The position numbers were made by a program, and so were the translations under genes. From Mycobacterium gallinarum (GTDB lineage: Bacteria; Actinomycetota; Actinomycetes; Mycobacteriales; Mycobacteriaceae), in NCBI RefSeq assembly GCF_010726765.1, contig NZ_AP022601.1, positions 6,026,008-6,090,007 on the forward strand: 64,000 bases of DNA. Direction: 5' to 3'. Below are positions 1 to 64,000 of the stretch, piece after piece. The stretch's first letter is position 1; every line of letters starts with the position of its first letter. Under the pieces are notes generated by a model, which made no database searches, was not told the origin of the DNA, and was given only the letters and a program-made list of their open reading frames with translations.

Positions 1-1284
1 CGAGGCGTGCGGATCGAACGGGCAGCCGCCGGACAGATGCTGGTAGTACTCGTCGCGGAAGAACTTGATCGACGACAGGATGGGCGCGGCCGCGCCGTCA
101 CCCAACGCGCAGAACGACTTCCCGTTGATGTTGTCGGCGATGTCCAACAGTTTCTCGATATCGGCTTCGGTACCCGTGCCGGTCTCCAGCCGTGCATAGA
201 TCTGCGCCAGCCAGTAAGTGCCCTCCCGGCACGGTGTGCATTTGCCGCACGATTCGTGAGCGTAGAACTGGGTCCAGCGGCGCACCGCGCGGACGACGCA
301 GGTGGTCTCGTCGAAGACCTGCAACGCCTTGGTGCCCAGCATCGTTCCGACCCCCGCCATGCCTTCGTAATCCAGAGGCACGTCGAGGTGTTCGTCGGTC
401 AGCAGTGGTGTGGACGAACCGCCTGGTGTCCAGAACTTGAGACTGTGGCCGGCCCGGATACCGCCTGCGTAGTCGAGCAGTTCGCGCATCGTGATGCCCA
501 GCGGCGCCTCGTACTGGCCGGGGGTGGTGACGTGACCGGACAGCGAGTACAGCGTGAAGCCCGGGGATTTCTCGGTTCCCATCGACCGGAACCAGTCCAC
601 TCCGTTGAGCAGCACCGGCGGCACGCTGGCGATGGATTCGACGTTGTTGACCACCGTCGGAGAGGCGTACAGACCGGCGACGGCGGGGAACGGTGGGCGC
701 AGGCGCGGCTGCCCGCGACGGCCCTCCAGGGAGTCCAGCAGCGCTGTCTCCTCACCGCAGATGTAAGCGCCCGCCCCGGCGTGCACAATCAGTTCCAGAT
801 CGAAGCCCGAGTCGAGGATGTTCGTTCCCAGATAGCCGGCCTCGTACGCCTCGGCGACAGCCGCCTGCAGTCGCCGAAGTACCGGCACCACCTCGCCGCG
901 GACGTAGATGAACGCGTGATGCGCGCGAATCGCGTACGCCGCGATGATGACGCCCTCCACCAGGAAGTGCGGGGTGGTCAGCATCAGCGGAATGTCTTTG
1001 CACGTGCCGGGTTCGGACTCGTCTGCGTTGACGACGAGGTAGTGCGGCTTGGCGCCGGCGCCGGAGTCGTCCTGCGGGATGAACGACCATTTGGTGCCTG
1101 TCGGGAAGCCTGCGCCGCCGCGCCCCCGCAGGCCCGAATCCTTCACGGTGGCGATGAGGTCGTCGGGGTCCATTTTGAGCGCTTTGTCGAGTGCCTGGTA
1201 GCCGTCATGCCGGCGGTAGGTTTCCATCGACCAGGGTTCTGGTTCGTCCCAGAACCGGCTCAAAACGGGAGTCAGTGGTGTCAT
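1..1284 (-). CDS. nuoF: NADH-quinone oxidoreductase subunit F (C-terminus cut by window edge)
   Basis: This is the NADH-oxidising, FMN-binding subunit of respiratory complex I, on the cytoplasmic peripheral arm. The frame starts at an ATG overlapping the nuoE stop (ATGA) and stays open to base 1, giving 428 codons; the family is about 445 residues, so only a short tail is missing. Visible motifs are the NADH-binding GRGGAGFPTG, the FMN-contact segment NADESEPGTCKD, and the N3 [4Fe-4S] ligands in ESCGKCTPCREG plus a later Cys in GKSFCALGD. A 453-codon open frame on the opposite strand is only a high-GC shadow. It belongs to the leftward nuo operon. Confidence 0.97.
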   Translation of the reverse strand, partial: MTPLTPVLSRFWDEPEPWSMETYRRHDGYQALDKALKMDPDDLIATVKDSGLRGRGGAGFPTGTKWSFIPQDDSGAGAKPHYLVVNADESEPGTCKDIPLMLTTPHFLVEGVIIAAYAIRAHHAFIYVRGEVVPVLRRLQAAVAEAYEAGYLGTNILDSGFDLELIVHAGAGAYICGEETALLDSLEGRRGQPRLRPPFPAVAGLYASPTVVNNVESIASVPPVLLNGVDWFRSMGTEKSPGFTLYSLSGHVTTPGQYEAPLGITMRELLDYAGGIRAGHSLKFWTPGGSSTPLLTDEHLDVPLDYEGMAGVGTMLGTKALQVFDETTCVVRAVRRWTQFYAHESCGKCTPCREGTYWLAQIYARLETGTGTEADIEKLLDIADNINGKSFCALGDGAAAPILSSIKFFRDEYYQHLSGGCPFDPHAS

Positions 1285-2150
1285 GTCTTCGATTCCGTTG
1301 CGTCCGGGTCGGTTTCGGGTTCGTTCGGCTTGGCCGGTACGTCGGCGGACGGTGCGGGGGCCGCTTGATCCTTTGTCGCCTCGGTCGCGACCTTCTCGTC
1401 GTCAGGCCCGCTGTGAGAATCCGTCACCGCGTCGGCGGCGGGCGCCTCCATGCCACGTTCCTTGGCGATCCGCAGCCCGGCCAGCGTCGCGTCCCCGGTC
1501 GGGGTCTGCGCGGCGGCTGCCTGCGGATCAGGCAGGCCTGCAAGGACTCTCGCCGTCTCTTTGAACTTGCACAGCGGCGCGCCACGGGTCGGCATGGGCG
1601 GCGTGCCGTCGCGTAAGCCGTCGACGAGGTCGCGGGCGGATGACGGTGTCTGGTTGTCGAAGAACTCCCAGTTGACCATCACGACCGGTGCGTAGTCGCA
1701 TGCGGCGTTGCACTCGACGTGCTCGAGGGTGACCTTGCCGTCTTCGGTGGTTTCGCCGGCGTGTACACCCAGGTGGTCTTCGAGCGCTTCGAGAATCGCG
1801 TCGCCGCCCATGATCGCGCACAGCGTGTTTGTGCACACGCCGACCAGGTATTCACCGGTCGGCGTGCGGCGGTACATGGAGTAGAAGGTGGCCACCGCGG
1901 TGACTTCGGCGTCGGTCAGCCCCAACTGCTTGGCGCAGAACGCGATACCCGCGGGTGTCAGGCATCCGTCTTCGGACTGGACGAGGTGCAGCAGTGGCAA
2001 CAACGCCGAACGGCTCTGCGGATAGCGGGCGATGACCGTCTCGGCGTCTGCCGCCAGGCGTGCCGCCACCTCGGCTGGATATATCTTGGCGCCGTGAATC
2101 GGCGGGCCCGGCTCATCGGGGCGCTGACCGAGCTCGAGGAACACAGTCAC
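1281..2150 (-). CDS. nuoE: NADH-quinone oxidoreductase subunit E
   Basis: This complex I subunit carries the N1a [2Fe-2S] cluster next to NuoF. The GTG start was chosen because it overlaps the nuoD stop by 4 bases (GTGA) and gives the expected N-terminus; a longer in-frame extension runs inside nuoD and is rejected. Cluster cysteines are seen as CTNTLC and, about 40 residues later, CNAAC. The 289-residue product has a roughly 90-residue C-terminal tail rich in Ala, Pro, Asp and Glu after the fold. A tail of this kind is known in mycobacterial NuoE and is probably disordered. Confidence 0.95.
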
Positions 2151-3499
2151 CTGTCCACGCCTCCCATTACCGGGTCGATCGACGCCACCGCGGTGATGGC
2201 GTCGGCGACCATGCCGCCTTCGCACATGGCGGCGACGGCTTGCAGGTTGTTGAAGGAGGGGTCGCGGTAGTGCACGCGGTAGGGCCGGGTGCCGCCGTCG
2301 GAGACCATGTGTACTCCGAGTTCGCCGCGCGGGGATTCGACCGCTACATAGACCTGCCCGGCGGGGACGCGGATGCCTTCGGTGACAAGCTTGAAGTGGT
2401 GGATCAAGCCCTCCATGGAGTGGCCCATGATCTTGGCGATGTGTTCTTCGGAGTTGCCGAGCCCGTCGGGGCCGAGTTTGAGGTCGGCGGGCCAGGCCAG
2501 CTTTTTGTCCTGGATCATCACCGGTCCGGGATTGGGCACGTCGAGTCGGTCGACGCATTGGGTGATGATCTTGAGCGACTCGTGCATTTCTTTGACCCTG
2601 ATCAGGTAGCGGCCATAGGAGTCGCAGGCGTCGTCGGTGATGACGTCGAAGTCGTAGGTCTCATACCCGCAGTAGGGCTGCGACTTGCGCAGGTCGTGGG
2701 GCAGTCCGGTGGAGCGCAGGCAGGGACCGGTGATGCCCAGCGCCATGCACCCTTCCAGACCCAGATAGCCGATGCCCTGGGTGCGCGCCTTCCAGATGTA
2801 GTTCTCGCTGAGTAGGTCCTCGAGGTCCTTGAGCCGCTTGGGCATCAACGTGAGCATGTCGCGTAGTTGGCCGATGGCTTCGTCGGGCAGATCCATGGCC
2901 ACCCCGCCGGGGCGGATGTAGGCGTTGTTCATCCGTAGCCCGGTGATGGTTTCGAACAGCGACAGGATCTGCTCGCGTTCGCGGAATCCGTAGAACATCG
3001 CGCCCATGGAGCCCAGTTCCATGCCGCCGGTGGCCAGGGCGACCAGGTGGCTGGAGATCCTGTTCAGTTCCATCATCATCACGCGGATAACGCTGGCGCG
3101 TTCGGGGATGTCGTCGGTGACGCCGAGGAGCTTCTCGACACCCAGGCAGTACACCGTCTCGTTGAAAAGCGGTGACAGGTAATCCATTCGGGTGACGAAG
3201 GTGACACCTTGAGTCCAGGTGCGGAACTCGAGGTTCTTCTCGATGCCGGTGTGGAGATAGCCGATGCCGCAACGGATCTCGACGATCGTTTCGCCCTCGA
3301 TCTCCAGGATCAGGCGCAGCACCCCGTGCGTGGAGGGATGTTGGGGGCCCATGTTGACCACGATGCGTTCCCCGGCGTGGGAGGCCGCGTTTTGTTTCGC
3401 GGCCTCCACGACCTGATCCCAGTCTTGGCCGCCGACGACGACCACGGTTTCGGTTCCGCCCGAATCAGAAGGATTGGCCGGATTGTCCGGTGAATTCAT
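2147..3499 (-). CDS. nuoD: NADH-quinone oxidoreductase subunit D
   Basis: This is the 49-kDa-type quinone-site subunit of complex I, 450 residues. The conserved [12 protein letters not shown] segment lies near residue 50, followed by the [11 protein letters not shown] helix typical of NuoD and NiFe-hydrogenase large subunits. It ends GGVDR, as expected for the family. Its ATG overlaps the nuoC stop by one base (TGATG) and its stop overlaps the nuoE GTG, so translation within the operon is probably coupled. The N-terminal 45 residues are Asn/Ser/Pro/Gly-rich and probably flexible. Confidence 0.97.
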
Positions 3500-4206
3500 C
3501 AGTTGTAGGACCTCCGCTGATCGGGCGGCGGAATCTCAGCGCCGTGGTACTCGACGGGGATACCGCCTAGCGGGTAGTCCTTGCGCTGCGGGTGGCCTAC
3601 CCAGTCGTCGGGCATCTCGATGCGCGTCAGCGCGGGATGGCCGTCGAAGATGATGCCGAAGAAGTCGTAGGTTTCGCGTTCGTGCCAGTCGACGGTCGGA
3701 TACACCGCGTATAGCGACGGGATGTGGGGGTCGGCGTCGGCAGCGGCGACTTCCACGCGGATGCGACGGTTGTGCGTGATCGACATCAGCGGATACACCG
3801 CGTGCAGCTCACGCCCTTCGTCGTCCGGGTAGTGCACGCCGCTGACCCCAAGGCACAGTTCGAACTTCAGGCCGGGATCATCGCGCAGCGCCTGGGCCAC
3901 CGCGGGCAGCTGCTCACGCCGAACCTCCAGCGTCAGCTCATCGCGATAGACCACCACCCGCTCGATCGACTCCGCGTAGCCGTCCTCGCCCAGTGCCGCG
4001 GCCAGTGTGTCGACCACCTCGTCGAAGAAGCCGCCGTAGGGGCGTGGCGAACTGCCCGGCAGCGCGACGGAGCGGACGAGGCGGCCATAACCGGACGTGT
4101 CACCGGAGCCCTGGGCGCCGAACATGCCGCGGCGCACACCGATGACTTCGGGCGGATCGATGTCAGCCTGCGGGCCGTGACCGGTGCCATTGCTGTGTTC
4201 CGTCAC
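3499..4206 (-). CDS. nuoC: NADH-quinone oxidoreductase subunit C
   Basis: This is the 30-kDa subunit of complex I, 235 residues, and pairs with NuoD to form the arm near the quinone site. The family signature is near the C-terminus: [18 protein letters not shown] followed by [16 protein letters not shown]. The start ATG overlaps the nuoB stop by 4 bases. An N-terminal extension of about 45 residues precedes the conserved domain, as in other mycobacteria. Confidence 0.97.
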
Positions 4207-4757
4207 CTCAGCAAACCCTTGAGCTCGATGGTCGGCGTGACCGACAGGGCTGCCTTCTCGGCTTCGCGAATCGCCTCCTCGCGGTGAACGCCGAGTGGCA
4301 TCTCCTGAATCTTGTCGTGCAGCTTGAGGATTGCGTGCAGCAGCATCTCCGGGCGCGGCGGGCAGCCGGGCAGATAGATGTCGACCGGCACAACGTGGTC
4401 GACGCCCTGCACAATCGCGTAGTTATTGAACATCCCGCCCGAGGACGCACACACGCCCATCGCCAGCACCCACTTGGGCTCGGCCATCTGGTCGTAGATC
4501 TGGCGCAGCACCGGAGCCATCTTCTGACTCACCCGACCTGCGACGATCATCAGATCGGCCTGCCGAGGCGTCGCCGAGAAGCGCTCCATGCCGAAGCGCG
4601 AGATGTCGAACCGCGGGCCCGCGGTCGCCATCATCTCGATCGCACAGCAGGCCAGCCCGAACGTCGCCGGCCACAGCGAGCCCTTGCGGATGTAGCCGGC
4701 GACCTTCTCGACCGTCGACAGCATGATTCCGCCGGGCAGTTTCTCTTCTAGTCCCAT
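4203..4757 (-). CDS. nuoB: NADH-quinone oxidoreductase subunit B
   Basis: This subunit carries the terminal [4Fe-4S] cluster N2 that reduces quinone. Ligand cysteines are visible as GLACC (adjacent pair), VCASSGG and LPGCPPRPE. The ATG giving [10 protein letters not shown] was chosen because it yields 184 residues, the usual mycobacterial length; the frame stays open upstream inside nuoA, but that stretch is not NuoB-like. The start overlaps the end of nuoA by 10 bases. Confidence 0.96.
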
Positions 4758-5119
4758 GCCAGGCCACCTCTCCGCCAGACGTACGCGTAGGCGACGAACA
4801 CCACCACCATGAAGAGAAGCATCTCTACCAGCGCGAACAGTCCGAGATTGTCGAAAGCGACCGCCCAGGGATAGAGGAAGACGATCTCGATGTCGAAGAT
4901 GATGAACAACATCGCGGTCAGGTAGTACTTGATCGGGAATCGCTGGCCCGCCGAGTGGGCACTGGCCAGTCCCGGGACTGGTTCGATGCCGCACTCGTAG
5001 GCTTCGAGTTTGGACTGGTTGTAGCGCCTCGGGCCGACCAGCAGAGCAATGCCGACCGAGCCGACCGCGAACACCGCCGCGATTCCGCCGAGTACCAGTA
5101 TCGGGGTGTACAAATCCAT
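4748..5119 (-). CDS. nuoA: NADH-quinone oxidoreductase subunit A
   Basis: This small membrane subunit of complex I is first in the operon. It has three hydrophobic segments (about residues 5-27, 65-85 and 90-112) and the loop sequence AYECGIEP with its conserved Cys. The ATG of [12 protein letters not shown] was chosen: it lies after a purine-rich GAGGGAGCG ribosome site and gives 123 residues. The longer frame starting 75 bases upstream adds a non-homologous leader. The product ends in the typical [10 protein letters not shown]. Confidence 0.95.
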
Positions 5120-5283
5120 GCCGAGCAAACGCTCCCTCGTGGGCTGTCGATGTGAGCTTACCCACACCCTAGCGGGCATGGGGATGAGCGCCACACCTTG
5201 GGGTTAGTATGGCTAAGATCACACTTCCGCTATGTCGTCGTGCCGCGAATGGGCAAGTGCGACAGCGAGTTTGGTGTTTTGGG
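5120..5283 (-). promoter_or_regulatory. Upstream region of the nuo operon
   Basis: These 164 bases separate the receiver-domain gene from nuoA, both leftward. No gene is visible. The stretch must hold the nuoA ribosome binding site (about 5125-5135 on the minus strand) and probably the operon promoter. A CATACT hexamer on the minus strand near 5207-5212 is a candidate -10 element, but I could not pair it convincingly with a -35. Confidence 0.4.
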
Positions 5284-5682
5284 TTACTGCACGGGTGTGC
5301 GCAGCAGCGAAACCACCGCGTCGCCCAGCCGGATCGGGTCGATCGGATGGGGGACAGCGGCCTCGGCGCGCGACCAGTTGGCCAGCCAAGCGTCGTCGGG
5401 GCGTCCGGTGAGCACGAGGACGGGCGGGCAGTCGGCGATCTCATCCTTGAGCTGCTTGGCAATTCCCATACCACCCGTCGGAGTGGCCTCGCCATCGAGG
5501 ATCACCAGATCGAAACCGCCCTCGTCCATCTGTCGGATGACCATCGGACCGGTGGCGATCTCGACGTACGTCAGCTCCGGCAGGTCCGGGTGCACGCGCT
5601 TTCCAAGCGCGAGCTGCACCTGCTCTCGAGTCCTGGGATTGTCGCTGTAGACAAGGACCCGAAGTGGTGATTGCTCGACCAT
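5284..5682 (-). CDS. Atypical orphan response-regulator receiver protein (Rv3143-like)
   Basis: This is a single CheY-like receiver domain of 132 residues with no output domain, placed just upstream of nuoA as Rv3143 is in M. tuberculosis. The phosphoacceptor-type Asp is seen in LVILDGE and the switch Thr/Ser region in VLVLTGR. The usual acidic pair near the N-terminus is reduced to one Asp (VYSDNP), and the conserved Lys-Pro is replaced by His-Pro (AAVPHPID). Phosphorylation chemistry may therefore be altered or lost. The location suggests a link to complex I, but the sequence alone does not show it. Confidence 0.85.
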   Translation of the reverse strand: MVEQSPLRVLVYSDNPRTREQVQLALGKRVHPDLPELTYVEIATGPMVIRQMDEGGFDLVILDGEATPTGGMGIAKQLKDEIADCPPVLVLTGRPDDAWLANWSRAEAAVPHPIDPIRLGDAVVSLLRTPVQ

Positions 5683-5698
5683 GCGCCCGATCGTACGG

Positions 5699-6232
5699 CT
5701 AGGTTGCGCGTCGGAACACGAGGTCGCCGGAGATCGTCACGTTGTCGGTGATCATCCCCATCAGGTTGCCGTCGACTCCGAAGTCCTGACGGTTGATGGT
5801 CGTCTTCGTCGTCAGCCGCATTCCGCCGTCGCCGACGGGCGTCACCTTCGCCTTCAACTCGACCGGCTTCGTCGTGCCCTTGATGGTGAGCTGCGCGCGC
5901 AGTCCGACGGTGTCGGCGGTCACCGAATCCGCCGAGCTGACGACCACGCTGATGTCTGGAAACTTGTCGGCTTCAAAGAAGTCGGCGGAGCGCAGATGCT
6001 CGTCGCGTTTGCCGATGCCGCTGCGTAGCGATGCCGCCTTGACGTCGACGCGGCCGGAAACCGTTTGCGGGGCAGTGACTTGGCCCTCGGCGTCGAACTC
6101 GGTGAACCGTACCTTTACCGGCATCACACCCCAGAGTGACTTGCTCGTCGCCGTGACGGTCGATTGATCTGCGACGGCGGTCCAGGTTCCGGCCGACGCC
6201 GGGTCGCTGAAAAATTCGCTGAGGCTTGCCAT
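5699..6232 (-). CDS. YceI-family polyisoprenoid-binding-like protein
   Basis: This 177-residue protein has the YceI lipocalin-like beta-barrel pattern. It begins with a short helix and a GTWTAVADQSTV strand, then RSGIGKRDEHLRSADFFEA (the family's SSIDTGNEKRDEHLKSADFF motif) and TIKGTTKPVELKA. No signal peptide is visible, so the protein is probably cytoplasmic. Family members bind long isoprenoid or fatty chains; the ligand here is unknown. It lies 16 bases from the receiver gene and 11 bases from the SnoaL-like gene, all leftward, so co-transcription is likely. Confidence 0.88.
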   Translation of the reverse strand: MASLSEFFSDPASAGTWTAVADQSTVTATSKSLWGVMPVKVRFTEFDAEGQVTAPQTVSGRVDVKAASLRSGIGKRDEHLRSADFFEADKFPDISVVVSSADSVTADTVGLRAQLTIKGTTKPVELKAKVTPVGDGGMRLTTKTTINRQDFGVDGNLMGMITDNVTISGDLVFRRAT

Positions 6233-6243
6233 GTCGTCTCCTA

Positions 6244-6642
6244 TCAGTTGGACGTATCGAGCAGTGGGGCCATTTCCGCCGGGTCGAAGTACTCGTCGAT
6301 GCGGGTGATCAGTCCGGCGGTACCCACTTTGATGACGATGCAGACACGCATATGGATCGATGTCCCGTTGCGGCTGTCGGCATGCAGGATGTGCTGCTGT
6401 ACGAAACCGCCGTCGAAGAACTGGCGATCGAGTACCTCGTAGCGGCGGGAGGTCGTCGCATTGATGAACCAGTCGATGATCCGCGCCGCCCGATCTTTCG
6501 CGCTGTCTCGGGTGTCGCCCGAATGCCAGACCAGTACCTCATCGCTGAACAGCTGCTTCACCGTGACGATGTCGCTGTTGGCGATCGCCTCGAAGAGCCG
6601 ATCGGCAACGTCGACGAGCACGCTCGATTCCGTAACGGACAT
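6244..6642 (-). CDS. SnoaL/NTF2-like fold protein
   Basis: This 132-residue single-domain protein has the pattern of the NTF2-like superfamily: an N-terminal helix (ADRLFEAIANSDIVTVKQLF), a DEVLVWHSGDT strand, and a C-terminal strand ending in RIDEYFDPAEMAPLL. Such proteins serve as isomerases, cyclases, dehydratases or ligand carriers; no specific reaction can be assigned. It is divergent from the methyltransferase at 6695, with 52 bases for both promoters. Confidence 0.8.
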   Translation of the reverse strand: MSVTESSVLVDVADRLFEAIANSDIVTVKQLFSDEVLVWHSGDTRDSAKDRAARIIDWFINATTSRRYEVLDRQFFDGGFVQQHILHADSRNGTSIHMRVCIVIKVGTAGLITRIDEYFDPAEMAPLLDTSN

Positions 6643-6694
6643 TCACCTGACCTCTCTTGACCTAAAGCAAGGTTGAGGTAGAACCCTGGACTTC

Positions 6695-7324
6695 ATGGAT
6701 TCCACCCCAACCTTCTCCCGATTCGACGATGCCTACAAGACCCGAACCGCGCCGTGGGTGATCGGCGAACCTCAGCCGGCGATCGTCGGCGTCGAACGGG
6801 CCGGTCTCATCCGCGGTGCCGTACTCGACGCCGGCTGCGGGACCGGCGAGCACACGATCCTGCTCACCCGCCTCGGGTACGACGTGCTCGGCGTCGACGC
6901 CGCCCCGACGGCGATCGAGCAGGCCCGCGAGAACGCGGCCGCCAAAGGCGTCGACGCCCACTTCGAGGTCGCCGACGCGATGAACCTCGGCGACGAGCCG
7001 CGCTACGACACGATTGTCGACAGCGCGCTGTTCCACATATTCGACGACACGGACCGCGTCCGATACGTCGCCGGTCTGCACGCCGTGTGCAGGCCGGGCG
7101 CGGTGGTGCACGTGCTGGCGCTGTCCGACAAGGGCCGCGGATTCGGCCCCGAGGTCAGTGAGGCGGTGGTTCGCGAGGCGTTCCGAGACGGCTGGACGCT
7201 GGAGGCGCTGGACGAGACCACCTATCGCGGCGTGGTCCAGGAACCGCATGTCGAGGCGATCGGTCGGCCGGTCGGGACCGTGGTCGACGAACCGGCCTGG
7301 CTGGCCCGCATCCGCCGCCTCTGA
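6695..7324 (+). CDS. Class I SAM-dependent methyltransferase
   Basis: This 209-residue protein has a Rossmann-type methyltransferase domain. Motif I is AVLDAGCGTGEHTILL near residue 47, followed by the acidic GVDAAPTAIEQA strand end that contacts the SAM ribose, and DTIVDSALFHIFDD near residue 105. The N-terminal FDDAYKTRTAPWVIGEPQP is typical of small-molecule methyltransferases with thiopurine-methyltransferase-like starts. The substrate is unknown. Transcription runs away from the YceI/SnoaL-like cluster and ends at a strong hairpin. Confidence 0.9.
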   Translation: MDSTPTFSRFDDAYKTRTAPWVIGEPQPAIVGVERAGLIRGAVLDAGCGTGEHTILLTRLGYDVLGVDAAPTAIEQARENAAAKGVDAHFEVADAMNLGDEPRYDTIVDSALFHIFDDTDRVRYVAGLHAVCRPGAVVHVLALSDKGRGFGPEVSEAVVREAFRDGWTLEALDETTYRGVVQEPHVEAIGRPVGTVVDEPAWLARIRRL

Positions 7325-7327
7325 CTC

Positions 7328-7380
7328 GTGAATCCGGCGCGCGTATCGCCCGTGGCGGTCGGTTTGCGCGCCCGATTCAC
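7328..7380. terminator. Bidirectional hairpin between convergent genes
   Basis: Arms at 7328-7342 and 7366-7380 pair over 14 of 15 positions (GTGAATC...GATTCAC core). The hairpin sits between the convergent methyltransferase and DUF6285 genes and overlaps the stop codon of the latter. There is no clear U-tract, as is common for mycobacterial terminators. Confidence 0.7.
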
Positions 7381-7712
7381 TCGGCATAGCCGGGGTGGTT
7401 GACGTCGAGGCGTCGTCGCACGATCGTGCGCAGACCGGCCAGCAGTTCGTCGCACCGGTCGTCGAGGTCGCCGGCGCGGATCGCCATCGCGAGCTCGGTT
7501 TCGTCCGCGTAGCCCAGCCCGTTGAGTGCAGCGGCGACGTCATCGGCGGACCCGTCTAGCAGTTCGCGCTCCACGATGCGCAATACATTGGCGGCGACGC
7601 GGGCGTGGAAGTTGACCGGCGGCCCGACGGCGCCGCGCACATCGTTGTCAAGGAAATCAGCGACCGCCCCGACCAGTTCGGCCGCGGTCGGTCGGCCGTA
7701 CAGCCCGCTCAT
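7377..7712 (-). CDS. DUF6285 protein, partner of the APH-like kinase
   Basis: This 111-residue protein starts MSGLYGRPTAAELVGAVADF and contains the NFHARVAANVL segment characteristic of DUF6285. These proteins are commonly encoded next to an APH-like kinase and an acyl-CoA dehydrogenase, as here; the biochemical role is unknown. The ATG overlaps the kinase stop (ATGA), so translation is coupled. A longer in-frame extension upstream runs inside the kinase gene and is rejected. Confidence 0.85.
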   Translation of the reverse strand: MSGLYGRPTAAELVGAVADFLDNDVRGAVGPPVNFHARVAANVLRIVERELLDGSADDVAAALNGLGYADETELAMAIRAGDLDDRCDELLAGLRTIVRRRLDVNHPGYAE

Positions 7713-8668
7713 TTCGGACCACCTCCCGTGAGCAGATCCAGCACGTCCCATTCGGTTTCGGCGACGCGGCGACCGATCGCCGCCAATTCGACCGACCGGT
7801 TCAGGCCCGATAGATGCCGTTCGGCCTGGAATCGGCAGATGACTCCCCAGCGCAGGGTCGCGACGGTGAGCCACCAGCGGAACACGTCGCGATCCAGCTC
7901 GGTTCCCGCGGCGGCTTCGTAGGCCGACAGGAAACTCTCGACGCTGCCGAGACCACCCGCGCCCATGTCTTCGGGCGCACCGAAGCGCCAGGCGCGGATG
8001 CAGAACCACGCCAGGTCCTCGTACACCTCGCCGGTATGAACCAGCTCCCAGTCCAGCACCGCCGCCAACCCGTTCTCGTCGACGATCAGATTGCCCATTC
8101 GGAAGTCGCCGTGCACGAGCACCTGCCGGGTGGGCGCAGGACGATTCGCGGCCAGCCAGCGGAACGCCCACTCGAACGTTGCTGTGGTGTCCTTCATTTC
8201 GTCGAGCCGGTCCCGCCACTCGGCAAGGTCGTCGAACCCGTCGAGTCCGGGCACATCGGTGTCTGCCCGGTGGACGGCCGCCAGCGCCTGGGCGCACTGA
8301 TGCAACAGCCGGTCCCGGCCCGCGTCGTCGAGGGTGCGATAGATCCGCCTGACGATCGTCTCGCCGGCGATCGCGTTGCAGATCAGATACGGGTTGCCCA
8401 GTGCGGCAGGGGAATTATCGGCGGTCACGATCTGGGGGACAGGGGCGCCGGCTTTGGCTGCACGCTTCTGCACAGCGGCCTCCAGCTCCATGCTTGCGTG
8501 CACGTCGTCGGGCGGCCCGGTGCGCAGGATCAACGGCCGCCGCTCATCGGTGACCGCGTCGAATGCCCACGTCGTCCTGCTCGCCCCGCCCGTGAGGGCG
8601 CGCAGGTTCTCGACGACCACGCCGTCGCCCAGTTCCGTGCGGAGCACGGCCTCGAGCTGATCCTTCAC
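7709..8668 (-). CDS. APH-like phosphotransferase family protein
   Basis: This 319-residue protein kinase-fold protein belongs to the aminoglycoside phosphotransferase/choline kinase family. The catalytic loop is VLVHGDFRMGNLI (Brenner motif HGDxxxxN), and the metal-binding Asp is in AAVLDWELVHTG. Members paired with acyl-CoA dehydrogenases (the ACAD10/11-type arrangement) probably phosphorylate a hydroxyacyl-CoA intermediate rather than an antibiotic; that is inference from context. The GTG start was chosen because it overlaps the acyl-CoA dehydrogenase stop (GTGA). Confidence 0.88.
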   Translation of the reverse strand: MKDQLEAVLRTELGDGVVVENLRALTGGASRTTWAFDAVTDERRPLILRTGPPDDVHASMELEAAVQKRAAKAGAPVPQIVTADNSPAALGNPYLICNAIAGETIVRRIYRTLDDAGRDRLLHQCAQALAAVHRADTDVPGLDGFDDLAEWRDRLDEMKDTTATFEWAFRWLAANRPAPTRQVLVHGDFRMGNLIVDENGLAAVLDWELVHTGEVYEDLAWFCIRAWRFGAPEDMGAGGLGSVESFLSAYEAAAGTELDRDVFRWWLTVATLRWGVICRFQAERHLSGLNRSVELAAIGRRVAETEWDVLDLLTGGGPK

Positions 8669-9903
8669 TTGCGCCCGAATCCGAAGAGCCGCTGCGCCAC
8701 CCGTCGCATCTGGATCTCCTCGGCGCCCTCGGTGATTCGGTACCGGCGGTGATGACGGTAGATGTGCTCCATCGGCTCGTGACGGCTGTAGCCGATGCCG
8801 CCCAACACCTGCATCGCCCGATCGGCCGCATCGCACACGAGCCGGTTGGCGCGATAGTTGGCCATCGACACCTTGTCGGAGACCTCCATGTGGTGGTTGC
8901 GGTCCAACTCGGAGGCCGCGTACCTCACCAATAGCCGCACCATCTGGGCCTCGGTGTGCAATTCGACGAGCGGCCACTGCACAGCCTGGTTCACCGACAG
9001 CGGCTTGCCGAACACAATGCGCTCGCCCGCGTAGGCGACCGCGCGGTCGATACAGTGCTGCGCGGCGCCAAGGCTGCTGGCGGCCTGCCGAATCCTGTTC
9101 TCGTGCAGGAACGTCTGGCCGACCTCCAAGCCACGGTCCACTTCACCGAGCACCGCATCGATAGGCACTCGAACGTCCTTGAGCTCGACCTCGCCGTGGT
9201 CGGTCGGCATGTTGAAGGTCCACCAGTAGTACGGCACCGTGAAGCCCGGCGTATCGGTCGGGACCAGGAACGCGGTGATGCCGCGAGCCTGGCCCGGCTC
9301 ACCGGACGTACGGGCGAAGACGAGGTCGTGGGTGGCGCGGTGCACACCGGTGTTGAACCGCTTGGCGCCGTTGATGACCCACTCGTCACCTTCCGGTATC
9401 GCGGTGGTTTCCAGCCAAGTGGCATCCGACCCGTGGTTGGGCTCGGTCAGCCCGAACGCCATCGACCGCTCTCCGGTCAACATGGCGTTGATCCACTCGT
9501 CCTTCTGCGCGTCGGTGCCGAACCGGTCCATCATGATGACCTGCGGGAAGTTCCCGACGATAGACGATTCGTCCTGCAGATCGTTGTGCAGACCGAGTCC
9601 CTTGTGCGCCAGGTGTTCCCGGATGACAGCCATGTCGATGTTGGAGCCGTCGCGGCCGCCGAACTGCGACGGCAGGCCGTAACGCAGCCAACCGGCCGCA
9701 TCGGCACGCCTGCGCATCTCGCCGAGCAGGTCCTCCCATTCCCGGCGCGGGATGCCGCCGTTCTCCCAGTCGGTGCGAGCGTACTCCCGGCGATGGTCGA
9801 AATACTGCATGTTCTCGCGTTCCAGCGGCTTGATCTCGGTTTCGATGAACGCATCCATCTCGGCGAGCAGGCCCGGAAGATGCTCCGGGAGGGCGAAATC
9901 CAC
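8665..9903 (-). CDS. Acyl-CoA dehydrogenase
   Basis: This FAD-dependent acyl-CoA dehydrogenase has 412 residues. Visible signatures are the FAD/substrate loop FGLTEPNHGSDATWLETTA, the DEWVINGAKRF strand, and near the C-terminus MQVLGGIGYSRHEPMEHIYR followed by RITEGAEEIQMRRVAQRL. The catalytic Glu is probably the one in ITEGAEEIQ or an equivalent late position. It is first in the ACAD-kinase-DUF6285 trio and lies 24 bases after the TetR gene. Confidence 0.93.
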   Translation of the reverse strand: MDFALPEHLPGLLAEMDAFIETEIKPLERENMQYFDHRREYARTDWENGGIPRREWEDLLGEMRRRADAAGWLRYGLPSQFGGRDGSNIDMAVIREHLAHKGLGLHNDLQDESSIVGNFPQVIMMDRFGTDAQKDEWINAMLTGERSMAFGLTEPNHGSDATWLETTAIPEGDEWVINGAKRFNTGVHRATHDLVFARTSGEPGQARGITAFLVPTDTPGFTVPYYWWTFNMPTDHGEVELKDVRVPIDAVLGEVDRGLEVGQTFLHENRIRQAASSLGAAQHCIDRAVAYAGERIVFGKPLSVNQAVQWPLVELHTEAQMVRLLVRYAASELDRNHHMEVSDKVSMANYRANRLVCDAADRAMQVLGGIGYSRHEPMEHIYRHHRRYRITEGAEEIQMRRVAQRLFGFGRK

Positions 9904-9927
9904 TGTGTCTCCTTACGTCCAGGGTCT

Positions 9928-10608
9928 CTAGAACCCGTACAGCGTCTTCTTCCAAATCCTCGACAGCGTGGCGATTGCGTCCTCGTCACTCATCTCGAGC
10001 CCGAGACCGGATGTGCCGACGAAAACAGTGGTGAAGTTCTCGAAGAGCAACGCGATCGCCGCGGCGGTGTGCTCGGGATGCAGATCGGCACCGTGGCCCT
10101 GTTCCTGGGCACGGCGCACTGAAGCGGCGACGATGTCGATGCCGAAACGGCGGAATTCGTTCTGCACCGCGGCGAAGCGGGGCTGCGTGGCCGCGAGTTG
10201 GGCGACCGCGATCATGATCCCGATGTTCTGCTTGAACATGTTCCAGTAGCCGGTGACCACGGTGCGAAAGAACGTATCGTCGTCCGGGGATTCCGGCAGC
10301 TCGACGCTCAGGCCGGACGGCGCGACCACCTCGTGCAGGAAGGACTCAGCGAGGACGGCCAGCAGATCTTCCTTGTCGGCGAAGTAGCGATAGAACGCCG
10401 CCGGTGATTTGCCGGCCGCCGACGTGATGTCACCAAGGGTGGTGCCGTGAAACCCGCGCTCGGCGAAGAGTTTCCGGGCGGCCTGCTCGATAGCCTCCCT
10501 GGTCTGGCGACCCTTGGCACTGAGGGTTTCGGCTGGCACGGTCACATCCCGGCCCTGAACGACCGCGCGTGTAACCTGACGGCGAGTTTTGGCCGGCATT
10601 TCCGCCAT
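9928..10608 (-). CDS. TetR-family transcriptional regulator
   Basis: This 226-residue protein has a helix-turn-helix at about residues 40-80 (AARKLFAERGFHGTTLGDI, then SPAAFYRYFADKEDLL), typical of TetR regulators. The N-terminal 28 residues are basic and unusual. It is co-directional with the acyl-CoA dehydrogenase 24 bases downstream and lies 36 bases beyond the HMG-CoA lyase stop, so it sits inside the leftward catabolic run. It probably senses an acyl-CoA. No obvious palindrome was seen in the short gaps beside it. Confidence 0.9.
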   Translation of the reverse strand: MAEMPAKTRRQVTRAVVQGRDVTVPAETLSAKGRQTREAIEQAARKLFAERGFHGTTLGDITSAAGKSPAAFYRYFADKEDLLAVLAESFLHEVVAPSGLSVELPESPDDDTFFRTVVTGYWNMFKQNIGIMIAVAQLAATQPRFAAVQNEFRRFGIDIVAASVRRAQEQGHGADLHPEHTAAAIALLFENFTTVFVGTSGLGLEMSDEDAIATLSRIWKKTLYGF

Positions 10609-10644
10609 GCGGTTACAGCCGAGACGTGAGCAAGTCCCTTCACG

Positions 10645-11553
10645 TCAGTCGCCGAGAATCCGGTCGCCGGCACGCAGCAGCGAGCTCGGTAGGTCGTGCC
10701 CGACGACTTTCTGAGCGACGCGGGCGGCGGCGATGGCGCCCTCCAGGTCGACGTCGACGTCAATCTCGCTGTCCCGTAACAGATAAACCAGGTCTTCGGT
10801 GGCGATGTTGCCGCTGGCGCCCGGCGCGAACGGACAGCCGCCGAGCCCGCCGACTGACGCGTCCAGCCGGGTGACACCGGCCTCGACTGCGGCGTAGGCG
10901 CTGGCCAGTCCGGCACCGCGGGTGTTGTGGAAATGCGCCCCCAGCGGGATGTCACCGATCAGGGGACGAACCTGCGCCACCAGAGCGCTGACCCGGCGCG
11001 GGGTGGTGGTGCCGATGGTGTCGGCGATCGCGAGGCGATCGGCGCCGTGGTCGCGGGCGGCGGTCACGATGTCCAGCACGCGTTGCGGTGGTGTCGGGCC
11101 GTCGAAGGGGCAGTCCCACGCCGTGGCGATGATGACCTCGACGGTGACGCCGCTGTCGTGGGAGATCGCGACGATCTCGGGAATCTGCGCGGTGGCTTCC
11201 GCCGTGGTGCGACCTACGTTCGCTTGGCTGTGGCCGTCGGCGGCCGACACCACGTACTCGATCGACCGCAAACCCGACGCGATCGCGCGCTTGGCGCCGT
11301 TGGGACTGGCCACCAGCGCCGAGAACTCGATGTCTCCGAAGTTGTGCAGCTCGGCGGCGAGTTCGGCCGCGTCGGCCAGCGCGGGCACCTTCGATGGCGA
11401 GACGAACGCCGTCGCCTCCATCTCCCGCACGCCGGTGGCGGCGACGGCCGCGAGCAGTTCGAGTTTGGCCGACAACGGAATCGGATCCTCGATCTGTAGT
11501 CCGTCGCGCAGTGAGACGTCGCGAATGTCGACATGCGTCGGAAGCACACTCAT
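10645..11553 (-). CDS. Hydroxymethylglutaryl-CoA lyase
   Basis: This DRE-TIM-family lyase of 302 residues cleaves HMG-CoA, or a related branched hydroxyacyl-CoA, to acetyl-CoA plus a ketoacid. The N-terminal metal/active-site motif is DVSLRDGLQ, the metal His pair is in GAHFHNTRG, and the catalytic Cys loop is GGLGGCPFAPGASGN, all intact. It overlaps the CoA-transferase stop by 4 bases. The setting suggests the last step of leucine/isovalerate-like or another branched acyl-CoA degradation. Confidence 0.93.
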   Translation of the reverse strand: MSVLPTHVDIRDVSLRDGLQIEDPIPLSAKLELLAAVAATGVREMEATAFVSPSKVPALADAAELAAELHNFGDIEFSALVASPNGAKRAIASGLRSIEYVVSAADGHSQANVGRTTAEATAQIPEIVAISHDSGVTVEVIIATAWDCPFDGPTPPQRVLDIVTAARDHGADRLAIADTIGTTTPRRVSALVAQVRPLIGDIPLGAHFHNTRGAGLASAYAAVEAGVTRLDASVGGLGGCPFAPGASGNIATEDLVYLLRDSEIDVDVDLEGAIAAARVAQKVVGHDLPSSLLRAGDRILGD

Positions 11554-12755
11554 AACACGCCCTCCTCTGCCAGCTGCATGATCTCGGCATCGCTTCGGCC
11601 CAGCAGACCACCGTAGACCTCGTCATTGTGCTGGCCGGGCCGGGCGGAGCCGGCGTTGCGAATCGTGCCCGGTGTATCCGAGAGCACCGGTATCACGCCG
11701 GGACCCTTGATGTTTCGCCCGATGCGTTCGTCCCAGTGGTCGGCGATCATCCCGCGGGCCTGCAGCTGTGGATCCTCGACGACCTCGGCGACGGTGTTGA
11801 TGGGTCCGCTGATCACCCCGGCTTCCGAAAGGGTCGCGATGATGTCGGCAGGTTGTCTGGCGGCCGCCCAGTCGCCGATGATCTTGTCGAGTTCATCCTG
11901 ATTGCGGCCCCGGGCAACGTGAGTGGCGAATCGATCGTCGGTGGCGAGCTCTGGTTGTCCCATTGCGGCGCACAGCCGACGGAACACGGTGTCCTGGTTG
12001 GCGGCGATGACGACCCAGCTGCCGTCGGCGGTCGGGTAGATGTTCGACGGGGCGATACCCTCCAGTCGGGTACCGGAGGGTCCCCGAACCACACCGCCCA
12101 CGTCGTAGTCCGGAATGGTGGATTCCTGAACGGCCAAACAGGATTCGGTGAGCGCGGCGTCGACGACCTGTCCCTTGCCGGTGACCGAGCGTCGATACAG
12201 CGCGGCCAGTGCGCCCTGGGCGGCGAACATCCCGGCCAGGCTGTCGCCGAGCGAAAGGGCGAGTCGCGGGGGCGGACCGCCGGGGAACCCGTTCATGTGC
12301 CGCAGGCCACTGGCCGCCTCGGCGACCGACGCGTAACCCGCCTTGTGCGCCTCGGGTCCGGTCTGCCCGTATCCGGAGACCCGTACCAGGATGATGCCCT
12401 GATTGCGTTCACGCAGCACGACGTAGCCGAGGTTCCACTTCTCCAGCGTGCCGGGCCGGAAGTTCTCCACGATGATGTCGGAGCGCTCGACGAGGTCCAG
12501 GAACAGTTCGCGTCCGGCATCCTTGCGCAGGTTCAGCGTGACGGCCTTCTTGTTGCGCGCGTGCACCGTCCAGAAGAAATGGTGACCCTCGAGTTCGGCC
12601 TGCCCCCAGGTGCGCAACGGATCAGGGGCCCCAGGCGGCTCGATCTTGATGACCTCGGCGCCCATGTCACCGAGCAGCCGTCCGGCGAACGGTCCGGAGA
12701 TCAGCGTGCCGACCTCGATAACGCGGATGCCGTCGAGCGGGCCGGTGACCGTCAT
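11550..12755 (-). CDS. CaiB/BaiF family (class III) CoA-transferase
   Basis: This 401-residue family III CoA-transferase starts with GTLISGPFAGRLLGDMGAEVIKIEPP, the classic N-terminal motif. The nucleophilic Asp is most likely the one in LSLGDSLAGMFAAQG near residue 170. The enzyme would move CoA to a carboxylic acid so that the neighbouring acyl-CoA dehydrogenase and lyase can act. It overlaps genes on both sides by 4 bases. Confidence 0.92.
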   Translation of the reverse strand: MTVTGPLDGIRVIEVGTLISGPFAGRLLGDMGAEVIKIEPPGAPDPLRTWGQAELEGHHFFWTVHARNKKAVTLNLRKDAGRELFLDLVERSDIIVENFRPGTLEKWNLGYVVLRERNQGIILVRVSGYGQTGPEAHKAGYASVAEAASGLRHMNGFPGGPPPRLALSLGDSLAGMFAAQGALAALYRRSVTGKGQVVDAALTESCLAVQESTIPDYDVGGVVRGPSGTRLEGIAPSNIYPTADGSWVVIAANQDTVFRRLCAAMGQPELATDDRFATHVARGRNQDELDKIIGDWAAARQPADIIATLSEAGVISGPINTVAEVVEDPQLQARGMIADHWDERIGRNIKGPGVIPVLSDTPGTIRNAGSARPGQHNDEVYGGLLGRSDAEIMQLAEEGVL

Positions 12756-13933
12756 GTCGAGAACTCGTGCCTGTGTAGCCAGTCGGTGCAGATTCCGACC
12801 GCCTCGCGCAGCGTGCCGCGCTGATCGGGTCCGGAGTAGTAGTGGTTCGCGCCGGGGATCTCGTACATCTCCTTGTCAGAATGCCCGATCGCGGTGAACA
12901 GACGCTGTGTGTGGCTGGGTGTGCAGGCGTCATCGGCCATGTTGCCGATGACCAGCGCGGGCACCGCGATGTCGGGCCCGCACTTGACCGCATCACCGTT
13001 GGCGTCGTCGTAGCTCCATTGCGAGAGCCAGCTGCGCAGTGTGCAGAACCGGGCCAATCCGACGGGACTGTTGTTCACCACCTGAGGATCGCCCAGATAG
13101 CACTGTCCGGGGGTGCGTTCGTTCGGATCCACCGTGGGGTCGAGCCACCGCGGGTCAGCCATGGTGCCGTGCACGACGAACGCGAACTCGTCCTCGGGAC
13201 GGCCCTGCGCCTTCAACTCGGCCAGTTTGCCCTTGACCCACTTGGTGATTCGGCGATTGCGTGCGATCTGGGCGGCCCGGTAGCGCTCGAGGAACTCCGC
13301 GGTGTAGGGCGGCTGGTTAGGGTTGTCGGGGTTGTACAGGTCCAACTCGGGGTCGCGCTTGGACGGGTCGGACTCGTCGAGGATCGACGCGTCCAGCCAT
13401 TCGGTCATCGTGCCGTGGCGGCTGACGTGCGCGGCCAGCAGCATGATGCCGTCGGCCGGGATCAGGCCGAGCTTGGTGAGGTCGGGGCCGTCACCGGAGG
13501 GGCTGGCCGTCACGGTCGGGTTCTGCGCCTGCTGCTGGTAGAACACCGACAGCGATCCGCCGCCGCTCCACCCGGCGAGGACCACCTTCGAGTAGCCCAG
13601 CCGGTTCTTGGCGTCCTCGATGCACTCGCCCAGGTCCTCGACCACCTTCTCCATCAGCAGCGCGGAGTCGGTACCGCGAAAGCGGCTGTTGCAGTAGATG
13701 ACGTGGTGCCCCGCGCGGGCGAGCGCGTTCATCATCGGCAGGTACGCGCCCCCGCCGATGGGATGCATGAACACCAATACGGTGTCTGAGGGCTTGTCCT
13801 TCGGACGCAGCAGATGGCTTTCGAGGATGACGAGCTCGGCGACGCCGCCGTAGACGTCGCGGACGCCCGAATTGTTCTGGTAAGCGACCAGATAGGGGAT
13901 TCGGTCGTACTCGTACTTCACCGCGGTGGTCAT
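12752..13933 (-). CDS. Alpha/beta hydrolase
   Basis: This 393-residue alpha/beta hydrolase has the nucleophile elbow GWSGGG near residue 121, the oxyanion region MHPIGGGAY, and a late His in PGANHYYSG. No signal peptide is present. It lies between a homogentisate-dioxygenase-like gene (no gap) and the CoA-transferase (4-base overlap). It may hydrolyse an ester or C-C bond in that pathway; the substrate is not known. Confidence 0.88.
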   Translation of the reverse strand: MTTAVKYEYDRIPYLVAYQNNSGVRDVYGGVAELVILESHLLRPKDKPSDTVLVFMHPIGGGAYLPMMNALARAGHHVIYCNSRFRGTDSALLMEKVVEDLGECIEDAKNRLGYSKVVLAGWSGGGSLSVFYQQQAQNPTVTASPSGDGPDLTKLGLIPADGIMLLAAHVSRHGTMTEWLDASILDESDPSKRDPELDLYNPDNPNQPPYTAEFLERYRAAQIARNRRITKWVKGKLAELKAQGRPEDEFAFVVHGTMADPRWLDPTVDPNERTPGQCYLGDPQVVNNSPVGLARFCTLRSWLSQWSYDDANGDAVKCGPDIAVPALVIGNMADDACTPSHTQRLFTAIGHSDKEMYEIPGANHYYSGPDQRGTLREAVGICTDWLHRHEFST

Positions 13934-15037
13934 CTAGTGCTGCCCCAGATCGTTGGCGAGTACCTCTTCGGACGGGACGAGGCGACGCCTGGTGTCGATC
14001 GCGATCACCGACCAGTCGACCTTGTCGTAGTCATCGAACTTGCGGCGGGCCCGCTCGCGCGCCTTCTCTGGTGCACCGTGGTGAACCCCTTGCGGCGCAT
14101 GGGAAACCAAGCCGGGCGGCATCGGGATCCCGTAGAGCGATCCACCGTGGAAGAACGCGATCTCGTCGAAGTCGACGTTGCGGTGGTACCACGGCGTGCG
14201 CTCGGTGCCTGGCACGCTTTCGGCGGGCTTGGGCAGGAAGTTCATCACGTAGACGCCGGTGGCCTCCATGAACAGGTGCACCGTGGGTGGCAGGTGCACG
14301 CTGTTCGACGTCACCACGTTGTAGTCGTCGATGTTGAAGGTGAACGCGAAATTGTCGCCGCGCCAGCCCGCCACGTCCAGCGGATGATGTTGGTAGAAGA
14401 GAGAAGTCGTCCCCACCCCATCTATTGGGGAGTGGATCAGCCGGACCTCGTACTCGTCACGCCCATCGTCGTCGATGGGCGACGCCTCCGGGATGACGGC
14501 CTGCGATGGATCGAAGGGGAAGTGCCGACCGAGGTACCCCGGTGCCGGGACCCGGAACTCGTCAGTGGCCTGGATCATGAGCAGTGTCGACTCTTCGTCG
14601 GGCACCTGGCGGAAGGTGCACGCCTTGGGTATGTAGACCCAGTCGCCCTCGCGGTAGCGCAGGGGCCCGAACTCCGTCTCGAGCAGACCCGAGCCCTTGT
14701 GGACGAAGCTGAGCAGGTCGCCGTCGACGTAGCGGACGAAGAACGGCATCGGCTCGCTGCGCCGCGACAGCATCACGAGGCAGTCGGCATTGCTGAACAT
14801 CAGCAGTGGACCGCCGGCGGCGTCGCTCGCGTCGCTCGGTTTGAGCTCCGACGACAGCACGTCGACGGGCCGCAATGGGCCGACCGAGCGGAATGCCGTC
14901 GGGTCGTTGCGCCGATACATGTTCGCCGTGCGGCCGGTGAAGCCGCCGCGCCCGAGTTCGTCGTCTTTCAGCCCATCCAGATCGGCGTGCAGTCGTCGGG
15001 GAGTACGGCCTTTTCGGAGGTGAACAAAGGATTCCAT
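13934..15037 (-). CDS. Homogentisate 1,2-dioxygenase-like cupin enzyme
   Basis: This 367-residue protein has homogentisate-dioxygenase architecture, with an N-terminal jelly-roll (FVHKGSGLLETEFGPLRYREGDWVYIPK) and a C-terminal half with likely Fe(II) ligands in YHRNVDFDE and SHAPQGVHHG. It is shorter than the classical about 430-residue enzymes but resembles the short HmgA-like group. No fumarylacetoacetase or maleylacetoacetate isomerase is nearby, so a true tyrosine/homogentisate route is not supported. It is first in the leftward run, downstream of a perfect palindrome. Confidence 0.85.
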   Translation of the reverse strand: MESFVHLRKGRTPRRLHADLDGLKDDELGRGGFTGRTANMYRRNDPTAFRSVGPLRPVDVLSSELKPSDASDAAGGPLLMFSNADCLVMLSRRSEPMPFFVRYVDGDLLSFVHKGSGLLETEFGPLRYREGDWVYIPKACTFRQVPDEESTLLMIQATDEFRVPAPGYLGRHFPFDPSQAVIPEASPIDDDGRDEYEVRLIHSPIDGVGTTSLFYQHHPLDVAGWRGDNFAFTFNIDDYNVVTSNSVHLPPTVHLFMEATGVYVMNFLPKPAESVPGTERTPWYHRNVDFDEIAFFHGGSLYGIPMPPGLVSHAPQGVHHGAPEKARERARRKFDDYDKVDWSVIAIDTRRRLVPSEEVLANDLGQH

Positions 15038-15065
15038 GGTGTCTCCATCGACAATGGGCGATCCG

Positions 15066-15085
15066 AACTAAAAATGAGTTTAGTT
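15066..15085. promoter_or_regulatory. Perfect palindrome, probable operator of the leftward catabolic run
   Basis: AACTAAA-N6-TTTAGTT forms a 20-base perfect inverted repeat inside an unusually AT-rich patch, 29 bases upstream of the homogentisate-dioxygenase-like ATG. Size and symmetry fit a TetR-type operator. The most likely binder is the TetR encoded at 9928-10608 in the same run, which is inference. Confidence 0.6.
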
Positions 15086-15114
15086 TTACTTTCGGGCAGG
15101 GGTCAACCCTCGGA

Positions 15115-15504
15115 TCAGCTCTCGAGGTCGACCCGGATGGTCAGCAGGTTGGTGCCGAACGTCCGCACGCCGAAGCTGTTGAACTGAGGTAGTGAGCGCA
15201 GCCGTGCGTGCGGGTCGTCGTCGGGCACCAAGTGCGCAGTGCCGCGATGCCACCTGCCGTTGATCCGGACGCGGACCTTCGGATTCGCCTGGATGTTCTT
15301 GACGTACTGCGACTTGTCGCCGAATTCCGAGACGAACCAGAACTGGTCGCCCTCGCGGCGTCCACCCAGAGGCGTGCGGCGGGGCTCACCGCTCTTGCGG
15401 CCGGTGGTTTCCAGCAGCGTCTGGAACGGCATCAGCCGCATCATTCGGTTGGCGACGTTCTTCTGGAAGGTTTTCGTGATCCGATCACGCAGATCGTCGG
15501 CCAT
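15115..15504 (-). CDS. Ddn-like deazaflavin (F420)-dependent nitroreductase family protein
   Basis: This 129-residue split-barrel protein belongs to the family of M. tuberculosis Ddn, which uses coenzyme F420. Recognisable parts are ETTGRKSGEPRRTPLGGRREG, FVSEFGDKSQYVKNIQANPKVRVRI (written in two adjoining pieces in the protein), and WHRGTAHLVPDDDPHARL. It lies 12 bases beyond the acyl-CoA-dehydrogenase-like gene in the same direction. The substrate is unknown; some members reduce quinones or nitroaromatics. Confidence 0.88.
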   Translation of the reverse strand: MADDLRDRITKTFQKNVANRMMRLMPFQTLLETTGRKSGEPRRTPLGGRREGDQFWFVSEFGDKSQYVKNIQANPKVRVRINGRWHRGTAHLVPDDDPHARLRSLPQFNSFGVRTFGTNLLTIRVDLES

Positions 15505-15516
15505 GATTCCCCTTTG

Positions 15517-16703
15517 TTAGACCATCGCGGTGCGCGAGACCTTCATGCCCAGTGTGAGCGCTCCGGCAAGTTCGCGACTGGTGTCGTAGTCGAACACCAC
15601 ATGACCGGCAAGAACATCGACGTCGCGTTTGATGCGCTGCAGCGGATTGTCGGCGAAGTGCACGCTGGCGCCGGACGCCTCCAGCAGATCGGCGATCACC
15701 GACCGCGACTCGCGCACGATGTGCGCGGCCGCGAGGCGGGCCTCGGCTCGTACCGGCCGCGGCACCGGGTCACCCGACGCGACAACGGCTTCGATATCTC
15801 CGACGGTGTCGGCCAGCAGTCCGCGCAGCGCACGCAGCCGGACGCGCGCCTCGCCAAGCCGTGCCTGCGCCAGCGGCTTCTCCTTCTGCGTGACGCCTTC
15901 GTACGCGAGGATGCGCTCGCCGAGCCGCTCGGCGTAGACCTCCGCGACGCGCTCCGCGCTGCCCAGTGCCGGCATGGCCGCCAACAGCGACAGGGCGGGC
16001 ACCATCGGCCAACGGTAGGTGTCGGCGTCGTGAAGCCCGGCGCCCGGCGCGGTGCCGGAATAGATATCGGCGACGCGGACAAGCCGGTGGTGGGGGACAA
16101 ACGCATCGGTGATGACCACGTCGTTGGATCCAGTGGCCCGCATGCCGTCGGTGTGCCAGACGTCCTCGATGCGGACGTCGGAGATGGGTAGTAGGGCCAG
16201 CGCCGGATAAATAGCGGCCGGATCCTCATCGGGGCCGCAGATCGCACCCACCATGATCCAGTTGCCGTCCATCACGCCCGTCGCCCACGACCACCGGCCG
16301 GTCAACCGGATGCCGTCGCCGGACGGCACGCCTCGGCCCGTCGGCGCCAGCGGCGCGGGCGCGAGGAACGGGCGCGTCGCGAACGCCTCCTCCTGAGCAC
16401 GCTCGTCGAACAGCGCAAGCATCCAGTTGTGCAGGGCATAGAAGCCAAGCGTCCACGCGCTCGACGCACAGCCGTGCGCCATCCGCCGAACCGGATCGAG
16501 GATCGACGGCCACGCGGCCTGCTGACCGCCGAAGCGGGCGGGCACCAGCAGTTCGGTAAAGCCCGAAGCGGTGACGTCGGCGACCGTTTCGGCAGGTAAG
16601 CGGCGTATCCGCTCGGCTTCTGGCGCGCGCTCGGCCAGCCGGGCGACAAACTCGGGGGTGATGGCCGGGGTGGCCGAAACCGCGGTCACGATCCTCAACG
16701 CTA

Positions 16704-16707
<4 letters not shown>
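15517..16707 (-). CDS. Acyl-CoA dehydrogenase-fold flavin monooxygenase
   Basis: This protein of up to 396 residues has the HsaA/IacA-like fold of two-component flavin monooxygenases: a start region with AERIRRLPAETVADVTASGF, the segment SSAWTLGFYALHNWM, and RLTGRWSWATGVMDGNWIMVG. The usual dehydrogenase catalytic Glu motif is not seen, which supports oxygenase rather than dehydrogenase activity. The longest start (ATG at 16707) lies inside a palindromic operator. TTG at 16698 or GTG at 16689 are plausible shorter starts. Confidence 0.82.
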
Positions 16708-18540
<1,833 letters not shown>

Positions 18541-18545
18541 CGCCG

Positions 18546-18598
18546 ACGCAAAGGTCCCCGACACTCGGACTTGCCCGGGTGATCGGGGACTTTTGCGT
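18546..18598 (+). terminator. Strong hairpin after antigen 85 gene
   Basis: Arms 18546-18561 and 18583-18598 match at 15 of 16 positions (ACGCAAA and TCCCCGA cores), with a 21-base loop. It lies 6 bases after the fbp stop. No clear T-run follows. Confidence 0.75.
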
Positions 18599-18638
18599 TC
18601 CCCTACCTTCGGTGTGGGCCCAGATGAGAATGGGTTCC

Positions 18639-19637
18639 ATGTCTGAAGTCAATGCGTTGGTCGCGCACCAGGACGCCGAGGGATCCATCACGCTGCAGCA
18701 CGAGGTCGTCGACGCGTCCTTCCTGCCCGACGGCGATGTCCAGATTGGCGTCGAATACTCGGGGATCAACTACAAGGACGCCCTGGCGATCACGCCGAAG
18801 GGCGGAGTCGCGCGGGCGTACCCGCTGATTCCCGGCATCGATGTCGCCGGAACGGTCACCTCGAGCTCGTCCCCTGAATTCGCCGTGGGTGACCGCGTCG
18901 TCGCCCATGGTTACGACATCGGCACCGGTCGCCACGGCGGCTACGCGGACACCGCGCGCTACCCCGCCGACTATCTGGTGAAGCTCGACGAGTTGACCAC
19001 CGCCGAGGCCGCGGCTATCGGCACGGCGGGATTCACTGCGGCCATGAGCGTCAACGCGATTCGTGCGGCGGGCATACAGCCGGCCGACGGCCCGATTCTG
19101 GTTACCGGTGCGACGGGCGGGGTCGGCAGCGTCAGCGTCGATCTGCTGGCTGGACTCGGGTACGAGGTGGTCGCGTCCAGCGGTAAGGCCGAAGCCCACG
19201 ACTGGCTGATGGAACTGGGCGCCACGCAGGTGATCGGTCGGCTACCCGCAGAGGGGGAGAAGGTGCGGGCGCTCGGCAAGTCGCAGTGGGCCGGCGTCGT
19301 CGACAGCGTGGGCGGCGACACCCTGGCCTACGCGTTGAGCACATTGAATTACGGTGGGACTGCGGCGATTTCAGGTCTGGCCCGGTCGGCTGACCTACCG
19401 ACGACGGTGATGCCGTTCATTCTGCGCGGCGTAACCCTGGCTGGCATCGATTCAGTACAGCTGCCGATCGGGGCGCGTCGCGACGTGTGGCGTCAACTCG
19501 CGGGCGAGCTCAAGCCGCGTCACCTGGGCAGCATCACCAAGGACGTCTCGGTGCTCGAGGCGCCGCACACGCTGCGCACGATCATCGGCGGCGGCGTCAC
19601 CGGCCGCACGCGCGTGGTCGTGCACGACGGATTCTGA
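18639..19637 (+). CDS. fadB4: Quinone oxidoreductase/acrylyl-CoA reductase family (FadB4-like)
   Basis: This is a zinc-free medium-chain dehydrogenase of the YhdH/AcuI type, 332 residues. It has the N-terminal GroES-like segment YSGINYKDALAITPKGG and the NADPH-binding motif VTGATGGVGSVSVDLL near residue 155. M. tuberculosis fadB4 (Rv3141) lies beside fadE23/fadE24 as here, although this copy is convergent with them. ATG codons 6 and 15 bases upstream are alternative starts. Confidence 0.88.
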   Translation: MSEVNALVAHQDAEGSITLQHEVVDASFLPDGDVQIGVEYSGINYKDALAITPKGGVARAYPLIPGIDVAGTVTSSSSPEFAVGDRVVAHGYDIGTGRHGGYADTARYPADYLVKLDELTTAEAAAIGTAGFTAAMSVNAIRAAGIQPADGPILVTGATGGVGSVSVDLLAGLGYEVVASSGKAEAHDWLMELGATQVIGRLPAEGEKVRALGKSQWAGVVDSVGGDTLAYALSTLNYGGTAAISGLARSADLPTTVMPFILRGVTLAGIDSVQLPIGARRDVWRQLAGELKPRHLGSITKDVSVLEAPHTLRTIIGGGVTGRTRVVVHDGF

Positions 19638-19644
19638 GTTCAGC

Positions 19645-19710
19645 TCGCCGAACGTGGGTTACCCGCACGCGAAATGCGCCCAGGGTGTGTATCGAGCCCA
19701 CACTCGGCGA
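19645..19710. terminator. Bidirectional hairpin between fadB4 and fadE23
   Basis: Arms 19645-19660 and 19695-19710 match at 13 of 16 positions (TCGCCGA...TCGGCGA), with a further small hairpin GTGGGT/ACCCGC in the loop. It is placed between convergent stops and followed on the plus strand by AAAAG. Confidence 0.65.
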
Positions 19711-19718
19711 AAAGAAAC

Positions 19719-20930
19719 CTACTTCAGCTCGGACGACGACAGGCCCAGCAGCCGACGGGCAACCACCAGCTGCTGAATCTGCTGGGTGCCCTCGAAGATG
19801 TCGAGGATCTTGCTGTCGCGGGCCCACTTTTCCAGCAGCGTCTGCTCGGAATAGCCGACGGTGCCTGCCAATTCGACGGCCTTGAGCGTGATGTCACTGG
19901 CGACGCGGCCGGCCTTGGCCTTGCCCATCGACGCTTCCTTGGAGTTCGGGATGTTGTTGTCGGCCTGCCACGCCGAACGCACCATCAGTAGATACGCCGA
20001 CTCCCAATCGGACTCCATCCGCAGGAACTCGGCGGCGGGCGCGCTTTGCGCGTGCGAGGGCTTGTCGTAGGAGATCTCCACACCGGCTTCGGTGAGGATC
20101 TTGCGCAGCTCCTCGAGCGCGGCGCGCGCGATGCCGACGGCCATCGCGGCCACCACCGGACGGGTGTTGTCGAAGGTCTCCATGACGCCCGCGAAGCCCT
20201 TCTCGACCTCGACGTCCGGGCTGCCGAGCAGGTTTTCCTTCGGGATGCGCGCGTTGTCGAACCGGATGACGGCCGTGTCGGAGGCCTTGATGCCGAGCTT
20301 GTCCTCGAGGCGTTCGACGGTGACGCCGGGGTGTTCGCGCGGCACGATGAACGACTTGATCGCCGCGCGGCCCATCGACTTGTCCAGGGTCGCCCACACC
20401 ACGATGTGGGTGGCGCGCGATCCCGCGGTGACATAGATCTTCTCGCCGTTGATGACGTACTCGTCGCCGTCGAGCTTCGCCGTGGTCGTCACCGCGGCCG
20501 AGTCGGACCCGAAGCCCGGTTCGGTGATCGCCATCGCGGCCCATACGTCCTTGCCGAGCTTGTCGAGCTGTTCACGAGTCGCCACGCTGGAGATCGCGGC
20601 GTTGCCGAGGCCCTGGCGCGGCACCGACAACATCAATGCGACGTCGCCCCAACTGACTTCCATCACGTTGAGCACGGCCGACATGTTGGCGCCATTGTGG
20701 TTGACGTCTCTGGCTTCTCCGGCCGCGAACGCTTCGGCGCCCGCGAAGGCGATGGCGTTGGCGCCCGAGATACCCTCGAAGAGGGTGGCCAGCGTGTCGA
20801 GTTCGACCGGGTACTCGTGTTCCCGCAGATCCCATTTGCGTGAGATCGGCCGCAGCATCTCGGCGGCGCCGTTGTGCGCCATGTCGATCACTGCTTCGAG
20901 CTTCTTCGGCAGTTCCAGATTGATTGCCAT
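19719..20930 (-). CDS. fadE23: Acyl-CoA dehydrogenase (FadE23-like)
   Basis: This 403-residue acyl-CoA dehydrogenase has the substrate/FAD loop ITEPGFGSDSAAVTTTA, the strand DEYVINGEKIYVTAGSRATH, and the C-terminal segment LDIFEGTQQIQQLVVARRLL, where the Glu of FEGTQQ is the likely catalytic base or its neighbour. It follows fadE24 by 21 bases. In M. tuberculosis the two fadE genes are adjacent, and their products are thought to form a mixed alpha2beta2-type enzyme; their expression responds to isoniazid. Confidence 0.92.
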   Translation of the reverse strand: MAINLELPKKLEAVIDMAHNGAAEMLRPISRKWDLREHEYPVELDTLATLFEGISGANAIAFAGAEAFAAGEARDVNHNGANMSAVLNVMEVSWGDVALMLSVPRQGLGNAAISSVATREQLDKLGKDVWAAMAITEPGFGSDSAAVTTTAKLDGDEYVINGEKIYVTAGSRATHIVVWATLDKSMGRAAIKSFIVPREHPGVTVERLEDKLGIKASDTAVIRFDNARIPKENLLGSPDVEVEKGFAGVMETFDNTRPVVAAMAVGIARAALEELRKILTEAGVEISYDKPSHAQSAPAAEFLRMESDWESAYLLMVRSAWQADNNIPNSKEASMGKAKAGRVASDITLKAVELAGTVGYSEQTLLEKWARDSKILDIFEGTQQIQQLVVARRLLGLSSSELK

Positions 20931-20951
20931 GATTCGACTTTCGTTAGAAGA

Positions 20952-22349
20952 CTAGATAACGACGACACCCTCGGCGACACCGATCGCCCGCAGATCGCGG
21001 TACCAGCGTTCGACCGGGTGCTCCTTGGTGTAGCCGTGGCCACCGAGCAGTTGCACTCCATCGAGTCCGATCTGCATGCCCTTGTCGGCGCCGAGTCGCT
21101 TGGCCAGCGCAGCTTCCCGGGCGAACGGCAGACCCTGATCGGCGCGTGCGGCGCCGCGCCAGGTGATCAATCGCAGACCGTCGAGCTCGATCGCGATGTT
21201 GGCGCACATGAACGCGACCGCCTGCCGGTGCGCGATCGGTTCGCCGAATGCCTGCCGCTCCTTGACATATGGCACCACGTAGTCGAGCACCGCATGCGCC
21301 GTGCCGACCGAAAGCGACGCCCAGCCGAGGCGGGACAGCGCGATGGCCTCCGAATAGTCCTGATCGCTGGCTCCGTCCTCGCCAAGACGCGCGGACAGCG
21401 GGACGATGACGTTCTCCAGTTCGACCTGTCCGAGAGCCGCGGCCCGGATACCCATGCTCGGGTCCGCCTTGACGGATACCCCTTGCGACGACGATTCAAC
21501 GATGAACAGGGCTGGCTTGCCGTTGAGTTGTGCTGCCACAATGAATAATTCGGCGTCTGCGGCGGCGGGCACCAGTGACTTGACGCCGTCGAGGCGGTAG
21601 CCGCTCGGGGTGCGAACCGCCGTCGTCTTCAGCGAGGTCGGATCGAACAGGGGGCGCGGCTCGGAGATCGCCACGCACGCCTGCGGCACATTCTCGCCTG
21701 CGAACTCCTTCAGGTAGGTCGTCTGCTGGTCGGCGCTTCCCCAGTGGGTGAGAGCCGAGGCGACGCCTGCGGGGGCCAGGATCGGAAGCGCGAGACCCAT
21801 GTCGCCGTAGGCGAGAGCCTCGGCGACGAGCACGTTGGTGACCGCTGCGCGATGGGCGGCGATTCCGTCGAAGTCTTCGGGGACGTTGATCGCCGTGACA
21901 CCGAGTTCGGCGGCCTTGGCGACGAGATCGGGCGGATAGGTCGCGGACTCGTCGGCATCGCGGGCCGCGGGGCGCATCACTTCCTCGGCGAACTCGCCGA
22001 CCGTGTCGACGATCATCTGCTGCTCGTCGTCGGGCGTCAGGTCGAAGTAGTCCGAGCCGCTCTTCTTCAGCCTGGTGGGCCCACCCTGGGCGCCGGAGGC
22101 GCGCTTGAACTGACGGCTGGCCGCGCCGGCGACGGAGAACACCTGCTTCACGCCGTACTTGAGACCGCCGTTCAGCGGCTCGCGCAGTTTGTGGCGGTCG
22201 AGGAACTCCTGGCCGACCAGCGGTGTGACCAGTGCCAGCGCCACGTCTGTCGCGGTGCGCTTGTGCTTGCGCAGGCCGACCGCACTTTCGTTGCCTTTGC
22301 GCTTTCGCCGCGGTGCGGATCCATTGTTCGACGGCAGGGTATTGGTCAT
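20952..22349 (-). CDS. fadE24: Acyl-CoA dehydrogenase (FadE24-like)
   Basis: This 465-residue acyl-CoA dehydrogenase family protein has a basic N-terminal extension of about 100 residues (RRKRKG, LRKHKRTATD) before the dehydrogenase core (DDEQQMIVDTVGEFAEEVMRP). The usual C-terminal catalytic segment is diverged (GGHGYTKEHPVERWYRDL), which supports the non-catalytic partner role proposed for such paired FadE proteins. The start at MTNTLPSNNG was chosen; an ATG 33 bases upstream is also possible. Two operator-like repeats lie just upstream. Confidence 0.9.
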   Translation of the reverse strand: MTNTLPSNNGSAPRRKRKGNESAVGLRKHKRTATDVALALVTPLVGQEFLDRHKLREPLNGGLKYGVKQVFSVAGAASRQFKRASGAQGGPTRLKKSGSDYFDLTPDDEQQMIVDTVGEFAEEVMRPAARDADESATYPPDLVAKAAELGVTAINVPEDFDGIAAHRAAVTNVLVAEALAYGDMGLALPILAPAGVASALTHWGSADQQTTYLKEFAGENVPQACVAISEPRPLFDPTSLKTTAVRTPSGYRLDGVKSLVPAAADAELFIVAAQLNGKPALFIVESSSQGVSVKADPSMGIRAAALGQVELENVIVPLSARLGEDGASDQDYSEAIALSRLGWASLSVGTAHAVLDYVVPYVKERQAFGEPIAHRQAVAFMCANIAIELDGLRLITWRGAARADQGLPFAREAALAKRLGADKGMQIGLDGVQLLGGHGYTKEHPVERWYRDLRAIGVAEGVVVI

Positions 22350-22389
22350 GTCGACCGCCTCGCTTAGAAAATTGAAGTTCACATTTCCG

Positions 22390-22433
22390 GAACTGACTCC
22401 AGAGTAAGGTATGCGAACTGACTCACCAGTAAG
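22390..22433. promoter_or_regulatory. Tandem operator-like repeat upstream of fadE24
   Basis: Two copies of GAACTGACTC-N3-AGTAAG lie at 22390-22408 and 22415-22433, 25 bases apart start to start. Each holds an ACT-N4-AGT inverted repeat, the pattern of mycobacterial TetR/FadR-like sites. Both sit 40-85 bases upstream of the fadE24 start, so they probably control the fadE24-fadE23 operon. Confidence 0.6.
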
Positions 22434-22445
22434 TTCGGTGGGAAT

Positions 22446-22462
22446 GTTGTGTAGTTCACAAC
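22446..22462. promoter_or_regulatory. Perfect palindrome GTTGTG-N5-CACAAC
   Basis: This 17-base perfect inverted repeat lies immediately after the WS/DGAT stop and upstream of the fadE24 operator repeats. It may be a further operator or a small terminator for the upstream gene; without a T-run on the minus strand an operator seems more likely. Confidence 0.5.
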
Positions 22463-22463
22463 G

Positions 22464-23957
22464 TCAGACCGTGGCCAAGAGCTCGTCGAACGCGGCCTGC
22501 ATGCACTCGGCATAGTGCGCGGGGTCTGGTAGCGCGTCGCGGTCCGCGGTGACGCCCATCGAGACGGTTCCGTTGTAGCTGGCAATGACGTGGAACAGGT
22601 TCAAGCCCGCGATCAACGGCCCCAATCCGGTGACCCGAATCAGGCGTGCGCCGTTGAAATAGATCGGTTCTGCGGGTCCGGGCACATTGCTCAAGTTGGT
22701 GTTGGCGATCGGCGGACTGCTGAAGGGCAGCGCCGACGCCGCTTTGATGGTCAGGCCGAGCAGCGTGGTGGGAACGAGACCGACGAGCTCCATCAGCCGG
22801 TTGGTGTTGGACGTATCGGAGTTCTCACGGAACGCGGATGCCTCGGCCACGACCGAGACGAGCCGCTTGTGTGGATCCGACATAGTAGTCTGCAGCGACT
22901 GCAGTCTGCCGAACAACCGATTTCCGCCCGCCCCTTTCTCGCTGGAATCCCTTATCGACGCGGGGCACGCAGTGACGAGTGTCTCTTCCGGCAACTCGTC
23001 ATGGTCTTCGAGGTAGCGCCTCAACGCCCCGCCGACATATGCCACCGCGACGTCGTTGATCGTCGCCCCCGGCACGGTCGATTTGATGCGCTGGAAGTCG
23101 GCGAGGTCATGGAACCGAGCCTCGAAAACCCGGTGGGGAGAAGGGGACCCGTTGAACCGAGTGGTCGGGGCGAACAAGGACGGCGGGTCGCCACCGAGCG
23201 CCGCGGCGACGCCACCGGCAACCTTGGCGGGCAGCCCGGCGACCTGGCGGAACGCCTTCAGCGCACTTGGCACGACGACGCTGCCCGCGCGCATTGGATA
23301 CTGCGCGATATTGACCGCGGTCTTGGACACCAGAGTGGACGTTGACGGTAGTTCGTCTGGCTCCCAGGGTGTTTCGGGAGGTGCGGGGCGAGGACCGTCG
23401 GGTGCGAGATCGTGCAGGGCGGCCAGCAGCTCGACACTTTCCATGCCGTCGGCGGCGCAGTGGTGCAGTTTCACGCCGACCGCGAACGATCCAAGCGGGA
23501 CACCGGGCACCGCGTTGAGCCCCTCGATGACGGTCATCTCCCACGGTGGACGACGCAGATCGATCTGCCGAGCGTGGATGCGCGCGATCTGGATGCACAA
23601 CTGGCGCCAGTCTCCTGGCTGCGGCAACGCAATGTGGCGGACGTGGTACTCGAGATCGAAGTTCGGGTCGTCCACCCAATACGGCATGTGCAGGCCGCCG
23701 GGGAGTTCGGTCAGCCGCCGCCGAAAGGTCGGCGCGAGGTGCAACCGACTGTCGACCTCGTCGAGGATGCCTTTGAAGGTGACTCGCCCGCCGGGCGCCG
23801 TCGCCGGGTCGTAGATCAGCAGCATCTGGATCTGCATCGGAGTCTCGGGACGCTCGGCGCGCAACATCATGTCATCGGTCCAGCTCAGCTGCTGCACGGA
23901 TGCTCCCCTCTGAGCAGAATCGATCGACGCGACGGCGTCATCACATGATGACGCCAT
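22464..23957 (-). CDS. Wax ester synthase/diacylglycerol acyltransferase (WS/DGAT)
   Basis: This 497-residue acyltransferase makes triacylglycerol or wax ester from acyl-CoA. The catalytic motif HHxxxDG is seen as HHCAADG at about residue 165, and the second domain has the family segment NTNLSNVPGP. A GTG at 23897 giving VQQLSWTDDMML is a likely alternative start, since family members usually begin near that sequence. The gene lies 18 bases from hisN in the same direction. Confidence 0.92.
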   Translation of the reverse strand: MASSCDDAVASIDSAQRGASVQQLSWTDDMMLRAERPETPMQIQMLLIYDPATAPGGRVTFKGILDEVDSRLHLAPTFRRRLTELPGGLHMPYWVDDPNFDLEYHVRHIALPQPGDWRQLCIQIARIHARQIDLRRPPWEMTVIEGLNAVPGVPLGSFAVGVKLHHCAADGMESVELLAALHDLAPDGPRPAPPETPWEPDELPSTSTLVSKTAVNIAQYPMRAGSVVVPSALKAFRQVAGLPAKVAGGVAAALGGDPPSLFAPTTRFNGSPSPHRVFEARFHDLADFQRIKSTVPGATINDVAVAYVGGALRRYLEDHDELPEETLVTACPASIRDSSEKGAGGNRLFGRLQSLQTTMSDPHKRLVSVVAEASAFRENSDTSNTNRLMELVGLVPTTLLGLTIKAASALPFSSPPIANTNLSNVPGPAEPIYFNGARLIRVTGLGPLIAGLNLFHVIASYNGTVSMGVTADRDALPDPAHYAECMQAAFDELLATV

Positions 23958-23975
23958 TCGAACTCAGATATCGGG

Positions 23976-24752
23976 CTATCGAAGACGCGCGAGCACAGCG
24001 TCGTGCAGTTTCCCGTTGGTGGCGACAGCGCTTCCACCGTGAGGGCCAGGTTCCCCCGCGACGCTCGTGAACGTGCCGCCCGCCTCCCGCACCAGGATGT
24101 CGAGGGCCGCCAGGTCCCACAGCTTGACCTCCGGTTCGACGGCGATGTCCACGGCGCCCTCGGCGACCAAGCAGTAGGACCAGAAGTCGCCGTAGCCGCG
24201 AACCCGCCACACCTCGTCGGTGAGCTCCAGAAATCGTGGGCGCAGACCGTCCCACCCGGTGGTGAGGTCGGAGTACGTCAGGCTCGCCGAGGCGATGTCG
24301 TCGACGCCGGACACGGAGATGCGCCGCGTCTGCCCGCCGAACGACGTGAACGCGCCCTCGCCGCCGCCGGCCCACCAGCGCCGGTGCAGCGCGGGAGCGC
24401 TGACGACACCCACCACGGGCACGCCGTCGTCGAGCAACGCGATCAACGTGGCCCACACCGGAACGCCGCGGACGAAGTTCTTCGTACCGTCGATGGGGTC
24501 GACAACCCACTGGCGGCCGCTGAAAACCGCTGTGCCGCCGAACTCTTCACCGAGCACGACGTCGTCGGGCCGGTGCGCCGCCAGCGCCTCTCGGACCAGC
24601 TCCTCGACCGAGCGATCGGCGTCCGTCACGGGAGTGAGGTCGGGTTTTGTCTCGACCCGCAAATCCAGCGCGCCGAAACGAGCCAGCGTCTGCGCGTCGG
24701 CGGCGTCGGCCATTTGCAGCGCGAAGGCAAGGTCATCACCGACGGTCGTCAT
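23976..24752 (-). CDS. hisN: Histidinol-phosphatase (inositol-monophosphatase family, Rv3137-like)
   Basis: This 258-residue Mg-dependent phosphatase of the inositol-monophosphatase fold has metal-site motifs [21 protein letters not shown] and [17 protein letters not shown]. The neighbourhood (fadE24, fadE23, fadB4, nuo) matches Rv3137, the histidinol-phosphate phosphatase of M. tuberculosis, so the last dephosphorylation of histidine synthesis is the likely role. A generic inositol or sugar phosphatase activity cannot be excluded. Confidence 0.9.
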
Positions 24753-24775
24753 GCAACACGTCCTACCATGTCGGT

Positions 24776-25138
24776 GTGTGGGAAATCGCGATGGTCCTGG
24801 TCATGGTCGGGGTGCTCGTCGCCATCGCCGCCCCCTGGATCATGAGACGGCGCGGTGGGGGGAGCGACTGGGTGCAGGGCCAGCTGCTGGTCACCGGCGT
24901 CAGTCCGCGGCCGGAGGACGTCACCGGAGAGCAATTCGTGACGATCACCGGCGTCATCAACGGCCCGACGGTCAACGAACATGTGATCTATCAGCGCATG
25001 GCGGTCGACGTCGACCAGTGGCCGACGATGTCTACGTTGTTTCCCGTCGTGTACTCGCCCAAGAACCCCGACAACTGGCGATTCGCACCGACCGCGGCCC
25101 CGCCGCAGCCACCACCGCCGGGGCCCGAGATCTACTAG
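24776..25138 (+). CDS. Small membrane-anchored protein of unknown function
   Basis: This 120-residue protein has one N-terminal membrane segment (about residues 4-24, [20 protein letters not shown]) followed by a soluble region ending in a Pro-rich tail. GTG was taken as start because it sits directly before the membrane segment and outside the divergent hisN gene. I do not recognise the family. It is convergent with fprA, with only 5 bases between stops. Confidence 0.75.
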
Positions 25139-25143
25139 CGGCT

Positions 25144-26520
25144 TCAACCGTGCGCGATGCGCAGCAGCTCCGCGACGCTGGTCACCTTCACCCGCGGCCT
25201 CCCGTGGGGCTCACCCGAGGTGCGCTCGTGTTCGTCGATCAGCTTCCAGTGGTCATCGGTGATCACCTTGGGCTGACGCTCGACCAGCCATTCCGCCAGC
25301 CGCTCGGCATGATCACTGCCGAAATCTGACAGCGACGCCGACGACAGGTCGGCGACCAACGTGTCGACGGTTTCCTGCGAGTCACTCTTGTTGCTCCCGA
25401 TGACTCCGGTGGGGCCTCGCTTGATCCAGCCGACGACGTACTCGTTACGACGGCCCTCGATGCGGCCATCGGTGTGCGGAATCGTGCCGTTGCGCTCGTG
25501 GAACGGCAGGCCTTCCAGCTTGACCCCGCGGTAGCCGACCGCGCGCACCACCAGCTGGGCAGGTACCTCCTCGCGTTCGCCGGTGTCCTTGGCGACGACG
25601 CGTCCGTCCTCTTCGACGAGTTCGTTGCGGCCCAGCACGATGGACTCGACCTTGTCGGTGCCCTTGATCTCGATCGGCGACGTGCGGAACCGGAACACGA
25701 TGCGGCGCTTGGCGCCCTTCGGTGTCTGCTCGCCGTATCCGCGCAACACCTTGATGTTGTTCTTGACGGTCTTGCCCGCGGCTTCCAGATCCTCGTCGGA
25801 GATATCGGCGAAGTCGGCGGGGTCGATGATCACGTCGACGTCGCCCAGGCCTTCGAGGTGGCCGAGTTCCCGCAGTTCCAGCGTGGTGAACGGGGCCTGC
25901 AGCGGACCGCGCCTGCCGATGATGAGGACCTCCTCGACGCCGCGGTCGTGCAGGGACTGCAGCGCGTGGTCGGCGATGTCGGTGGCAGCCAGCACGTCGG
26001 GGTCGGTCACCAGGATGCGTGCCACGTCCAGCGCGACGTTGCCGTTGCCGACCACCACGGCTCGCCCGGTCGACAGATCGGGTGCCATCTCCTCGAAGTG
26101 GGGGTGGGCGTTGTACCACCCCACGAAGTCGACGGCGGGAACGCTGCCGGGCAGATCCTCGCCGGGAATACCCAACGACCGATCGGACTGCGCGCCGACG
26201 GCGTAGATCACCGCGTCGTAGCGTTCGGCCAGCTCGGCAGCCTGCACGTGGTCCCCGACCACGATGTTGCCGAAGAACCGGAAACGGGGATCCAGCGCGG
26301 TCTTCTCGAACTGGGCGCTGATCGACTTGATCTTCGGGTGGTCGGGTGCGACGCCCGAGCGCACCAGCCCCCACGGCGTGGGCAGCATCTCCAGCATGTC
26401 GACGCGGACGTCCGCGTCGATTCCCTCTTTTTGCGAGGCGTCGGCGAATTTCAGAAGCGAAGCGGCAGCGAAGTAGCCCGAGGGGCCGGAGCCGACGATC
26501 GCCACGTGGTAGGGGCGCAT
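25144..26520 (-). CDS. fprA: NADPH-ferredoxin/adrenodoxin reductase FprA
   Basis: This 458-residue FAD enzyme passes electrons from NADPH to ferredoxins and P450s. It starts MRPYHVAIVGSGPSGYFAAA (FAD Rossmann), has ATPWGLVRSGVAPDH-type sequence (LPTPWGLVRSGVAPDHPKIK in two parts) and an NADP-binding VVGNGNVALDVARIL near residue 165. Length matches M. tuberculosis FprA (456). The frame remains open far upstream but that part is antisense to prfB. It is divergent from prfB across 162 bases. Confidence 0.96.
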   Translation of the reverse strand: MRPYHVAIVGSGPSGYFAAASLLKFADASQKEGIDADVRVDMLEMLPTPWGLVRSGVAPDHPKIKSISAQFEKTALDPRFRFFGNIVVGDHVQAAELAERYDAVIYAVGAQSDRSLGIPGEDLPGSVPAVDFVGWYNAHPHFEEMAPDLSTGRAVVVGNGNVALDVARILVTDPDVLAATDIADHALQSLHDRGVEEVLIIGRRGPLQAPFTTLELRELGHLEGLGDVDVIIDPADFADISDEDLEAAGKTVKNNIKVLRGYGEQTPKGAKRRIVFRFRTSPIEIKGTDKVESIVLGRNELVEEDGRVVAKDTGEREEVPAQLVVRAVGYRGVKLEGLPFHERNGTIPHTDGRIEGRRNEYVVGWIKRGPTGVIGSNKSDSQETVDTLVADLSSASLSDFGSDHAERLAEWLVERQPKVITDDHWKLIDEHERTSGEPHGRPRVKVTSVAELLRIAHG

Positions 26521-26682
26521 GAATACCTTTTGTTGAAGGTTGTTGCTGCCCGGCCGCGCGCAAGGGGCTGTCGCGTCGCGGCAGGGCTGGTTGCCATCTC
26601 CGATGCTAAAGGCGAACCCTGCCGAATTGCCGCCAGTCAGGGATAACAGTGTCGGGTTCTTCCACAGGTACCCTGAATTCCC

Positions 26683-27798
26683 GTGGATCCCGACCGGCAA
26701 GCCGATATCGCAGCACTCGACTCCACCCTGACGACGGTGGAGCGGGTGCTTGACGTCGACGGCCTGCGTGTCCGCATCGAGAAGCTCGAGCACGAGGCCT
26801 CTGACCCCAACCTGTGGGACGACCAGTCCCGGGCGCAGAAGGTCACCAGTGAGCTGTCCCACACCCAGGGCGAGCTGCGCCGCGTCGAGGAACTCCGGCA
26901 GCGCCTCGACGACCTGCCCGTGCTCTACGAGATGGCCGCCGAAGAAGAGGGGGCGGGCGCGGCGGAAGCCAAAGCCGAGGCCGACGCCGAACTCAAGAAG
27001 CTGCGCGAGGACCTCGAGGCGATAGAGGTCCGCACACTGCTGTCCGGCGAGTACGACTCGCGTGAGGCGCTGCTGAACATCCGCTCCGGCGCAGGCGGCG
27101 TCGACGCGGCGGACTGGGCCGAGATGTTGATGCGGATGTACGTGCGCTGGGCCGAACAGCACAACTACCCCGTCGAGGTGTTCGATACGTCCTACGCCGA
27201 AGAGGCGGGCATCAAGAGCGCAACGTTCGCGGTGCACGCGCCGTACGCGTACGGCACCTTGTCGGTGGAGCAGGGCACCCATCGACTGGTGCGCATCAGC
27301 CCGTTCGACAACCAGGGCAGGCGCCAAACGTCTTTCGCCGAAGTGGAAGTGCTGCCCGTCACCGAAACCACCGACCACATAGACATTCCCGAGGCCGACG
27401 TGCGCGTCGACGTCTACCGATCCAGCGGACCGGGCGGCCAATCGGTGAACACCACGGACTCGGCGGTTCGACTCACGCACATCCCGACCGGTATCGTGGT
27501 CACTTGCCAGAACGAGAAGTCGCAGTTGCAGAACAAGGTCTCGGCAATGCGGGTTCTTCAGGCAAAGTTATTGGAGCGCAAGCGTTTAGAAGAGCGCGCC
27601 GAGATGGACGCCTTGAAGGGCGACGGCGGAAGCTCGTGGGGAAATCAGATGCGCTCCTATGTTTTGCACCCGTATCAAATGGTAAAGGACTTGCGCACCG
27701 AGTACGAGGTCGGTAATCCGGCCGCGGTACTGGACGGTGATATCGACGGATTCCTCGAGGCCGGAATTCGTTGGCGCAATAGACGAGATGACGAATAG
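26683..27798 (+). CDS. prfB: Peptide chain release factor 2
   Basis: RF2 terminates translation at UGA and UAA. The 371-residue protein has the peptidyl-hydrolysis motif GPGGQSVN near residue 249 and the stop-codon-reading tripeptide SPF in [10 protein letters not shown]. The start is GTG. The E. coli-type programmed +1 frameshift with an early in-frame UGA is absent; the reading frame is continuous. It overlaps the next gene by 11 bases and heads the rightward prfB-mscS-ftsEX-smpB run. Confidence 0.97.
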
Positions 27799-28768
27799 CA
27801 ACCTGATCGCATTCGCCTTGGGAGACCGGTGGACCGGTTTCTGGCAGGGCACCATCGGCGTGTGGATCCTCGAGCGCGGCGTGCCGATCGCGCTCTACCT
27901 GATCGGCGGTCTGCTGGCCGCCAGGTTCATCAACTGGTCGGCGCGGCGAATCGTGAAGCGCATCGACGCCGAGTATCAGGAAAGCGACCAACTGGTGCGC
28001 ACCGAGAGTGCCAAGCACCGTCAAGCCGTCGCGTCGGTGATTTCCTGGGTGACGGTCGCGCTGCTCTTCGTCATCGTGATCATGCAGGTGACGTCGATCC
28101 TCGCGATCCCGATCGGCTCGCTCGTCGCGCCGGCTGCGGTGCTGGGCGCCGCGCTCGGCTTCGGCGCTCAACGCGTCGTCCAGGATCTGCTGTCGGGGTT
28201 CTTCATCATCACCGAGAAGCAGTACGGCTTCGGTGACCTGGTGTCGCTCACCGTCGCCGGTATCGCGCTGCCCGCGGAGGGCACCGTGGAGGACGTCACG
28301 CTTCGCGTCACCAAGCTGCGCTCCAGCGAGGGCGAGATGTTCACCATCCCCAACGGTCAAATCGTCAAGACGATCAACCTCTCCAAGGACTGGGCGCGCG
28401 CCGTCATCGACATCCCGGTGCCGACGTCGGCGGACCTCAACGTCGTCAACGATCTGCTCCACGGGGTCGCTGAAAAGGCGATGGAGGATCCCAGCCTGAG
28501 CGCGCTCCTCCTCGACGCGCCTCAGCTGATGGGTGTGGAGAGCATCGAACTGGACACCGTCAATCTGCGGATGGTGGCCCGCACCTTGCCGGGCAAGCAA
28601 TTCGAGGTGGGACGCCGCATACGTGTGCTGGTTGTCCGTGCGCTGCGGCGTGCTGGGATCGCGTCGCCCGCCGAAGGCGCGAAGCCGATGGTGGAGGCCA
28701 TCGTGCATCCGGCGACGACCGGCGGTGCGGAGGGCGAAACGCAGGGTCCGCCGGAGGACCGCAAATGA
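27788..28768 (+). CDS. MscS-family mechanosensitive channel
   Basis: This 326-residue membrane protein has three predicted membrane segments (about residues 25-48, 85-108 and 110-135), a TM3 motif [20 protein letters not shown] typical of MscS, and a cytoplasmic beta domain with [19 protein letters not shown]. The ATG of MTNSNLIAF was chosen; an in-frame start 51 bases upstream adds an unlikely leader inside prfB. Rv3104c holds this position in M. tuberculosis. Confidence 0.88.
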
Positions 28769-29229
28769 CATCGTGGTTGAAGGTCAAGCTCGGGGGCCGG
28801 ATCCGGGTCTCGACCGCGGTACTCATCGTCGCGTTCTTCGCGCTGTTCTGGGTGTATCACAACGTCGAACCCGCTCCGAAGCCCGAGCCGCCCGCGCCTG
28901 CGGTCGTGCCGCCCGGCTTCGTGCCCGACCCCAACTACACGTGGGTGCCACGCACCAACGTGCGACGGCCCAAGGAGACTTCCGAGTCCACGACCGCCAC
29001 CACAACGACCACGACACCGACCACCACCAGCCCGACGGATACCACCAGTCCGACGTCACCGACCTCACCGACGACGACCACCCCGACCACGCCTACGACC
29101 ACCGTCGTGGATCCCGACGGATTCGGGCCGCTGCCACCGACGACCCAGACGATCGTCACACCGACTCAGGTGAGCCCGGCACCGGCCGCGCCGGGCCCAG
29201 CCCCGGCGACCACGGCTCCGCAGAGCTAG
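28765..29229 (+). CDS. Thr/Pro-rich membrane-anchored protein (Rv3103c-like)
   Basis: This 154-residue protein has one N-terminal membrane anchor (about residues 17-33) and a long extracytoplasmic region of low complexity: runs of Thr with Pro and Ser between about residues 70 and 112, then a Pro/Ala/Thr tail. The composition suggests a flexible, possibly glycosylated stalk. It overlaps the mscS stop by 4 bases and precedes ftsE. Function is unknown; the location between a channel and FtsEX suggests an envelope role. Confidence 0.8.
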   Translation: MTSWLKVKLGGRIRVSTAVLIVAFFALFWVYHNVEPAPKPEPPAPAVVPPGFVPDPNYTWVPRTNVRRPKETSESTTATTTTTTPTTTSPTDTTSPTSPTSPTTTTPTTPTTTVVDPDGFGPLPPTTQTIVTPTQVSPAPAAPGPAPATTAPQS

Positions 29230-29265
29230 GCCCTCGGACAGACACCGCTACACTGGCGTGCCGTG

Positions 29266-29955
29266 ATGATCACCCTTGACCATGTCTCCAAGATGTATAA
29301 GTCGTCGGCGCGGCCCGCGCTCGACAATGTGTCGGTCAAGATCGACAAGGGTGAGTTCGTCTTCCTCATCGGCCCGTCAGGTTCGGGCAAGTCCACCTTC
29401 ATGCGGTTGTTGCTCGCCGAGGAGACTCCCTCCTCAGGCGACATCCGAGTGTCGAAATTTCACGTCAACAAGCTGGCCGGTCGCCACATCCCGGACCTGC
29501 GGCAGGTGCTGGGCTGCGTCTTCCAAGACTTCCGGCTGTTGCAGCAGAAGACGGTGTTCGAGAACGTCGCCTTCGCGCTGGAGGTCATCGGGAAGCGCTC
29601 AGAGGTGATCAACCGTGTGGTGCCCGATGTCTTGGAGATGGTCGGCCTGTCCGGCAAGGCCAACCGGCTGCCGACCGAGCTGTCCGGTGGTGAACAGCAG
29701 CGGGTGGCGATCGCCCGGGCGTTCGTCAACCGGCCGCTGGTGCTGCTTGCCGACGAGCCGACCGGCAACCTCGACCCTGAGACCAGCAAGGACATCATGG
29801 ACCTACTCGAGCGCATCAACCGCACCGGGACGACGGTGGTGATGGCAACCCACGACCACCACATCGTCGACTCGATGCGGCAGCGTGTCGTGGAGTTGGA
29901 ATTGGGCAGGCTGGTTCGCGATGAGCAGCGCGGCGTCTACGGAATGGATCGCTAG
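29266..29955 (+). CDS. ftsE: Cell division ATP-binding protein FtsE
   Basis: This 229-residue ABC ATPase works with FtsX to control peptidoglycan hydrolysis at division. Walker A is GPSGSGKST, the signature is [15 protein letters not shown], Walker B is [12 protein letters not shown], and the H-loop is [13 protein letters not shown] at 29266 gives the same length as M. tuberculosis FtsE; a GTG directly before it is also possible. The stop overlaps the ftsX GTG by one base. Confidence 0.97.
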
Positions 29956-30851
29956 TGCGCTTCGGATTCCTCATCAATGAGGTCCTCACCGGTTTTCGTC
30001 GCAATGTGACGATGACTATCGCGATGATCCTCACCACGGCGATCTCGATCGGCCTGTTCGGCGGCGGCCTGTTGGTGGTGCGGCTGGCCGACCAGTCGCG
30101 CGACATCTACCTGGATCGCGTCGAGAGCCAGGTCTTTCTGACCAACGACGTCTCCGCCAACGACCCCACGTGTGACGCAGATCCGTGCAAGGCGCTGCGT
30201 CAGCAGATCGAGGACCGCGACGATGTGCGCTCGGTGCGCTTCCTCAACCGCGAAGAGGCGTACGCCGACGCTGTGAAGAAGTTCCCGGAATTCAAGGAAT
30301 TCGCCGGACAGGATGCGTTCCCGTCGTCGTTCATCGTCAAGCTCGACGACCCTGAACAGCATCAGAAGTTCGACGAGGCGATGGCCGGCCAGCCCGGGGT
30401 GCAGCAGGTGCTCAACCAGAAGGTGTTGATCGACCGGCTGTTCGCCGTCCTCGACGGCGTCAGGAACGCGGCGTTCGCGGTGGCCTTTGTACAGGCGATC
30501 GGAGCAATTCTCCTGATAGCCAACATGGTTCAAGTCGCCGCCTACACCCGGCGAACAGAGATCGGCATCATGCGACTCGTCGGCGCCAGCCGGTGGTACA
30601 CACAGCTGCCGTTCCTGGTCGAAGCGATGCTGGCGGCGTTCGTCGGTGTGGTGATCGCGATCGTCGGGCTCATTCTGGTTCGCGCCTTGTTCCTGGAAAG
30701 CGCTCTCGACCAGTTCTATCGGGCCAATTTGATCGCCAAGGTGGACTACGCGGACGTGTTGTACTTCAGTGCGCCCTGGATGTTGTTCCTCGGTCTGGCG
30801 ATGTCGGGCGTCACCGCGTATGTCACGCTGCGGCTGTACGTCCGAAGATAG
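29955..30851 (+). CDS. ftsX: Cell division protein FtsX
   Basis: This 298-residue four-helix membrane partner of FtsE has a first membrane segment at about residues 21-45, an extracytoplasmic domain to about residue 170 with a Cys pair (CDADPC) seen in mycobacterial FtsX, and three more membrane segments to the C-terminus. The motif [10 protein letters not shown] of the FtsX/MacB family lies near residue 200. GTG start, directly coupled to ftsE. Confidence 0.96.
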
Positions 30852-30853
30852 CC

Positions 30854-31348
30854 ATGGCGAAAAAAGCTGACCCGACACGGTCTGCCAACAACAAGGTCGT
30901 CGCCACGAATCGTAGAGCGCGGCACAACTATTCGGTGCTCGAGACGTTCGAGGCCGGAGTGCAGTTGGTGGGTACCGAGGTGAAGAGCCTGCGGGACGGG
31001 CAGGCATCGCTGGCCGACTCGTTCGCCACGATCGACGACGGTGAGGTGTGGCTGCGCAACCTGCACATCCCGGAGTATCACCACGGCAGCTGGACCAACC
31101 ACACGCCGCGGCGCAATCGTAAGTTGTTGTTGCACCGCAGCCAGATTGACAATCTGATCGGCCGGATCCGCGACGGCAACCTCACTCTGGTGCCGCTGTC
31201 GCTCTACTTCTCCGACGGCAAGGTCAAGGTCGAGTTGGCGCTGGCACGGGGTAAGGAAGCCCGCGACAAGCGGCAGGACATGGCGAAGCGCGACGCGCAG
31301 CGGGAGATCACCCGGGAGCTCGGCCGCCGGGCCAAGGGCATGACCTGA
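30854..31348 (+). CDS. smpB: SsrA-binding protein SmpB
   Basis: SmpB binds tmRNA and takes it to stalled ribosomes. The 164-residue protein has the family core [29 protein letters not shown] (in successive parts) and [17 protein letters not shown], and a basic C-terminal helix ([21 protein letters not shown]). It lies 2 bases after ftsX. Its RNA partner ssrA lies in the same window at about 44.7 kb. Confidence 0.97.
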
Positions 31349-31401
31349 TCAGCTTCGTCACCGCGCTGATCGCGGCGTTCGGTTACGGCGTAAGCGATTT
31401 C

Positions 31402-32223
31402 GTGGGAGGTATCGCCTCACGCCGGGTCGCCGCGCTGCGCGTGGTGGTGATCTCCTACCCGGTCGCGTTGATCCTGTTGACGGTGATCGCCATACCGGTC
31501 GGGGGAGTGGTCTCGACCCCGGCCGTGGTGTGGGGGCTGGCCTCCGGTGTCGCGCAGGCGTTCGGCGTCTGGTGGTTCTACGCCGCTTTGGGCGCGGGTC
31601 CGATCTCCGTTGTGTCACCCCTCACTGCGATCCTGGTCGCGGGCATCCCCGTTGGAGTCGGCCTGGCACTCGGTGAGCGTCCGGGTCCGTTGGCCGCCGT
31701 CGGTGTCGTTGTGGCGTTGGTGGCGGTGGTGCTCGTCAGCCGGGATGCCACCGATGAGCCGCTTGCGCGAAGAGCGACAGATACCGACGAGGACGACACG
31801 CGGCACAGGTTCACCGTGAAGGTCGCGTGGTTGACGGTGGGTTCCGGCGTAGCGTTCGGCATGAATTTCGTCCTGCTCGACCAAGTGCCGGTCGATGCCA
31901 AGCTGTGGCCGCTGGTGTTCGGCAGGCTCGCCGCCACAGCGATCGTGCTGCTGGCAGCGGTGCTCACCGCGAACCTGACCATTGAACGGGGTGTGCCGTT
32001 GCGGCTTGCGCTCACAGCGGCGGCGCTCGACACCGTCGCCAACGTCGCTACGTTGCTCGCACTGCAGTCCGGCATGCTGTCGTTGGCGGGGGTGCTGATC
32101 GCGCTGTATCCGGCCGCGACCGTGGTGTTGGCGATTGTCGTGCTGCGCGAGCGGGTGACCCGCTGGCAGGCGGTCGGCATGGCGTTGGCGTTGGCGGCCG
32201 TCGCGATGATCGCGGCGGGCTAA
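31402..32223 (+). CDS. EamA/DMT-family transporter
   Basis: This integral membrane protein has about ten hydrophobic segments in two EamA repeats. The GTG at 31402 gives 273 residues but cuts into the first helix: in-frame sequence upstream ([19 protein letters not shown]) continues a typical EamA first membrane segment back to the smpB stop. The true start may be a CTG at 31345 or another rare codon there, which would overlap smpB by 4 bases. Substrate unknown. Confidence 0.82.
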   Translation: MGGIASRRVAALRVVVISYPVALILLTVIAIPVGGVVSTPAVVWGLASGVAQAFGVWWFYAALGAGPISVVSPLTAILVAGIPVGVGLALGERPGPLAAVGVVVALVAVVLVSRDATDEPLARRATDTDEDDTRHRFTVKVAWLTVGSGVAFGMNFVLLDQVPVDAKLWPLVFGRLAATAIVLLAAVLTANLTIERGVPLRLALTAAALDTVANVATLLALQSGMLSLAGVLIALYPAATVVLAIVVLRERVTRWQAVGMALALAAVAMIAAG

Positions 32224-32289
32224 CCGATGTATGCAGTTTGCTCAGGTAGGGCATCATTGCATCCAGGTTTCGCGAGATAGCGGGATGAA

Positions 32290-34575
32290 ATGAACCGGGT
32301 GTCGGTGACGAACGGCCAGTTGCGCCTCGGACTGTTTGCCGGCGTCCTGGTGCTGCTGTGTGTCAACGCGTTGGCACTGTGGGGCGAGGCCACAGCGCGG
32401 CAGGTGCATTTCGCGCTCCAGACAATCGCGGGCATGGCGGCGTTGGTGTGTGCATTGACGGTGGCGTGGCGGGTGACCGGCCATGCGCGAACGTGGCGTC
32501 TGCTCGGTGTCGCAACCATCCTGTGCCACCTGGTCGGTGATGTGATCTGGTGGTCGAGCCGCGCAACTGCAGGCGGCACTGCACCGTGGCCGGCCGTCGT
32601 CGCGTATTTCGTCTCGGCTTCCTTGGCCCTGGCAGCGCTCGGCGTGCTCGCATCGGTTGGAGTCGGCATAGCTCCACCTCGCCGCGGTCCGATGCGCATC
32701 GCCCGCGTGGTCAACGGAATCGACGGGTTGGTAGCAGCCATAGCGTTTGTGACGCTCGCGATGATCGCTGGAGTCGGCGCTCTCAAAGGCGCTGCCTTAC
32801 CCCGATCCGGTAACACGGCGGTGGTGATCACATACACCGCGTTCCAAGTGGTGGTGGTCGTGTCGGCGGTGCTGATCGCGATGCTGTATCGGACCGATCG
32901 GCCCTATCGTGCGAACGTCCTTCTGCTCGCCGCCGGCTCATTGATGCTGATCAGCTCCGACCGTGTGGTCGCATATCTGCGAACGGTCGGATTCGAACGC
33001 GGCGATCTGTGGGGCGGCATCGGGTTCGTCCTGGGCTTGTTGCTGATCGCATACGGGATGCTGGAGCTGAAACAACCACCGGTCCCGGCCATCGACCGCG
33101 ACGCCATGGACTGGCTGAGGGTCCTACTGCCGTATCTCGGATTCGTGGGCACTGCGGTGTTGTTCGGGTTTCACGTGATGATCGGGCAGCGGCTGAGTTT
33201 ACCCGTCGTCTGCGGGGCCCTGGTCATGGTCGCGCTCGTCGCGGCCCGCCAGCTCATCGAGGTGCGGTCACAATGGAACCTGACCAGGCGCCTTTACGAA
33301 GCCCAGCGCAGACTGGCCCACCAGGTGTACCACGACGCATTGACTGGTCTGCCTAACCGGCTGATGTTCACCGAACGTCTCGACGAGGCGATGCTGGATG
33401 GCCGGTTTGTTTTGATCTTCATCGACCTCGATGACTTCAAAGAGGTGAACGACCGCTTCGGGCACGCGGCGGGCGACGACCTACTGCGCGCGATAGCGGA
33501 GCGCCTTGAACGGTGTGTCCGCGACACCGACACGCTGGCGCGGATCGGCGGCGACGAGTTCGCGATTTTGATCGACGGCGAGGTGGAACAGCTGGAGGGC
33601 GCGGCCGAACGTCTGCGGGTCGCACTGCGCGATCCATTTGCGCTGCACGGTACTTCGGTGCGAGTCAAGGCCAGTATGGGCCTGGTCAGGCCCGGAACCG
33701 AGGGCGTGGCGCAGACGTCCGACGATCTGCTGAGGCAGGCCGACATCTCGATGTATGCCGGCAAGCGGCTCGGCAAGGACACCGCCGTGGTCTATCAACC
33801 GTCTTCGGGTTCGACCATCGATTTTCCGACGGCACTGCGGAATGCCGACGGCGAGGCCCCGCCCGGCTTCCGGCTCGTCTATCAAGTGGTGGTGCAGTTG
33901 CCCGAGGGCAACCCGGTCGCCGTCGAAGCTCTGGCCAGGTGGACCACACCGACCGGAATCGAGATATCACCCGAGACGTTCGTTGCCGCGGCGGAGGCGG
34001 CGGGGCTGGCGGCAGACCTCGATGCGCTGGTACTCGACACCGCATGTCGTGACGTTCAGCAGGCAGGCCTGGACCTCGACATCCACGTGAACATCGGCGC
34101 GGGCCGGCTGGGTAACCCCACCTTCGAGCAGCAGGTGCGACTCGCGCTGACGCGACATCACCTCCCGCCGAACCGCCTGGTCGTGGAGATCACCGAGACG
34201 CTGCCCATCGTCGACCTCGCCCAGGCTGCGGCGCAGATCAAACGACTGAATGCGCTCGGTGTGAAGGTGGCGCTGGACGACTTCGGTGCGGGGTTCAATT
34301 CGCTGATGTACATGCACGCCCTGCCGGTGCAGATCGTCAAGCTGGACCGCGGCCTGGCCACCGCCGATCAGGCACGGGACCTGACGCTGTACCGCTCGGT
34401 CATCGGACTGTGCGACGAGCTCGGATTGACCGTGATCGTCGAGGGCATCGAGTCTGCCGCGCAGTCCGACGCGGTGTACCGCGCGGGTGGCCGCCTGGCC
34501 CAGGGCCATTTGTACGGGTATCCGGTGCCGATATCCGAACTGAGCGTGACGCCGGCGCGCGTCGGGCGGGTCTGA
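32290..34575 (+). CDS. Membrane-bound GGDEF-EAL cyclic-di-GMP protein
   Basis: This 761-residue protein has eight or more membrane segments (about residues 10-320), a GGDEF domain with intact RIGGDEF at about residues 418-424 and preceding DALTGLPNR, and an EAL domain. EAL motifs look complete: VEALARW (Glu546), VNIGAG, EITET, LDDFGAG, KLDRG, EGIES and AQGHLYGYP. Both synthesis and breakdown of c-di-GMP are therefore possible. The membrane sensor resembles no domain I can name. Confidence 0.93.
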   Translation: MNRVSVTNGQLRLGLFAGVLVLLCVNALALWGEATARQVHFALQTIAGMAALVCALTVAWRVTGHARTWRLLGVATILCHLVGDVIWWSSRATAGGTAPWPAVVAYFVSASLALAALGVLASVGVGIAPPRRGPMRIARVVNGIDGLVAAIAFVTLAMIAGVGALKGAALPRSGNTAVVITYTAFQVVVVVSAVLIAMLYRTDRPYRANVLLLAAGSLMLISSDRVVAYLRTVGFERGDLWGGIGFVLGLLLIAYGMLELKQPPVPAIDRDAMDWLRVLLPYLGFVGTAVLFGFHVMIGQRLSLPVVCGALVMVALVAARQLIEVRSQWNLTRRLYEAQRRLAHQVYHDALTGLPNRLMFTERLDEAMLDGRFVLIFIDLDDFKEVNDRFGHAAGDDLLRAIAERLERCVRDTDTLARIGGDEFAILIDGEVEQLEGAAERLRVALRDPFALHGTSVRVKASMGLVRPGTEGVAQTSDDLLRQADISMYAGKRLGKDTAVVYQPSSGSTIDFPTALRNADGEAPPGFRLVYQVVVQLPEGNPVAVEALARWTTPTGIEISPETFVAAAEAAGLAADLDALVLDTACRDVQQAGLDLDIHVNIGAGRLGNPTFEQQVRLALTRHHLPPNRLVVEITETLPIVDLAQAAAQIKRLNALGVKVALDDFGAGFNSLMYMHALPVQIVKLDRGLATADQARDLTLYRSVIGLCDELGLTVIVEGIESAAQSDAVYRAGGRLAQGHLYGYPVPISELSVTPARVGRV

Positions 34576-34593
34576 GTTCTGACGACGCGATTT

Positions 34594-34661
34594 CCGCGAG
34601 CGGCCGTGTTTGCCCCGCGACACGCCGCCAACTGCGTGCATTTTGGGGCCGCTCGTCGCGG
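34594..34661. terminator. Bidirectional hairpin between GGDEF-EAL and MerR genes
   Basis: Arms CCGCGAGCGGCC (34594-34605) and GGCCGCTCGTCGCGG (34647-34661) pair along their length with one bulge. It lies between convergent stops; TTTTGG precedes the right arm. Confidence 0.65.
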
Positions 34662-34672
34662 ACCGAGCGTGT

Positions 34673-35437
34673 TCATCCGCGTGGATGATCCTCTCGCGCA
34701 CTGAGATTGCGCACGATCTCGCCCGCCCTGCGCAGCACGTCCAACTGTGCCGGGTTGTACAGGTCGACCATTGCGGCACCGATCGCCTCCTCGGCGAATC
34801 GTTCTCCTCGCGGTGCATCCGAGCGGAACTCCGCGAGTTCGGGGTGCGCGTCGTTGATCGCCCGGATGTAGGGGGCGAGTCGTTCGGCGAGGTCGCGACG
34901 GGTCGCCTCGTCGGCCTCGGCAGGCAGATTGTCTAGTTCGGTCGCCGCGGGGTCATCCGGTGTCTCACGGATCATGTCCGCGTAGGTTCGCCTGCCGCGC
35001 GGTCCCAGCACACGGCTCAGCACGACGACGAGTTTGCGATCGGCGTCGGTCATCTTCGCCGCGGTGTCTGGCGCTACGAAGTCGGGGGGCAGATCCGTCG
35101 GCGCCGCGTGCTCCAGCAGCTCGCGGAGTTCGTCGCGGGCGCGCTGCAGGCGGTCGATCGTCTCGGTCAGTTCGGCGTCCAGCTCGCGCAGCGCCTGTTC
35201 GGGATGATCGTCGGATTCGCCCATCGCGGCGATCTGGGGGAGGGAGAAGCCGAGGTCGGTCAGCCGTTTGATGCGCACCAACCGGACGAGGTGCGCGACG
35301 CCATACTGCTTGTAGCCGTTGCTGCGACGTTCCGGCTCGGGCAGCAGGCCTATCTGGTGGTAGTGCCGCACCGCCCGCAGGCTGGTGCCGGCGAGTTCGG
35401 CGACTTCCCGGGTGCTCCACGCCACGGGTTCCATCAT
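34673..35437 (-). CDS. MerR-family transcriptional regulator
   Basis: This 254-residue regulator has an N-terminal MerR winged helix (STREVAELAGTSLRAVRHYHQIGLLPEP) and a coiled-coil segment around residues 85-112. The C-terminal 140 residues hold no Cys cluster, so a metal sensor is unlikely; the domain may bind a small organic ligand. Two adjacent ATG codons start the gene. It is divergent from the S9 peptidase 53 bases away. Confidence 0.88.
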   Translation of the reverse strand: MMEPVAWSTREVAELAGTSLRAVRHYHQIGLLPEPERRSNGYKQYGVAHLVRLVRIKRLTDLGFSLPQIAAMGESDDHPEQALRELDAELTETIDRLQRARDELRELLEHAAPTDLPPDFVAPDTAAKMTDADRKLVVVLSRVLGPRGRRTYADMIRETPDDPAATELDNLPAEADEATRRDLAERLAPYIRAINDAHPELAEFRSDAPRGERFAEEAIGAAMVDLYNPAQLDVLRRAGEIVRNLSAREDHPRG

Positions 35438-35490
35438 GGTTGATCAGCGCGAGTTGACTATGCCGTTACGTCCGAGTGTGCGATGGAGAC

Positions 35491-37386
35491 ATGGACAAAC
35501 CCGAGCGCATCTCCGTCGAAGACTTGTTCAAGTCGCCTGTCCGAGCGGGGGCGGCGATCTCCCCGGACGGCACTCGCGTCGCCTACCTCGCGCCGTGGCA
35601 GGACCGCCTGAACATCTGGGTGGCATCCCTCGACGGCGACTTCGGCGCGGACGCGCGCCGCGTTACCGCCGACGAGACCCGCAGCATCCTGCACTTCTCG
35701 TGGACCGATGACCCGCGTTGGCTGCTGTACCTCCAGGACACCGGCGGCGACGAGAACTGGCACATCTTTCGCGTCGATCTCGACGACCCGGCCGCCCCCG
35801 CCGTCGACCTCACCCCGTTCCCCGGGGTCATGTCGGCCTTCGAGCTGTTGCCCGACAAACCGGGCAAGGCGCTCGTCCACTCCAACAAGCGCGGCCCGAC
35901 GCAGATGGACGCCTACGAGCTCGATATCGCCTCGGGTGAGCTGACGATGCTCGCCGAGAACCCCGGTGACGTGATCGGCTGGCTGGCGAGCCGTCGCGGT
36001 GATCTGTTCGCGACGAAGCTGAACCGGGAAGGCGATCTGGAAGTCCTTCAGTGGGACAAGCAGGCCGAATCGCTGCGCTCCATCGCGCATTACGACGGCA
36101 AGGACTACACCATGGGCATGTATCCCATGGTGGTCACGCCCGACGGCACCGGGATCTGGATGGGGTCGAACGAGGGCACCGACCGCACCCGGCTCGTGCG
36201 GCTCGACGTCGCCGACGGCAAGCAGTACGCCGTCGACAGCCACCCGACGTTCGACGTCGACACCCGGGCCCAGGTGTGGGCCGGCCTACCGGAGCCGCTC
36301 ATCCAGAGCCGGGCCACCGGCAAGCTGCTCGGCGTCCGCTATCTCGGTGAGCGACAGGTCATTCAGGCACTCGACCCGCATTTCGCCGAGGTGCTCTCGG
36401 GTCTGGAGAAATTGTCCGACGGTGACATCGGCGCGCTGTCCTCCGACCTCAAGGGACGCAACTGGGTAGTCAGCTTCAATCACGACCGCGAACCCGGCGT
36501 CACCTTCCTCTACGACCACGAAACCGGCGAAAGCCGCGAGCTGTACCGTCCCTATCCGCATCTTGATCCAGCGCAGCTGGCGCCGATGCTCCCGGTGACG
36601 ATTCCCTCGCGCGACGGGCTCGACTTGCCTTCGTATCTGACGCTGCCGGTCGGGGTGCCGTCGAAGAACCTGCCGCTCGTCCTGGTGGTGCACGGCGGAC
36701 CGTGGGCGCGCGACGGATGGATGTACGCGCCGGCCGTCCAGTTGCTCGCCAATCGCGGATACGCGGTGCTGCAGGTCAACTTCCGCGGGTCGGCGGGATA
36801 CGGCAAGGCCTTCCAGAAGGCGGCGATCGGTCAGTTCGCGGGCAAGATGCACGACGATCTGATCGACGGCGTCAACTGGGCCGTCGAACAGGGTTACGCG
36901 GACCCGGATCGGGTCGCCATCTTCGGTGGCTCCTACGGCGGCTACGCGACGCTGGTCGGTGTCACGTTCACCCCGGAGGTGTTCGCCGCAGCGATCGACT
37001 ACGTCGGCATCTCCGATCTGTCCAACTTCATGCGGACGCTGCCCGAGATCGCGCGTCCGCACCTGGCGAACAACTGGCATCTGTTCGTCGGCAACCCCGA
37101 CGACCCGGAGCAGTTGGCCGACATGCTGGCTCGATCCCCGATCACGAAGGTCGACCAGATCCGCACGCCGCTGCTTGTTGTCCAGGGCGCCAACGACGTT
37201 CGTGTCGTGCAGGCCGAATCCGACAACCTGGTCGAGGCGCTGCGTAGTCGCGGGGTCGTGGAGGTCGAGTACATGGTCAAGGAGGACGAGGGCCACGGAT
37301 TCGTCAACCCGGACAACGTGATCGACATGTTCAACGCCGTCGACCGATTCCTGGCCAGGCACCTCGGCAAGCGGAAAAACGCATGA
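35491..37386 (+). CDS. S9-family (prolyl oligopeptidase-type) serine peptidase
   Basis: This 631-residue protein has an N-terminal beta-propeller and a C-terminal alpha/beta hydrolase domain. The catalytic triad is readable as Ser481 in FGGSYGGYA, Asp569 in QGANDVRV and His602 in EGHGFVNP. The oxyanion strand is VVHGGPWARDGW. No signal peptide is present, so it acts in the cytoplasm. ATG at 35491 was preferred to an in-frame GTG 15 bases upstream. Confidence 0.93.
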   Translation: MDKPERISVEDLFKSPVRAGAAISPDGTRVAYLAPWQDRLNIWVASLDGDFGADARRVTADETRSILHFSWTDDPRWLLYLQDTGGDENWHIFRVDLDDPAAPAVDLTPFPGVMSAFELLPDKPGKALVHSNKRGPTQMDAYELDIASGELTMLAENPGDVIGWLASRRGDLFATKLNREGDLEVLQWDKQAESLRSIAHYDGKDYTMGMYPMVVTPDGTGIWMGSNEGTDRTRLVRLDVADGKQYAVDSHPTFDVDTRAQVWAGLPEPLIQSRATGKLLGVRYLGERQVIQALDPHFAEVLSGLEKLSDGDIGALSSDLKGRNWVVSFNHDREPGVTFLYDHETGESRELYRPYPHLDPAQLAPMLPVTIPSRDGLDLPSYLTLPVGVPSKNLPLVLVVHGGPWARDGWMYAPAVQLLANRGYAVLQVNFRGSAGYGKAFQKAAIGQFAGKMHDDLIDGVNWAVEQGYADPDRVAIFGGSYGGYATLVGVTFTPEVFAAAIDYVGISDLSNFMRTLPEIARPHLANNWHLFVGNPDDPEQLADMLARSPITKVDQIRTPLLVVQGANDVRVVQAESDNLVEALRSRGVVEVEYMVKEDEGHGFVNPDNVIDMFNAVDRFLARHLGKRKNA

Positions 37387-38036
37387 CCGACGCCCACACC
37401 CCGACGGTGCTCGAGCGGATGGGCGGTGTGTCGGGACTGGTGTACGCCAGCGTGCCGACAATCGCCTACGTGATCGTGGATGCGATCGCGGGGTTGACAG
37501 CGGCCGTCGTGGTGGCCGTCGGCGCCGGCGCAGGACTGATCGTCGTGAGGTTGCTCCGCAAGGAGCCGTTGCAGCCGGCGGTGTCGGGGCTGCTCGGCGT
37601 CGTCGTCGCGGCGCTGATCGCGTACTACACGGGGTCCGCCGAAAACTATTTCCTGCCGGGGATTTGGCTCAGCCTGGCCATGACCGCGGTGTTCACCGCG
37701 TCCCTCATCGTGCGACGTCCGCTGATAGGAGTGGCGTGGAATCTAATGCGCAGTGCAGGCCCGGATCCGGCGTGGCGGAGTGACAAGACGGTGCTACACG
37801 CATTCGACATGGCGACGCTGGCGTTCGCCGCGGTCTTCGCCGCGCGGTTCGTCGTCCAGGATTCGCTGTACGACGCGGGGTCCGCGGGGTGGCTGGCGTT
37901 CGCGCGGATCGCGATGGGCTATCCGCTGCTGGCGCTGGCGTTGCTGGTGGTGTACTGGGCGGTGCGCCGCGCCAATCGGCGGCGCGTCGACGATGAGGCC
38001 AACGAGCGGATGGTCGGCCAAACAGTGGAGGCGTGA
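37383..38036 (+). CDS. DUF3159 membrane protein
   Basis: This 217-residue integral membrane protein has five to six hydrophobic segments and the DUF3159 features ENYFLPGIWLS and RRPLIGVAWNLMR. The family is actinobacterial with no known activity. It overlaps the S9 peptidase stop by 4 bases and the SGNH hydrolase start by 4 bases, so the three form an operon. Confidence 0.88.
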   Translation: MTDAHTPTVLERMGGVSGLVYASVPTIAYVIVDAIAGLTAAVVVAVGAGAGLIVVRLLRKEPLQPAVSGLLGVVVAALIAYYTGSAENYFLPGIWLSLAMTAVFTASLIVRRPLIGVAWNLMRSAGPDPAWRSDKTVLHAFDMATLAFAAVFAARFVVQDSLYDAGSAGWLAFARIAMGYPLLALALLVVYWAVRRANRRRVDDEANERMVGQTVEA

Positions 38037-39181
38037 AGCTGATCCAGCACCAGATCGAGGTCGGCCTGCTGCGCGGACTCGCCGAGCTCCAGCGCACCGG
38101 GCGAGGCTGGCTGCCGCACCGACTCCCTGCTCGAGCCCGCGCGCAGTGCGACGACCCGCAGTTGCTCGGTGCTGAATCACAGCCGTCCGGAGTGCGTTTC
38201 GCGCTCCGGACGGCCGCGAGTGCGATCGAGCTCGACGTCATCCGTACGCGCGTGGTGCTGGTCGGCGTACCGGAACGACCCGACGGCACAGTCGATCTCG
38301 TCGTCAATGGCCGCTTGGCCCGGCAGGCGGCGACCAGCGGTGGCGACGTGGTGCGCGTCGACCCGGCCACCGGGGACACCCGGGTGGACCCGGGCCCCGT
38401 CGCAACAGTCCGATTCGACCTGCCCGCCGGAGACAACGACGTCGAGATCTGGCTGCCGCACTACGAGCGCATCGAGCTGGTGGCGCTGCGCGCCGACGCC
38501 CCGATCGGCGCGCTACCGGAGGAGCGAAGGCGCTGGGTACACCACGGCAGTTCGATCAGCCAGGGGTCGAACGCCTCGAGTCCGACGACGACGTGGCCTG
38601 CGCTCGCTGCCGGGTCGGCGGGTGTGGATCTGGTCAACCTGGGATTCTCCGGAAGCGCGCTGCTCGATCCGTTCGTCGCCCGTGCCATCCGGGACCAGCC
38701 CGCCGACATCGTGAGCGTCAAGCTGGGCATCAACCTCGTGAACGCGGATCTGATGTCCCAGCGTGCCTTCGGTCCCGCTGTGCACGGTTTCCTGGACACC
38801 ATCCGCGACGGACATTCCGATACGCCGCTGATCGTTGTCGGCCCCCTGTACTGCCCGATCCACGAAACCACCCCGGGGCCAGGCGCTTTCGACGTCGCCG
38901 CGCTGGCCCGCGGCGAGGTCCGCTTCGTCGCGACGGGTGATCCGGCGCAGGCTGATCGGCCAGGCGGGCTGGGGAGGCTGACGCTCACGTACATTCGCGA
39001 TCAGTTGGCCGCGATCGTCGCACGCCGACAGGTCGACGACCCTGCGATCAGCTACCTCGACGGTCTGGCCCTCTACGGTCCGGCAGATGCCGACGCGCAT
39101 CCGTTGCCCGACAACCTGCATCCCGACGCGGCGACGCATCGACTGATCGGGGAGCGGTTCGCCAGGGCGCTGCTGCTCTAG
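38033..39181 (+). CDS. SGNH/GDSL-family hydrolase
   Basis: This 382-residue protein has an N-terminal carbohydrate-esterase-2-like beta domain and a C-terminal SGNH domain from about residue 165: WVHHGSSISQG (nucleophile Ser), GFSGSALLD, KLGINLVN (Asn) and DNLHPDAATH (Asp and His). GTG start overlapping the DUF3159 stop. No signal peptide. Likely an esterase on a sugar or lipid ester. Confidence 0.86.
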   Translation: MKLIQHQIEVGLLRGLAELQRTGRGWLPHRLPARARAQCDDPQLLGAESQPSGVRFALRTAASAIELDVIRTRVVLVGVPERPDGTVDLVVNGRLARQAATSGGDVVRVDPATGDTRVDPGPVATVRFDLPAGDNDVEIWLPHYERIELVALRADAPIGALPEERRRWVHHGSSISQGSNASSPTTTWPALAAGSAGVDLVNLGFSGSALLDPFVARAIRDQPADIVSVKLGINLVNADLMSQRAFGPAVHGFLDTIRDGHSDTPLIVVGPLYCPIHETTPGPGAFDVAALARGEVRFVATGDPAQADRPGGLGRLTLTYIRDQLAAIVARRQVDDPAISYLDGLALYGPADADAHPLPDNLHPDAATHRLIGERFARALLL

Positions 39182-39231
39182 GTGATACTGGTGGCGATTT
39201 AGTTAGATTGCCGAATTGTAGGAGCAGCCCG

Positions 39232-40043
39232 TTGGCCGAGTCGACGAGCACGCCGGGCACCGCGTATTTCGAGCGTCGTGACGACACCTTCCACCCTCGT
39301 GCCTTCGCCAGGGGTGGCTGGGGCGCACTGATCAGCGGACACGTGGTCGGCGGACTGTTGGGCTGGGCGGTCGAGAAATCGTTGACGATCCGGACTTTTT
39401 GCCAGCCCGGCTCACCGTCGACCTGCCGAGACCGGCCGCCATTGAACCCGTGGAGGTGCACACCCGCGAGATTCGCGGCGGAAAGCGGTTACGTCTGGTG
39501 GAGGCCGTCGTTCGCCAGGAGGGCAAGATCGTCGGCCAGGCGACGGGTCTTTTCCTGCGTCGTGGCGACCAGCCGAGCGGGACCATCTGGTCACCCCATG
39601 TCGAAATGCCGTCATTTCCAGCGGATGCGCAGCCACACGAGAATCCGTTGTTCGTCCGCACCTATGGCTGGGGACTGTCGATTCAAAATCCGGACGAAGA
39701 CTGGCCGGGCGACGGCGGTCAGAAGTACACATGGCTGCGGTTGACGCAGCCGTTGCTCGACGACACGCCGCTGACACCCTTCACGCGTGCAGCCATGGCG
39801 GCGGATGTGACGGCGTCCCTGGTGAATTGGAGTTCAGAGGGTCTGAAGTTCATCAACGCCGACTACACGCTGACGCTGAGCCGGCTCCCGGAGGGTGTGC
39901 ATATCGGTATGGCGTCGCACAGTCATTCCACACAGGACGGAATCGCGACTGGATCCGCCATCCTTTTCGACGAGGACGGCGAGATCGGCAGCAGCACATC
40001 CGTTTCGGTGGCGCAGTCGGGATTTGCCCCGCCTCCGCAGTGA
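39232..40043 (+). pseudogene. TesB-like acyl-CoA thioesterase, frameshifted
   Basis: Two pieces of one thioesterase lie in different frames. The N-terminal part starts at TTG 39232, 6 bases after an AGGAGC ribosome site, and reads GTAYFERRDDTFHPRAF and HVVGGLLGWAVEKSL. The C-terminal part continues from GAC at 39384 as DDPDFLPARLTVDLPRP to the stop at 40043. One missing base near 39379-39384 (probably a G before GACGAT) would rejoin them into about 270 residues, the family length. This may be a real mutation or a sequencing error. Confidence 0.85.
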
Positions 40044-40047
40044 CGGG

Positions 40048-40494
40048 TCAGGGGTTCGGAAGCTGGCCGAGTTGCTGCAAGACGGAGTAGAGGTTGGCTA
40101 CACCCCAATGGTCGGTGATTCGTCCATCGCGAACTCGCATCGCATCGACCGTTTCGAATTGAATGACCCTGCCGGTCGCGGCGATGCCGAGAAACTCACC
40201 GAGATGGGTTCCGTGGTACGTCTTGAACGTGGTGACGATTCCGGCATCGACTGTTTGCCAATGGATCTCGGGTCTGAAATCGGGGAATGCGCCGCGTAAC
40301 CGCTTGTACAGGACCAATACACCCGCTTTGTCAGGCGTGGTACCGGGTTGGGGAGTGTGATCGACGAAGTCGTCGGCGAACAACTCCTCGAACAGAGCGA
40401 AATCGCCTTGACCCTGCACCTGCTCCGTGTTGCGCCTGACCACCGACTTGAGAGCCTCAGCCTCGTCGTGGCCTGACACCTCTGTTCCAGTCAT
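40048..40494 (-). CDS. SnoaL-like ester cyclase-family protein
   Basis: This 148-residue NTF2-fold protein of the SnoaL polyketide-cyclase type has FADDFVDHTPQPGTTPDKAG, RGAFPDFRPEIHWQTVDAG and WGVANLYSVLQQLGQLP. The ATG of MTGTEVSGHDE was taken; a longer frame adds 25 residues of unlikely composition. Function unknown. Convergent with the thioesterase, with 4 bases between stops. Confidence 0.85.
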   Translation of the reverse strand: MTGTEVSGHDEAEALKSVVRRNTEQVQGQGDFALFEELFADDFVDHTPQPGTTPDKAGVLVLYKRLRGAFPDFRPEIHWQTVDAGIVTTFKTYHGTHLGEFLGIAATGRVIQFETVDAMRVRDGRITDHWGVANLYSVLQQLGQLPNP

Positions 40495-40641
40495 CGTCTT
40501 CCTCCCTGTGCTCGGTAACGGCAACCAGAGACGTCCGGCGTGAATTCCGGGCACCCACCGCCAGGTCACAACTGCGGGAGGAAGGCGAAGCGTTCGCGTA
40601 GCTCGTCCGCATCGAGTCCGAAGTCGTCCGGCTCATAGCGG

Positions 40642-41109
40642 CTATTGAGTGGACGCGAGTTGGGCAGGTGCGGCGGGAGCGGGGCGGGCCGCGATGCGGT
40701 CGGCCTCAGGACGCTGCTTGCGCGCATCCCGCGCGATGCGGCGGGCGAGAACGCGCGCGTGACGATTGGTGATCGCGCGGTTCTTCGCGGCCAGCAGGTC
40801 GAGTTGTTGCCAGCTGAGCCCGTCGAGGTCGCCGTCTGAGTCATGGGTGGCGATGACCACGCAGCCACGCAGCAGCGGAACGGTTCTGGCGGAGAAGTTC
40901 GTCGTCGCCATCAGTAGTTCGGTGGCGATGGTGTTGGTTTGGCGTTGGCACTTGCGCGGGGACGCGGAGAACCAGAAATCGAACTGTCGATCCGCACTGC
41001 TCAAGCAGTGCAAACCCTGAGTCTGAACGAGCTGGTCGATATCGGCCTTGGTATAGGCGCGGGTTTCATATACGAGGCCATTGGGGCTGCAGTACAGGAC
41101 AGTGTGCAT
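40642..41109 (-). CDS. Conserved-looking hypothetical protein
   Basis: This 155-residue protein starts MHTVLYCSPNGLVYETRAYT and has a Cys/Gln-rich middle (SASPRKCQRQTNTIATELL) and a basic Arg/Ala tail. I do not recognise the family. The frame stops at 40642, but the next frame continues without a stop to 40566 with an acidic, protein-like end (YEPDDFGLDADELRERFAF), so the true C-terminus may have been lost by a frameshift near 40645-40680. The gene lies between a SnoaL-like gene and divergent acyl-CoA dehydrogenases. Confidence 0.6.
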   Translation of the reverse strand: MHTVLYCSPNGLVYETRAYTKADIDQLVQTQGLHCLSSADRQFDFWFSASPRKCQRQTNTIATELLMATTNFSARTVPLLRGCVVIATHDSDGDLDGLSWQQLDLLAAKNRAITNRHARVLARRIARDARKQRPEADRIAARPAPAAPAQLASTQ

Positions 41110-41219
41110 TCGGATAATCCATTCCACTCTTTCTTTGTTATGGAGTGTGGCGAGCCACGCCTCCCTTGTTACTCCTGTTACCCGTGTGACAACTGAGACA
41201 AACCTTAATAACGAATACG

Positions 41220-41231
41220 AAACGATCGTTT
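41220..41231. promoter_or_regulatory. Perfect 12-base palindrome in divergent promoter region
   Basis: AAACGATCGTTT lies in the 208-base gap between the leftward hypothetical gene and the rightward acyl-CoA dehydrogenases, 87 bases upstream of the latter. Upstream at about 41167-41190 is a spaced series of GTTAC/GTGAC units. A regulator site is plausible but unproven. Confidence 0.4.
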
Positions 41232-41317
41232 GGCTGGCAACGGCCCAGAACCCTCCCGGCGGCACTATCGGGGGCCGGTGAAACTCGACGGGTGTCGAGT
41301 TCCTATCGTGACTGGTT

Positions 41318-42511
41318 ATGAGCAACGACGCTGATGCCGAAAAGGTCGCCGATCTGGCACGGGGTGTGGTCACCGACCACGATCCCAAAACGGCTCCGGT
41401 CCAGGAGTATCTGGGCGCCTGCTACGACGCCGGCTTGTCGTGGGTTCACTTTCCCGAAGGCCTCGGCGGGCTCGGGGTGTCCCGCGGTCTGCAGGCCGTC
41501 GCCGACCGCATCCTGCAGGGCGCCGGCGGACCGGTGCCGCTCGGGCTCAACCCGATGGGCTACGGCATGGCCGCGCCGACGATCCGCGAGCACGCGCAGA
41601 CCGAGGAGGTGAAGCGTCAATGGCTGCGTCCGCTGGCCACCACCGAGGACCTGTGGTGTCAGCTGTTCTCCGAGCCCGGCGCCGGATCTGACCTGGCGGG
41701 TCTGGCCACGTCCGCTGTGCCCGACGGCGAGGAATGGGTGATCAACGGCCAGAAGGTGTGGACGAGCCTGGCCCATCGCGCCCGCTGGGGTCTGCTGCTG
41801 GCCCGCACCAACCCCGATGTGCCCAAGCACAAGGGGTTGACCTACTTCGTCATCGACATGCACGGCGCGGGTGTTGAGACGCGTCCGCTGCGTCAGATCA
41901 CGGGGCAGGCCGAGTTCAACGAGGTCTACTTCACCGACGCGCGCATCCCGGACAAGCATCGCCTCGGCGAGGTGGGCAACGGCTGGAACGTCGCGATGAC
42001 GACGCTGATGAACGAGCGCACCGCGTTGGGCGGCAGCGGCAGCCGGCGCGGCGCGGGCACCATCTCCGACGCCACCGCGCTGTGGGCGTCGCGCCCCGAG
42101 CGTCACACACCGGTGTTGCGGGATCGGCTCACGCAGCTGTGGTTGCGCTCGGAGGCGCAGCGGCTCACCTCGGAGCGCTCGCGCGCCGCCGCCACGGTCG
42201 GCGGTCCGGGTCCGGAGGGGTCGATCGGCAAACTGGTCGGCGCCGAGCTGAACCAGCACATCTACGAGTGGTGCATGGATTTCCTTGGGCCAGAAGGACT
42301 TCTGTATCGCGGCTACCACGGGGGCACGCCCACTGGCGAACGGGACTGGCAGGGGCCGATCCAGCAGAAGTATCTGCGCGCCCGTGCGAACACCATCGAG
42401 GGCGGCACGTCGGAGGTCATGCGCAACATCCTCGGCGAGCGCATTCTCGGACTGCCCGGCGACATGCGTGCCGACGCCGGCATGCCCTGGAAGGAGATTC
42501 CGCGTGGTTGA
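41318..42511 (+). CDS. Acyl-CoA dehydrogenase
   Basis: This 397-residue acyl-CoA dehydrogenase has the FAD loop LFSEPGAGSDLAGLATSAV, the strand EEWVINGQKVWTSLAHRA, and the C-terminal segment RARANTIEGGTSEVMRNILGERILGLP, in which the Glu of IEGGTSE is the usual catalytic base. It overlaps the next dehydrogenase by 8 bases. Such adjacent pairs often form heteromeric enzymes acting on steroid side chains or bulky acyl-CoAs. Confidence 0.93.
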   Translation: MSNDADAEKVADLARGVVTDHDPKTAPVQEYLGACYDAGLSWVHFPEGLGGLGVSRGLQAVADRILQGAGGPVPLGLNPMGYGMAAPTIREHAQTEEVKRQWLRPLATTEDLWCQLFSEPGAGSDLAGLATSAVPDGEEWVINGQKVWTSLAHRARWGLLLARTNPDVPKHKGLTYFVIDMHGAGVETRPLRQITGQAEFNEVYFTDARIPDKHRLGEVGNGWNVAMTTLMNERTALGGSGSRRGAGTISDATALWASRPERHTPVLRDRLTQLWLRSEAQRLTSERSRAAATVGGPGPEGSIGKLVGAELNQHIYEWCMDFLGPEGLLYRGYHGGTPTGERDWQGPIQQKYLRARANTIEGGTSEVMRNILGERILGLPGDMRADAGMPWKEIPRG

Positions 42512-43691
42512 GAAGCTTGCGGATCAGCCCGACGTCCAACGCGAGTACAAGTTCACCGACGAGCAGAATCAGCTGCGCGATGCGGTGCGCAAGTTCAGCG
42601 GCGACCACTTCGCCGAGGACAAGATCCGAACGCTGATGGAGTCCGACCCGCCGTTCGACCCGAAGGTGTGGGCGCGGCTCGGCGGCGAGCTTGGGGTCCT
42701 CGGCCTGTCGGTTCCCGAAGCCGACGGGGGAGTCGGCGGCACGCTCGTCGATCAGGCGGTGGCTATCGAGGAGCTCGGCGCGCGACTGGCGTGCGGCCCG
42801 TTCTTCGGCACTGTCTACCTCGCGATCCCGGCATTGGTCGCGGCGGAGTCCGGAGCCGCGCGCGACGAGCTGCTCGGCGACCTCGTCGAGGGACGCCGTA
42901 CCGCCGCGGTCGCGGTCGTGGATCGTGTGGGCGTCTTCGACCCTGAGGCAGTTTCGGTGACCGCAGCGGGCGACGCGGTGTCGGGCACGGTCAATCAGGT
43001 CGTCGACGGCGGTTTCGCCGACGCGCTATTGGTGGCCGCGCGCGGACCCGACGGGGTCGCGCTGTACGCCGTCGACGCCACGGCAGACGGAGTGGACCGC
43101 ACCCCGCTGGCGACACTCGACCTCACGCGCTCGGCGGCCAACGTCACCTTCGCCAACGCACCGGCCACGCTGATCGCCGGGCCCGACGCGGCTCAGCGAG
43201 TCCTCGACCACGCACTGCAGGTCGGTGCGGCGCTGCTGGCGATCGAACAGGTCGGCGCCGCGCAGCATCTGCTCGACCTGTCGGTCGAGTACGCGAAAAC
43301 GCGCCTGCAGTTCGGTCGGCCGATCGGGTCGTTCCAGGGCGTGAAGCACCGCCTCGCGAATTTGCTCGTCGACGTCGAGCACGCCAGATCGACGGCATAC
43401 CACGCGATCTGGGCGCTGAGCGACGGATCCGACGACGCGGAATTGTCGACGAGCATCGCGCAAGCGGTCTGCTCGGCGGCCCTCAGTCACGTCGCCACCG
43501 ACACCATCCAGGTGCACGGCGGCATCGGTTTCACCTGGGAGCATCAGGCGCACCTCTACTACAAGCGCGCCACCACCAATGCGGTGCTGCTGGGTAGCGC
43601 CGAGGAGCACCGGGACCGGGTCGCGTCGATCGTGCTCGACGGCTCGACCGCGGACAAGGTGCCGTGGGTGGCCGATGGCACCGCCGTCTGA
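42504..43691 (+). CDS. Acyl-CoA dehydrogenase family protein (partner subunit)
   Basis: This 395-residue partner dehydrogenase starts at a GTG that overlaps the preceding stop by 8 bases; a longer frame upstream lies inside the previous gene. It keeps KTRLQFGRPIGSFQGVKHRLAN and DTIQVHGGIGFTWEHQAHLYYKRA but lacks the EGG/EGT catalytic segment of its neighbour, as expected for the second subunit of an alpha2beta2 dehydrogenase. Confidence 0.9.
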   Translation: MVEKLADQPDVQREYKFTDEQNQLRDAVRKFSGDHFAEDKIRTLMESDPPFDPKVWARLGGELGVLGLSVPEADGGVGGTLVDQAVAIEELGARLACGPFFGTVYLAIPALVAAESGAARDELLGDLVEGRRTAAVAVVDRVGVFDPEAVSVTAAGDAVSGTVNQVVDGGFADALLVAARGPDGVALYAVDATADGVDRTPLATLDLTRSAANVTFANAPATLIAGPDAAQRVLDHALQVGAALLAIEQVGAAQHLLDLSVEYAKTRLQFGRPIGSFQGVKHRLANLLVDVEHARSTAYHAIWALSDGSDDAELSTSIAQAVCSAALSHVATDTIQVHGGIGFTWEHQAHLYYKRATTNAVLLGSAEEHRDRVASIVLDGSTADKVPWVADGTAV

Positions 43692-43745
43692 CGGCGCCGA
43701 GCATTTCGCGGACGCTCGTGGGCCACGAGGGCTAGCGTCGGCTCC

Positions 43746-44597
43746 GTGAGCAGCCCCTCGCGCCCCGTGACCGTGCTCGACAAGCCGGCCGTCCTCGCCG
43801 GCCTCTTCGAGGTGTGGAGGGACCTCGACGCGCTGGTCGCCGACCTCGACGACAGCCAGTGGCAGACGGTGACGCCGCTACCCGGTTGGAATGTGCACGA
43901 CGTGATCGCCCACGTCATCGGTGTCGAGTCGATGCTGCAGGGCGCCGACACCCCGGTGGTCGACATCGACGTCTCGACGCTCGATCATGTGCGCAACGAC
44001 ATCGGCGTAATGAACGAGCGTTGGGTGTGCTCGCTGCGCGACCTCAGTGGGGCGGAATTGCTCGAGACGTTCCGTTCGACGACGGCGCAGCGGCGTCAGG
44101 CGTTGTCGGATCTGTCGAATACCCAGTGGAACGAGGTCGGTTTCACCCCGGCCGGGCCGGACAGTTACGGGCGGTTCATGCGGGTGCGCACGTTCGACTG
44201 CTGGATGCACGAACACGACATCCGCGACGCCATCGGCGCGCCTGCGAGTACGGGGGAGCTTGTCGGGCCCGCGGGCGACCTCGCGCTGGATGAGATGGCG
44301 ACCAGCATGGGCTTCGTGGTCGGCAAGCTGGCCGGCGCCCCCGACGGGTCGCGGGTCTCGTTGGAGCTGACGGGACCGCTGGGCCGCACGATCAATGTGG
44401 CGGTCGACGGCAGGGCCAAGGTGGTCGACGACTTCGGTGACGACGATCCGACGACGACGATCCAGCTCGACGGCCTGCTGTTCACCCGCCTGGCCGGCGG
44501 GCGGGTGCCGCTGGCCGAGCACGCGGATGCGATCGAGTACGGCGGTGACGAGGCCGTAGGCCGGCGCGTCGTCGAGCACTTGAACTACGTGATCTAG
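43746..44597 (+). CDS. Maleylpyruvate-isomerase/DinB-like domain protein
   Basis: This 283-residue protein has the N-terminal mycothiol-dependent maleylpyruvate-isomerase-type domain (WQTVTPLPGWNVHDVIAHVIG, with a metal-site His, and FDCWMHEHDIRDAIGAP with a further HEHD) and a C-terminal SCP2-like half. Members of this actinobacterial group are often annotated TIGR03083; most have no proven activity. GTG start. Confidence 0.82.
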   Translation: MSSPSRPVTVLDKPAVLAGLFEVWRDLDALVADLDDSQWQTVTPLPGWNVHDVIAHVIGVESMLQGADTPVVDIDVSTLDHVRNDIGVMNERWVCSLRDLSGAELLETFRSTTAQRRQALSDLSNTQWNEVGFTPAGPDSYGRFMRVRTFDCWMHEHDIRDAIGAPASTGELVGPAGDLALDEMATSMGFVVGKLAGAPDGSRVSLELTGPLGRTINVAVDGRAKVVDDFGDDDPTTTIQLDGLLFTRLAGGRVPLAEHADAIEYGGDEAVGRRVVEHLNYVI

Positions 44598-44619
44598 CTG
44601 GGACTATTTATTCGCTGGC

Positions 44620-44645
44620 GGGTGTTGTGCTCAAAGGTAGAATGA
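44620..44645 (+). promoter_or_regulatory. Putative ssrA promoter
   Basis: TAGAAT at 44639-44644 lies about 33 bases before the mature tmRNA 5' end and is preceded about 16 bases upstream by TTGTGC-like sequence. This is a reasonable sigma-A promoter for ssrA, with a short 5' leader removed by RNase P. Confidence 0.5.
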
Positions 44646-44676
44646 AATGTCCTGCTGAAAGTCGGCAGGGGTGCGA

Positions 44677-45044
44677 GGGGCTGAACGGTTTCGACTTCGC
44701 GCATCGAATCAAGGGAAGCGTGCCGGTGCAGGCAAGAGACCACCGTAAGCGTCGTTGCAACCAATTAAGCGCCGATTCCAATCAGCGCGACTTCGCACTC
44801 GCTGCTTAAGCGACTGTGAGTCTGTCAGACCGGGAGCGCCCTCGGCCCGGACCCTGGCATCAGCTAGAGGGACCCACCCACGGGTTCGGTCGCGGAATCC
44901 GTGGGGACATCAAACAGCGACTGGGATCGTCATCCTGACTTGTTCGCGTGATCAGGAGATCCGAGTAGAGGCATAGCGAACTGCGCACGGAGAAGCCTCG
45001 AGGGAATGCCGTAGGACCCGGGTTCGATTCCCGGCAGCTCCACC
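44677..45044 (+). ncRNA. ssrA: Transfer-messenger RNA (tmRNA)
   Basis: The 5' end GGGGCTGAACGGTTTCGACT and the 3' T-arm GGGTTCGATTCCC with CAGCTCC-ACC form the tRNA-like domain; GGGGCTG pairs with CAGCTCC with one G-U pair. The resume codon is GCC at 44771 and the tag ADSNQRDFALAA ends at TAA 44807-44809. Length is 368 bases, the mycobacterial size. The encoded 3' end reads ACC then G instead of CCA, so the last A is either added after transcription or was altered where the neighbouring element joined. Confidence 0.97.
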
Positions 45045-45054
45045 GAAGTAACAG

Positions 45055-45085
45055 CAGGTCAGGGACAAAATCCCTGGCCTGTTTT
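45055..45085 (+). terminator. Intrinsic terminator of ssrA
   Basis: An 11-pair stem (45055-45065 with 45071-45081, one U-G pair), a CAAAA loop, then TTTT at 45082-45085. It lies 10 bases after the tmRNA 3' end. This is one of the few classical stem-plus-U-run terminators in the window. Confidence 0.85.
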
Positions 45086-45093
45086 CTGTTCCC

Positions 45094-45117
45094 CATCAAC
45101 ATCTCATCAACATGTTG
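45094..45117. repeat. CATCAACAT direct repeat and CAACATGTTG palindrome beside ssrA
   Basis: CATCAACAT occurs at 45094-45102 and 45105-45113, and the second copy runs into the perfect palindrome CAACATGTTG (45108-45117). The site lies between the ssrA terminator and the 3' end of the integrase, where integrase arm-type sites are expected. Integrase binding is an inference. Confidence 0.5.
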
Positions 45118-45204
45118 CGGTTACGCCGGCGGCATCGCGTCTCTAAGGCCCGGCACACGCAAGGACGGCAGCACATATGTGCAGGTGCTTTATCGGTCGG
45201 AGGG

Positions 45205-46395
45205 TTACCCTACCTCCACCGAGGGCGGTATGTCGTCGGCGTCTTCGCTGATCAACCGGCTTTTTGCGTGAAAGCTCGTACTGATTCCCGCGCTTCCTGC
45301 CCACGTCGTGCCCACATTTTTCTGCGCGTATGCGTCGTCCAAGTTCGACGCCACATCGTCGAGATCGGAATCGAACAAGTCGGCATATACATCGAGTGTC
45401 ACTTTTGCGCTGCGGTGCCCAAGCATGCGCTGTAGCGCGAGCACGTTGGCTCCGGCCGATACCGCCAACGAAGCACAGGTGTGTCGCAAATCGTGCGGAG
45501 TGATCGACGGCAACCCGGCTCGTCGCAACGCCGCGGCGAACCACCCAGTAGAGGAGCGCGGACGGGGGAGGTAGCCGCAATTAGGGCCCGGGAAGATCAG
45601 GGCGTCGCGTGCCTTGCCCACGCAAAGGCGTGAGAGCTCGTCGAGAACGAATTGCGGAATTGGCACCGTTCGCGAACGGCGTTCCTTTGTGGGCCCAATC
45701 TGATGGCCCCCTCCTAGTTGCACCGCATTGGTCGAGACCAGGATTCGGTGCCGAAGGAATTCCACGTCGCCGACCCGTAGTGCAATGGCCTCCCCCCATC
45801 GCAGACCACAAAACGCCAACAGCAGCACCAACACTCGGTGCTCTCCCGCCTCGACAGCCAAGGCGTGAACCTCAGACGCAGTCAGGTAGCGGTGTCGGCG
45901 CGCGACCCGGCGCGGCAGGTTCTCCACACCGCGAGCTGGATTGACGGCCAGCCGGTGGGACTTCACCGCATCGCTCAAAATTCCTGACAGCACGGCGTGC
46001 GCGCGACGCACTGTGGTCGTCCCATGTCATCGACGTGCCATCGCGGTGACCCAGCCCTCGACCTCGATCGTGGTGATCTCGACGATGGACCGCGTCGCCC
46101 AGACCGGGTGAACATGGGTCCGCCAGGATGACTCCAGCGTGCGGTAGTGAGACGAGGCCGCGGAGTGCTTCTTTTTTTCCAGCCACGCTGCCGCAAGTTC
46201 GTCCACAGTCACACGTCCGGCTGCCGGGGATACGAACGTGCCCATCGCTTTTCGTACTTCGATAGTTGCGGCGAATGCCCGGGCGTCTCGCTTAGTCGCA
46301 AACCCGCGCTTATCGGTCTGCCGTCGGTCCGGTGTCCGGTAACGCACGCGCCACCTTCGGCCGGCCTTGGTCTCGTACGCTGTCACCGACGCCAT
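45205..46395 (-). pseudogene. Tyrosine-recombinase integrase with in-frame TGA
   Basis: One frame encodes a complete phage-type integrase from ATG 46395 (after a GGAGGCGAG ribosome site) to 45205, broken by TGA at 46027-46029 (codon 123 of 396). The N-terminal part has the arm-binding and SAM-like core-binding domains (VRYRTPDRRQTDKRGFATKRD). The C-terminal part keeps the catalytic residues: Arg in CGLRWGEAIAL, HDLRHT, LGHRS and Tyr in DVYADLF. A GTG just after the stop could start a 268-residue fragment. Orientation and position beside the 3' end of ssrA mark it as the integrase of an element inserted at tmRNA. Confidence 0.88.
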
Positions 46396-46640
46396 TGACT
46401 CGCCTCCAACGTCCCGCCTCCGCAACACAAGTGAAACGCTCGCGCCCACCCAGCTGTTCCAAGAGGCGCAAGGGCGCGAATATAGCCGAACAAATTGCCG
46501 CACAAGGACTTAATGGCTCCTCGAATGCTCGTGGTTTGACCAGTCGTTGTCGATTGACCCAGGTAATATCCACTGCTATTTTACAGAACAAAGCTCTGTT
46601 TAGCAGAAACAGCCCGTCAGATATTTGAACCAGGATTCCC
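46396..46640. other. Non-coding gap between integrase and decayed ferredoxin
   Basis: No gene is seen here. From about 46550 the DNA is clearly more AT-rich than its surroundings. It contains the near-perfect 14-base palindrome AACAaAGCTcTGTT at 46587-46600, a possible operator for the rightward catabolic genes or a remnant of one. Confidence 0.5.
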
Positions 46641-46850
46641 GTGATCAAGATCCATGCAGACCAGGAACGGCGCGAGGGATACTTTGTCGCTGCGCCGGAT
46701 GTGTTTGATTTGGACGATGATGGCATCGTCATGTTGCTACGCGATGAGATCGAGAGCTCCGAGCGTGAGCATGTCGATGAGTCCGCGCGCAGCTATCCGG
46801 TCGCAGCGCTTCGCACTCGAGCAGATGTCCGCGGCCGACCACTAGCACGT
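46641..46850 (+). pseudogene. Degenerate [3Fe-4S]/[4Fe-4S]-type ferredoxin
   Basis: From GTG 46641 the frame reads like a P450-type single-cluster ferredoxin (IKIHADQER, then AAPDVFDLDDDG, then VDESARS-PVAALR) but every cluster cysteine is gone. The first is Arg (ERREGY), the second region is shortened to EGYFVAAP, and the C-P motif reads Y-P (ARSYPVAAL). The normal end near VAALR is lost and the frame runs on for about 70 unrelated residues to 47045. It cannot hold a cluster as written. Its upstream position suggests it once served an oxygenase of this island. Confidence 0.8.
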
Positions 46851-47037
46851 CTCGAAAACACCGCGCAGACAGAGAAGCTGATGAAATATGCGACCTGCGC
46901 GCGGCAGGGCATGAGTGGCAATGAAGACAGGGCCCTGTTCGCAGATGCGGTTGTCCTCGGTAACGGACGCCACGCATCTAGCTCGGCGCACCTCACTGAT
47001 GCCGACCCCTCCCGTCGTTCGCCTTTGATCCGCTGCC

Positions 47038-47781
47038 GTGGCTGACCGGGACCCGTTCGACGTGGCCGGCACCGTCATCGTGGTAACCGGCGGCGCTAGT
47101 GGCATAGGCGATGAAGTGGTTGCAGATCTCGTGGACGCTGGCGCCAACGTGGTGGTTGCCGACCTCGCGCCACCGCCCTGGCGGCCGACGGTGATCTATC
47201 ACCGTCTCGACGTCACCGACGAAGACGGCCTGGCTGGACTCGTCAAAGACACCGTGGAGCGCTTCGGCCAGATAGACGGCTTGGTCAATTGCGCTGCGAT
47301 GTATAGGGCGCTTGGGGCCAAGAAGACCTTGGAAGAGTTGACCATCCAAGAATGGGACGACGTTCTACGCATCAATGTGCGGGGTACGTGGCAAGCGATG
47401 AAAGCCATTTTGCCGGCGGTGCCAGTGCGGGGCGGTCGCATTGTGAACGTGTCCTCGACGACTGCGCGGACGGGAACACTCGGTTTTCCGCACTACGTCG
47501 CCTCCAAGGCTGCGGTCGAGGGCCTCACCCGCGCTGCAGCCCGAGAGCTGGGCGCGCGCGGAATCACCGTCAACGCAGTCGCCCCAGGGCTCGTGGACGA
47601 CGAGGCCACAAACGAACTCAACGATCCCATCTACGTCGCGCAGGCGGTCAACCGTCGGTCGATCAAGCGGACGCTTTCACCCGGGGATGTCGCGTCCGTG
47701 GTGCGATTTCTGTGCAGCGGCGGCAGCGGGTTCATCACCGGTCAAGTCCTGATCGTCGATGGCGGGGGGGTATTTGTTTAA
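47038..47781 (+). CDS. Short-chain dehydrogenase/reductase
   Basis: This 247-residue classical SDR has the NAD(P) motif TGGASGIGDEV, NCAAMYR in place of the NNAG motif, the active-site Ser in VNVSSTTAR and YVASKAAVEG (YxxxK), and a C-terminal GQVLIVDGGGVFV. GTG start. It is the first intact enzyme gene of the island and may act as a cis-dihydrodiol or alcohol dehydrogenase together with the Rieske oxygenase 0.3 kb downstream. Confidence 0.93.
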   Translation: MADRDPFDVAGTVIVVTGGASGIGDEVVADLVDAGANVVVADLAPPPWRPTVIYHRLDVTDEDGLAGLVKDTVERFGQIDGLVNCAAMYRALGAKKTLEELTIQEWDDVLRINVRGTWQAMKAILPAVPVRGGRIVNVSSTTARTGTLGFPHYVASKAAVEGLTRAAARELGARGITVNAVAPGLVDDEATNELNDPIYVAQAVNRRSIKRTLSPGDVASVVRFLCSGGSGFITGQVLIVDGGGVFV

Positions 47782-47991
47782 GCTCCGCCGTACCGTGAGC
47801 TCTTGACTAAGTGAGTCGCCGGCGATGATCCCTCCACGGCGCAAGTCTGCGCTCACCCACACCGCCGACGGCAAATTCAGGTCCGGGCGTCTTTGGCGGC
47901 CCGTCGCGGGACGACCCGCGCACCATCGGCGTGAGGCTCGACCAACGTCCATGATTTCGAGCCGAGCTTGGCGTCTGGTTGCTCCCGAATG

Positions 47992-48012
47992 CCTAATGGT
48001 ATTACAATTAGG
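47992..48012. promoter_or_regulatory. Near-perfect 21-base palindrome, GntR/FadR-type operator
   Basis: CCTAAT-N-GTA-N-TAC-N-ATTAGG is symmetric at 18 of 20 paired positions and contains the GT-N3-AC core expected for FadR-subfamily GntR regulators. It lies 57 bases upstream of the chosen Rieske start. The FCD-type GntR gene at 51539-52285 in the same island is the natural candidate binder. Confidence 0.65.
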
Positions 48013-48068
48013 ACAGTGTGATCGGGGCGTCACCGCCGGATGGTGGGAGAGAACTAGCTGAGGTAACG

Positions 48069-49355
48069 GTGCTACGCGCAGAGATCAACGAGCTTTTGAC
48101 GAGGACCGGGCCGGGGACGCCGATGGGTGAGTTGTTCCGCCAGTACTGGATTCCAGCCTTGCTCGCCGAGGAGCTGCCGGAGGATGATTGCCCACCGGTA
48201 CGCGTGAAGCTGCTGAACGAGCGAATGATCGCTTTTCGTGACAGTCACGGCAACTTCGGCCTGATCGACGAGTTCTGCGCGCACCGTGGCGCCTCACTGT
48301 GGTTTGGCCGCAACGAAGAGGGCGGTCTTCGATGTCCCTACCATGGCTGGAAGTACGACGTCACGGGACAAGCCGTCGAGGTGCCGTCCGAACCTGTGGG
48401 GTCCACCTTTTGTGCGCACGTCAAACTGACGTCCTACCCGCTGGTCAAGATCGGGGACGTGCTGTGGACCTACATGGGCGACCCCGCGAAGCAGCCGCCG
48501 TTACCGGAATTCGAATTTGCTCTCGTGCCGGCCGATCAGACCTTCACGTCCAAACGATGGCAGGAGTGCAATTGGCTGCAAGCCTTCGAGGGTGGCATCG
48601 ATTCCAGTCATGTGTCGTTCCTGCATTCCGGGGGCCTGAAGTCGGACCCGCTGTTCAAAGGCAGCAAGGCTAACGAGTACAACATGGCGGACCTCAAGCC
48701 GTTCTTCGAGGTCGCGGAGTCCGAGGGTGGTTTGTTCGTTGGTGCCCGCCGCACCGCTGACGCCGACAACTACTACTGGCGCATCACGCCGTGGGTGATG
48801 CCGTGCTTCACGATGGTGCCGCCACGAGGGGATCATCCTGTCCACGGCCACTTTTGGATTCCCATCGACGATGAGAACTGTTGGGCGTACTCGTTTGACT
48901 ATCACCCCGTGAGACCGTTGACTTCGCAGGAAGTTCAGGCGATGAAGGTCGGGCACGGGGTGCACAGTGCCAACATCCCTGGCACGTACCGACCGCAGGC
49001 GAATAAGGACAACGACTATCTGATGGATCGTGCGGCGCAGAAGCGTGGAGACACGTACTCGGGCGTGCGGGGTATCGCGATCCAAGACTCGTCGCTGCAG
49101 GAGAGTATGGGGCCGATCGTCGATCGGACCAAGGAGCGGTTGGTGTCTGCCGACAGTGGCATCATCAAAGCGCGGCAGAAGTTGAAGCGGGCGGCTGAAG
49201 CGTTGCGCGACAAGGGTATGACTCCACCAGGTGTCGACCCAGAGCATCATCGTGTTCGGTCTGCCGCCGTCGTCCTCCCGCGTGACGCATCGTTCAGCGA
49301 GTCGTGCCGAGAAGATCTCAGGGTGCGCGAAGGCGTGCGGCAGACATCGGTATGA
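48069..49355 (+). CDS. Rieske non-heme iron oxygenase, phthalate 4,5-dioxygenase-type
   Basis: This 428-residue oxygenase component (ring hydroxylation or O-demethylation) has Rieske ligands Cys70 and His72 (EFCAHRG) and Cys89 and His92 (RCPYHGW), and mononuclear iron ligands His181 and His186 in FEGGIDSSHVSFLH. The N-terminus ELLTRTGPGTPMGELFRQYW is that of phthalate-4,5-dioxygenase-like enzymes. GTG at 48069 fits the family start and follows a TGAGGT site; a GTG at 48018 would add 17 residues. No dedicated reductase is adjacent; the ferredoxin/reductase pair at 52.8-54.4 kb may supply electrons. Confidence 0.92.
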   Translation: MLRAEINELLTRTGPGTPMGELFRQYWIPALLAEELPEDDCPPVRVKLLNERMIAFRDSHGNFGLIDEFCAHRGASLWFGRNEEGGLRCPYHGWKYDVTGQAVEVPSEPVGSTFCAHVKLTSYPLVKIGDVLWTYMGDPAKQPPLPEFEFALVPADQTFTSKRWQECNWLQAFEGGIDSSHVSFLHSGGLKSDPLFKGSKANEYNMADLKPFFEVAESEGGLFVGARRTADADNYYWRITPWVMPCFTMVPPRGDHPVHGHFWIPIDDENCWAYSFDYHPVRPLTSQEVQAMKVGHGVHSANIPGTYRPQANKDNDYLMDRAAQKRGDTYSGVRGIAIQDSSLQESMGPIVDRTKERLVSADSGIIKARQKLKRAAEALRDKGMTPPGVDPEHHRVRSAAVVLPRDASFSESCREDLRVREGVRQTSV

Positions 49356-49863
49356 CCAGTCCGCTCCAGCCAATTCTCGGTCGTAGTTGTGCGCGGCCGA
49401 CATCTGCTGCCGAGATGAGATATCGGATCAACCGTCCGATCGCCGGGCGGAAGGGCGTGCGCGTCATTGCGCTCGACGGTGGTGCACGAGCGATCATCGA
49501 GCGGGTTTCACCTCAGTCGCGGGCACATGCACGCTTCCTGTCGGTAGCCGAACCGAGAGGGCATGCGGGGGAGCGGCGTTGGGTTTCGCTGCTCGACACC
49601 GACGGCGCCGTCACCACTCTTGCGGAGGAACTTGCCGACGCCGATGTGGTCGTCATGGTCTCCACCACCGGTGGGGATGCCGCTGCAGCAACATCATCAG
49701 TGCGGCGAGCACGGTTCGCGCGATCATGACCGCTGGCGTCGTCGTTGGGGAAGGCGCAGCGGCGAGTGAGACCGTGGCTGTGTTGCGGCCTCACACGCGC
49801 GTACTCGTCGTCAGCGCTCACGAAGAAGACGTTTCCGATCTGCCCTCAGCGCTGCGAGCCTGA
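49352..49863 (+). pseudogene. Unknown protein, apparently frameshifted
   Basis: The gene starts with ATG overlapping the Rieske stop (ATGA) and reads RYRINRPIAGRKGVRVIALD and ADADVVVMVSTTGGDAAAA. After about 49685 protein-like sequence continues in the next frame (NIISAASTVRAIMTAGVVVG, then LVVSAHEEDVSDLPSALRA) to a stop at 49863, 11 bases before the PanB-like gene. One missing base near 49684-49690 would join them into about 170 residues with a Rossmann-like alternation of strands and helices. I do not recognise the family. Confidence 0.7.
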
Positions 49864-49874
49864 AAGGATCCGTC

Positions 49875-50690
49875 GTGGGCACGAACGTTAAACTCACTGA
49901 CCTGCAGGACATGAAACTGCGAGGGCAGAAGATCGTCGGTGTGGTGGCGTGGGACTACCAGATGGCTCGGATAGTCGATCGTGCCGGCGTCGACTTGGTG
50001 TCGGTTGGTGACACTGTGGGAATCAACCTGTGGGGTCAGCCGAGTCCGCTTGAAATCACCATGGATCAGATGGTCGTGGTGTGTCAGGCAGTGCGCCGCG
50101 GTGTCCGGCGCGCCTTGCTGTCCTGTGATTTCCCGTTCGGTCCGCTGCAGGACGGGCGAAAGAGTGCTGTGCGGGCGGCAATTCGTCTCGCCAAGGAAGC
50201 CGGCGTCGACATGGTGAAGCTAGACGGGGCATGCGATCATCTAGATGCCGTGACGGCGGTGGCGCGTGCAGGGATTCCCGTGTTTGCTCAGTTCGGGATC
50301 ACACCGCAGACTTCTCTCAAATACGGTGCGAGGTATAGCGCCACACCGAGCGCCAAGGATGCGGTTTCAGACGAATTTCTCGACGAGATGGTTTGTGAGG
50401 CTCGTCGTCTCGCTGATGCGGGCGCGGTGCTGCTGAACTTCACGAATTCGGGACCCGTCGTTGGAGCGGCAGTGGCCGAGGCGGTGTCCATCCCGGTGCT
50501 CGGTGGATTCGGTGGCGGCCCGTGGCTGGACGGCCGGATCCGGATGGCCACGGCCGCCATCGGTTACAGCGTCGATGGTCTCGACAGCCCACCAGATACC
50601 TATGCCAACGTCGCCCAGATCGCGCTGGACGCCATCACGGCGTATGCAGATGACGTGCGGGCTGCTCGCCAGATCAAGGGAGGTCTTTGA
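49875..50690 (+). CDS. PanB-like (3-methyl-2-oxobutanoate hydroxymethyltransferase family) aldolase
   Basis: This 271-residue TIM barrel of the PEP mutase/PanB superfamily has VSVGDTVGINLWGQ (PanB metal Asp region), LLSCDFPFGPLQ (the ADMPFGSY equivalent) and VKLDGACDHL (VKLEGG equivalent). The PanB GHLGLTPQ loop is changed to AQFGITPQ, losing the His. This divergence and the catabolic context argue against pantothenate synthesis and for an aldolase or lyase acting on a pathway intermediate. GTG start. Confidence 0.85.
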   Translation: MGTNVKLTDLQDMKLRGQKIVGVVAWDYQMARIVDRAGVDLVSVGDTVGINLWGQPSPLEITMDQMVVVCQAVRRGVRRALLSCDFPFGPLQDGRKSAVRAAIRLAKEAGVDMVKLDGACDHLDAVTAVARAGIPVFAQFGITPQTSLKYGARYSATPSAKDAVSDEFLDEMVCEARRLADAGAVLLNFTNSGPVVGAAVAEAVSIPVLGGFGGGPWLDGRIRMATAAIGYSVDGLDSPPDTYANVAQIALDAITAYADDVRAARQIKGGL

Positions 50691-50692
50691 CG

Positions 50693-51553
50693 TTGAGCGT
50701 GGCTTCGGCGAAGATCGATGGCATTGAAACCCGTTATGCGGTAGCGGGTTCGGGGCCGCCGCTGCTGATGTTCTCGCCTGGCGGCTTCGCCGCCTCGATG
50801 GACGCGTGGGAGACGCACGGCCTCTATCGTCGAACGCGGATGCTGTCACAGTTGCAGGAGCGGTTCCAATGCATCACGTTCGACAAGCGTGAGGCCGGTG
50901 AGTCTGGGGGGCGCGTCGAGCGTGTCTCATGGGCTCATTACGTGAGACAGGGTGTCGGCCTGTTGGACCATCTCGGGCTGGGCCGAGTGCATATCATGGG
51001 TGCCTGCGTTGGTTGTTCGATCGCGGCGTGCATCGCGAGCGCTCATCGCGAGCGCGTTGGAGGGATGGTGCTGTATTCGCCGGCCGGCGGCGTACAGTAC
51101 CGGCGAAAGCAGCTCGAACGGTTCCGCGCCCACCTTGCCTACGCCGCGGAGCAGGGGCTGGCCGGTGTTGCCGACCTTGCGGCGACGACCGACGGCAACT
51201 TCACCTCAGACGCCAGACTGGGTCCGTGGGTCAGCGTGTTGCGCTCCGACCCTGATTTCGCCGCGCAGTACCGTGATCTCGGCAGCCTTCAATACCAGAT
51301 CACTGTCGCGGCGATGGCGGCTCTGTTGTTCGACCGTGACACCGTGCCTGGCCCTGAACCCGATGACCTACTGGTATCGGACGTGCCCGCGCTCATCGTG
51401 CCGGGTGAAGATGCATCGCATGCGCCCTCGGCGGCGCGTTATCTACAGGAGTGCCTTCCCATCAACGAGTATTGGGACGTTCCGGTCGCAGCCCAGACCG
51501 CCGAAACTGCGCCGGCGCGGGTCATGAGTTTTCTGGGCTCAGTTGCCCTTTGA
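50693..51553 (+). CDS. Alpha/beta hydrolase with Cys in the nucleophile elbow
   Basis: This protein of about 286 residues has the alpha/beta hydrolase pattern LLMFSPGGFAAS (oxyanion), FDKREAGESGG and an elbow MGACVGC at residues 103-108, so the nucleophile position (G-x-Nuc-x-G) is Cys105, as in dienelactone hydrolases, rather than Ser. A late VPGEDASHAPSA supplies Asp and His candidates. TTG at 50693 has the best spacing to AGGGAGG; TTG 50687 (overlapping the PanB-like stop) and GTG 50699 are alternatives. Tail-to-tail overlap of 15 bases with the GntR gene. Confidence 0.82.
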   Translation: MSVASAKIDGIETRYAVAGSGPPLLMFSPGGFAASMDAWETHGLYRRTRMLSQLQERFQCITFDKREAGESGGRVERVSWAHYVRQGVGLLDHLGLGRVHIMGACVGCSIAACIASAHRERVGGMVLYSPAGGVQYRRKQLERFRAHLAYAAEQGLAGVADLAATTDGNFTSDARLGPWVSVLRSDPDFAAQYRDLGSLQYQITVAAMAALLFDRDTVPGPEPDDLLVSDVPALIVPGEDASHAPSAARYLQECLPINEYWDVPVAAQTAETAPARVMSFLGSVAL

Positions 51554-52285
51554 GACGTGCTTTGCCGTTCGGCCGATATGGGTACGCATCACGGAAGTCG
51601 CTTTGTCAACATCGCGCTTCTTGATCGCCGCCACAAACTGGCGGTGCTCCCGAATGCCTCGGATACCCATCTCCGGGTGTGACTGCTGGACGTGGCGCAT
51701 CGAGAGCAGAGTGGGTCCGTGGAAAGAGTCAGCCAGCATCGCGATTGCCTTGTTATGGCTGGCCTGGGCGACGCGTGTATGGAACTCCGCTGACAGTTCC
51801 ATCGGATAGAAACCTTCTTTCAAAGCCGCGTCGCCCCGGTTGCAGATCTCTGTCAGTTCGTCGATGTCCTGTTCAGTCGCACGCTCGCACACGAGCGGGA
51901 TGATTCCGATCTCGAAAACCTGCCGCGCTTCGGTCACATCTTTGTCGGTCAGGCCCGACAAGCTGAGCAGATCCTCGATGCCTTCACCAATACGCTGGCT
52001 CGTTGGCGCCGTCACAAACGCGCCGCCGTGGGCGCCGACCTTGATGCGCACCATGCCGTTCGCCTCGAGGCCGCGCAGTGCTTCGCGCACCGTAACCCGG
52101 CTCACCCCGAGCTTGTCACCAAGTTCACGTTCGGCAGGCAGGCGGTCGCCCGGCCGCAGCTGACCTTCCCGAATCAACACACGTATCTGGTCGACAATCA
52201 TCGCCGAGGCCCGGCCCGGACTGACCGGGCTGAACATCGAATCAGCCGGCGGTGGCGTCGTCGCGGGACTCTCGGATGCAGGCAT
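51539..52285 (-). CDS. GntR-family regulator with FCD domain (FadR subfamily)
   Basis: This 248-residue regulator has a winged helix with GDRLPAERELGDKLGVSRVT and VREALRGLEANG, then an all-helical FCD ligand domain with metal-site His in AEFHTRVAQASHNK and IREHRQFVAAI. FCD regulators usually sense organic acids from the pathway they control. The ATG of MPASESPATT was preferred to one 45 bases upstream. The palindrome at 47992-48012 is a good candidate target. Confidence 0.9.
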   Translation of the reverse strand: MPASESPATTPPPADSMFSPVSPGRASAMIVDQIRVLIREGQLRPGDRLPAERELGDKLGVSRVTVREALRGLEANGMVRIKVGAHGGAFVTAPTSQRIGEGIEDLLSLSGLTDKDVTEARQVFEIGIIPLVCERATEQDIDELTEICNRGDAALKEGFYPMELSAEFHTRVAQASHNKAIAMLADSFHGPTLLSMRHVQQSHPEMGIRGIREHRQFVAAIKKRDVDKATSVMRTHIGRTAKHVSKGN

Positions 52286-52320
52286 GGACCAATGATAAGG
52301 CCAAGATCGCCCCGGCAGTA

Positions 52321-52336
52321 TGGCGGCCATCCGCCA
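52321..52336. promoter_or_regulatory. TGGCGG-N4-CCGCCA inverted repeat upstream of GntR gene
   Basis: This 16-base perfect inverted repeat lies 36-51 bases upstream of the chosen GntR start, in the gap before the mutase-like remnant. It could be an autoregulatory site or a short hairpin; it does not share the GT-N3-AC core. Confidence 0.35.
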
Positions 52337-52361
52337 CTTGAGCGCCGGCGTGGCGGGGGGC

Positions 52362-52544
52362 TTAGAGGTAGACGCCTCCTCGTAACAGTGGCACTAGCTT
52401 ATCGCCTGTGTCATGACGCAGCGCCGCTCCGGTCGGTATGTCCAGGGCACGTACCTGCGCGGGCATCATCTGTTCCACGATCGTACGAATCATTCGCAGT
52501 CGATTCCCATGTGCCACAACTAATGTGACTGGCTGGTCCGCCAT
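52362..52544 (-). pseudogene. C-terminal remnant of a phosphoglycerate mutase-like gene
   Basis: The last 60 residues of a dPGM/GpmA-type histidine phosphatase are recognisable: VTLVVAHGNRLRMIRTIVEQ (the AAHGNSLR segment with a catalytic His), ALDIPTGAALRHD and a terminal GGVYL. The N-terminal 180 residues of the family, including the RHGxSxWN motif, are absent. It is a stray gene tail brought in or left by rearrangement in the island. Confidence 0.7.
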
Positions 52545-52563
52545 TCCACTGCTATAGCGGAAT
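52543..52563. promoter_or_regulatory. Imperfect palindrome ATTCC-N11-GGAAT upstream of ferredoxin gene
   Basis: ATTCCaCT-N5-AGcGGAAT is symmetric at 14 of 20 paired positions and lies in the otherwise featureless 211-base gap before the ferredoxin gene. The shape resembles IclR-type operators, and an IclR gene closes the island at 62.9-63.7 kb. No gene is seen in 52545-52755. Confidence 0.4.
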
Positions 52564-52755
52564 TCTAATAGGGCAGAACCCGTGTCATCAGTCGATCCGC
52601 CGCGAGCAGCGGCGGAAATCCCTGTGGCAGCTCGCCACGATTGCGTGCGATTCACAGCCGTTCGCGTCGATGGGCATCCTTTTCCGTCCCGTACCCCGTA
52701 GGTGCCAACCGCAAGGTATTATGGTCAGTCCTTAATCTTTTGACTGGAGCATTAG

Positions 52756-53079
52756 ATGCCGAAGGTTGTCTTCATCGCTTTGGACGGTGTGCAGCGCGTG
52801 GTGGACGCGCATCCCGGCGAGTCGGTCATGGCCGCCGCAGTACGCAGCGGCGTCCCCGGCATCGTCGGCGAGTGTGGCGGAAACTGCAGCTGTGCCACCT
52901 GCCACATCTATGTCGACGAAGAGTTCGCTGTGTACGTTGGTGGGCCTGAGGAAATGGAAGAGGACGTGCTCGAACTCGGTGCTGCCGCCGAGCGGCGTGA
53001 GTCCAGCCGATTGTCTTGTCAGATCACGATGATCGAGTCGCTCGACGGCCTGATCGTTCACATCCCTGAGGAGCAGTGA
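52756..53079 (+). CDS. [2Fe-2S] ferredoxin (adrenodoxin/ThcC type)
   Basis: This 107-residue plant/vertebrate-type ferredoxin has cluster ligands Cys40, Cys46, Cys49 and Cys88 (GECGGNCSCATC and LSCQI), with an extra Cys44. The end LIVHIPEEQ is typical of P450-linked ferredoxins. It overlaps the reductase start by 4 bases, and its likely clients are the P450 at 58.6 kb and perhaps the Rieske oxygenase. Confidence 0.95.
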   Translation: MPKVVFIALDGVQRVVDAHPGESVMAAAVRSGVPGIVGECGGNCSCATCHIYVDEEFAVYVGGPEEMEEDVLELGAAAERRESSRLSCQITMIESLDGLIVHIPEEQ

Positions 53080-54356
53080 GGGTGAGCGCAGGGACGTTGA
53101 TCGTCGGTGCCAGTCAAGCAGGAATGCAACTGGCCCTTTCGCTTCGTGAAGCAGGAGAAGGCGGACCAATAACACTAGTGGGCGAGGAGCCGCACGCGCC
53201 GTACCAACGGCCCCCATTGTCGAAGTCCTACTTGCAAGGCGGCATCGGCTTCGAACAGCTACTACTCCGTGCCCCGAAGTATCTGGCCGACCAGGACATT
53301 TCGGTACTCACGGGTGAGCTTGTCAATTGGCTTGAACTCGAGGGCGAGGGGCCGTCAGGAGTCGCCCTTACGGCGTCAGGAGAAACGCTGTGGTTCGACA
53401 AGTTGGCGTTGACTGTTGGCGCCAGTCCGCGACGACTGGCCGTGCCGGGCGCCGATCTCGATGGGGTGATCTATCTCCGGACAGCGAATGACGCCGCGAA
53501 GCTGCGACAGCTCCAGGGCGAAGCAGAATCCGTCGTCGTGGTCGGCGGCGGGTTCATCGGACTCGAAGCCGCGGCGGTTGCGCGTGCCCAAGGTAAAACG
53601 GTGACCGTTGTTGAGGCCGCCGATCGGTTGATGGGGCGAGCCGTGGCACCCGTGGTCTCCGACTTCTACCTCGATGCGCACGCGCGCCGCGGCGTCACCA
53701 TACGTCTGAACGCGGAAGTAATGTCGTTGACCGGGCAGGATGCGCGCGTGCAGTCGGTGGAATTATCAGACGGCAGCAGCCTTCCCGCAGATCTTGTAAT
53801 TATCGGTATCGGAGTCGTGCCACGGACCGAACTGGCGGACCAACTGGATCTTGTTTGTGACGGTGGCATTGTCGTCGACCGCTTCGCACGTACCAGCAAT
53901 CCGAACGTCGTAGCGGCGGGCGATTGCACTGTTCAACCCGATTGGCGTACCGGCAGCGGCAAAGTGCGCTTGGAGTCGGTTCAAAACGCCATAATTCAGG
54001 CCAAAGCGGCTGCCGCGACATTGACGGGCAGGGTGGAGTCAGACCTGCCGGTGCCGCGGTTCTGGTCCGAACAGTTCGATCTCAAGCTTCGTATCGCCGG
54101 CCTGTCGAGGGGACACGACTATTACTTGGTTCGCGGCGCTCCCGAACGTGAGTCATTCTCCGTGCTCTATTACCACGACGACGCTTTGATGGCGGTTGAC
54201 TCCGTCAACGCGCCAGGTGACTACATGGCAGTACAAAAGGTGCTCACCCAAGGATCCACAATCCGGGCCCAGGATGCCCGCGATGTCTCGGTTTCGCTTC
54301 GCGAACTGATCCGTCCCGCACCCGCGGAAGCTAGACGAATACGTCATCGATCTTGA
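53076..54356 (+). CDS. Ferredoxin reductase (FAD, NADH-dependent; P450/oxygenase type)
   Basis: This 426-residue pyridine-nucleotide-disulfide-type flavoprotein has the FAD motif IVGASQAGMQLALSL, the NAD motif VVVGGGFIGLEAAAVA and the second FAD motif NVVAAGDCTVQP. The region PYQRPPLSKSYL is diagnostic of ferredoxin reductases such as ThcD, RhoD and putidaredoxin reductase. GTG start, coupled with the ferredoxin. The 3' end overlaps the convergent decarboxylase-like gene by 26 bases. Confidence 0.95.
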   Translation: MRVSAGTLIVGASQAGMQLALSLREAGEGGPITLVGEEPHAPYQRPPLSKSYLQGGIGFEQLLLRAPKYLADQDISVLTGELVNWLELEGEGPSGVALTASGETLWFDKLALTVGASPRRLAVPGADLDGVIYLRTANDAAKLRQLQGEAESVVVVGGGFIGLEAAAVARAQGKTVTVVEAADRLMGRAVAPVVSDFYLDAHARRGVTIRLNAEVMSLTGQDARVQSVELSDGSSLPADLVIIGIGVVPRTELADQLDLVCDGGIVVDRFARTSNPNVVAAGDCTVQPDWRTGSGKVRLESVQNAIIQAKAAAATLTGRVESDLPVPRFWSEQFDLKLRIAGLSRGHDYYLVRGAPERESFSVLYYHDDALMAVDSVNAPGDYMAVQKVLTQGSTIRAQDARDVSVSLRELIRPAPAEARRIRHRS

Positions 54357-55257
54357 TCGGTCGGCTCAAAATGTGTTGCGCCAGTGCGAAGTCCAACAAT
54401 TGCTCGAGCATTGGCCGGTTGAGCTCGACACCATAGGGCAGCGGGTCTGCGCCCGTCGTCTTCATCACCTCGGCGTACATCCGATCGGTTGGGCTGGTCA
54501 CCTGTCCGTCGGCGAGCCGAGCGACATAGCGCTCCTTAGCTTTACTGAATGCTGCGTACACTGCAGCCGCAGCGTCCGGGTAGCGCTGCAGCACCTCGTC
54601 CTTGAGGACTATGAGGTGATTGATGGGGTAAAACGAACGATCACGCAGGGCGGTGATTGCGGCACCGTGGGGGTCGGCGATCAACGGCGCGATATCAGGA
54701 TGGTCGACGTCGACGCCGATGACCGCATCGATTTCGCCTGCGATCAACATATCGGCCATGTCTGCGCTGGGGCCGGCGGAGACCACGTTGGACGGAGGGA
54801 CGTACGACTCCACGTGTTCGTCGCCGGAAAGCAGCCAAGTCACTCGGTCGAGGTCGACGTCGTATTCCGAGGCGAGAATGCCGCGCGCCCACACACCGGT
54901 GGTGACGGTATACCCGCGGTTGACGCCGACCCGCCGGCCTTCGAGGTCTTTCGGGTGTCGGATCGTCGAGTCCCGGTTGTACAGGATGGCCCCGTGGTGA
55001 AACCCCCGCACGAGAAAGACTGGTAAGGCGGTGAAGGCGACACCGTGTTCACGTGCGGTCAGGTAGGTCGTGAGCGCCATCTCGCTGACGTCGAACTCCA
55101 GGTGCCGAACCATTCGGCGGAACCCCTTGACCAACACGGGTATTTCCTCGAACTTCAGCTGAAATCCTGCAGGAGCTACCGAGCCGTCCTTGACGGCTTG
55201 GTTGGCTCCTTGAGAGCGCGTCAGCGTGGTCAGCACGCGGCGGTTTTCGGGCATCAG
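54331..55257 (-). CDS. 4,5-dihydroxyphthalate decarboxylase-like / substrate-binding-fold protein
   Basis: This 308-residue protein resembles the Pht5 family, which uses a periplasmic-binding-protein fold: LTTLTRSQGANQAVKDG, RHLEFDVSEMALTTYL, GFHHGAILYN and DLEGRRVGVNRGYTVTTGVW. The ATG at 55257 was chosen for its GGAG site and family-like N-terminus; an ATG at 55308 lies inside a duplicated regulatory element. No signal peptide, so a cytoplasmic enzyme rather than a transporter component is likely. Decarboxylation of a hydroxylated aromatic diacid fits the Rieske neighbour. Confidence 0.82.
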   Translation of the reverse strand: MMPENRRVLTTLTRSQGANQAVKDGSVAPAGFQLKFEEIPVLVKGFRRMVRHLEFDVSEMALTTYLTAREHGVAFTALPVFLVRGFHHGAILYNRDSTIRHPKDLEGRRVGVNRGYTVTTGVWARGILASEYDVDLDRVTWLLSGDEHVESYVPPSNVVSAGPSADMADMLIAGEIDAVIGVDVDHPDIAPLIADPHGAAITALRDRSFYPINHLIVLKDEVLQRYPDAAAAVYAAFSKAKERYVARLADGQVTSPTDRMYAEVMKTTGADPLPYGVELNRPMLEQLLDFALAQHILSRPIKIDDVFV

Positions 55258-55288
55258 TCTCCGGGCACTGGCGGCTTGGATAGCAAAT

Positions 55289-55308
55289 TGGTAAATTGGC
55301 ATGACCAT
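55289..55308. repeat. 20-base direct repeat, copy 1
   Basis: TGGTAAATTGGCATGACCAT is identical to the copy at 55579-55598, and the following four bases match at three. It contains the inverted repeat TGGT-N11-ACCA. Copy 1 lies 32-51 bases upstream of the chosen decarboxylase-like start, copy 2 29-48 bases upstream of the divergent alcohol dehydrogenase start, so a shared operator is the simplest reading. Confidence 0.65.
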
Positions 55309-55578
55309 TGTGTCACGGTCGCTGTGGGCAGTAGCAAGTCATGCCATTATTCGGAAGCATCACCGCGGCAGAACAGGCGATTTGCGGACCGCCCTGCGGC
55401 GCGCGCGGCAGTCTTAGGCGCCGGGTTTGAGCACATCGCGCTGATGCTGAGGCACCGTATCCGGATCGTGTCGCGGAGTGTGTTGCCGAAACGATCATTC
55501 CCGAGGGTCGAAGGACAGGCGGCGTGGCAACGCCTTGGAAAACGGGCAGTTACCGGCAAGGGCGGCCGACGCTGCAGA
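55309..55578. other. Gap between the two repeat copies, possible gene remnant
   Basis: No intact gene is seen. On the plus strand from about 55431 one frame reads like a protein C-terminus (APYPDRVAECVAETIIPEG, then GGVATPWKTGSYRQGRPT), stopping at about 55614 through the second repeat copy. This may be the tail of a deleted gene. I do not recognise its family. Confidence 0.35.
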
Positions 55579-55598
55579 TGGTAAATTGGCATGACCAT
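55579..55598. repeat. 20-base direct repeat, copy 2
   Basis: Identical to the element at 55289-55308, 290 bases away in the same orientation, and just upstream of the alcohol dehydrogenase operon. Here the outer bases extend the inverted repeat to ATGGT-N11-ACCAT. Confidence 0.65.
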
Positions 55599-55626
55599 CG
55601 TGCCATAAGGTGATTGCGAGGATGAG

Positions 55627-56751
55627 TTGGTCGAGCGCGTTCTGGCTGCTGTACGTACGGCGCCGAACACCACAGAGTTGCGGGAGTTGCCCCGGCCGGA
55701 ACTGTCCGATGATTCCGCGCTGCTGAAGGTCGAGGTCGCGGGGATATGCGGCACGGATGTCAAGATGTATTCCAAACCGCCGTTCGACGAGCCGGTGATT
55801 ATGGGCCACGAGAACGTCGGCATCATCGCCGCGGTGGGAAAGAAGTTCACGCGGTTGCACGGTGTGGGCGAAGGCGACCGAATCTTCGTCGAGCATTACG
55901 TTGGTTGCTATCAGTGCGAATGGTGCCGAATCGGCGAGTACCGCCACTGCGAGGCAACGGACTGGCGAACGAACGCCGATGCGCGCAGATACGGTTACAC
56001 CTCAGCCAACAACGCCGGAACGCTGTGGGGTGGCTTCTCCGAATACATGTACTTGCCGTGGAATGCCGTGGTACACAAGGTGCCCGAAAGTGTCGATGCT
56101 GAACTGGCCGGTCTCGTTACTCCCTTGTCGAACGGCATCGAGTGGGCACTGATCGCCGCGGGTGTCGGTTACGCCGACACTGTTCTGATTCAAGGGCCGG
56201 GCCAGCAGGGACTGTCGCAAGTCGTGGCTTGCAAGCAAGCCGGCGCGTCCCAAATCATCGTTACGGGCGCTTCTCGGGACAAAGCTCGCCTGGACCTCGC
56301 GTTGGAGCTCGGTGCAGACGAGGTCATCGACATCGACGCAGAAGCTCCCTACGACCGGATCATGGATCTGACCAACGGGCGCGGCGTCGACTTCGTGCTC
56401 GACTGCACCTCGCGGGCTGGTGTGGAACCGGTGTTGCTCGGTATCGACGCCTTGAAACGCCGTGAGGGCACAATGCTCATCCAGGGGGAACTTGCCGCGT
56501 TCCCTGATTTCCCGGTGAAAAAGCTCACGGAGAAGGCCATCACGATCAGAAGCGCACGCGGCCATAGTTACCGCGCGTGTGAACTTGCACTCAAACAGCT
56601 TGCGTCGCACAGGTTTCCGCTGGAGCGGCTGTCGACGCACAAATTCCCGCTCGATCAGGTCGACAGGGCTATCCGAGCGCTGGCTGGTGACACAGAGGAC
56701 GCCGACGTGATCCACATTTCGCTGATGCCTTGGCTGGGAAGGGAGTCTTGA
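55627..56751 (+). CDS. Zinc-dependent alcohol dehydrogenase
   Basis: This 374-residue medium-chain dehydrogenase has catalytic zinc ligands in [11 protein letters not shown] and GHENVG, structural zinc Cys residues in [15 protein letters not shown], and a cofactor-binding segment [21 protein letters not shown], where GPGQQG replaces the usual GxGxxG. TTG start 6 bases after an AGGA site. It is first of a rightward operon with the LigK- and LigJ-type genes and could oxidise a hydroxymethyl or ring-cleavage hemiacetal intermediate. Confidence 0.9.
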
Positions 56752-56753
56752 CG

Positions 56754-57446
56754 GTGTCTGTCGTCATCCGCAATCCGCCTCGCGCCCATCCCGCGGTGCG
56801 GGATGAACTCGCCCAGTTCGGAGTTGCGACCATTCATGAAGCACAGGGCCGCACCGGGCTGCTCGCTGCGTACATGAGGCCGATCTACACCGGTGCACGG
56901 GTCTGCGGATCGGCGGTGACTGTCAGTGTCCCGTCAGATGACAACTGGATGGTCCATGTGGCGGTGGAGCAGTGTCAGGCAGGCGATGTCTTGGTGATCG
57001 CTCCCGAAGAGCCCTCGGAGTATGGGTATTTCGGTGAACTGCTGGCCACGGCACTCGCGGCCCGGGGTGTCGGTGGTCTGATGATCGACGCCGGATGCCG
57101 GGACGTCGCTGAACTCGCCGCCATGAAGTTCCCGGTCTGGTCAAAATGTGTCTCAGCACAGGGGACGGTTAAAAAACGCCTTGGTTCGGTCAATATTGGG
57201 ATCACGTGCGCCGGCGCATGGGTCGAACCGGGTGACGTCGTGGTCGGCGACGACGACGGTGTCGTCGTCGTCCCCCGCACAGAGGCCGCTGCGGTCGCAG
57301 CGGCCGCCAGGCTGCGCGAGACCAGGGAAGCTGAGAACCGAAAGCGTTACATGCACGGTGAACTTAGCCTGGACGTCAACAACATGCGTGCCGACCTTGC
57401 CTGCGCGGGGTTGCGCTATGTCGACTATGAGGACGCCGTGCGGTGA
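56754..57446 (+). CDS. 4-carboxy-4-hydroxy-2-oxoadipate aldolase/oxaloacetate decarboxylase (LigK/RraA family)
   Basis: This 230-residue RraA-fold aldolase is of the type that splits 4-carboxy-4-hydroxy-2-oxoadipate to pyruvate and oxaloacetate, the final step of protocatechuate 4,5-cleavage and gallate routes. Signatures are [20 protein letters not shown] with GCRDVAEL (Arg and Asp of the active site), [15 protein letters not shown] and [20 protein letters not shown] 56754 has good spacing to GGGAAGGGAG; TTG 56748 overlapping the previous stop is possible. Confidence 0.88.
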
Positions 57447-58498
57447 TCATTGACATCCACGGTCACTACACCACGTCACCGCCGGCGCATCAGGCGTTTC
57501 GTGACCAACAGCTCGCGGCGTTGGAAGATCCCAGCGTGCCCGCGCCGGCAGCGCCGAGGATCGGTGACGACGAGCTCCGAGAGAGCGTCGAGAACAATCA
57601 GCTGCGCGTGCTTCGCGAGCGAGGTGGTGATCTGATGCTGTTCTCGCCGAAAGCTTCCGGGATGGAGCACCATATAGCGGACCAGGCCACCGCCACCGCT
57701 TGGGCCCGTGCGTCCAACGACCTGGTCCACCGTATGGCGCAACTTTATCCCGACGCTTTCGCGCCAGTGGCTCAGTTGCCGCAGACGCCTTGTGGAGACC
57801 TGCGTGCGGTGGTCGACGAGCTACGACGTTGCGTGGATGAACTCGGCTTCGTCGGGTGCAACGTCAACCCGGACCCGACGGCCGGGTACTGGACGACGTC
57901 CCCGATGACGGACGAATACTGGTACCCGCTGTACGAGGCCATGATTGAGTTGGAAGTGCCTGCAATGGTGCATGTTTCGACCTCGTGTAATCCAAACTTC
58001 CACACGCTCGGCGCGCACTACCTCAACGCTGACACGAGCGTTTTCATGCAGTTCGTGCAGTCTGACTTGTTCCAGCGATTTCCGAAGCTGACCTTTGTGA
58101 TCCCGCACGGAGGTGGCGCCGTCCCGTACCACTGGGGCCGTTACCGCGGCTTGGCGGCTCGGCTGGGCAGACCAGACCCAAGCGAACTCCTCGAAAATGT
58201 GTACTTCGACACTTGCGTCTATCACCAGGCTGGAATCGATCTGCTGCACCGGGTGATCGGTCCGGCGAACCTGCTCTTCGCGTCCGAAATGCTCGGCGCG
58301 GTTCGCGGAGTTGACCCGGACACCGGTGTCGCATGGGACGACACGCTGGTCTACATCAACGAACTCGATTTGAGTGAGAGAGAACACCACGCAGTGGTGG
58401 AGGGTAACGCGCGCAGGGTGTATCCCCGGCTGGACCGGCATTTGGCCAGTAAAGATCTCGCCGGCACCGGATCCGCCGTAGCCGACGTCCGCTTCTGA
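57443..58498 (+). CDS. 4-oxalomesaconate hydratase-like amidohydrolase (LigJ type)
   Basis: This 351-residue amidohydrolase-2 family protein starts [19 protein letters not shown], which matches the LigJ N-terminus; metal ligands include HGH, VHVST and [10 protein letters not shown]. LigJ hydrates 4-oxalomesaconate to 4-carboxy-4-hydroxy-2-oxoadipate, the substrate of the LigK-type aldolase encoded immediately upstream, with which it overlaps by 4 bases (GTGA). The pair is good evidence for a 4,5-(meta-)cleavage lower pathway. Confidence 0.87.
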
Positions 58499-58576
58499 TG
58501 AGGGGACGGGCGACATGGATAGGTCTCGCACGGCAAGCGGGGGGCAACCCAATACAACAGAAGGAGCCGAGAGTCG

Positions 58577-59788
58577 GTGAGCACGATCCCAGAGTTCGAC
58601 GTCGATATCTTCTCCGACGAGGTGTTGCGTGATCCGTTTCCCACGTACGCCCGCATGCGTGAGCTGGGGCCGGTCGTCCGCCTGACCGCTAATGGCGTGC
58701 TCGCGGTGGCGCGGTATGCCGACGTGCGGGCAGTCCTCATTGACCACACGCGATTCATATCCGGCAAAGGTGTCGGCTTCAACAATCAGTTCAACGAGGT
58801 CCGTAGACATAGCGTCATCGCGTCCGACCCGCCACGCCACGAGATGCTGCGCGGTGTTCTCCAGGATCGTTTGGGGCCTCGCTCAATTCGCAATGTGGAG
58901 CAGATCATTCGGCCCAGAGCTCAATCGCTTGTCGACGAGATGACCAGAAGAGGCTCCTTCGATGCGGTGACCGACTTCAGTCAGGTCTTTCCCGTAGAGG
59001 TCGTCGGAGAGCTGATCGGCCTCCCCGTTGATGCTCGCTCGGAGTTGCTGCGCTGGGCCAGCGGTGCGTTCAACGCCTTTGGGCCGCCAAGTGATCGCAC
59101 CTCCGCAGGCCTGGCCGACATCGCAGAGCAGTTCGAGTACATCCGCACCGTCGCAACGAGGGACCAACTGGCGCCGGGCAGCATGGGTGCCGCGGTATAC
59201 GAAGCGGCCGACGCTGGGATCATCCCCGAGGAGTACTGCCTGCACCTACTTTCGGCGTACCTTACGGCGGGGATGGACACGACCGTCAATGCGCTTGCGG
59301 CGATGGTGTGGCTGCTCGGGACGCATCCTGAGCAGTGGCACGAACTCCGCGGGTTACCCCACCGGGTCAACGCCGTCGTGAATGAGGTGTTGAGGATCGA
59401 AGCACCTGCGCAGCTCTTCTCCCGTGTCGCAGCGGTGGACGCCGAGGTAAGCGGAATTGAGATCGCCGCGGGTGAGCGGGTTGCTGTCATCTATGGAAGC
59501 GGCAATCGCGATGAGCGCCAATATCCGGAGCCAGACAAATTCGACATTCACCGAAACGCCGCGGGTCATCTGACGTTTGGAACCGGTCTTCATGCCTGCG
59601 CGGGTCAGGTGTTGGCCCGGATCGAGCTCCAAGCGGTATTAGAATCGATGATCGAGCGCGTCGAGACGATCACGATTGGCGAGCCCATCCGCAAGCTCAA
59701 CAACGTGTTGCGTGGATTCCGTAGTGTCCCTGCGACTTTCACGCCCGCTGCGGTCAAGAATCCAGTACTTTCCGGAGAATCGGCGTGA
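58577..59788 (+). CDS. Cytochrome P450, CYP199-like
   Basis: This soluble 403-residue P450 has the heme-binding FGTGLHACAGQ with Cys341, the I-helix AYLTAGMDTTVNA and the ExxR motif NEVLRIEAP. The segments SGAFNAFGPPSD and LNNVLRGFRSVPATFTPA recall CYP199A enzymes, which O-demethylate 4-methoxybenzoate and oxidise para-substituted benzoates; assignment to that family is by memory of motifs and needs an identity check. The 2Fe-2S ferredoxin and reductase upstream are its likely partners. GTG start, GTGA overlap with the aldehyde dehydrogenase. Confidence 0.9.
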   Translation: MSTIPEFDVDIFSDEVLRDPFPTYARMRELGPVVRLTANGVLAVARYADVRAVLIDHTRFISGKGVGFNNQFNEVRRHSVIASDPPRHEMLRGVLQDRLGPRSIRNVEQIIRPRAQSLVDEMTRRGSFDAVTDFSQVFPVEVVGELIGLPVDARSELLRWASGAFNAFGPPSDRTSAGLADIAEQFEYIRTVATRDQLAPGSMGAAVYEAADAGIIPEEYCLHLLSAYLTAGMDTTVNALAAMVWLLGTHPEQWHELRGLPHRVNAVVNEVLRIEAPAQLFSRVAAVDAEVSGIEIAAGERVAVIYGSGNRDERQYPEPDKFDIHRNAAGHLTFGTGLHACAGQVLARIELQAVLESMIERVETITIGEPIRKLNNVLRGFRSVPATFTPAAVKNPVLSGESA

Positions 59789-61236
59789 TTGGCAGTCGCC
59801 ACAGCCATATCTATGTCGATGGTGTCTGGCGGACGTCCAATTCCGATGCCTTCATCGACCTCACCGATCCGGCCACCGAGGACTGGGTCGGGAGCGTCCC
59901 AGACGGGAGCCCCGCCGATGTAGCGTCAGCGGCGGTGGCGGCGCACGCCGCGCTGCGGGGGTGGGCCGAAGCGCCATCCAAAGATCGTGCAGCCCTGATC
60001 GCCGCGCTGGCCGACCGTTTCGATGAACGACGCGAGGAGATCGCGCACCTCGTGACGGCCCAGAATGGAGCCGTCATCTCGAGGTCACGTCGTACCAATG
60101 GCACTCGTCCCATAGCTCTCTACCGTCACTATGCCGAGGAAGCCGAATCGTTCGAGCCCGAAGTTGCCAGTGCCGACGGCAATAACATCGTCAGACGTGA
60201 ACCGGTGGGCGTCGTCGGGATCATCATCCCGTGGAATGCGCCCCAGTCACTATTAGCCCACAAGCTGGCTCCGGCTCTCGCCGCAGGGTGCACGGTCGTC
60301 GTGAAACCTGCGCAGGAAACACCTTTGGACTCATTGCTCATCGGGGAGCTCGCTGCGGCAGTCGGATTCCCCCCCGGTGTGATCAACGTCGTCACCGGTG
60401 GCCGCACGACAGGGTCCGCGGTTGTTGACGATCCGAACATAGACATGGTGTCCTTCACGGGTTCCACGGATGCCGGTCGCGTAATCGCCTCGCGTGCAGG
60501 GCATTTGTTGAAGCCGGTCGTAGCGGAGCTGGGTGGGAAGTCGGCGGCGGTGTTGCTCGACGATGCGGACCTCGAGCTCTTCTCCGACAACTTGGTCACC
60601 ACCTGCCTGCCGAATACGGGGCAGGTCTGCTACTCGTGCACGCGTGTCATCGCGCCTCGCGCACGCTTCAGCGATGTACTCGAGGTCGTCACATCATGCT
60701 TGGCCAGTGCTCAGGTGGGTGACCCGCTGGATCCAGGGACAGTCTTCGGTCCGCTTGTCAGCGCGGCGCAGCGTGCACGTGTCGAGGACTACATCGACTC
60801 GGCTCGTGCCGAAGGAGCTCGGGTGACCCTCGGAGGTGGCCGTCCGTCCATTGCGACCGGCTTCTACGTCGAGCCCACGGTGATCGTCGACGTCGACCGT
60901 ACGATGCGCGTGTTCCGCGAAGAGATATTCGGGCCCGTGCTGGTCGTGGTTCCTCATGACGGAGATGAGGACGCGACACGAATGGCCAATGATTCGTCAT
61001 ATGGGCTTGGCGGTGCGGTGTTCAGTCGTGACGTCGAGCGTGCGACGGCAGTGGCGCGCAATATGCACACCGGGCGCATCTCGATTAACGCGCGGAGCCA
61101 CGGTGTCTCCGACCCAGCCGAGGGATACAAAGACAGCGGAGTCGGCGGCTCGCTCGATATCTCCTCCCATCTTCGACTCAAGTCCATTGCCGGGGTGGCC
61201 GACGTCGACCGGCATGCGAAAAGCCCTCGGCAGTAA
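59785..61236 (+). CDS. NAD(P)-dependent aldehyde dehydrogenase
   Basis: This 483-residue aldehyde dehydrogenase has IIPWNAPQSLLAHKLAPALA, the cofactor segment SFTGSTDAGRVI, the general-base Glu in VAELGGKSA and the catalytic Cys282 in NTGQVCYSC. It would oxidise a semialdehyde, an aromatic aldehyde or the formaldehyde-derived product of demethylation. It is translationally coupled to the P450. Confidence 0.92.
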   Translation: MIGSRHSHIYVDGVWRTSNSDAFIDLTDPATEDWVGSVPDGSPADVASAAVAAHAALRGWAEAPSKDRAALIAALADRFDERREEIAHLVTAQNGAVISRSRRTNGTRPIALYRHYAEEAESFEPEVASADGNNIVRREPVGVVGIIIPWNAPQSLLAHKLAPALAAGCTVVVKPAQETPLDSLLIGELAAAVGFPPGVINVVTGGRTTGSAVVDDPNIDMVSFTGSTDAGRVIASRAGHLLKPVVAELGGKSAAVLLDDADLELFSDNLVTTCLPNTGQVCYSCTRVIAPRARFSDVLEVVTSCLASAQVGDPLDPGTVFGPLVSAAQRARVEDYIDSARAEGARVTLGGGRPSIATGFYVEPTVIVDVDRTMRVFREEIFGPVLVVVPHDGDEDATRMANDSSYGLGGAVFSRDVERATAVARNMHTGRISINARSHGVSDPAEGYKDSGVGGSLDISSHLRLKSIAGVADVDRHAKSPRQ

Positions 61237-61245
61237 GAAGGGCTT
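61221..61245 (+). other. Small hairpin across the aldehyde dehydrogenase stop
   Basis: AAGCCCT (61221-61227) and AGGGCTT (61239-61245) form a 7-pair stem over an 11-base loop that includes the stop codon. There is no T-run, so it may stabilise or separate the mRNA segments rather than terminate. Confidence 0.4.
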
Positions 61246-61324
61246 GCCTGGCAACACTTGCGCGAACCCCATCAACCCTGTCCATAACGTCGATGACGTT
61301 GCCGCCAAAAAGGGAAGGTCACAT

Positions 61325-62128
61325 ATGACAACCACAGTTCGCGATATCAGCATCATCCGAGCTGCCGTAGACCGTATCCAAACCGCTTTCGTGACAGGGC
61401 AACCGGCACTACCGGTGCGCACGCTGATCGGCGCGGAGGACATTGATTCGGCGTATGCGGTTCAGCAGGAGCTCAACGCTCGCCGGGTGGCGGCGGGAGG
61501 AGTGGTAATCGGTCGAAAGATCGGCCTGACCGCTCCTTCAGTGCAGCACCAACTCGGCGTCGACCAACCGGATTTCGGTGTCCTATTTGCAGACATGGAC
61601 GCATCCGGCGAGACGCTCGTTCCTTATCGAAAGTTGTTGCAGCCCAAGGTCGAAGCCGAAGTCGCCTTCGTACTCGCGGAAGATATCGACAGAGACGTGT
61701 CAAGCGAAGATCAAATTCGAGGATCGATTCGCTACGCCGTTGCGGCACTGGAGATCGTGGACAGCCGCATAGCGAATTGGGACCTGAGTATCGCTGACAC
61801 CGTGGCGGACAACGCCTCCAGCGGGCTGTTCGTTCTGGGGGAAAACCGGCTCGAAATCGACGAATTCGAGCCCCGGGACGTCGTCATGCGAATGTCGGCC
61901 GATGGCGTTCCGGTATCAGCGGGCTCTGGGGCTGCCTGTCTGGGTGACCCGATCCTTGCATTGATGTGGTTGGCCAGGACAGCTGCTGCGTACGGGCAGC
62001 CACTTCGCGCTGGCCAGATCGTTCTTTCGGGAGCGCTTGGACCCATGGCCGCGGTCAGGCCCGGAGTTCATGTCGAAGCGGAGATCGAGCCTCTGGGATC
62101 GGTTTCCGCCGCGTTCTCAGAGGCATGA
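61325..62128 (+). CDS. 2-oxopent-4-enoate hydratase family (MhpD-like)
   Basis: This 267-residue member of the fumarylacetoacetase-like hydratase/decarboxylase family has VIGRKIGLTAPSVQHQLGVD and PDFGVLFADM, metal Glu residues in KVEAEVAFVLAEDI and ALEIVDSRIANWD, and VLSGALGPMAAVRPG. It would hydrate 2-oxopent-4-enoate (or decarboxylate 4-oxalocrotonate) in a catechol meta-cleavage lower pathway. The gene that normally follows, an acylating acetaldehyde dehydrogenase, is present only as a remnant. Confidence 0.92.
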   Translation: MTTTVRDISIIRAAVDRIQTAFVTGQPALPVRTLIGAEDIDSAYAVQQELNARRVAAGGVVIGRKIGLTAPSVQHQLGVDQPDFGVLFADMDASGETLVPYRKLLQPKVEAEVAFVLAEDIDRDVSSEDQIRGSIRYAVAALEIVDSRIANWDLSIADTVADNASSGLFVLGENRLEIDEFEPRDVVMRMSADGVPVSAGSGAACLGDPILALMWLARTAAAYGQPLRAGQIVLSGALGPMAAVRPGVHVEAEIEPLGSVSAAFSEA

Positions 62129-62352
62129 TGGCAATGACGAAAGTCGCCATCATCGGTTCGGGGAACCTGGCACCGACCTACTGCAGAACATCATGCGCAT
62201 TACCGCGGTACTGGACGTCGCCGGGATGGTGGGCATAGATCCCGCTAGCCGGCGTCGCAAGGGGGAGATGTCGGTTTCCAATAACTCGTGAGGGGCTACA
62301 GGGCCAGATTGCGATGTCTCATTTCGACGAGATCGACATCGTGCTATAGAGA
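62125..62352 (+). pseudogene. Acylating acetaldehyde dehydrogenase (MhpF-like), decayed fragment
   Basis: The start MTKVAIIGSGN overlaps the hydratase stop. The homology then continues in another frame (GTDLLQNIMRITAVLDVAGM, then VGIDPAS) and, after further frame changes, as EGLQGQIAMSHFDEIDIVL just before a stop at about 62350. Together these match the first roughly 80 residues of MhpF/DmpF-type enzymes; the remaining 230 residues and the partner aldolase gene are absent. Confidence 0.85.
62312..62341. other. CGATGTC-N16-GACATCG inverted repeat
   Basis: A 7-base perfect inverted repeat inside the decayed dehydrogenase, at the convergence point with the leftward SnoaL-like gene. It may now act as a weak terminator. 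Confidence 0.3.
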
Positions 62353-62414
62353 AGCGAGGTTTGATCGTGCGCCTCGGCGTCGGTGGACGTCTACCGCCTT
62401 CGTCGCTGTAGCGC

Positions 62415-62918
62415 TTATTCGTCGAACCCTTCATCTGGGATGGCAAACACCGCCCGTGCGTTTTCGTTGAGATTGGCGAATCCATCGATAATCACCTGCT
62501 TCACGCGCATCTCGTTGTCAGCTATGCGAATCAGCCACGTGCGAAAGGCCGACCCGGTGAATTCTTCGCTGGCCAACGAGGGTGCTTTCCAGCGTCGAAA
62601 GTAGAACTCAAGATGGGTCGTCAGCTCGACCACACCCTCCTTCGCCGGGATATAGGAAAGTACGTGGCGCAGTTCCAGGCGTTCGTCGAAGATCCCGGCC
62701 CGTTGATCAAGGTACGTCTGCAGACCATCGCGGCCTTTCCACTGGTAACCACCACGAAAACCGATCTGAAAGTCGTCGGTGAGAACCGCCGCGAACATCG
62801 GTTCGGCATTCCGTTGCTTCTCCATGTTTAGGAACGCGTCGAGGGTGGCAATGTAGCCTGGCAAATCTGGGGCGCCGCTGGGCATTTCACTGTTGGCTTT
62901 CACTTTTTTGGACGTCAT
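62415..62918 (-). CDS. SnoaL/NTF2-like protein
   Basis: This 167-residue NTF2-fold protein (AGIFDERLELRHVLSYIP, then VELTTHLEFYFRRWKAPSL, then RVKQVIIDGFANLNENARAV) could be an isomerase, dehydratase or small ring-hydroxylating-like beta subunit. No catalytic residues can be named. Its ATG overlaps the IclR stop by one base (TGATG), so it is cotranscribed with the regulator. Confidence 0.8.
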   Translation of the reverse strand: MTSKKVKANSEMPSGAPDLPGYIATLDAFLNMEKQRNAEPMFAAVLTDDFQIGFRGGYQWKGRDGLQTYLDQRAGIFDERLELRHVLSYIPAKEGVVELTTHLEFYFRRWKAPSLASEEFTGSAFRTWLIRIADNEMRVKQVIIDGFANLNENARAVFAIPDEGFDE

Positions 62919-63718
62919 CAGCCGAGATTGCGAGCTAGCTCGGCGGCGGCGTCTGTTAGGGCAGTGCGCGCTTTGCGGATATCCGAGGGCCGGAATCGAT
63001 AACTGGGCGCTGACGCATTCAGTGCCAGCCTCATCTGGGAACCTCCTACGGGTACGGCCACGGCAACGGACGCGACGCCTTCCTCACTTTCCTGGTTGCT
63101 GGTCGCAAACCCACTCTTTCTGACCTCTGCCAATTGAGCGCGCAGTTCGGTAAGGGTACGCACGGAATGCTCGGTGAGTGGCTCCAAATGTGGGTCGGGA
63201 TACAACTGGTCAAGCTCGTCATCGGATAGTCCGGCGAGTAGGACTTTACCTGTCGACGTGCAATGTGCAGGACGTGTAGTACCCAAACGCGATATCACTC
63301 GAACAGCAGAAGGGCTTTCGAGTGCCGCGATGAAGCGAACGAGTCTGCCGTCCAACGTTCCTACGTGCACGGTTTCTTGCAACGTCTCCGCGAGGTGGCG
63401 CAGAATCGGCGCGGCGGTGCGCGGTATGTCCATCCTGGAGTGCACAGCGAACGCCACGTTCGTCAAGGACGGTCCGGGCTGGTATGCCCTGGTGATCGGA
63501 TCTTGGCGGACAAACCCGCGGTACTGAAGCATGGATAACAGGCGATGCGCGGTCGACGAAGCGACCTGCAGGTACTCGCTGGCGTCAGTGAGCCGGATCT
63601 CAGAGCGGTCTCCCAGGAGGAGGATTAGGCGAAGAGCATTGTCGACAGACTCGATCGGATATTGCGGGAGCTTTCCGGTGCTGTCATGCTCCATGCCCGC
63701 GACAGGAGGTTTCTGCAT
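62918..63718 (-). CDS. IclR-family transcriptional regulator
   Basis: This 266-residue regulator has an N-terminal winged helix (ESVDNALRLILLLGDRSEIR, then LQVASSTAHRLLSMLQYRGF) and a C-terminal IclR effector domain (RPAHCTSTGKVLLAGLSDDE, then GVASVAVAVPVGGSQMRLAL). ATG at 63718 gives a normal length; the frame is open a further 78 codons upstream without homology. IclR proteins commonly activate aromatic catabolism operons, so this is probably the second controller of the island. Confidence 0.88.
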   Translation of the reverse strand: MQKPPVAGMEHDSTGKLPQYPIESVDNALRLILLLGDRSEIRLTDASEYLQVASSTAHRLLSMLQYRGFVRQDPITRAYQPGPSLTNVAFAVHSRMDIPRTAAPILRHLAETLQETVHVGTLDGRLVRFIAALESPSAVRVISRLGTTRPAHCTSTGKVLLAGLSDDELDQLYPDPHLEPLTEHSVRTLTELRAQLAEVRKSGFATSNQESEEGVASVAVAVPVGGSQMRLALNASAPSYRFRPSDIRKARTALTDAAAELARNLG

Positions 63719-64000
63719 GACAGAGACCTTACCGCGGTGAAAGCCGAATGCAGCTCGAAGAATCGTGACGCTCAGGCATCGGCGGCGAAATGTCGCCTGA
63801 CCGAACAACATCTGGCACCGCCGTCGGCCCGGGCGGTCCGCAGACTTGCTTCCCGCGGCGTCGTCGTCGGTGACCAGTCCAATCCGTAGGCGGCGCAAAA
63901 TCTCCGACGAAATCTGCTCGGCCAGTACCGCTGACAGCTGCTGGCATCCCACGCATGCCTGCCCGTGCGCAGCAGTACCGGGCCGGTCGTTTTCGTTACG
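63719..64000. other. Upstream of IclR gene to window end, no gene recognised
   Basis: These 282 bases have open frames on both strands but none with recognisable protein features. They should include the IclR promoter. A following gene may begin beyond base 64000. Confidence 0.4.

Follow-up and report, generated by a model that had tools for sequence, protein, structure and literature searches.

A catabolic gene cassette on an ssrA-inserted island of Mycobacterium gallinarum, possibly acting on aromatic polycarboxylates

The locus

The window analysed here is a stretch of 64,000 nucleotides of Mycobacterium gallinarum DNA whose end is also the end of the contig. Next to ssrA it carries a cassette of catabolic genes, which makes up the opening ~17.6 kb of a larger genomic island inserted at ssrA. 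The features are as follows.

44677..45044, plus strand: ssrA (tmRNA), the island integration site (ARAGORN)
45205..46503, minus strand: tyrosine integrase (Pfam PF00589, PF14657), with one in-frame TGA at 46027-46029
47038..47781, plus strand: SDR-family dehydrogenase (PF13561)
48018..49355, plus strand: Rieske oxygenase of the isophthalate-dioxygenase (IPDO) branch, Arg at IPDO position 249 (PF00355/PF19301; 9INA 457 bits, 49% identity)
49352..49863, plus strand: orphan gene of ~165 aa, frameshifted, its start overlapping the Rieske stop
49875..50690, plus strand: PanB-like enzyme (ketopantoate hydroxymethyltransferase fold) without the canonical Glu base and His (PF02548; NCBIfam below cut-off)
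50687..51553, plus strand: alpha/beta hydrolase, nucleophile elbow G-x-C-x-G (PF00561)
51539..52330, minus strand: GntR/FCD regulator (PF07729, PF00392)
52756..53079, plus strand: ferredoxin, putidaredoxin-type by eye (open frame, coding score)
53076..54356, plus strand: ferredoxin reductase (PF07992, PF14759)
54331..55308, minus strand: Pht5-like (4,5-dihydroxyphthalate decarboxylase family) protein (PDB 9jp7 108 bits; NMT1 22 bits)
55627..56751, plus strand: Zn-dependent medium-chain dehydrogenase (PF08240, PF00107; PDB match)
56730..57446, plus strand: LigK, 4-carboxy-4-hydroxy-2-oxoadipate aldolase (TIGR02798)
57443..58498, plus strand: LigJ, 4-oxalomesaconate hydratase homologue (457 bits, 57% identity to 6dxq)
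58577..59788, plus strand: cytochrome P450, CYP199-like (282 bits, 36% identity to CYP199A4 over the part compared)
59785..61236, plus strand: aldehyde dehydrogenase (ALDH; PF00171)
61325..62128, plus strand: MhpD-like 2-keto-4-pentenoate hydratase (PRK11342 277 bits, below its 350 cut-off)
62415..62918, minus strand: 167-aa protein conserved in cassette relatives (no Pfam/NCBIfam match at E 0.001)
62918..63718, minus strand: IclR regulator (PF01614, PF09339; alternative start 63811, open frame to 63952)

A preliminary description of this DNA had claimed accessory genes for aromatic-acid catabolism beside ssrA, and this holds; the start that it gave, 46396, falls inside the integrase gene. The PanB fold, Cys-elbow hydrolase, Zn-ADH, ALDH, P450, MhpD-like protein and GntR/FCD and IclR regulators that it listed were all recovered, as were its LigJ- and LigK-type enzymes. 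Its Pht5-like gene is also present, but on the minus strand, and the SDR-family dehydrogenase, the orphan gene and the 167-aa protein are additions to its list.

The 3' end of ssrA (25 identical bases) is found again at C1:63560-63584, at the other end of the contig, within a longer match of 60 of 70 identical positions. This second copy sits 63.6 kb into the opposite contig end and forms the direct repeat of an ssrA-integrated island, a reading that assumes that both contig ends face each other. Past the window, the island continues with PAH-type genes and the second ssrA copy in C1:1-63,631. The remainder looks like a mycobacterial PAH-catabolic island; Pfam covered 39 of the 43 genes that were called from C1:723 up to that copy, and an 11.8-kb stretch of the island is 89% identical to a Mycobacterium rufum plasmid. 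Positioned between ssrA and the cassette, the integrase gene is probably non-functional as assembled, given its in-frame TGA; its matches are stop-free over their whole length in L191 and L192 and over residues 1-326 in L032, and carry one stop in L189. Among relatives examined for an empty site, none of 29 other loci has right-flank proteins within 1.5 kb of ssrA; the 892-aa right-flank protein has a match in all eight genomes searched, the best one at 46-83%, but at a distance from ssrA.

Enzyme identities

By sequence comparison, LigJ and LigK are genuine. LigK exceeds its equivalog cut-offs (TIGR02798, 323.1 versus 304.5; NF006731, 334.8 versus 179), and LigJ matches a solved, named LigJ at full length (residues 1-337, 57% identity over 336 positions). 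No enzyme producing 4-oxalomesaconate, or otherwise supplying the LigJ/LigK substrate, was found in the cassette, so the route proposed below is incomplete. The Pht5-like protein shows modest similarity to its family over residues 62-324. The PanB-like protein passes the broad Pfam model and falls below the curated PanB cut-offs (183.2 versus 272; 149.3 versus 207.55). In 16 of 16 PanB-like sequences the catalytic Glu181 (E. coli numbering) and His136 are replaced by Thr and Gln, with Asp45, Asp84 and Lys112 kept, and a canonical panB is present elsewhere. The hydrolase elbow residue is Cys in all 16 aligned sequences. CYP199A4 acts on 4-methoxybenzoate, and P450 family membership requires at least 40% identity under the nomenclature rule; with 36% over ~306 aligned residues, part of its length, the cassette P450 does not reach the CYP199 family.

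The preliminary description had taken the Rieske protein for a phthalate-4,5-dioxygenase type. Its oxygenase nature stands, but it scores 456.9 bits to isophthalate dioxygenase versus 326.5 bits to phthalate 4,5-dioxygenase; among solved structures its best matches are isophthalate and phthalate dioxygenases, with dicamba O-demethylase at just 65 bits. Aligned with IPDO of Comamonas testosteroni KF1 (PDB 9INA/9IOY), 203 of 412 positions are identical. All Rieske and Fe ligands are kept, as are Gly172, Asp174, Val178 and the carboxylate anchors Arg234 and His257 (IPDO numbering), whereas Phe249, which restricts the ortho face, has become Arg, with further changes at Ile246 (Val), Ile294 (Val), Phe333 (Ile) and Thr175 (Ser). 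In the available text on IPDO (PMC12445078), the variants R234A and H257F lose all activity, and V178A/F249H also accepts phthalate and terephthalate; Val178, mutated there together with Phe249 to make room for an ortho carboxylate, is unchanged in the cassette enzyme. Position 198 is Asn, versus the phthalate-binding Arg that the text available describes for PDO.

The Arg at position 249 is shared by 27 of 27 clade members (23 sequences plus four more, related to one another; local support 0.971); all seven IPDO/iph-type sequences compared carry Phe there, and one distant outgroup carries Ala. Of 34 plasmid records with a Rieske gene, 13 were examined, each locus being represented in the alignment by its best-matching Rieske sequence (a second match is present in L195, L196 and L201). 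Two Caballeronia loci have Arg249, with no LigJ within 12 kb. From this alignment we infer that Arg249 could be a site for a further acidic group, as in a trimellitate- or hemimellitate-like substrate. One residue does not prove a substrate.

The orphan gene between the Rieske and PanB-like genes is broken in M. gallinarum by a frameshift near 49675-49690. This small protein usually accompanies related gene sets, and the moderate-confidence predicted model of intact relatives most resembles the cell-division protein FtsZ, yet close non-FtsZ structures are also among the matches. The FtsZ GTP-binding signature occurs in none of 19 distinct sequences of the family. Should the prediction hold, a dioxygenase with an FtsZ-fold protein encoded beside it would reveal a surprising role for this fold.

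Distribution of the gene set

From 460 stretches with LigJ, 80 were retained; L031-L125 were all searched by tblastn, and gene clustering covered 30 stretches in one set and 22 in another. Counts are those of tblastn, because the open reading frame calls missed some genes visible to it, LigJ in G144 and G153 among them. The P450-bearing cassette occurs in nine genomes including M. gallinarum, with small differences (no MhpD-like match in G011 and G096). Its core consists of the Rieske oxygenase, the ~165-aa orphan, the PanB-like protein, the Cys-hydrolase, the Pht5-like protein, the Zn-dehydrogenase, LigK, LigJ, ferredoxin and reductase. Without the P450, this core is conserved in order or content in eight other mycobacterial genomes, Streptomyces, Actinacidiphila, Arthrobacter and Mycetocola, as the search for the gene order in other Actinobacteria proposed earlier now shows, and a reduced core lies on four rhizobial plasmids. 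Because the core recurs in this way, the gene set is real and not a random mixture.

The P450 is absent from the core loci examined outside the island lineage. The preliminary description gave it its own ferredoxin and reductase; all three genes are present but, because the core recurs without the P450 in relatives, the redox partners belong to the Rieske system. The ferredoxin homologue lies directly upstream of the Rieske gene in all eight Streptomyces, Actinacidiphila, Arthrobacter and Mycetocola loci that have one.

Genes of the pcaH, pcaG, pcaB or pcaDC clusters, named from L042 and L043, stand beside the core in seven clustered loci (L037, L038, L040, L042, L043, L062 and L064), so LigJ and LigK would not be needed for protocatechuate there. 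Further conserved members in mycobacteria are RpiB-like and EutA-like proteins, a class II aldolase, a hydroxyacid dehydrogenase, cupins and an ABC importer. One cupin is gentisate-dioxygenase-like, although at 55.7 bits it stays far under the TIGR02272 cut-off, and no dioxygenase of the protocatechuate or gallate type was found among the conserved genes scanned. The orthologue names met were generic (for example 'aromatic ring-hydroxylating dioxygenase subunit alpha', 'RraA family protein', '3-methyl-2-oxobutanoate hydroxymethyltransferase') and place none of the genes in a known pathway. The earlier view of a route that is undescribed and not textbook agrees with our results: no complete textbook pathway is seen in the cassette, and none of the open-access papers listed by literature searches describes the gene set in its title or abstract start.

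A candidate route and its alternatives

The cassette probably degrades aromatic acids with two or three carboxyl groups. As our best explanation, tentatively held, it may be a mobile, modified copy of a widespread, uncharacterised aromatic-polycarboxylate catabolic cluster, placed at one end of an ssrA PAH island. Ferredoxin reductase and ferredoxin would feed electrons to the Rieske oxygenase, which would dihydroxylate the ring. Arg255 and His278 (IPDO Arg234 and His257) would bind its two meta carboxylates, and Arg270 (IPDO position 249) would bind a further acidic group; benzene-1,2,4- or 1,2,3-tricarboxylate are best-guess substrates. The Zn-ADH or SDR could then restore aromaticity to the diol, releasing one CO2. 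As is known for 4,5-dihydroxyphthalate, a second carboxyl could be taken off by the Pht5-like protein. The Cys-hydrolase, LigJ and LigK would finish the ring-opened tricarboxylic product to pyruvate and an oxo-acid. The scheme does not account for ring cleavage, for which the gentisate-like cupins of the wider cluster are candidates in other mycobacteria. The P450, ALDH and MhpD-like protein may be an island-specific addition feeding in a further substituted aromatic acid.

A natural heteroaromatic or pyrone di- or tricarboxylate, degraded by hydrolysis, hydration and aldol cleavage, is a rather doubtful substrate. The wide occurrence of the core in soil actinobacteria and partly in rhizobia, the additional genes conserved in mycobacteria and the lack of a protocatechuate/gallate-type dioxygenase among those scanned would suit it, but Rieske and Pht5-like proteins are typical of benzene carboxylates and, with the gentisate-dioxygenase-like cupin, an aromatic ring cleaver may be present.

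LigJ and LigK catalyse the last two steps of protocatechuate 4,5-cleavage. A plain isophthalate (or phthalate) pathway, in which the Rieske oxygenase, a dehydrogenase and the Pht5-like protein lead to protocatechuate and 4,5-cleavage ends in these two enzymes, would also agree with the isophthalate-dioxygenase score and both kept anchors. We consider it unlikely, given Arg at 249, Asn at 198 and no protocatechuate 4,5-dioxygenase, LigC or LigI recognised in the cassette by profile scans. LigB belongs to the LigB family and LigC to the Gfo/Idh/MocA family, and, deeper into the island, a gene of the LigB family (C1:48930-49886) adjoins a Gfo/Idh/MocA dehydrogenase gene (C1:47681-48910), but the LigB-family protein is best matched by a carboxyethylcatechol dioxygenase model, far below cut-off (75.6 versus 286 bits). 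Such a pathway would also fit the consulted text of PMC4342237, in which phthalate serves as a hub in the PAH metabolism of these bacteria.

The methoxylated aromatic proposed earlier, with the P450 or the Rieske protein as O-demethylase, is improbable: the P450 resembles a 4-methoxybenzoate enzyme and keeps its pocket, but it is missing from the core loci examined outside the island lineage and has lost Arg243 and Ser244, and the Rieske protein falls into the isophthalate branch, keeps both carboxylate anchors and is far from dicamba O-demethylase.

Returning to aromatic polycarboxylates, benzene-1,2,3-tricarboxylate is a reported fluoranthene metabolite in Mycobacterium sp. KR20, in the portion of the review consulted (PMC2672333), and the island carries PAH-type genes. 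More broadly, and more speculatively than any reading above except the methoxylated one, an Arg-gaining isophthalate-type Rieske oxygenase, usually with a GTP-signature-less FtsZ-fold partner, might mark a widespread soil benzene-tricarboxylate pathway, undescribed in the literature found, that mycobacteria moved onto PAH islands. If true, the pathway on these islands would consume benzene-1,2,3-tricarboxylate from fluoranthene, and the cassette could supply an enzyme for this acid, for which the consulted review text names none.

Comparison with known systems

IPDO uses one reductase, whereas the cassette has a ferredoxin and a reductase. The protocatechuate 4,5-cleavage and gallate pathways are matched at LigK, above its equivalog cut-off, and at LigJ, but no 4,5-dioxygenase, LigC or LigI is recognised in the cassette. 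As in the phthalate pht pathway (Pht3-Pht4-Pht5), a Rieske oxygenase, a dehydrogenase and a Pht5-family protein are grouped, but the Rieske protein is of the isophthalate branch, the dehydrogenases are of Zn-ADH and SDR types and the Pht5 similarity is modest. The P450 shares with CYP199A4 of Rhodopseudomonas palustris Arg92, Ser95, Phe182, Phe185 and Ala248; in the accessible part of PMC11854964, Arg92 and Ser95 bind the carboxylate and Phe182/Phe185 belong to the pocket. It differs in Arg243 to Ser, Ser244 to Ala and the absence of redox partners of its own next to it. In Mycobacterium, PAH-catabolic gene clusters span ~150 kb in the text available (PMC4342237); like them, the island has several ring-hydroxylating oxygenase genes, to which it adds the LigJ/LigK/P450 block beside an integrase.

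The cassette, a set of genes of about 17.6 kb beside ssrA, is a genuine aromatic-acid module, both conserved and mobile. There is reasonable support for its entry enzyme and its general class, but not for the exact substrate or the ring cleavage. Literature searches of an open-access library without most subscription journals listed no paper on the cluster.

Gene order at the ssrA site

The window is the terminal 64 kb of contig C1 (6,090,007 bases) in a 6.3-Mb genome of two contigs, and carries the following features.

44677-45044: ssrA, tag ADSNQRDFALAA
45205-46503, minus strand: tyrosine integrase frame, interrupted by one TGA at 46027-46029
Cassette, first half, in order: SDR, Rieske oxygenase, broken orphan of ~165 aa, PanB-like protein, Cys-elbow hydrolase, GntR (minus), ferredoxin, reductase
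Cassette, second half, in order: Pht5-like (minus), Zn-ADH, LigK, LigJ, P450, ALDH, MhpD-like, unassigned 167-aa gene (minus), IclR (minus)

Integrase homologues without the stop match end to end at loci L191 and L192 and over residues 1-326 at L032; the homologue at L189 contains a stop.

Conservation of the cassette

Among 297 genomes of the genus, 16 have relatives of LigJ (4-oxalomesaconate hydratase; E 1e-30 or better). Seven, M. gallinarum included, hold the cassette with P450, eight hold the core, that is, the cassette genes that recur without the P450, and in the remaining genome a distant LigJ stands by itself on a contig of 9 kb. Two further P450-bearing cassettes, in M. lehmannii and M. 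tusciae, bring the count to nine genomes including M. gallinarum, and one copy is plasmid-borne, in M. frederiksbergense LB501T. Of the eight P450-less mycobacteria, seven have ferredoxin and reductase alongside the Pht5-like, ADH, LigK and LigJ genes. The PanB-like gene of these seven sits 18-20 kb off on the same contig in six, a common set of genes filling the interval, and on a separate short contig in genome G070. Around the same core, a cluster of ~27 kb at L141, L039 (genome G245) and in five more mycobacterial genomes includes RpiB-like and EutA-like proteins, cupins (one gentisate-dioxygenase-like), a class II aldolase, a hydroxyacid dehydrogenase and an ABC importer.

A search for the gene order in other Actinobacteria, suggested as a check in the preliminary description, regained the core in Streptomyces, Actinacidiphila, Arthrobacter, Mycetocola and other mycobacteria. 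All eight loci with a Rieske gene in the first four genera have a ferredoxin gene directly upstream of it, and no P450 homologue was found in the stretches fetched there. Four rhizobial plasmids carry the Rieske, orphan, hydrolase, ADH and LigJ genes together with an RraA-type protein (26-30% to LigK) and Pht5-like matches in the stretch; a PanB-like gene was not found in these four loci.

The island and its site

Counted from the other end of the contig, C1:63560-63584 is a 25-base repeat of the ssrA 3' end in unchanged orientation, with a longer match identical at 60 of 70 positions. Of the 43 genes called from C1:723 to this second copy, 39 were scanned with Pfam; they include six Rieske alpha and four beta subunits, two BphC-type extradiol dioxygenases, one LigB-type protein, two DHDPS-type proteins, two aldehyde dehydrogenases, two MlaE permeases, five Mce-type proteins, one CoA-transferase and one thiolase. 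Over 11.8 kb the island shares 89% identity with a plasmid of Mycolicibacterium rufum, described as a PAH degrader; at C1:45815-49886, Rieske alpha/beta, Gfo/Idh/MocA dehydrogenase and LigB-family genes are adjacent, as on that plasmid. The contig end gives no clean circle. The junction of window 64000 with C1:1 coincides with a 6.8-kb stretch of M. novocastrense (L190:11319-18146) that is missing here at high identity, through either a gap or a deletion.

M. neglectum (G169) has, next to its ssrA, the integrase together with the first half of the cassette, at 95.6% identity. In M. novocastrense (G220), a single contig carries both the cassette and, 6.8 kb from it, the initial 1.1 kb of the C1 part. 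For G213 and G220, the sequence fetched next to the integrase yielded no tmRNA gene, so the cassette is placed at ssrA in two genomes only. Partial second copies of the ssrA 3' end also occur in genomes G006, G023, G028 and G035, on the same contig in G006 and G028 (0.7 and 31 kb away). In this genus, islands may often insert at ssrA.

Entry enzyme and candidate substrates

LigK (4-carboxy-4-hydroxy-2-oxoadipate aldolase) scores above its equivalog cut-off, and LigJ is 57% identical to a solved LigJ. The PanB-like protein falls under both NCBIfam cut-offs, with 29% identity to the canonical PanB of this genome. It retains Asp45, Asp84 and Lys112, and in 16 of 16 sequences Glu181 is Thr, His136 is Gln and Glu114 is Asp (PanB numbering). 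The elbow residue of the hydrolase is Cys in 16 of 16.

The best solved relative of the Rieske oxygenase is 9INA (456.9 bits; 203 of 412 positions identical), described as the isophthalate dioxygenase (IPDO) of Comamonas testosteroni KF1 (PMC12445078), and every iron ligand and both carboxylate anchors are retained. According to that source, Phe249 restricts the ortho side in IPDO, and the double change V178A/F249H leads to acceptance of phthalate and terephthalate (PMC12445078). All 27 clade sequences (23 in the first alignment plus four more) have Arg at position 249, with Val178 unchanged, and this Arg clade has local support 0.971; the residue at 249 is Phe in seven of seven IPDO or iph-type sequences and Ala in one distant outgroup. 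From this substitution we infer that the substrate may bear an extra acidic group. LigJ lies in the neighbourhood of 25 of the 27 Arg249-type genes; the other two, in Caballeronia loci, have none within 12 kb. On these Caballeronia plasmids, L195 and L196, a Zn-dehydrogenase gene comes after the Arg249-type gene (43% to the window ADH).

A small orphan adjoins isophthalate-type Rieske genes at window 49352-49863 (+), L048:1918-2397, L126:11323-11844 and L128:12519-13025. The window copy is frameshifted. FtsZ is the closest match to the predicted model of the L048 copy, and the GTP signature of FtsZ is absent from the orphan.

The ring-cleavage step was not found, and no enzyme supplying 4-oxalomesaconate was recognised in the cassette. 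Assuming IPDO geometry, with attack at carboxylated carbon 3 and neighbouring carbon 4, trimellitate would on paper yield 4,5-dihydroxyphthalate, the substrate type of the decarboxylase Pht5, and hemimellitate would yield 3,4-dihydroxyphthalate. According to a review, Mycobacterium sp. KR20 forms benzene-1,2,3-tricarboxylic acid from fluoranthene (PMC2672333).

Over the compared part, the P450 and CYP199A4 are 36% identical; Arg92 and Ser95 of CYP199A4 are retained, whereas its Ser244 and Arg243 are altered.
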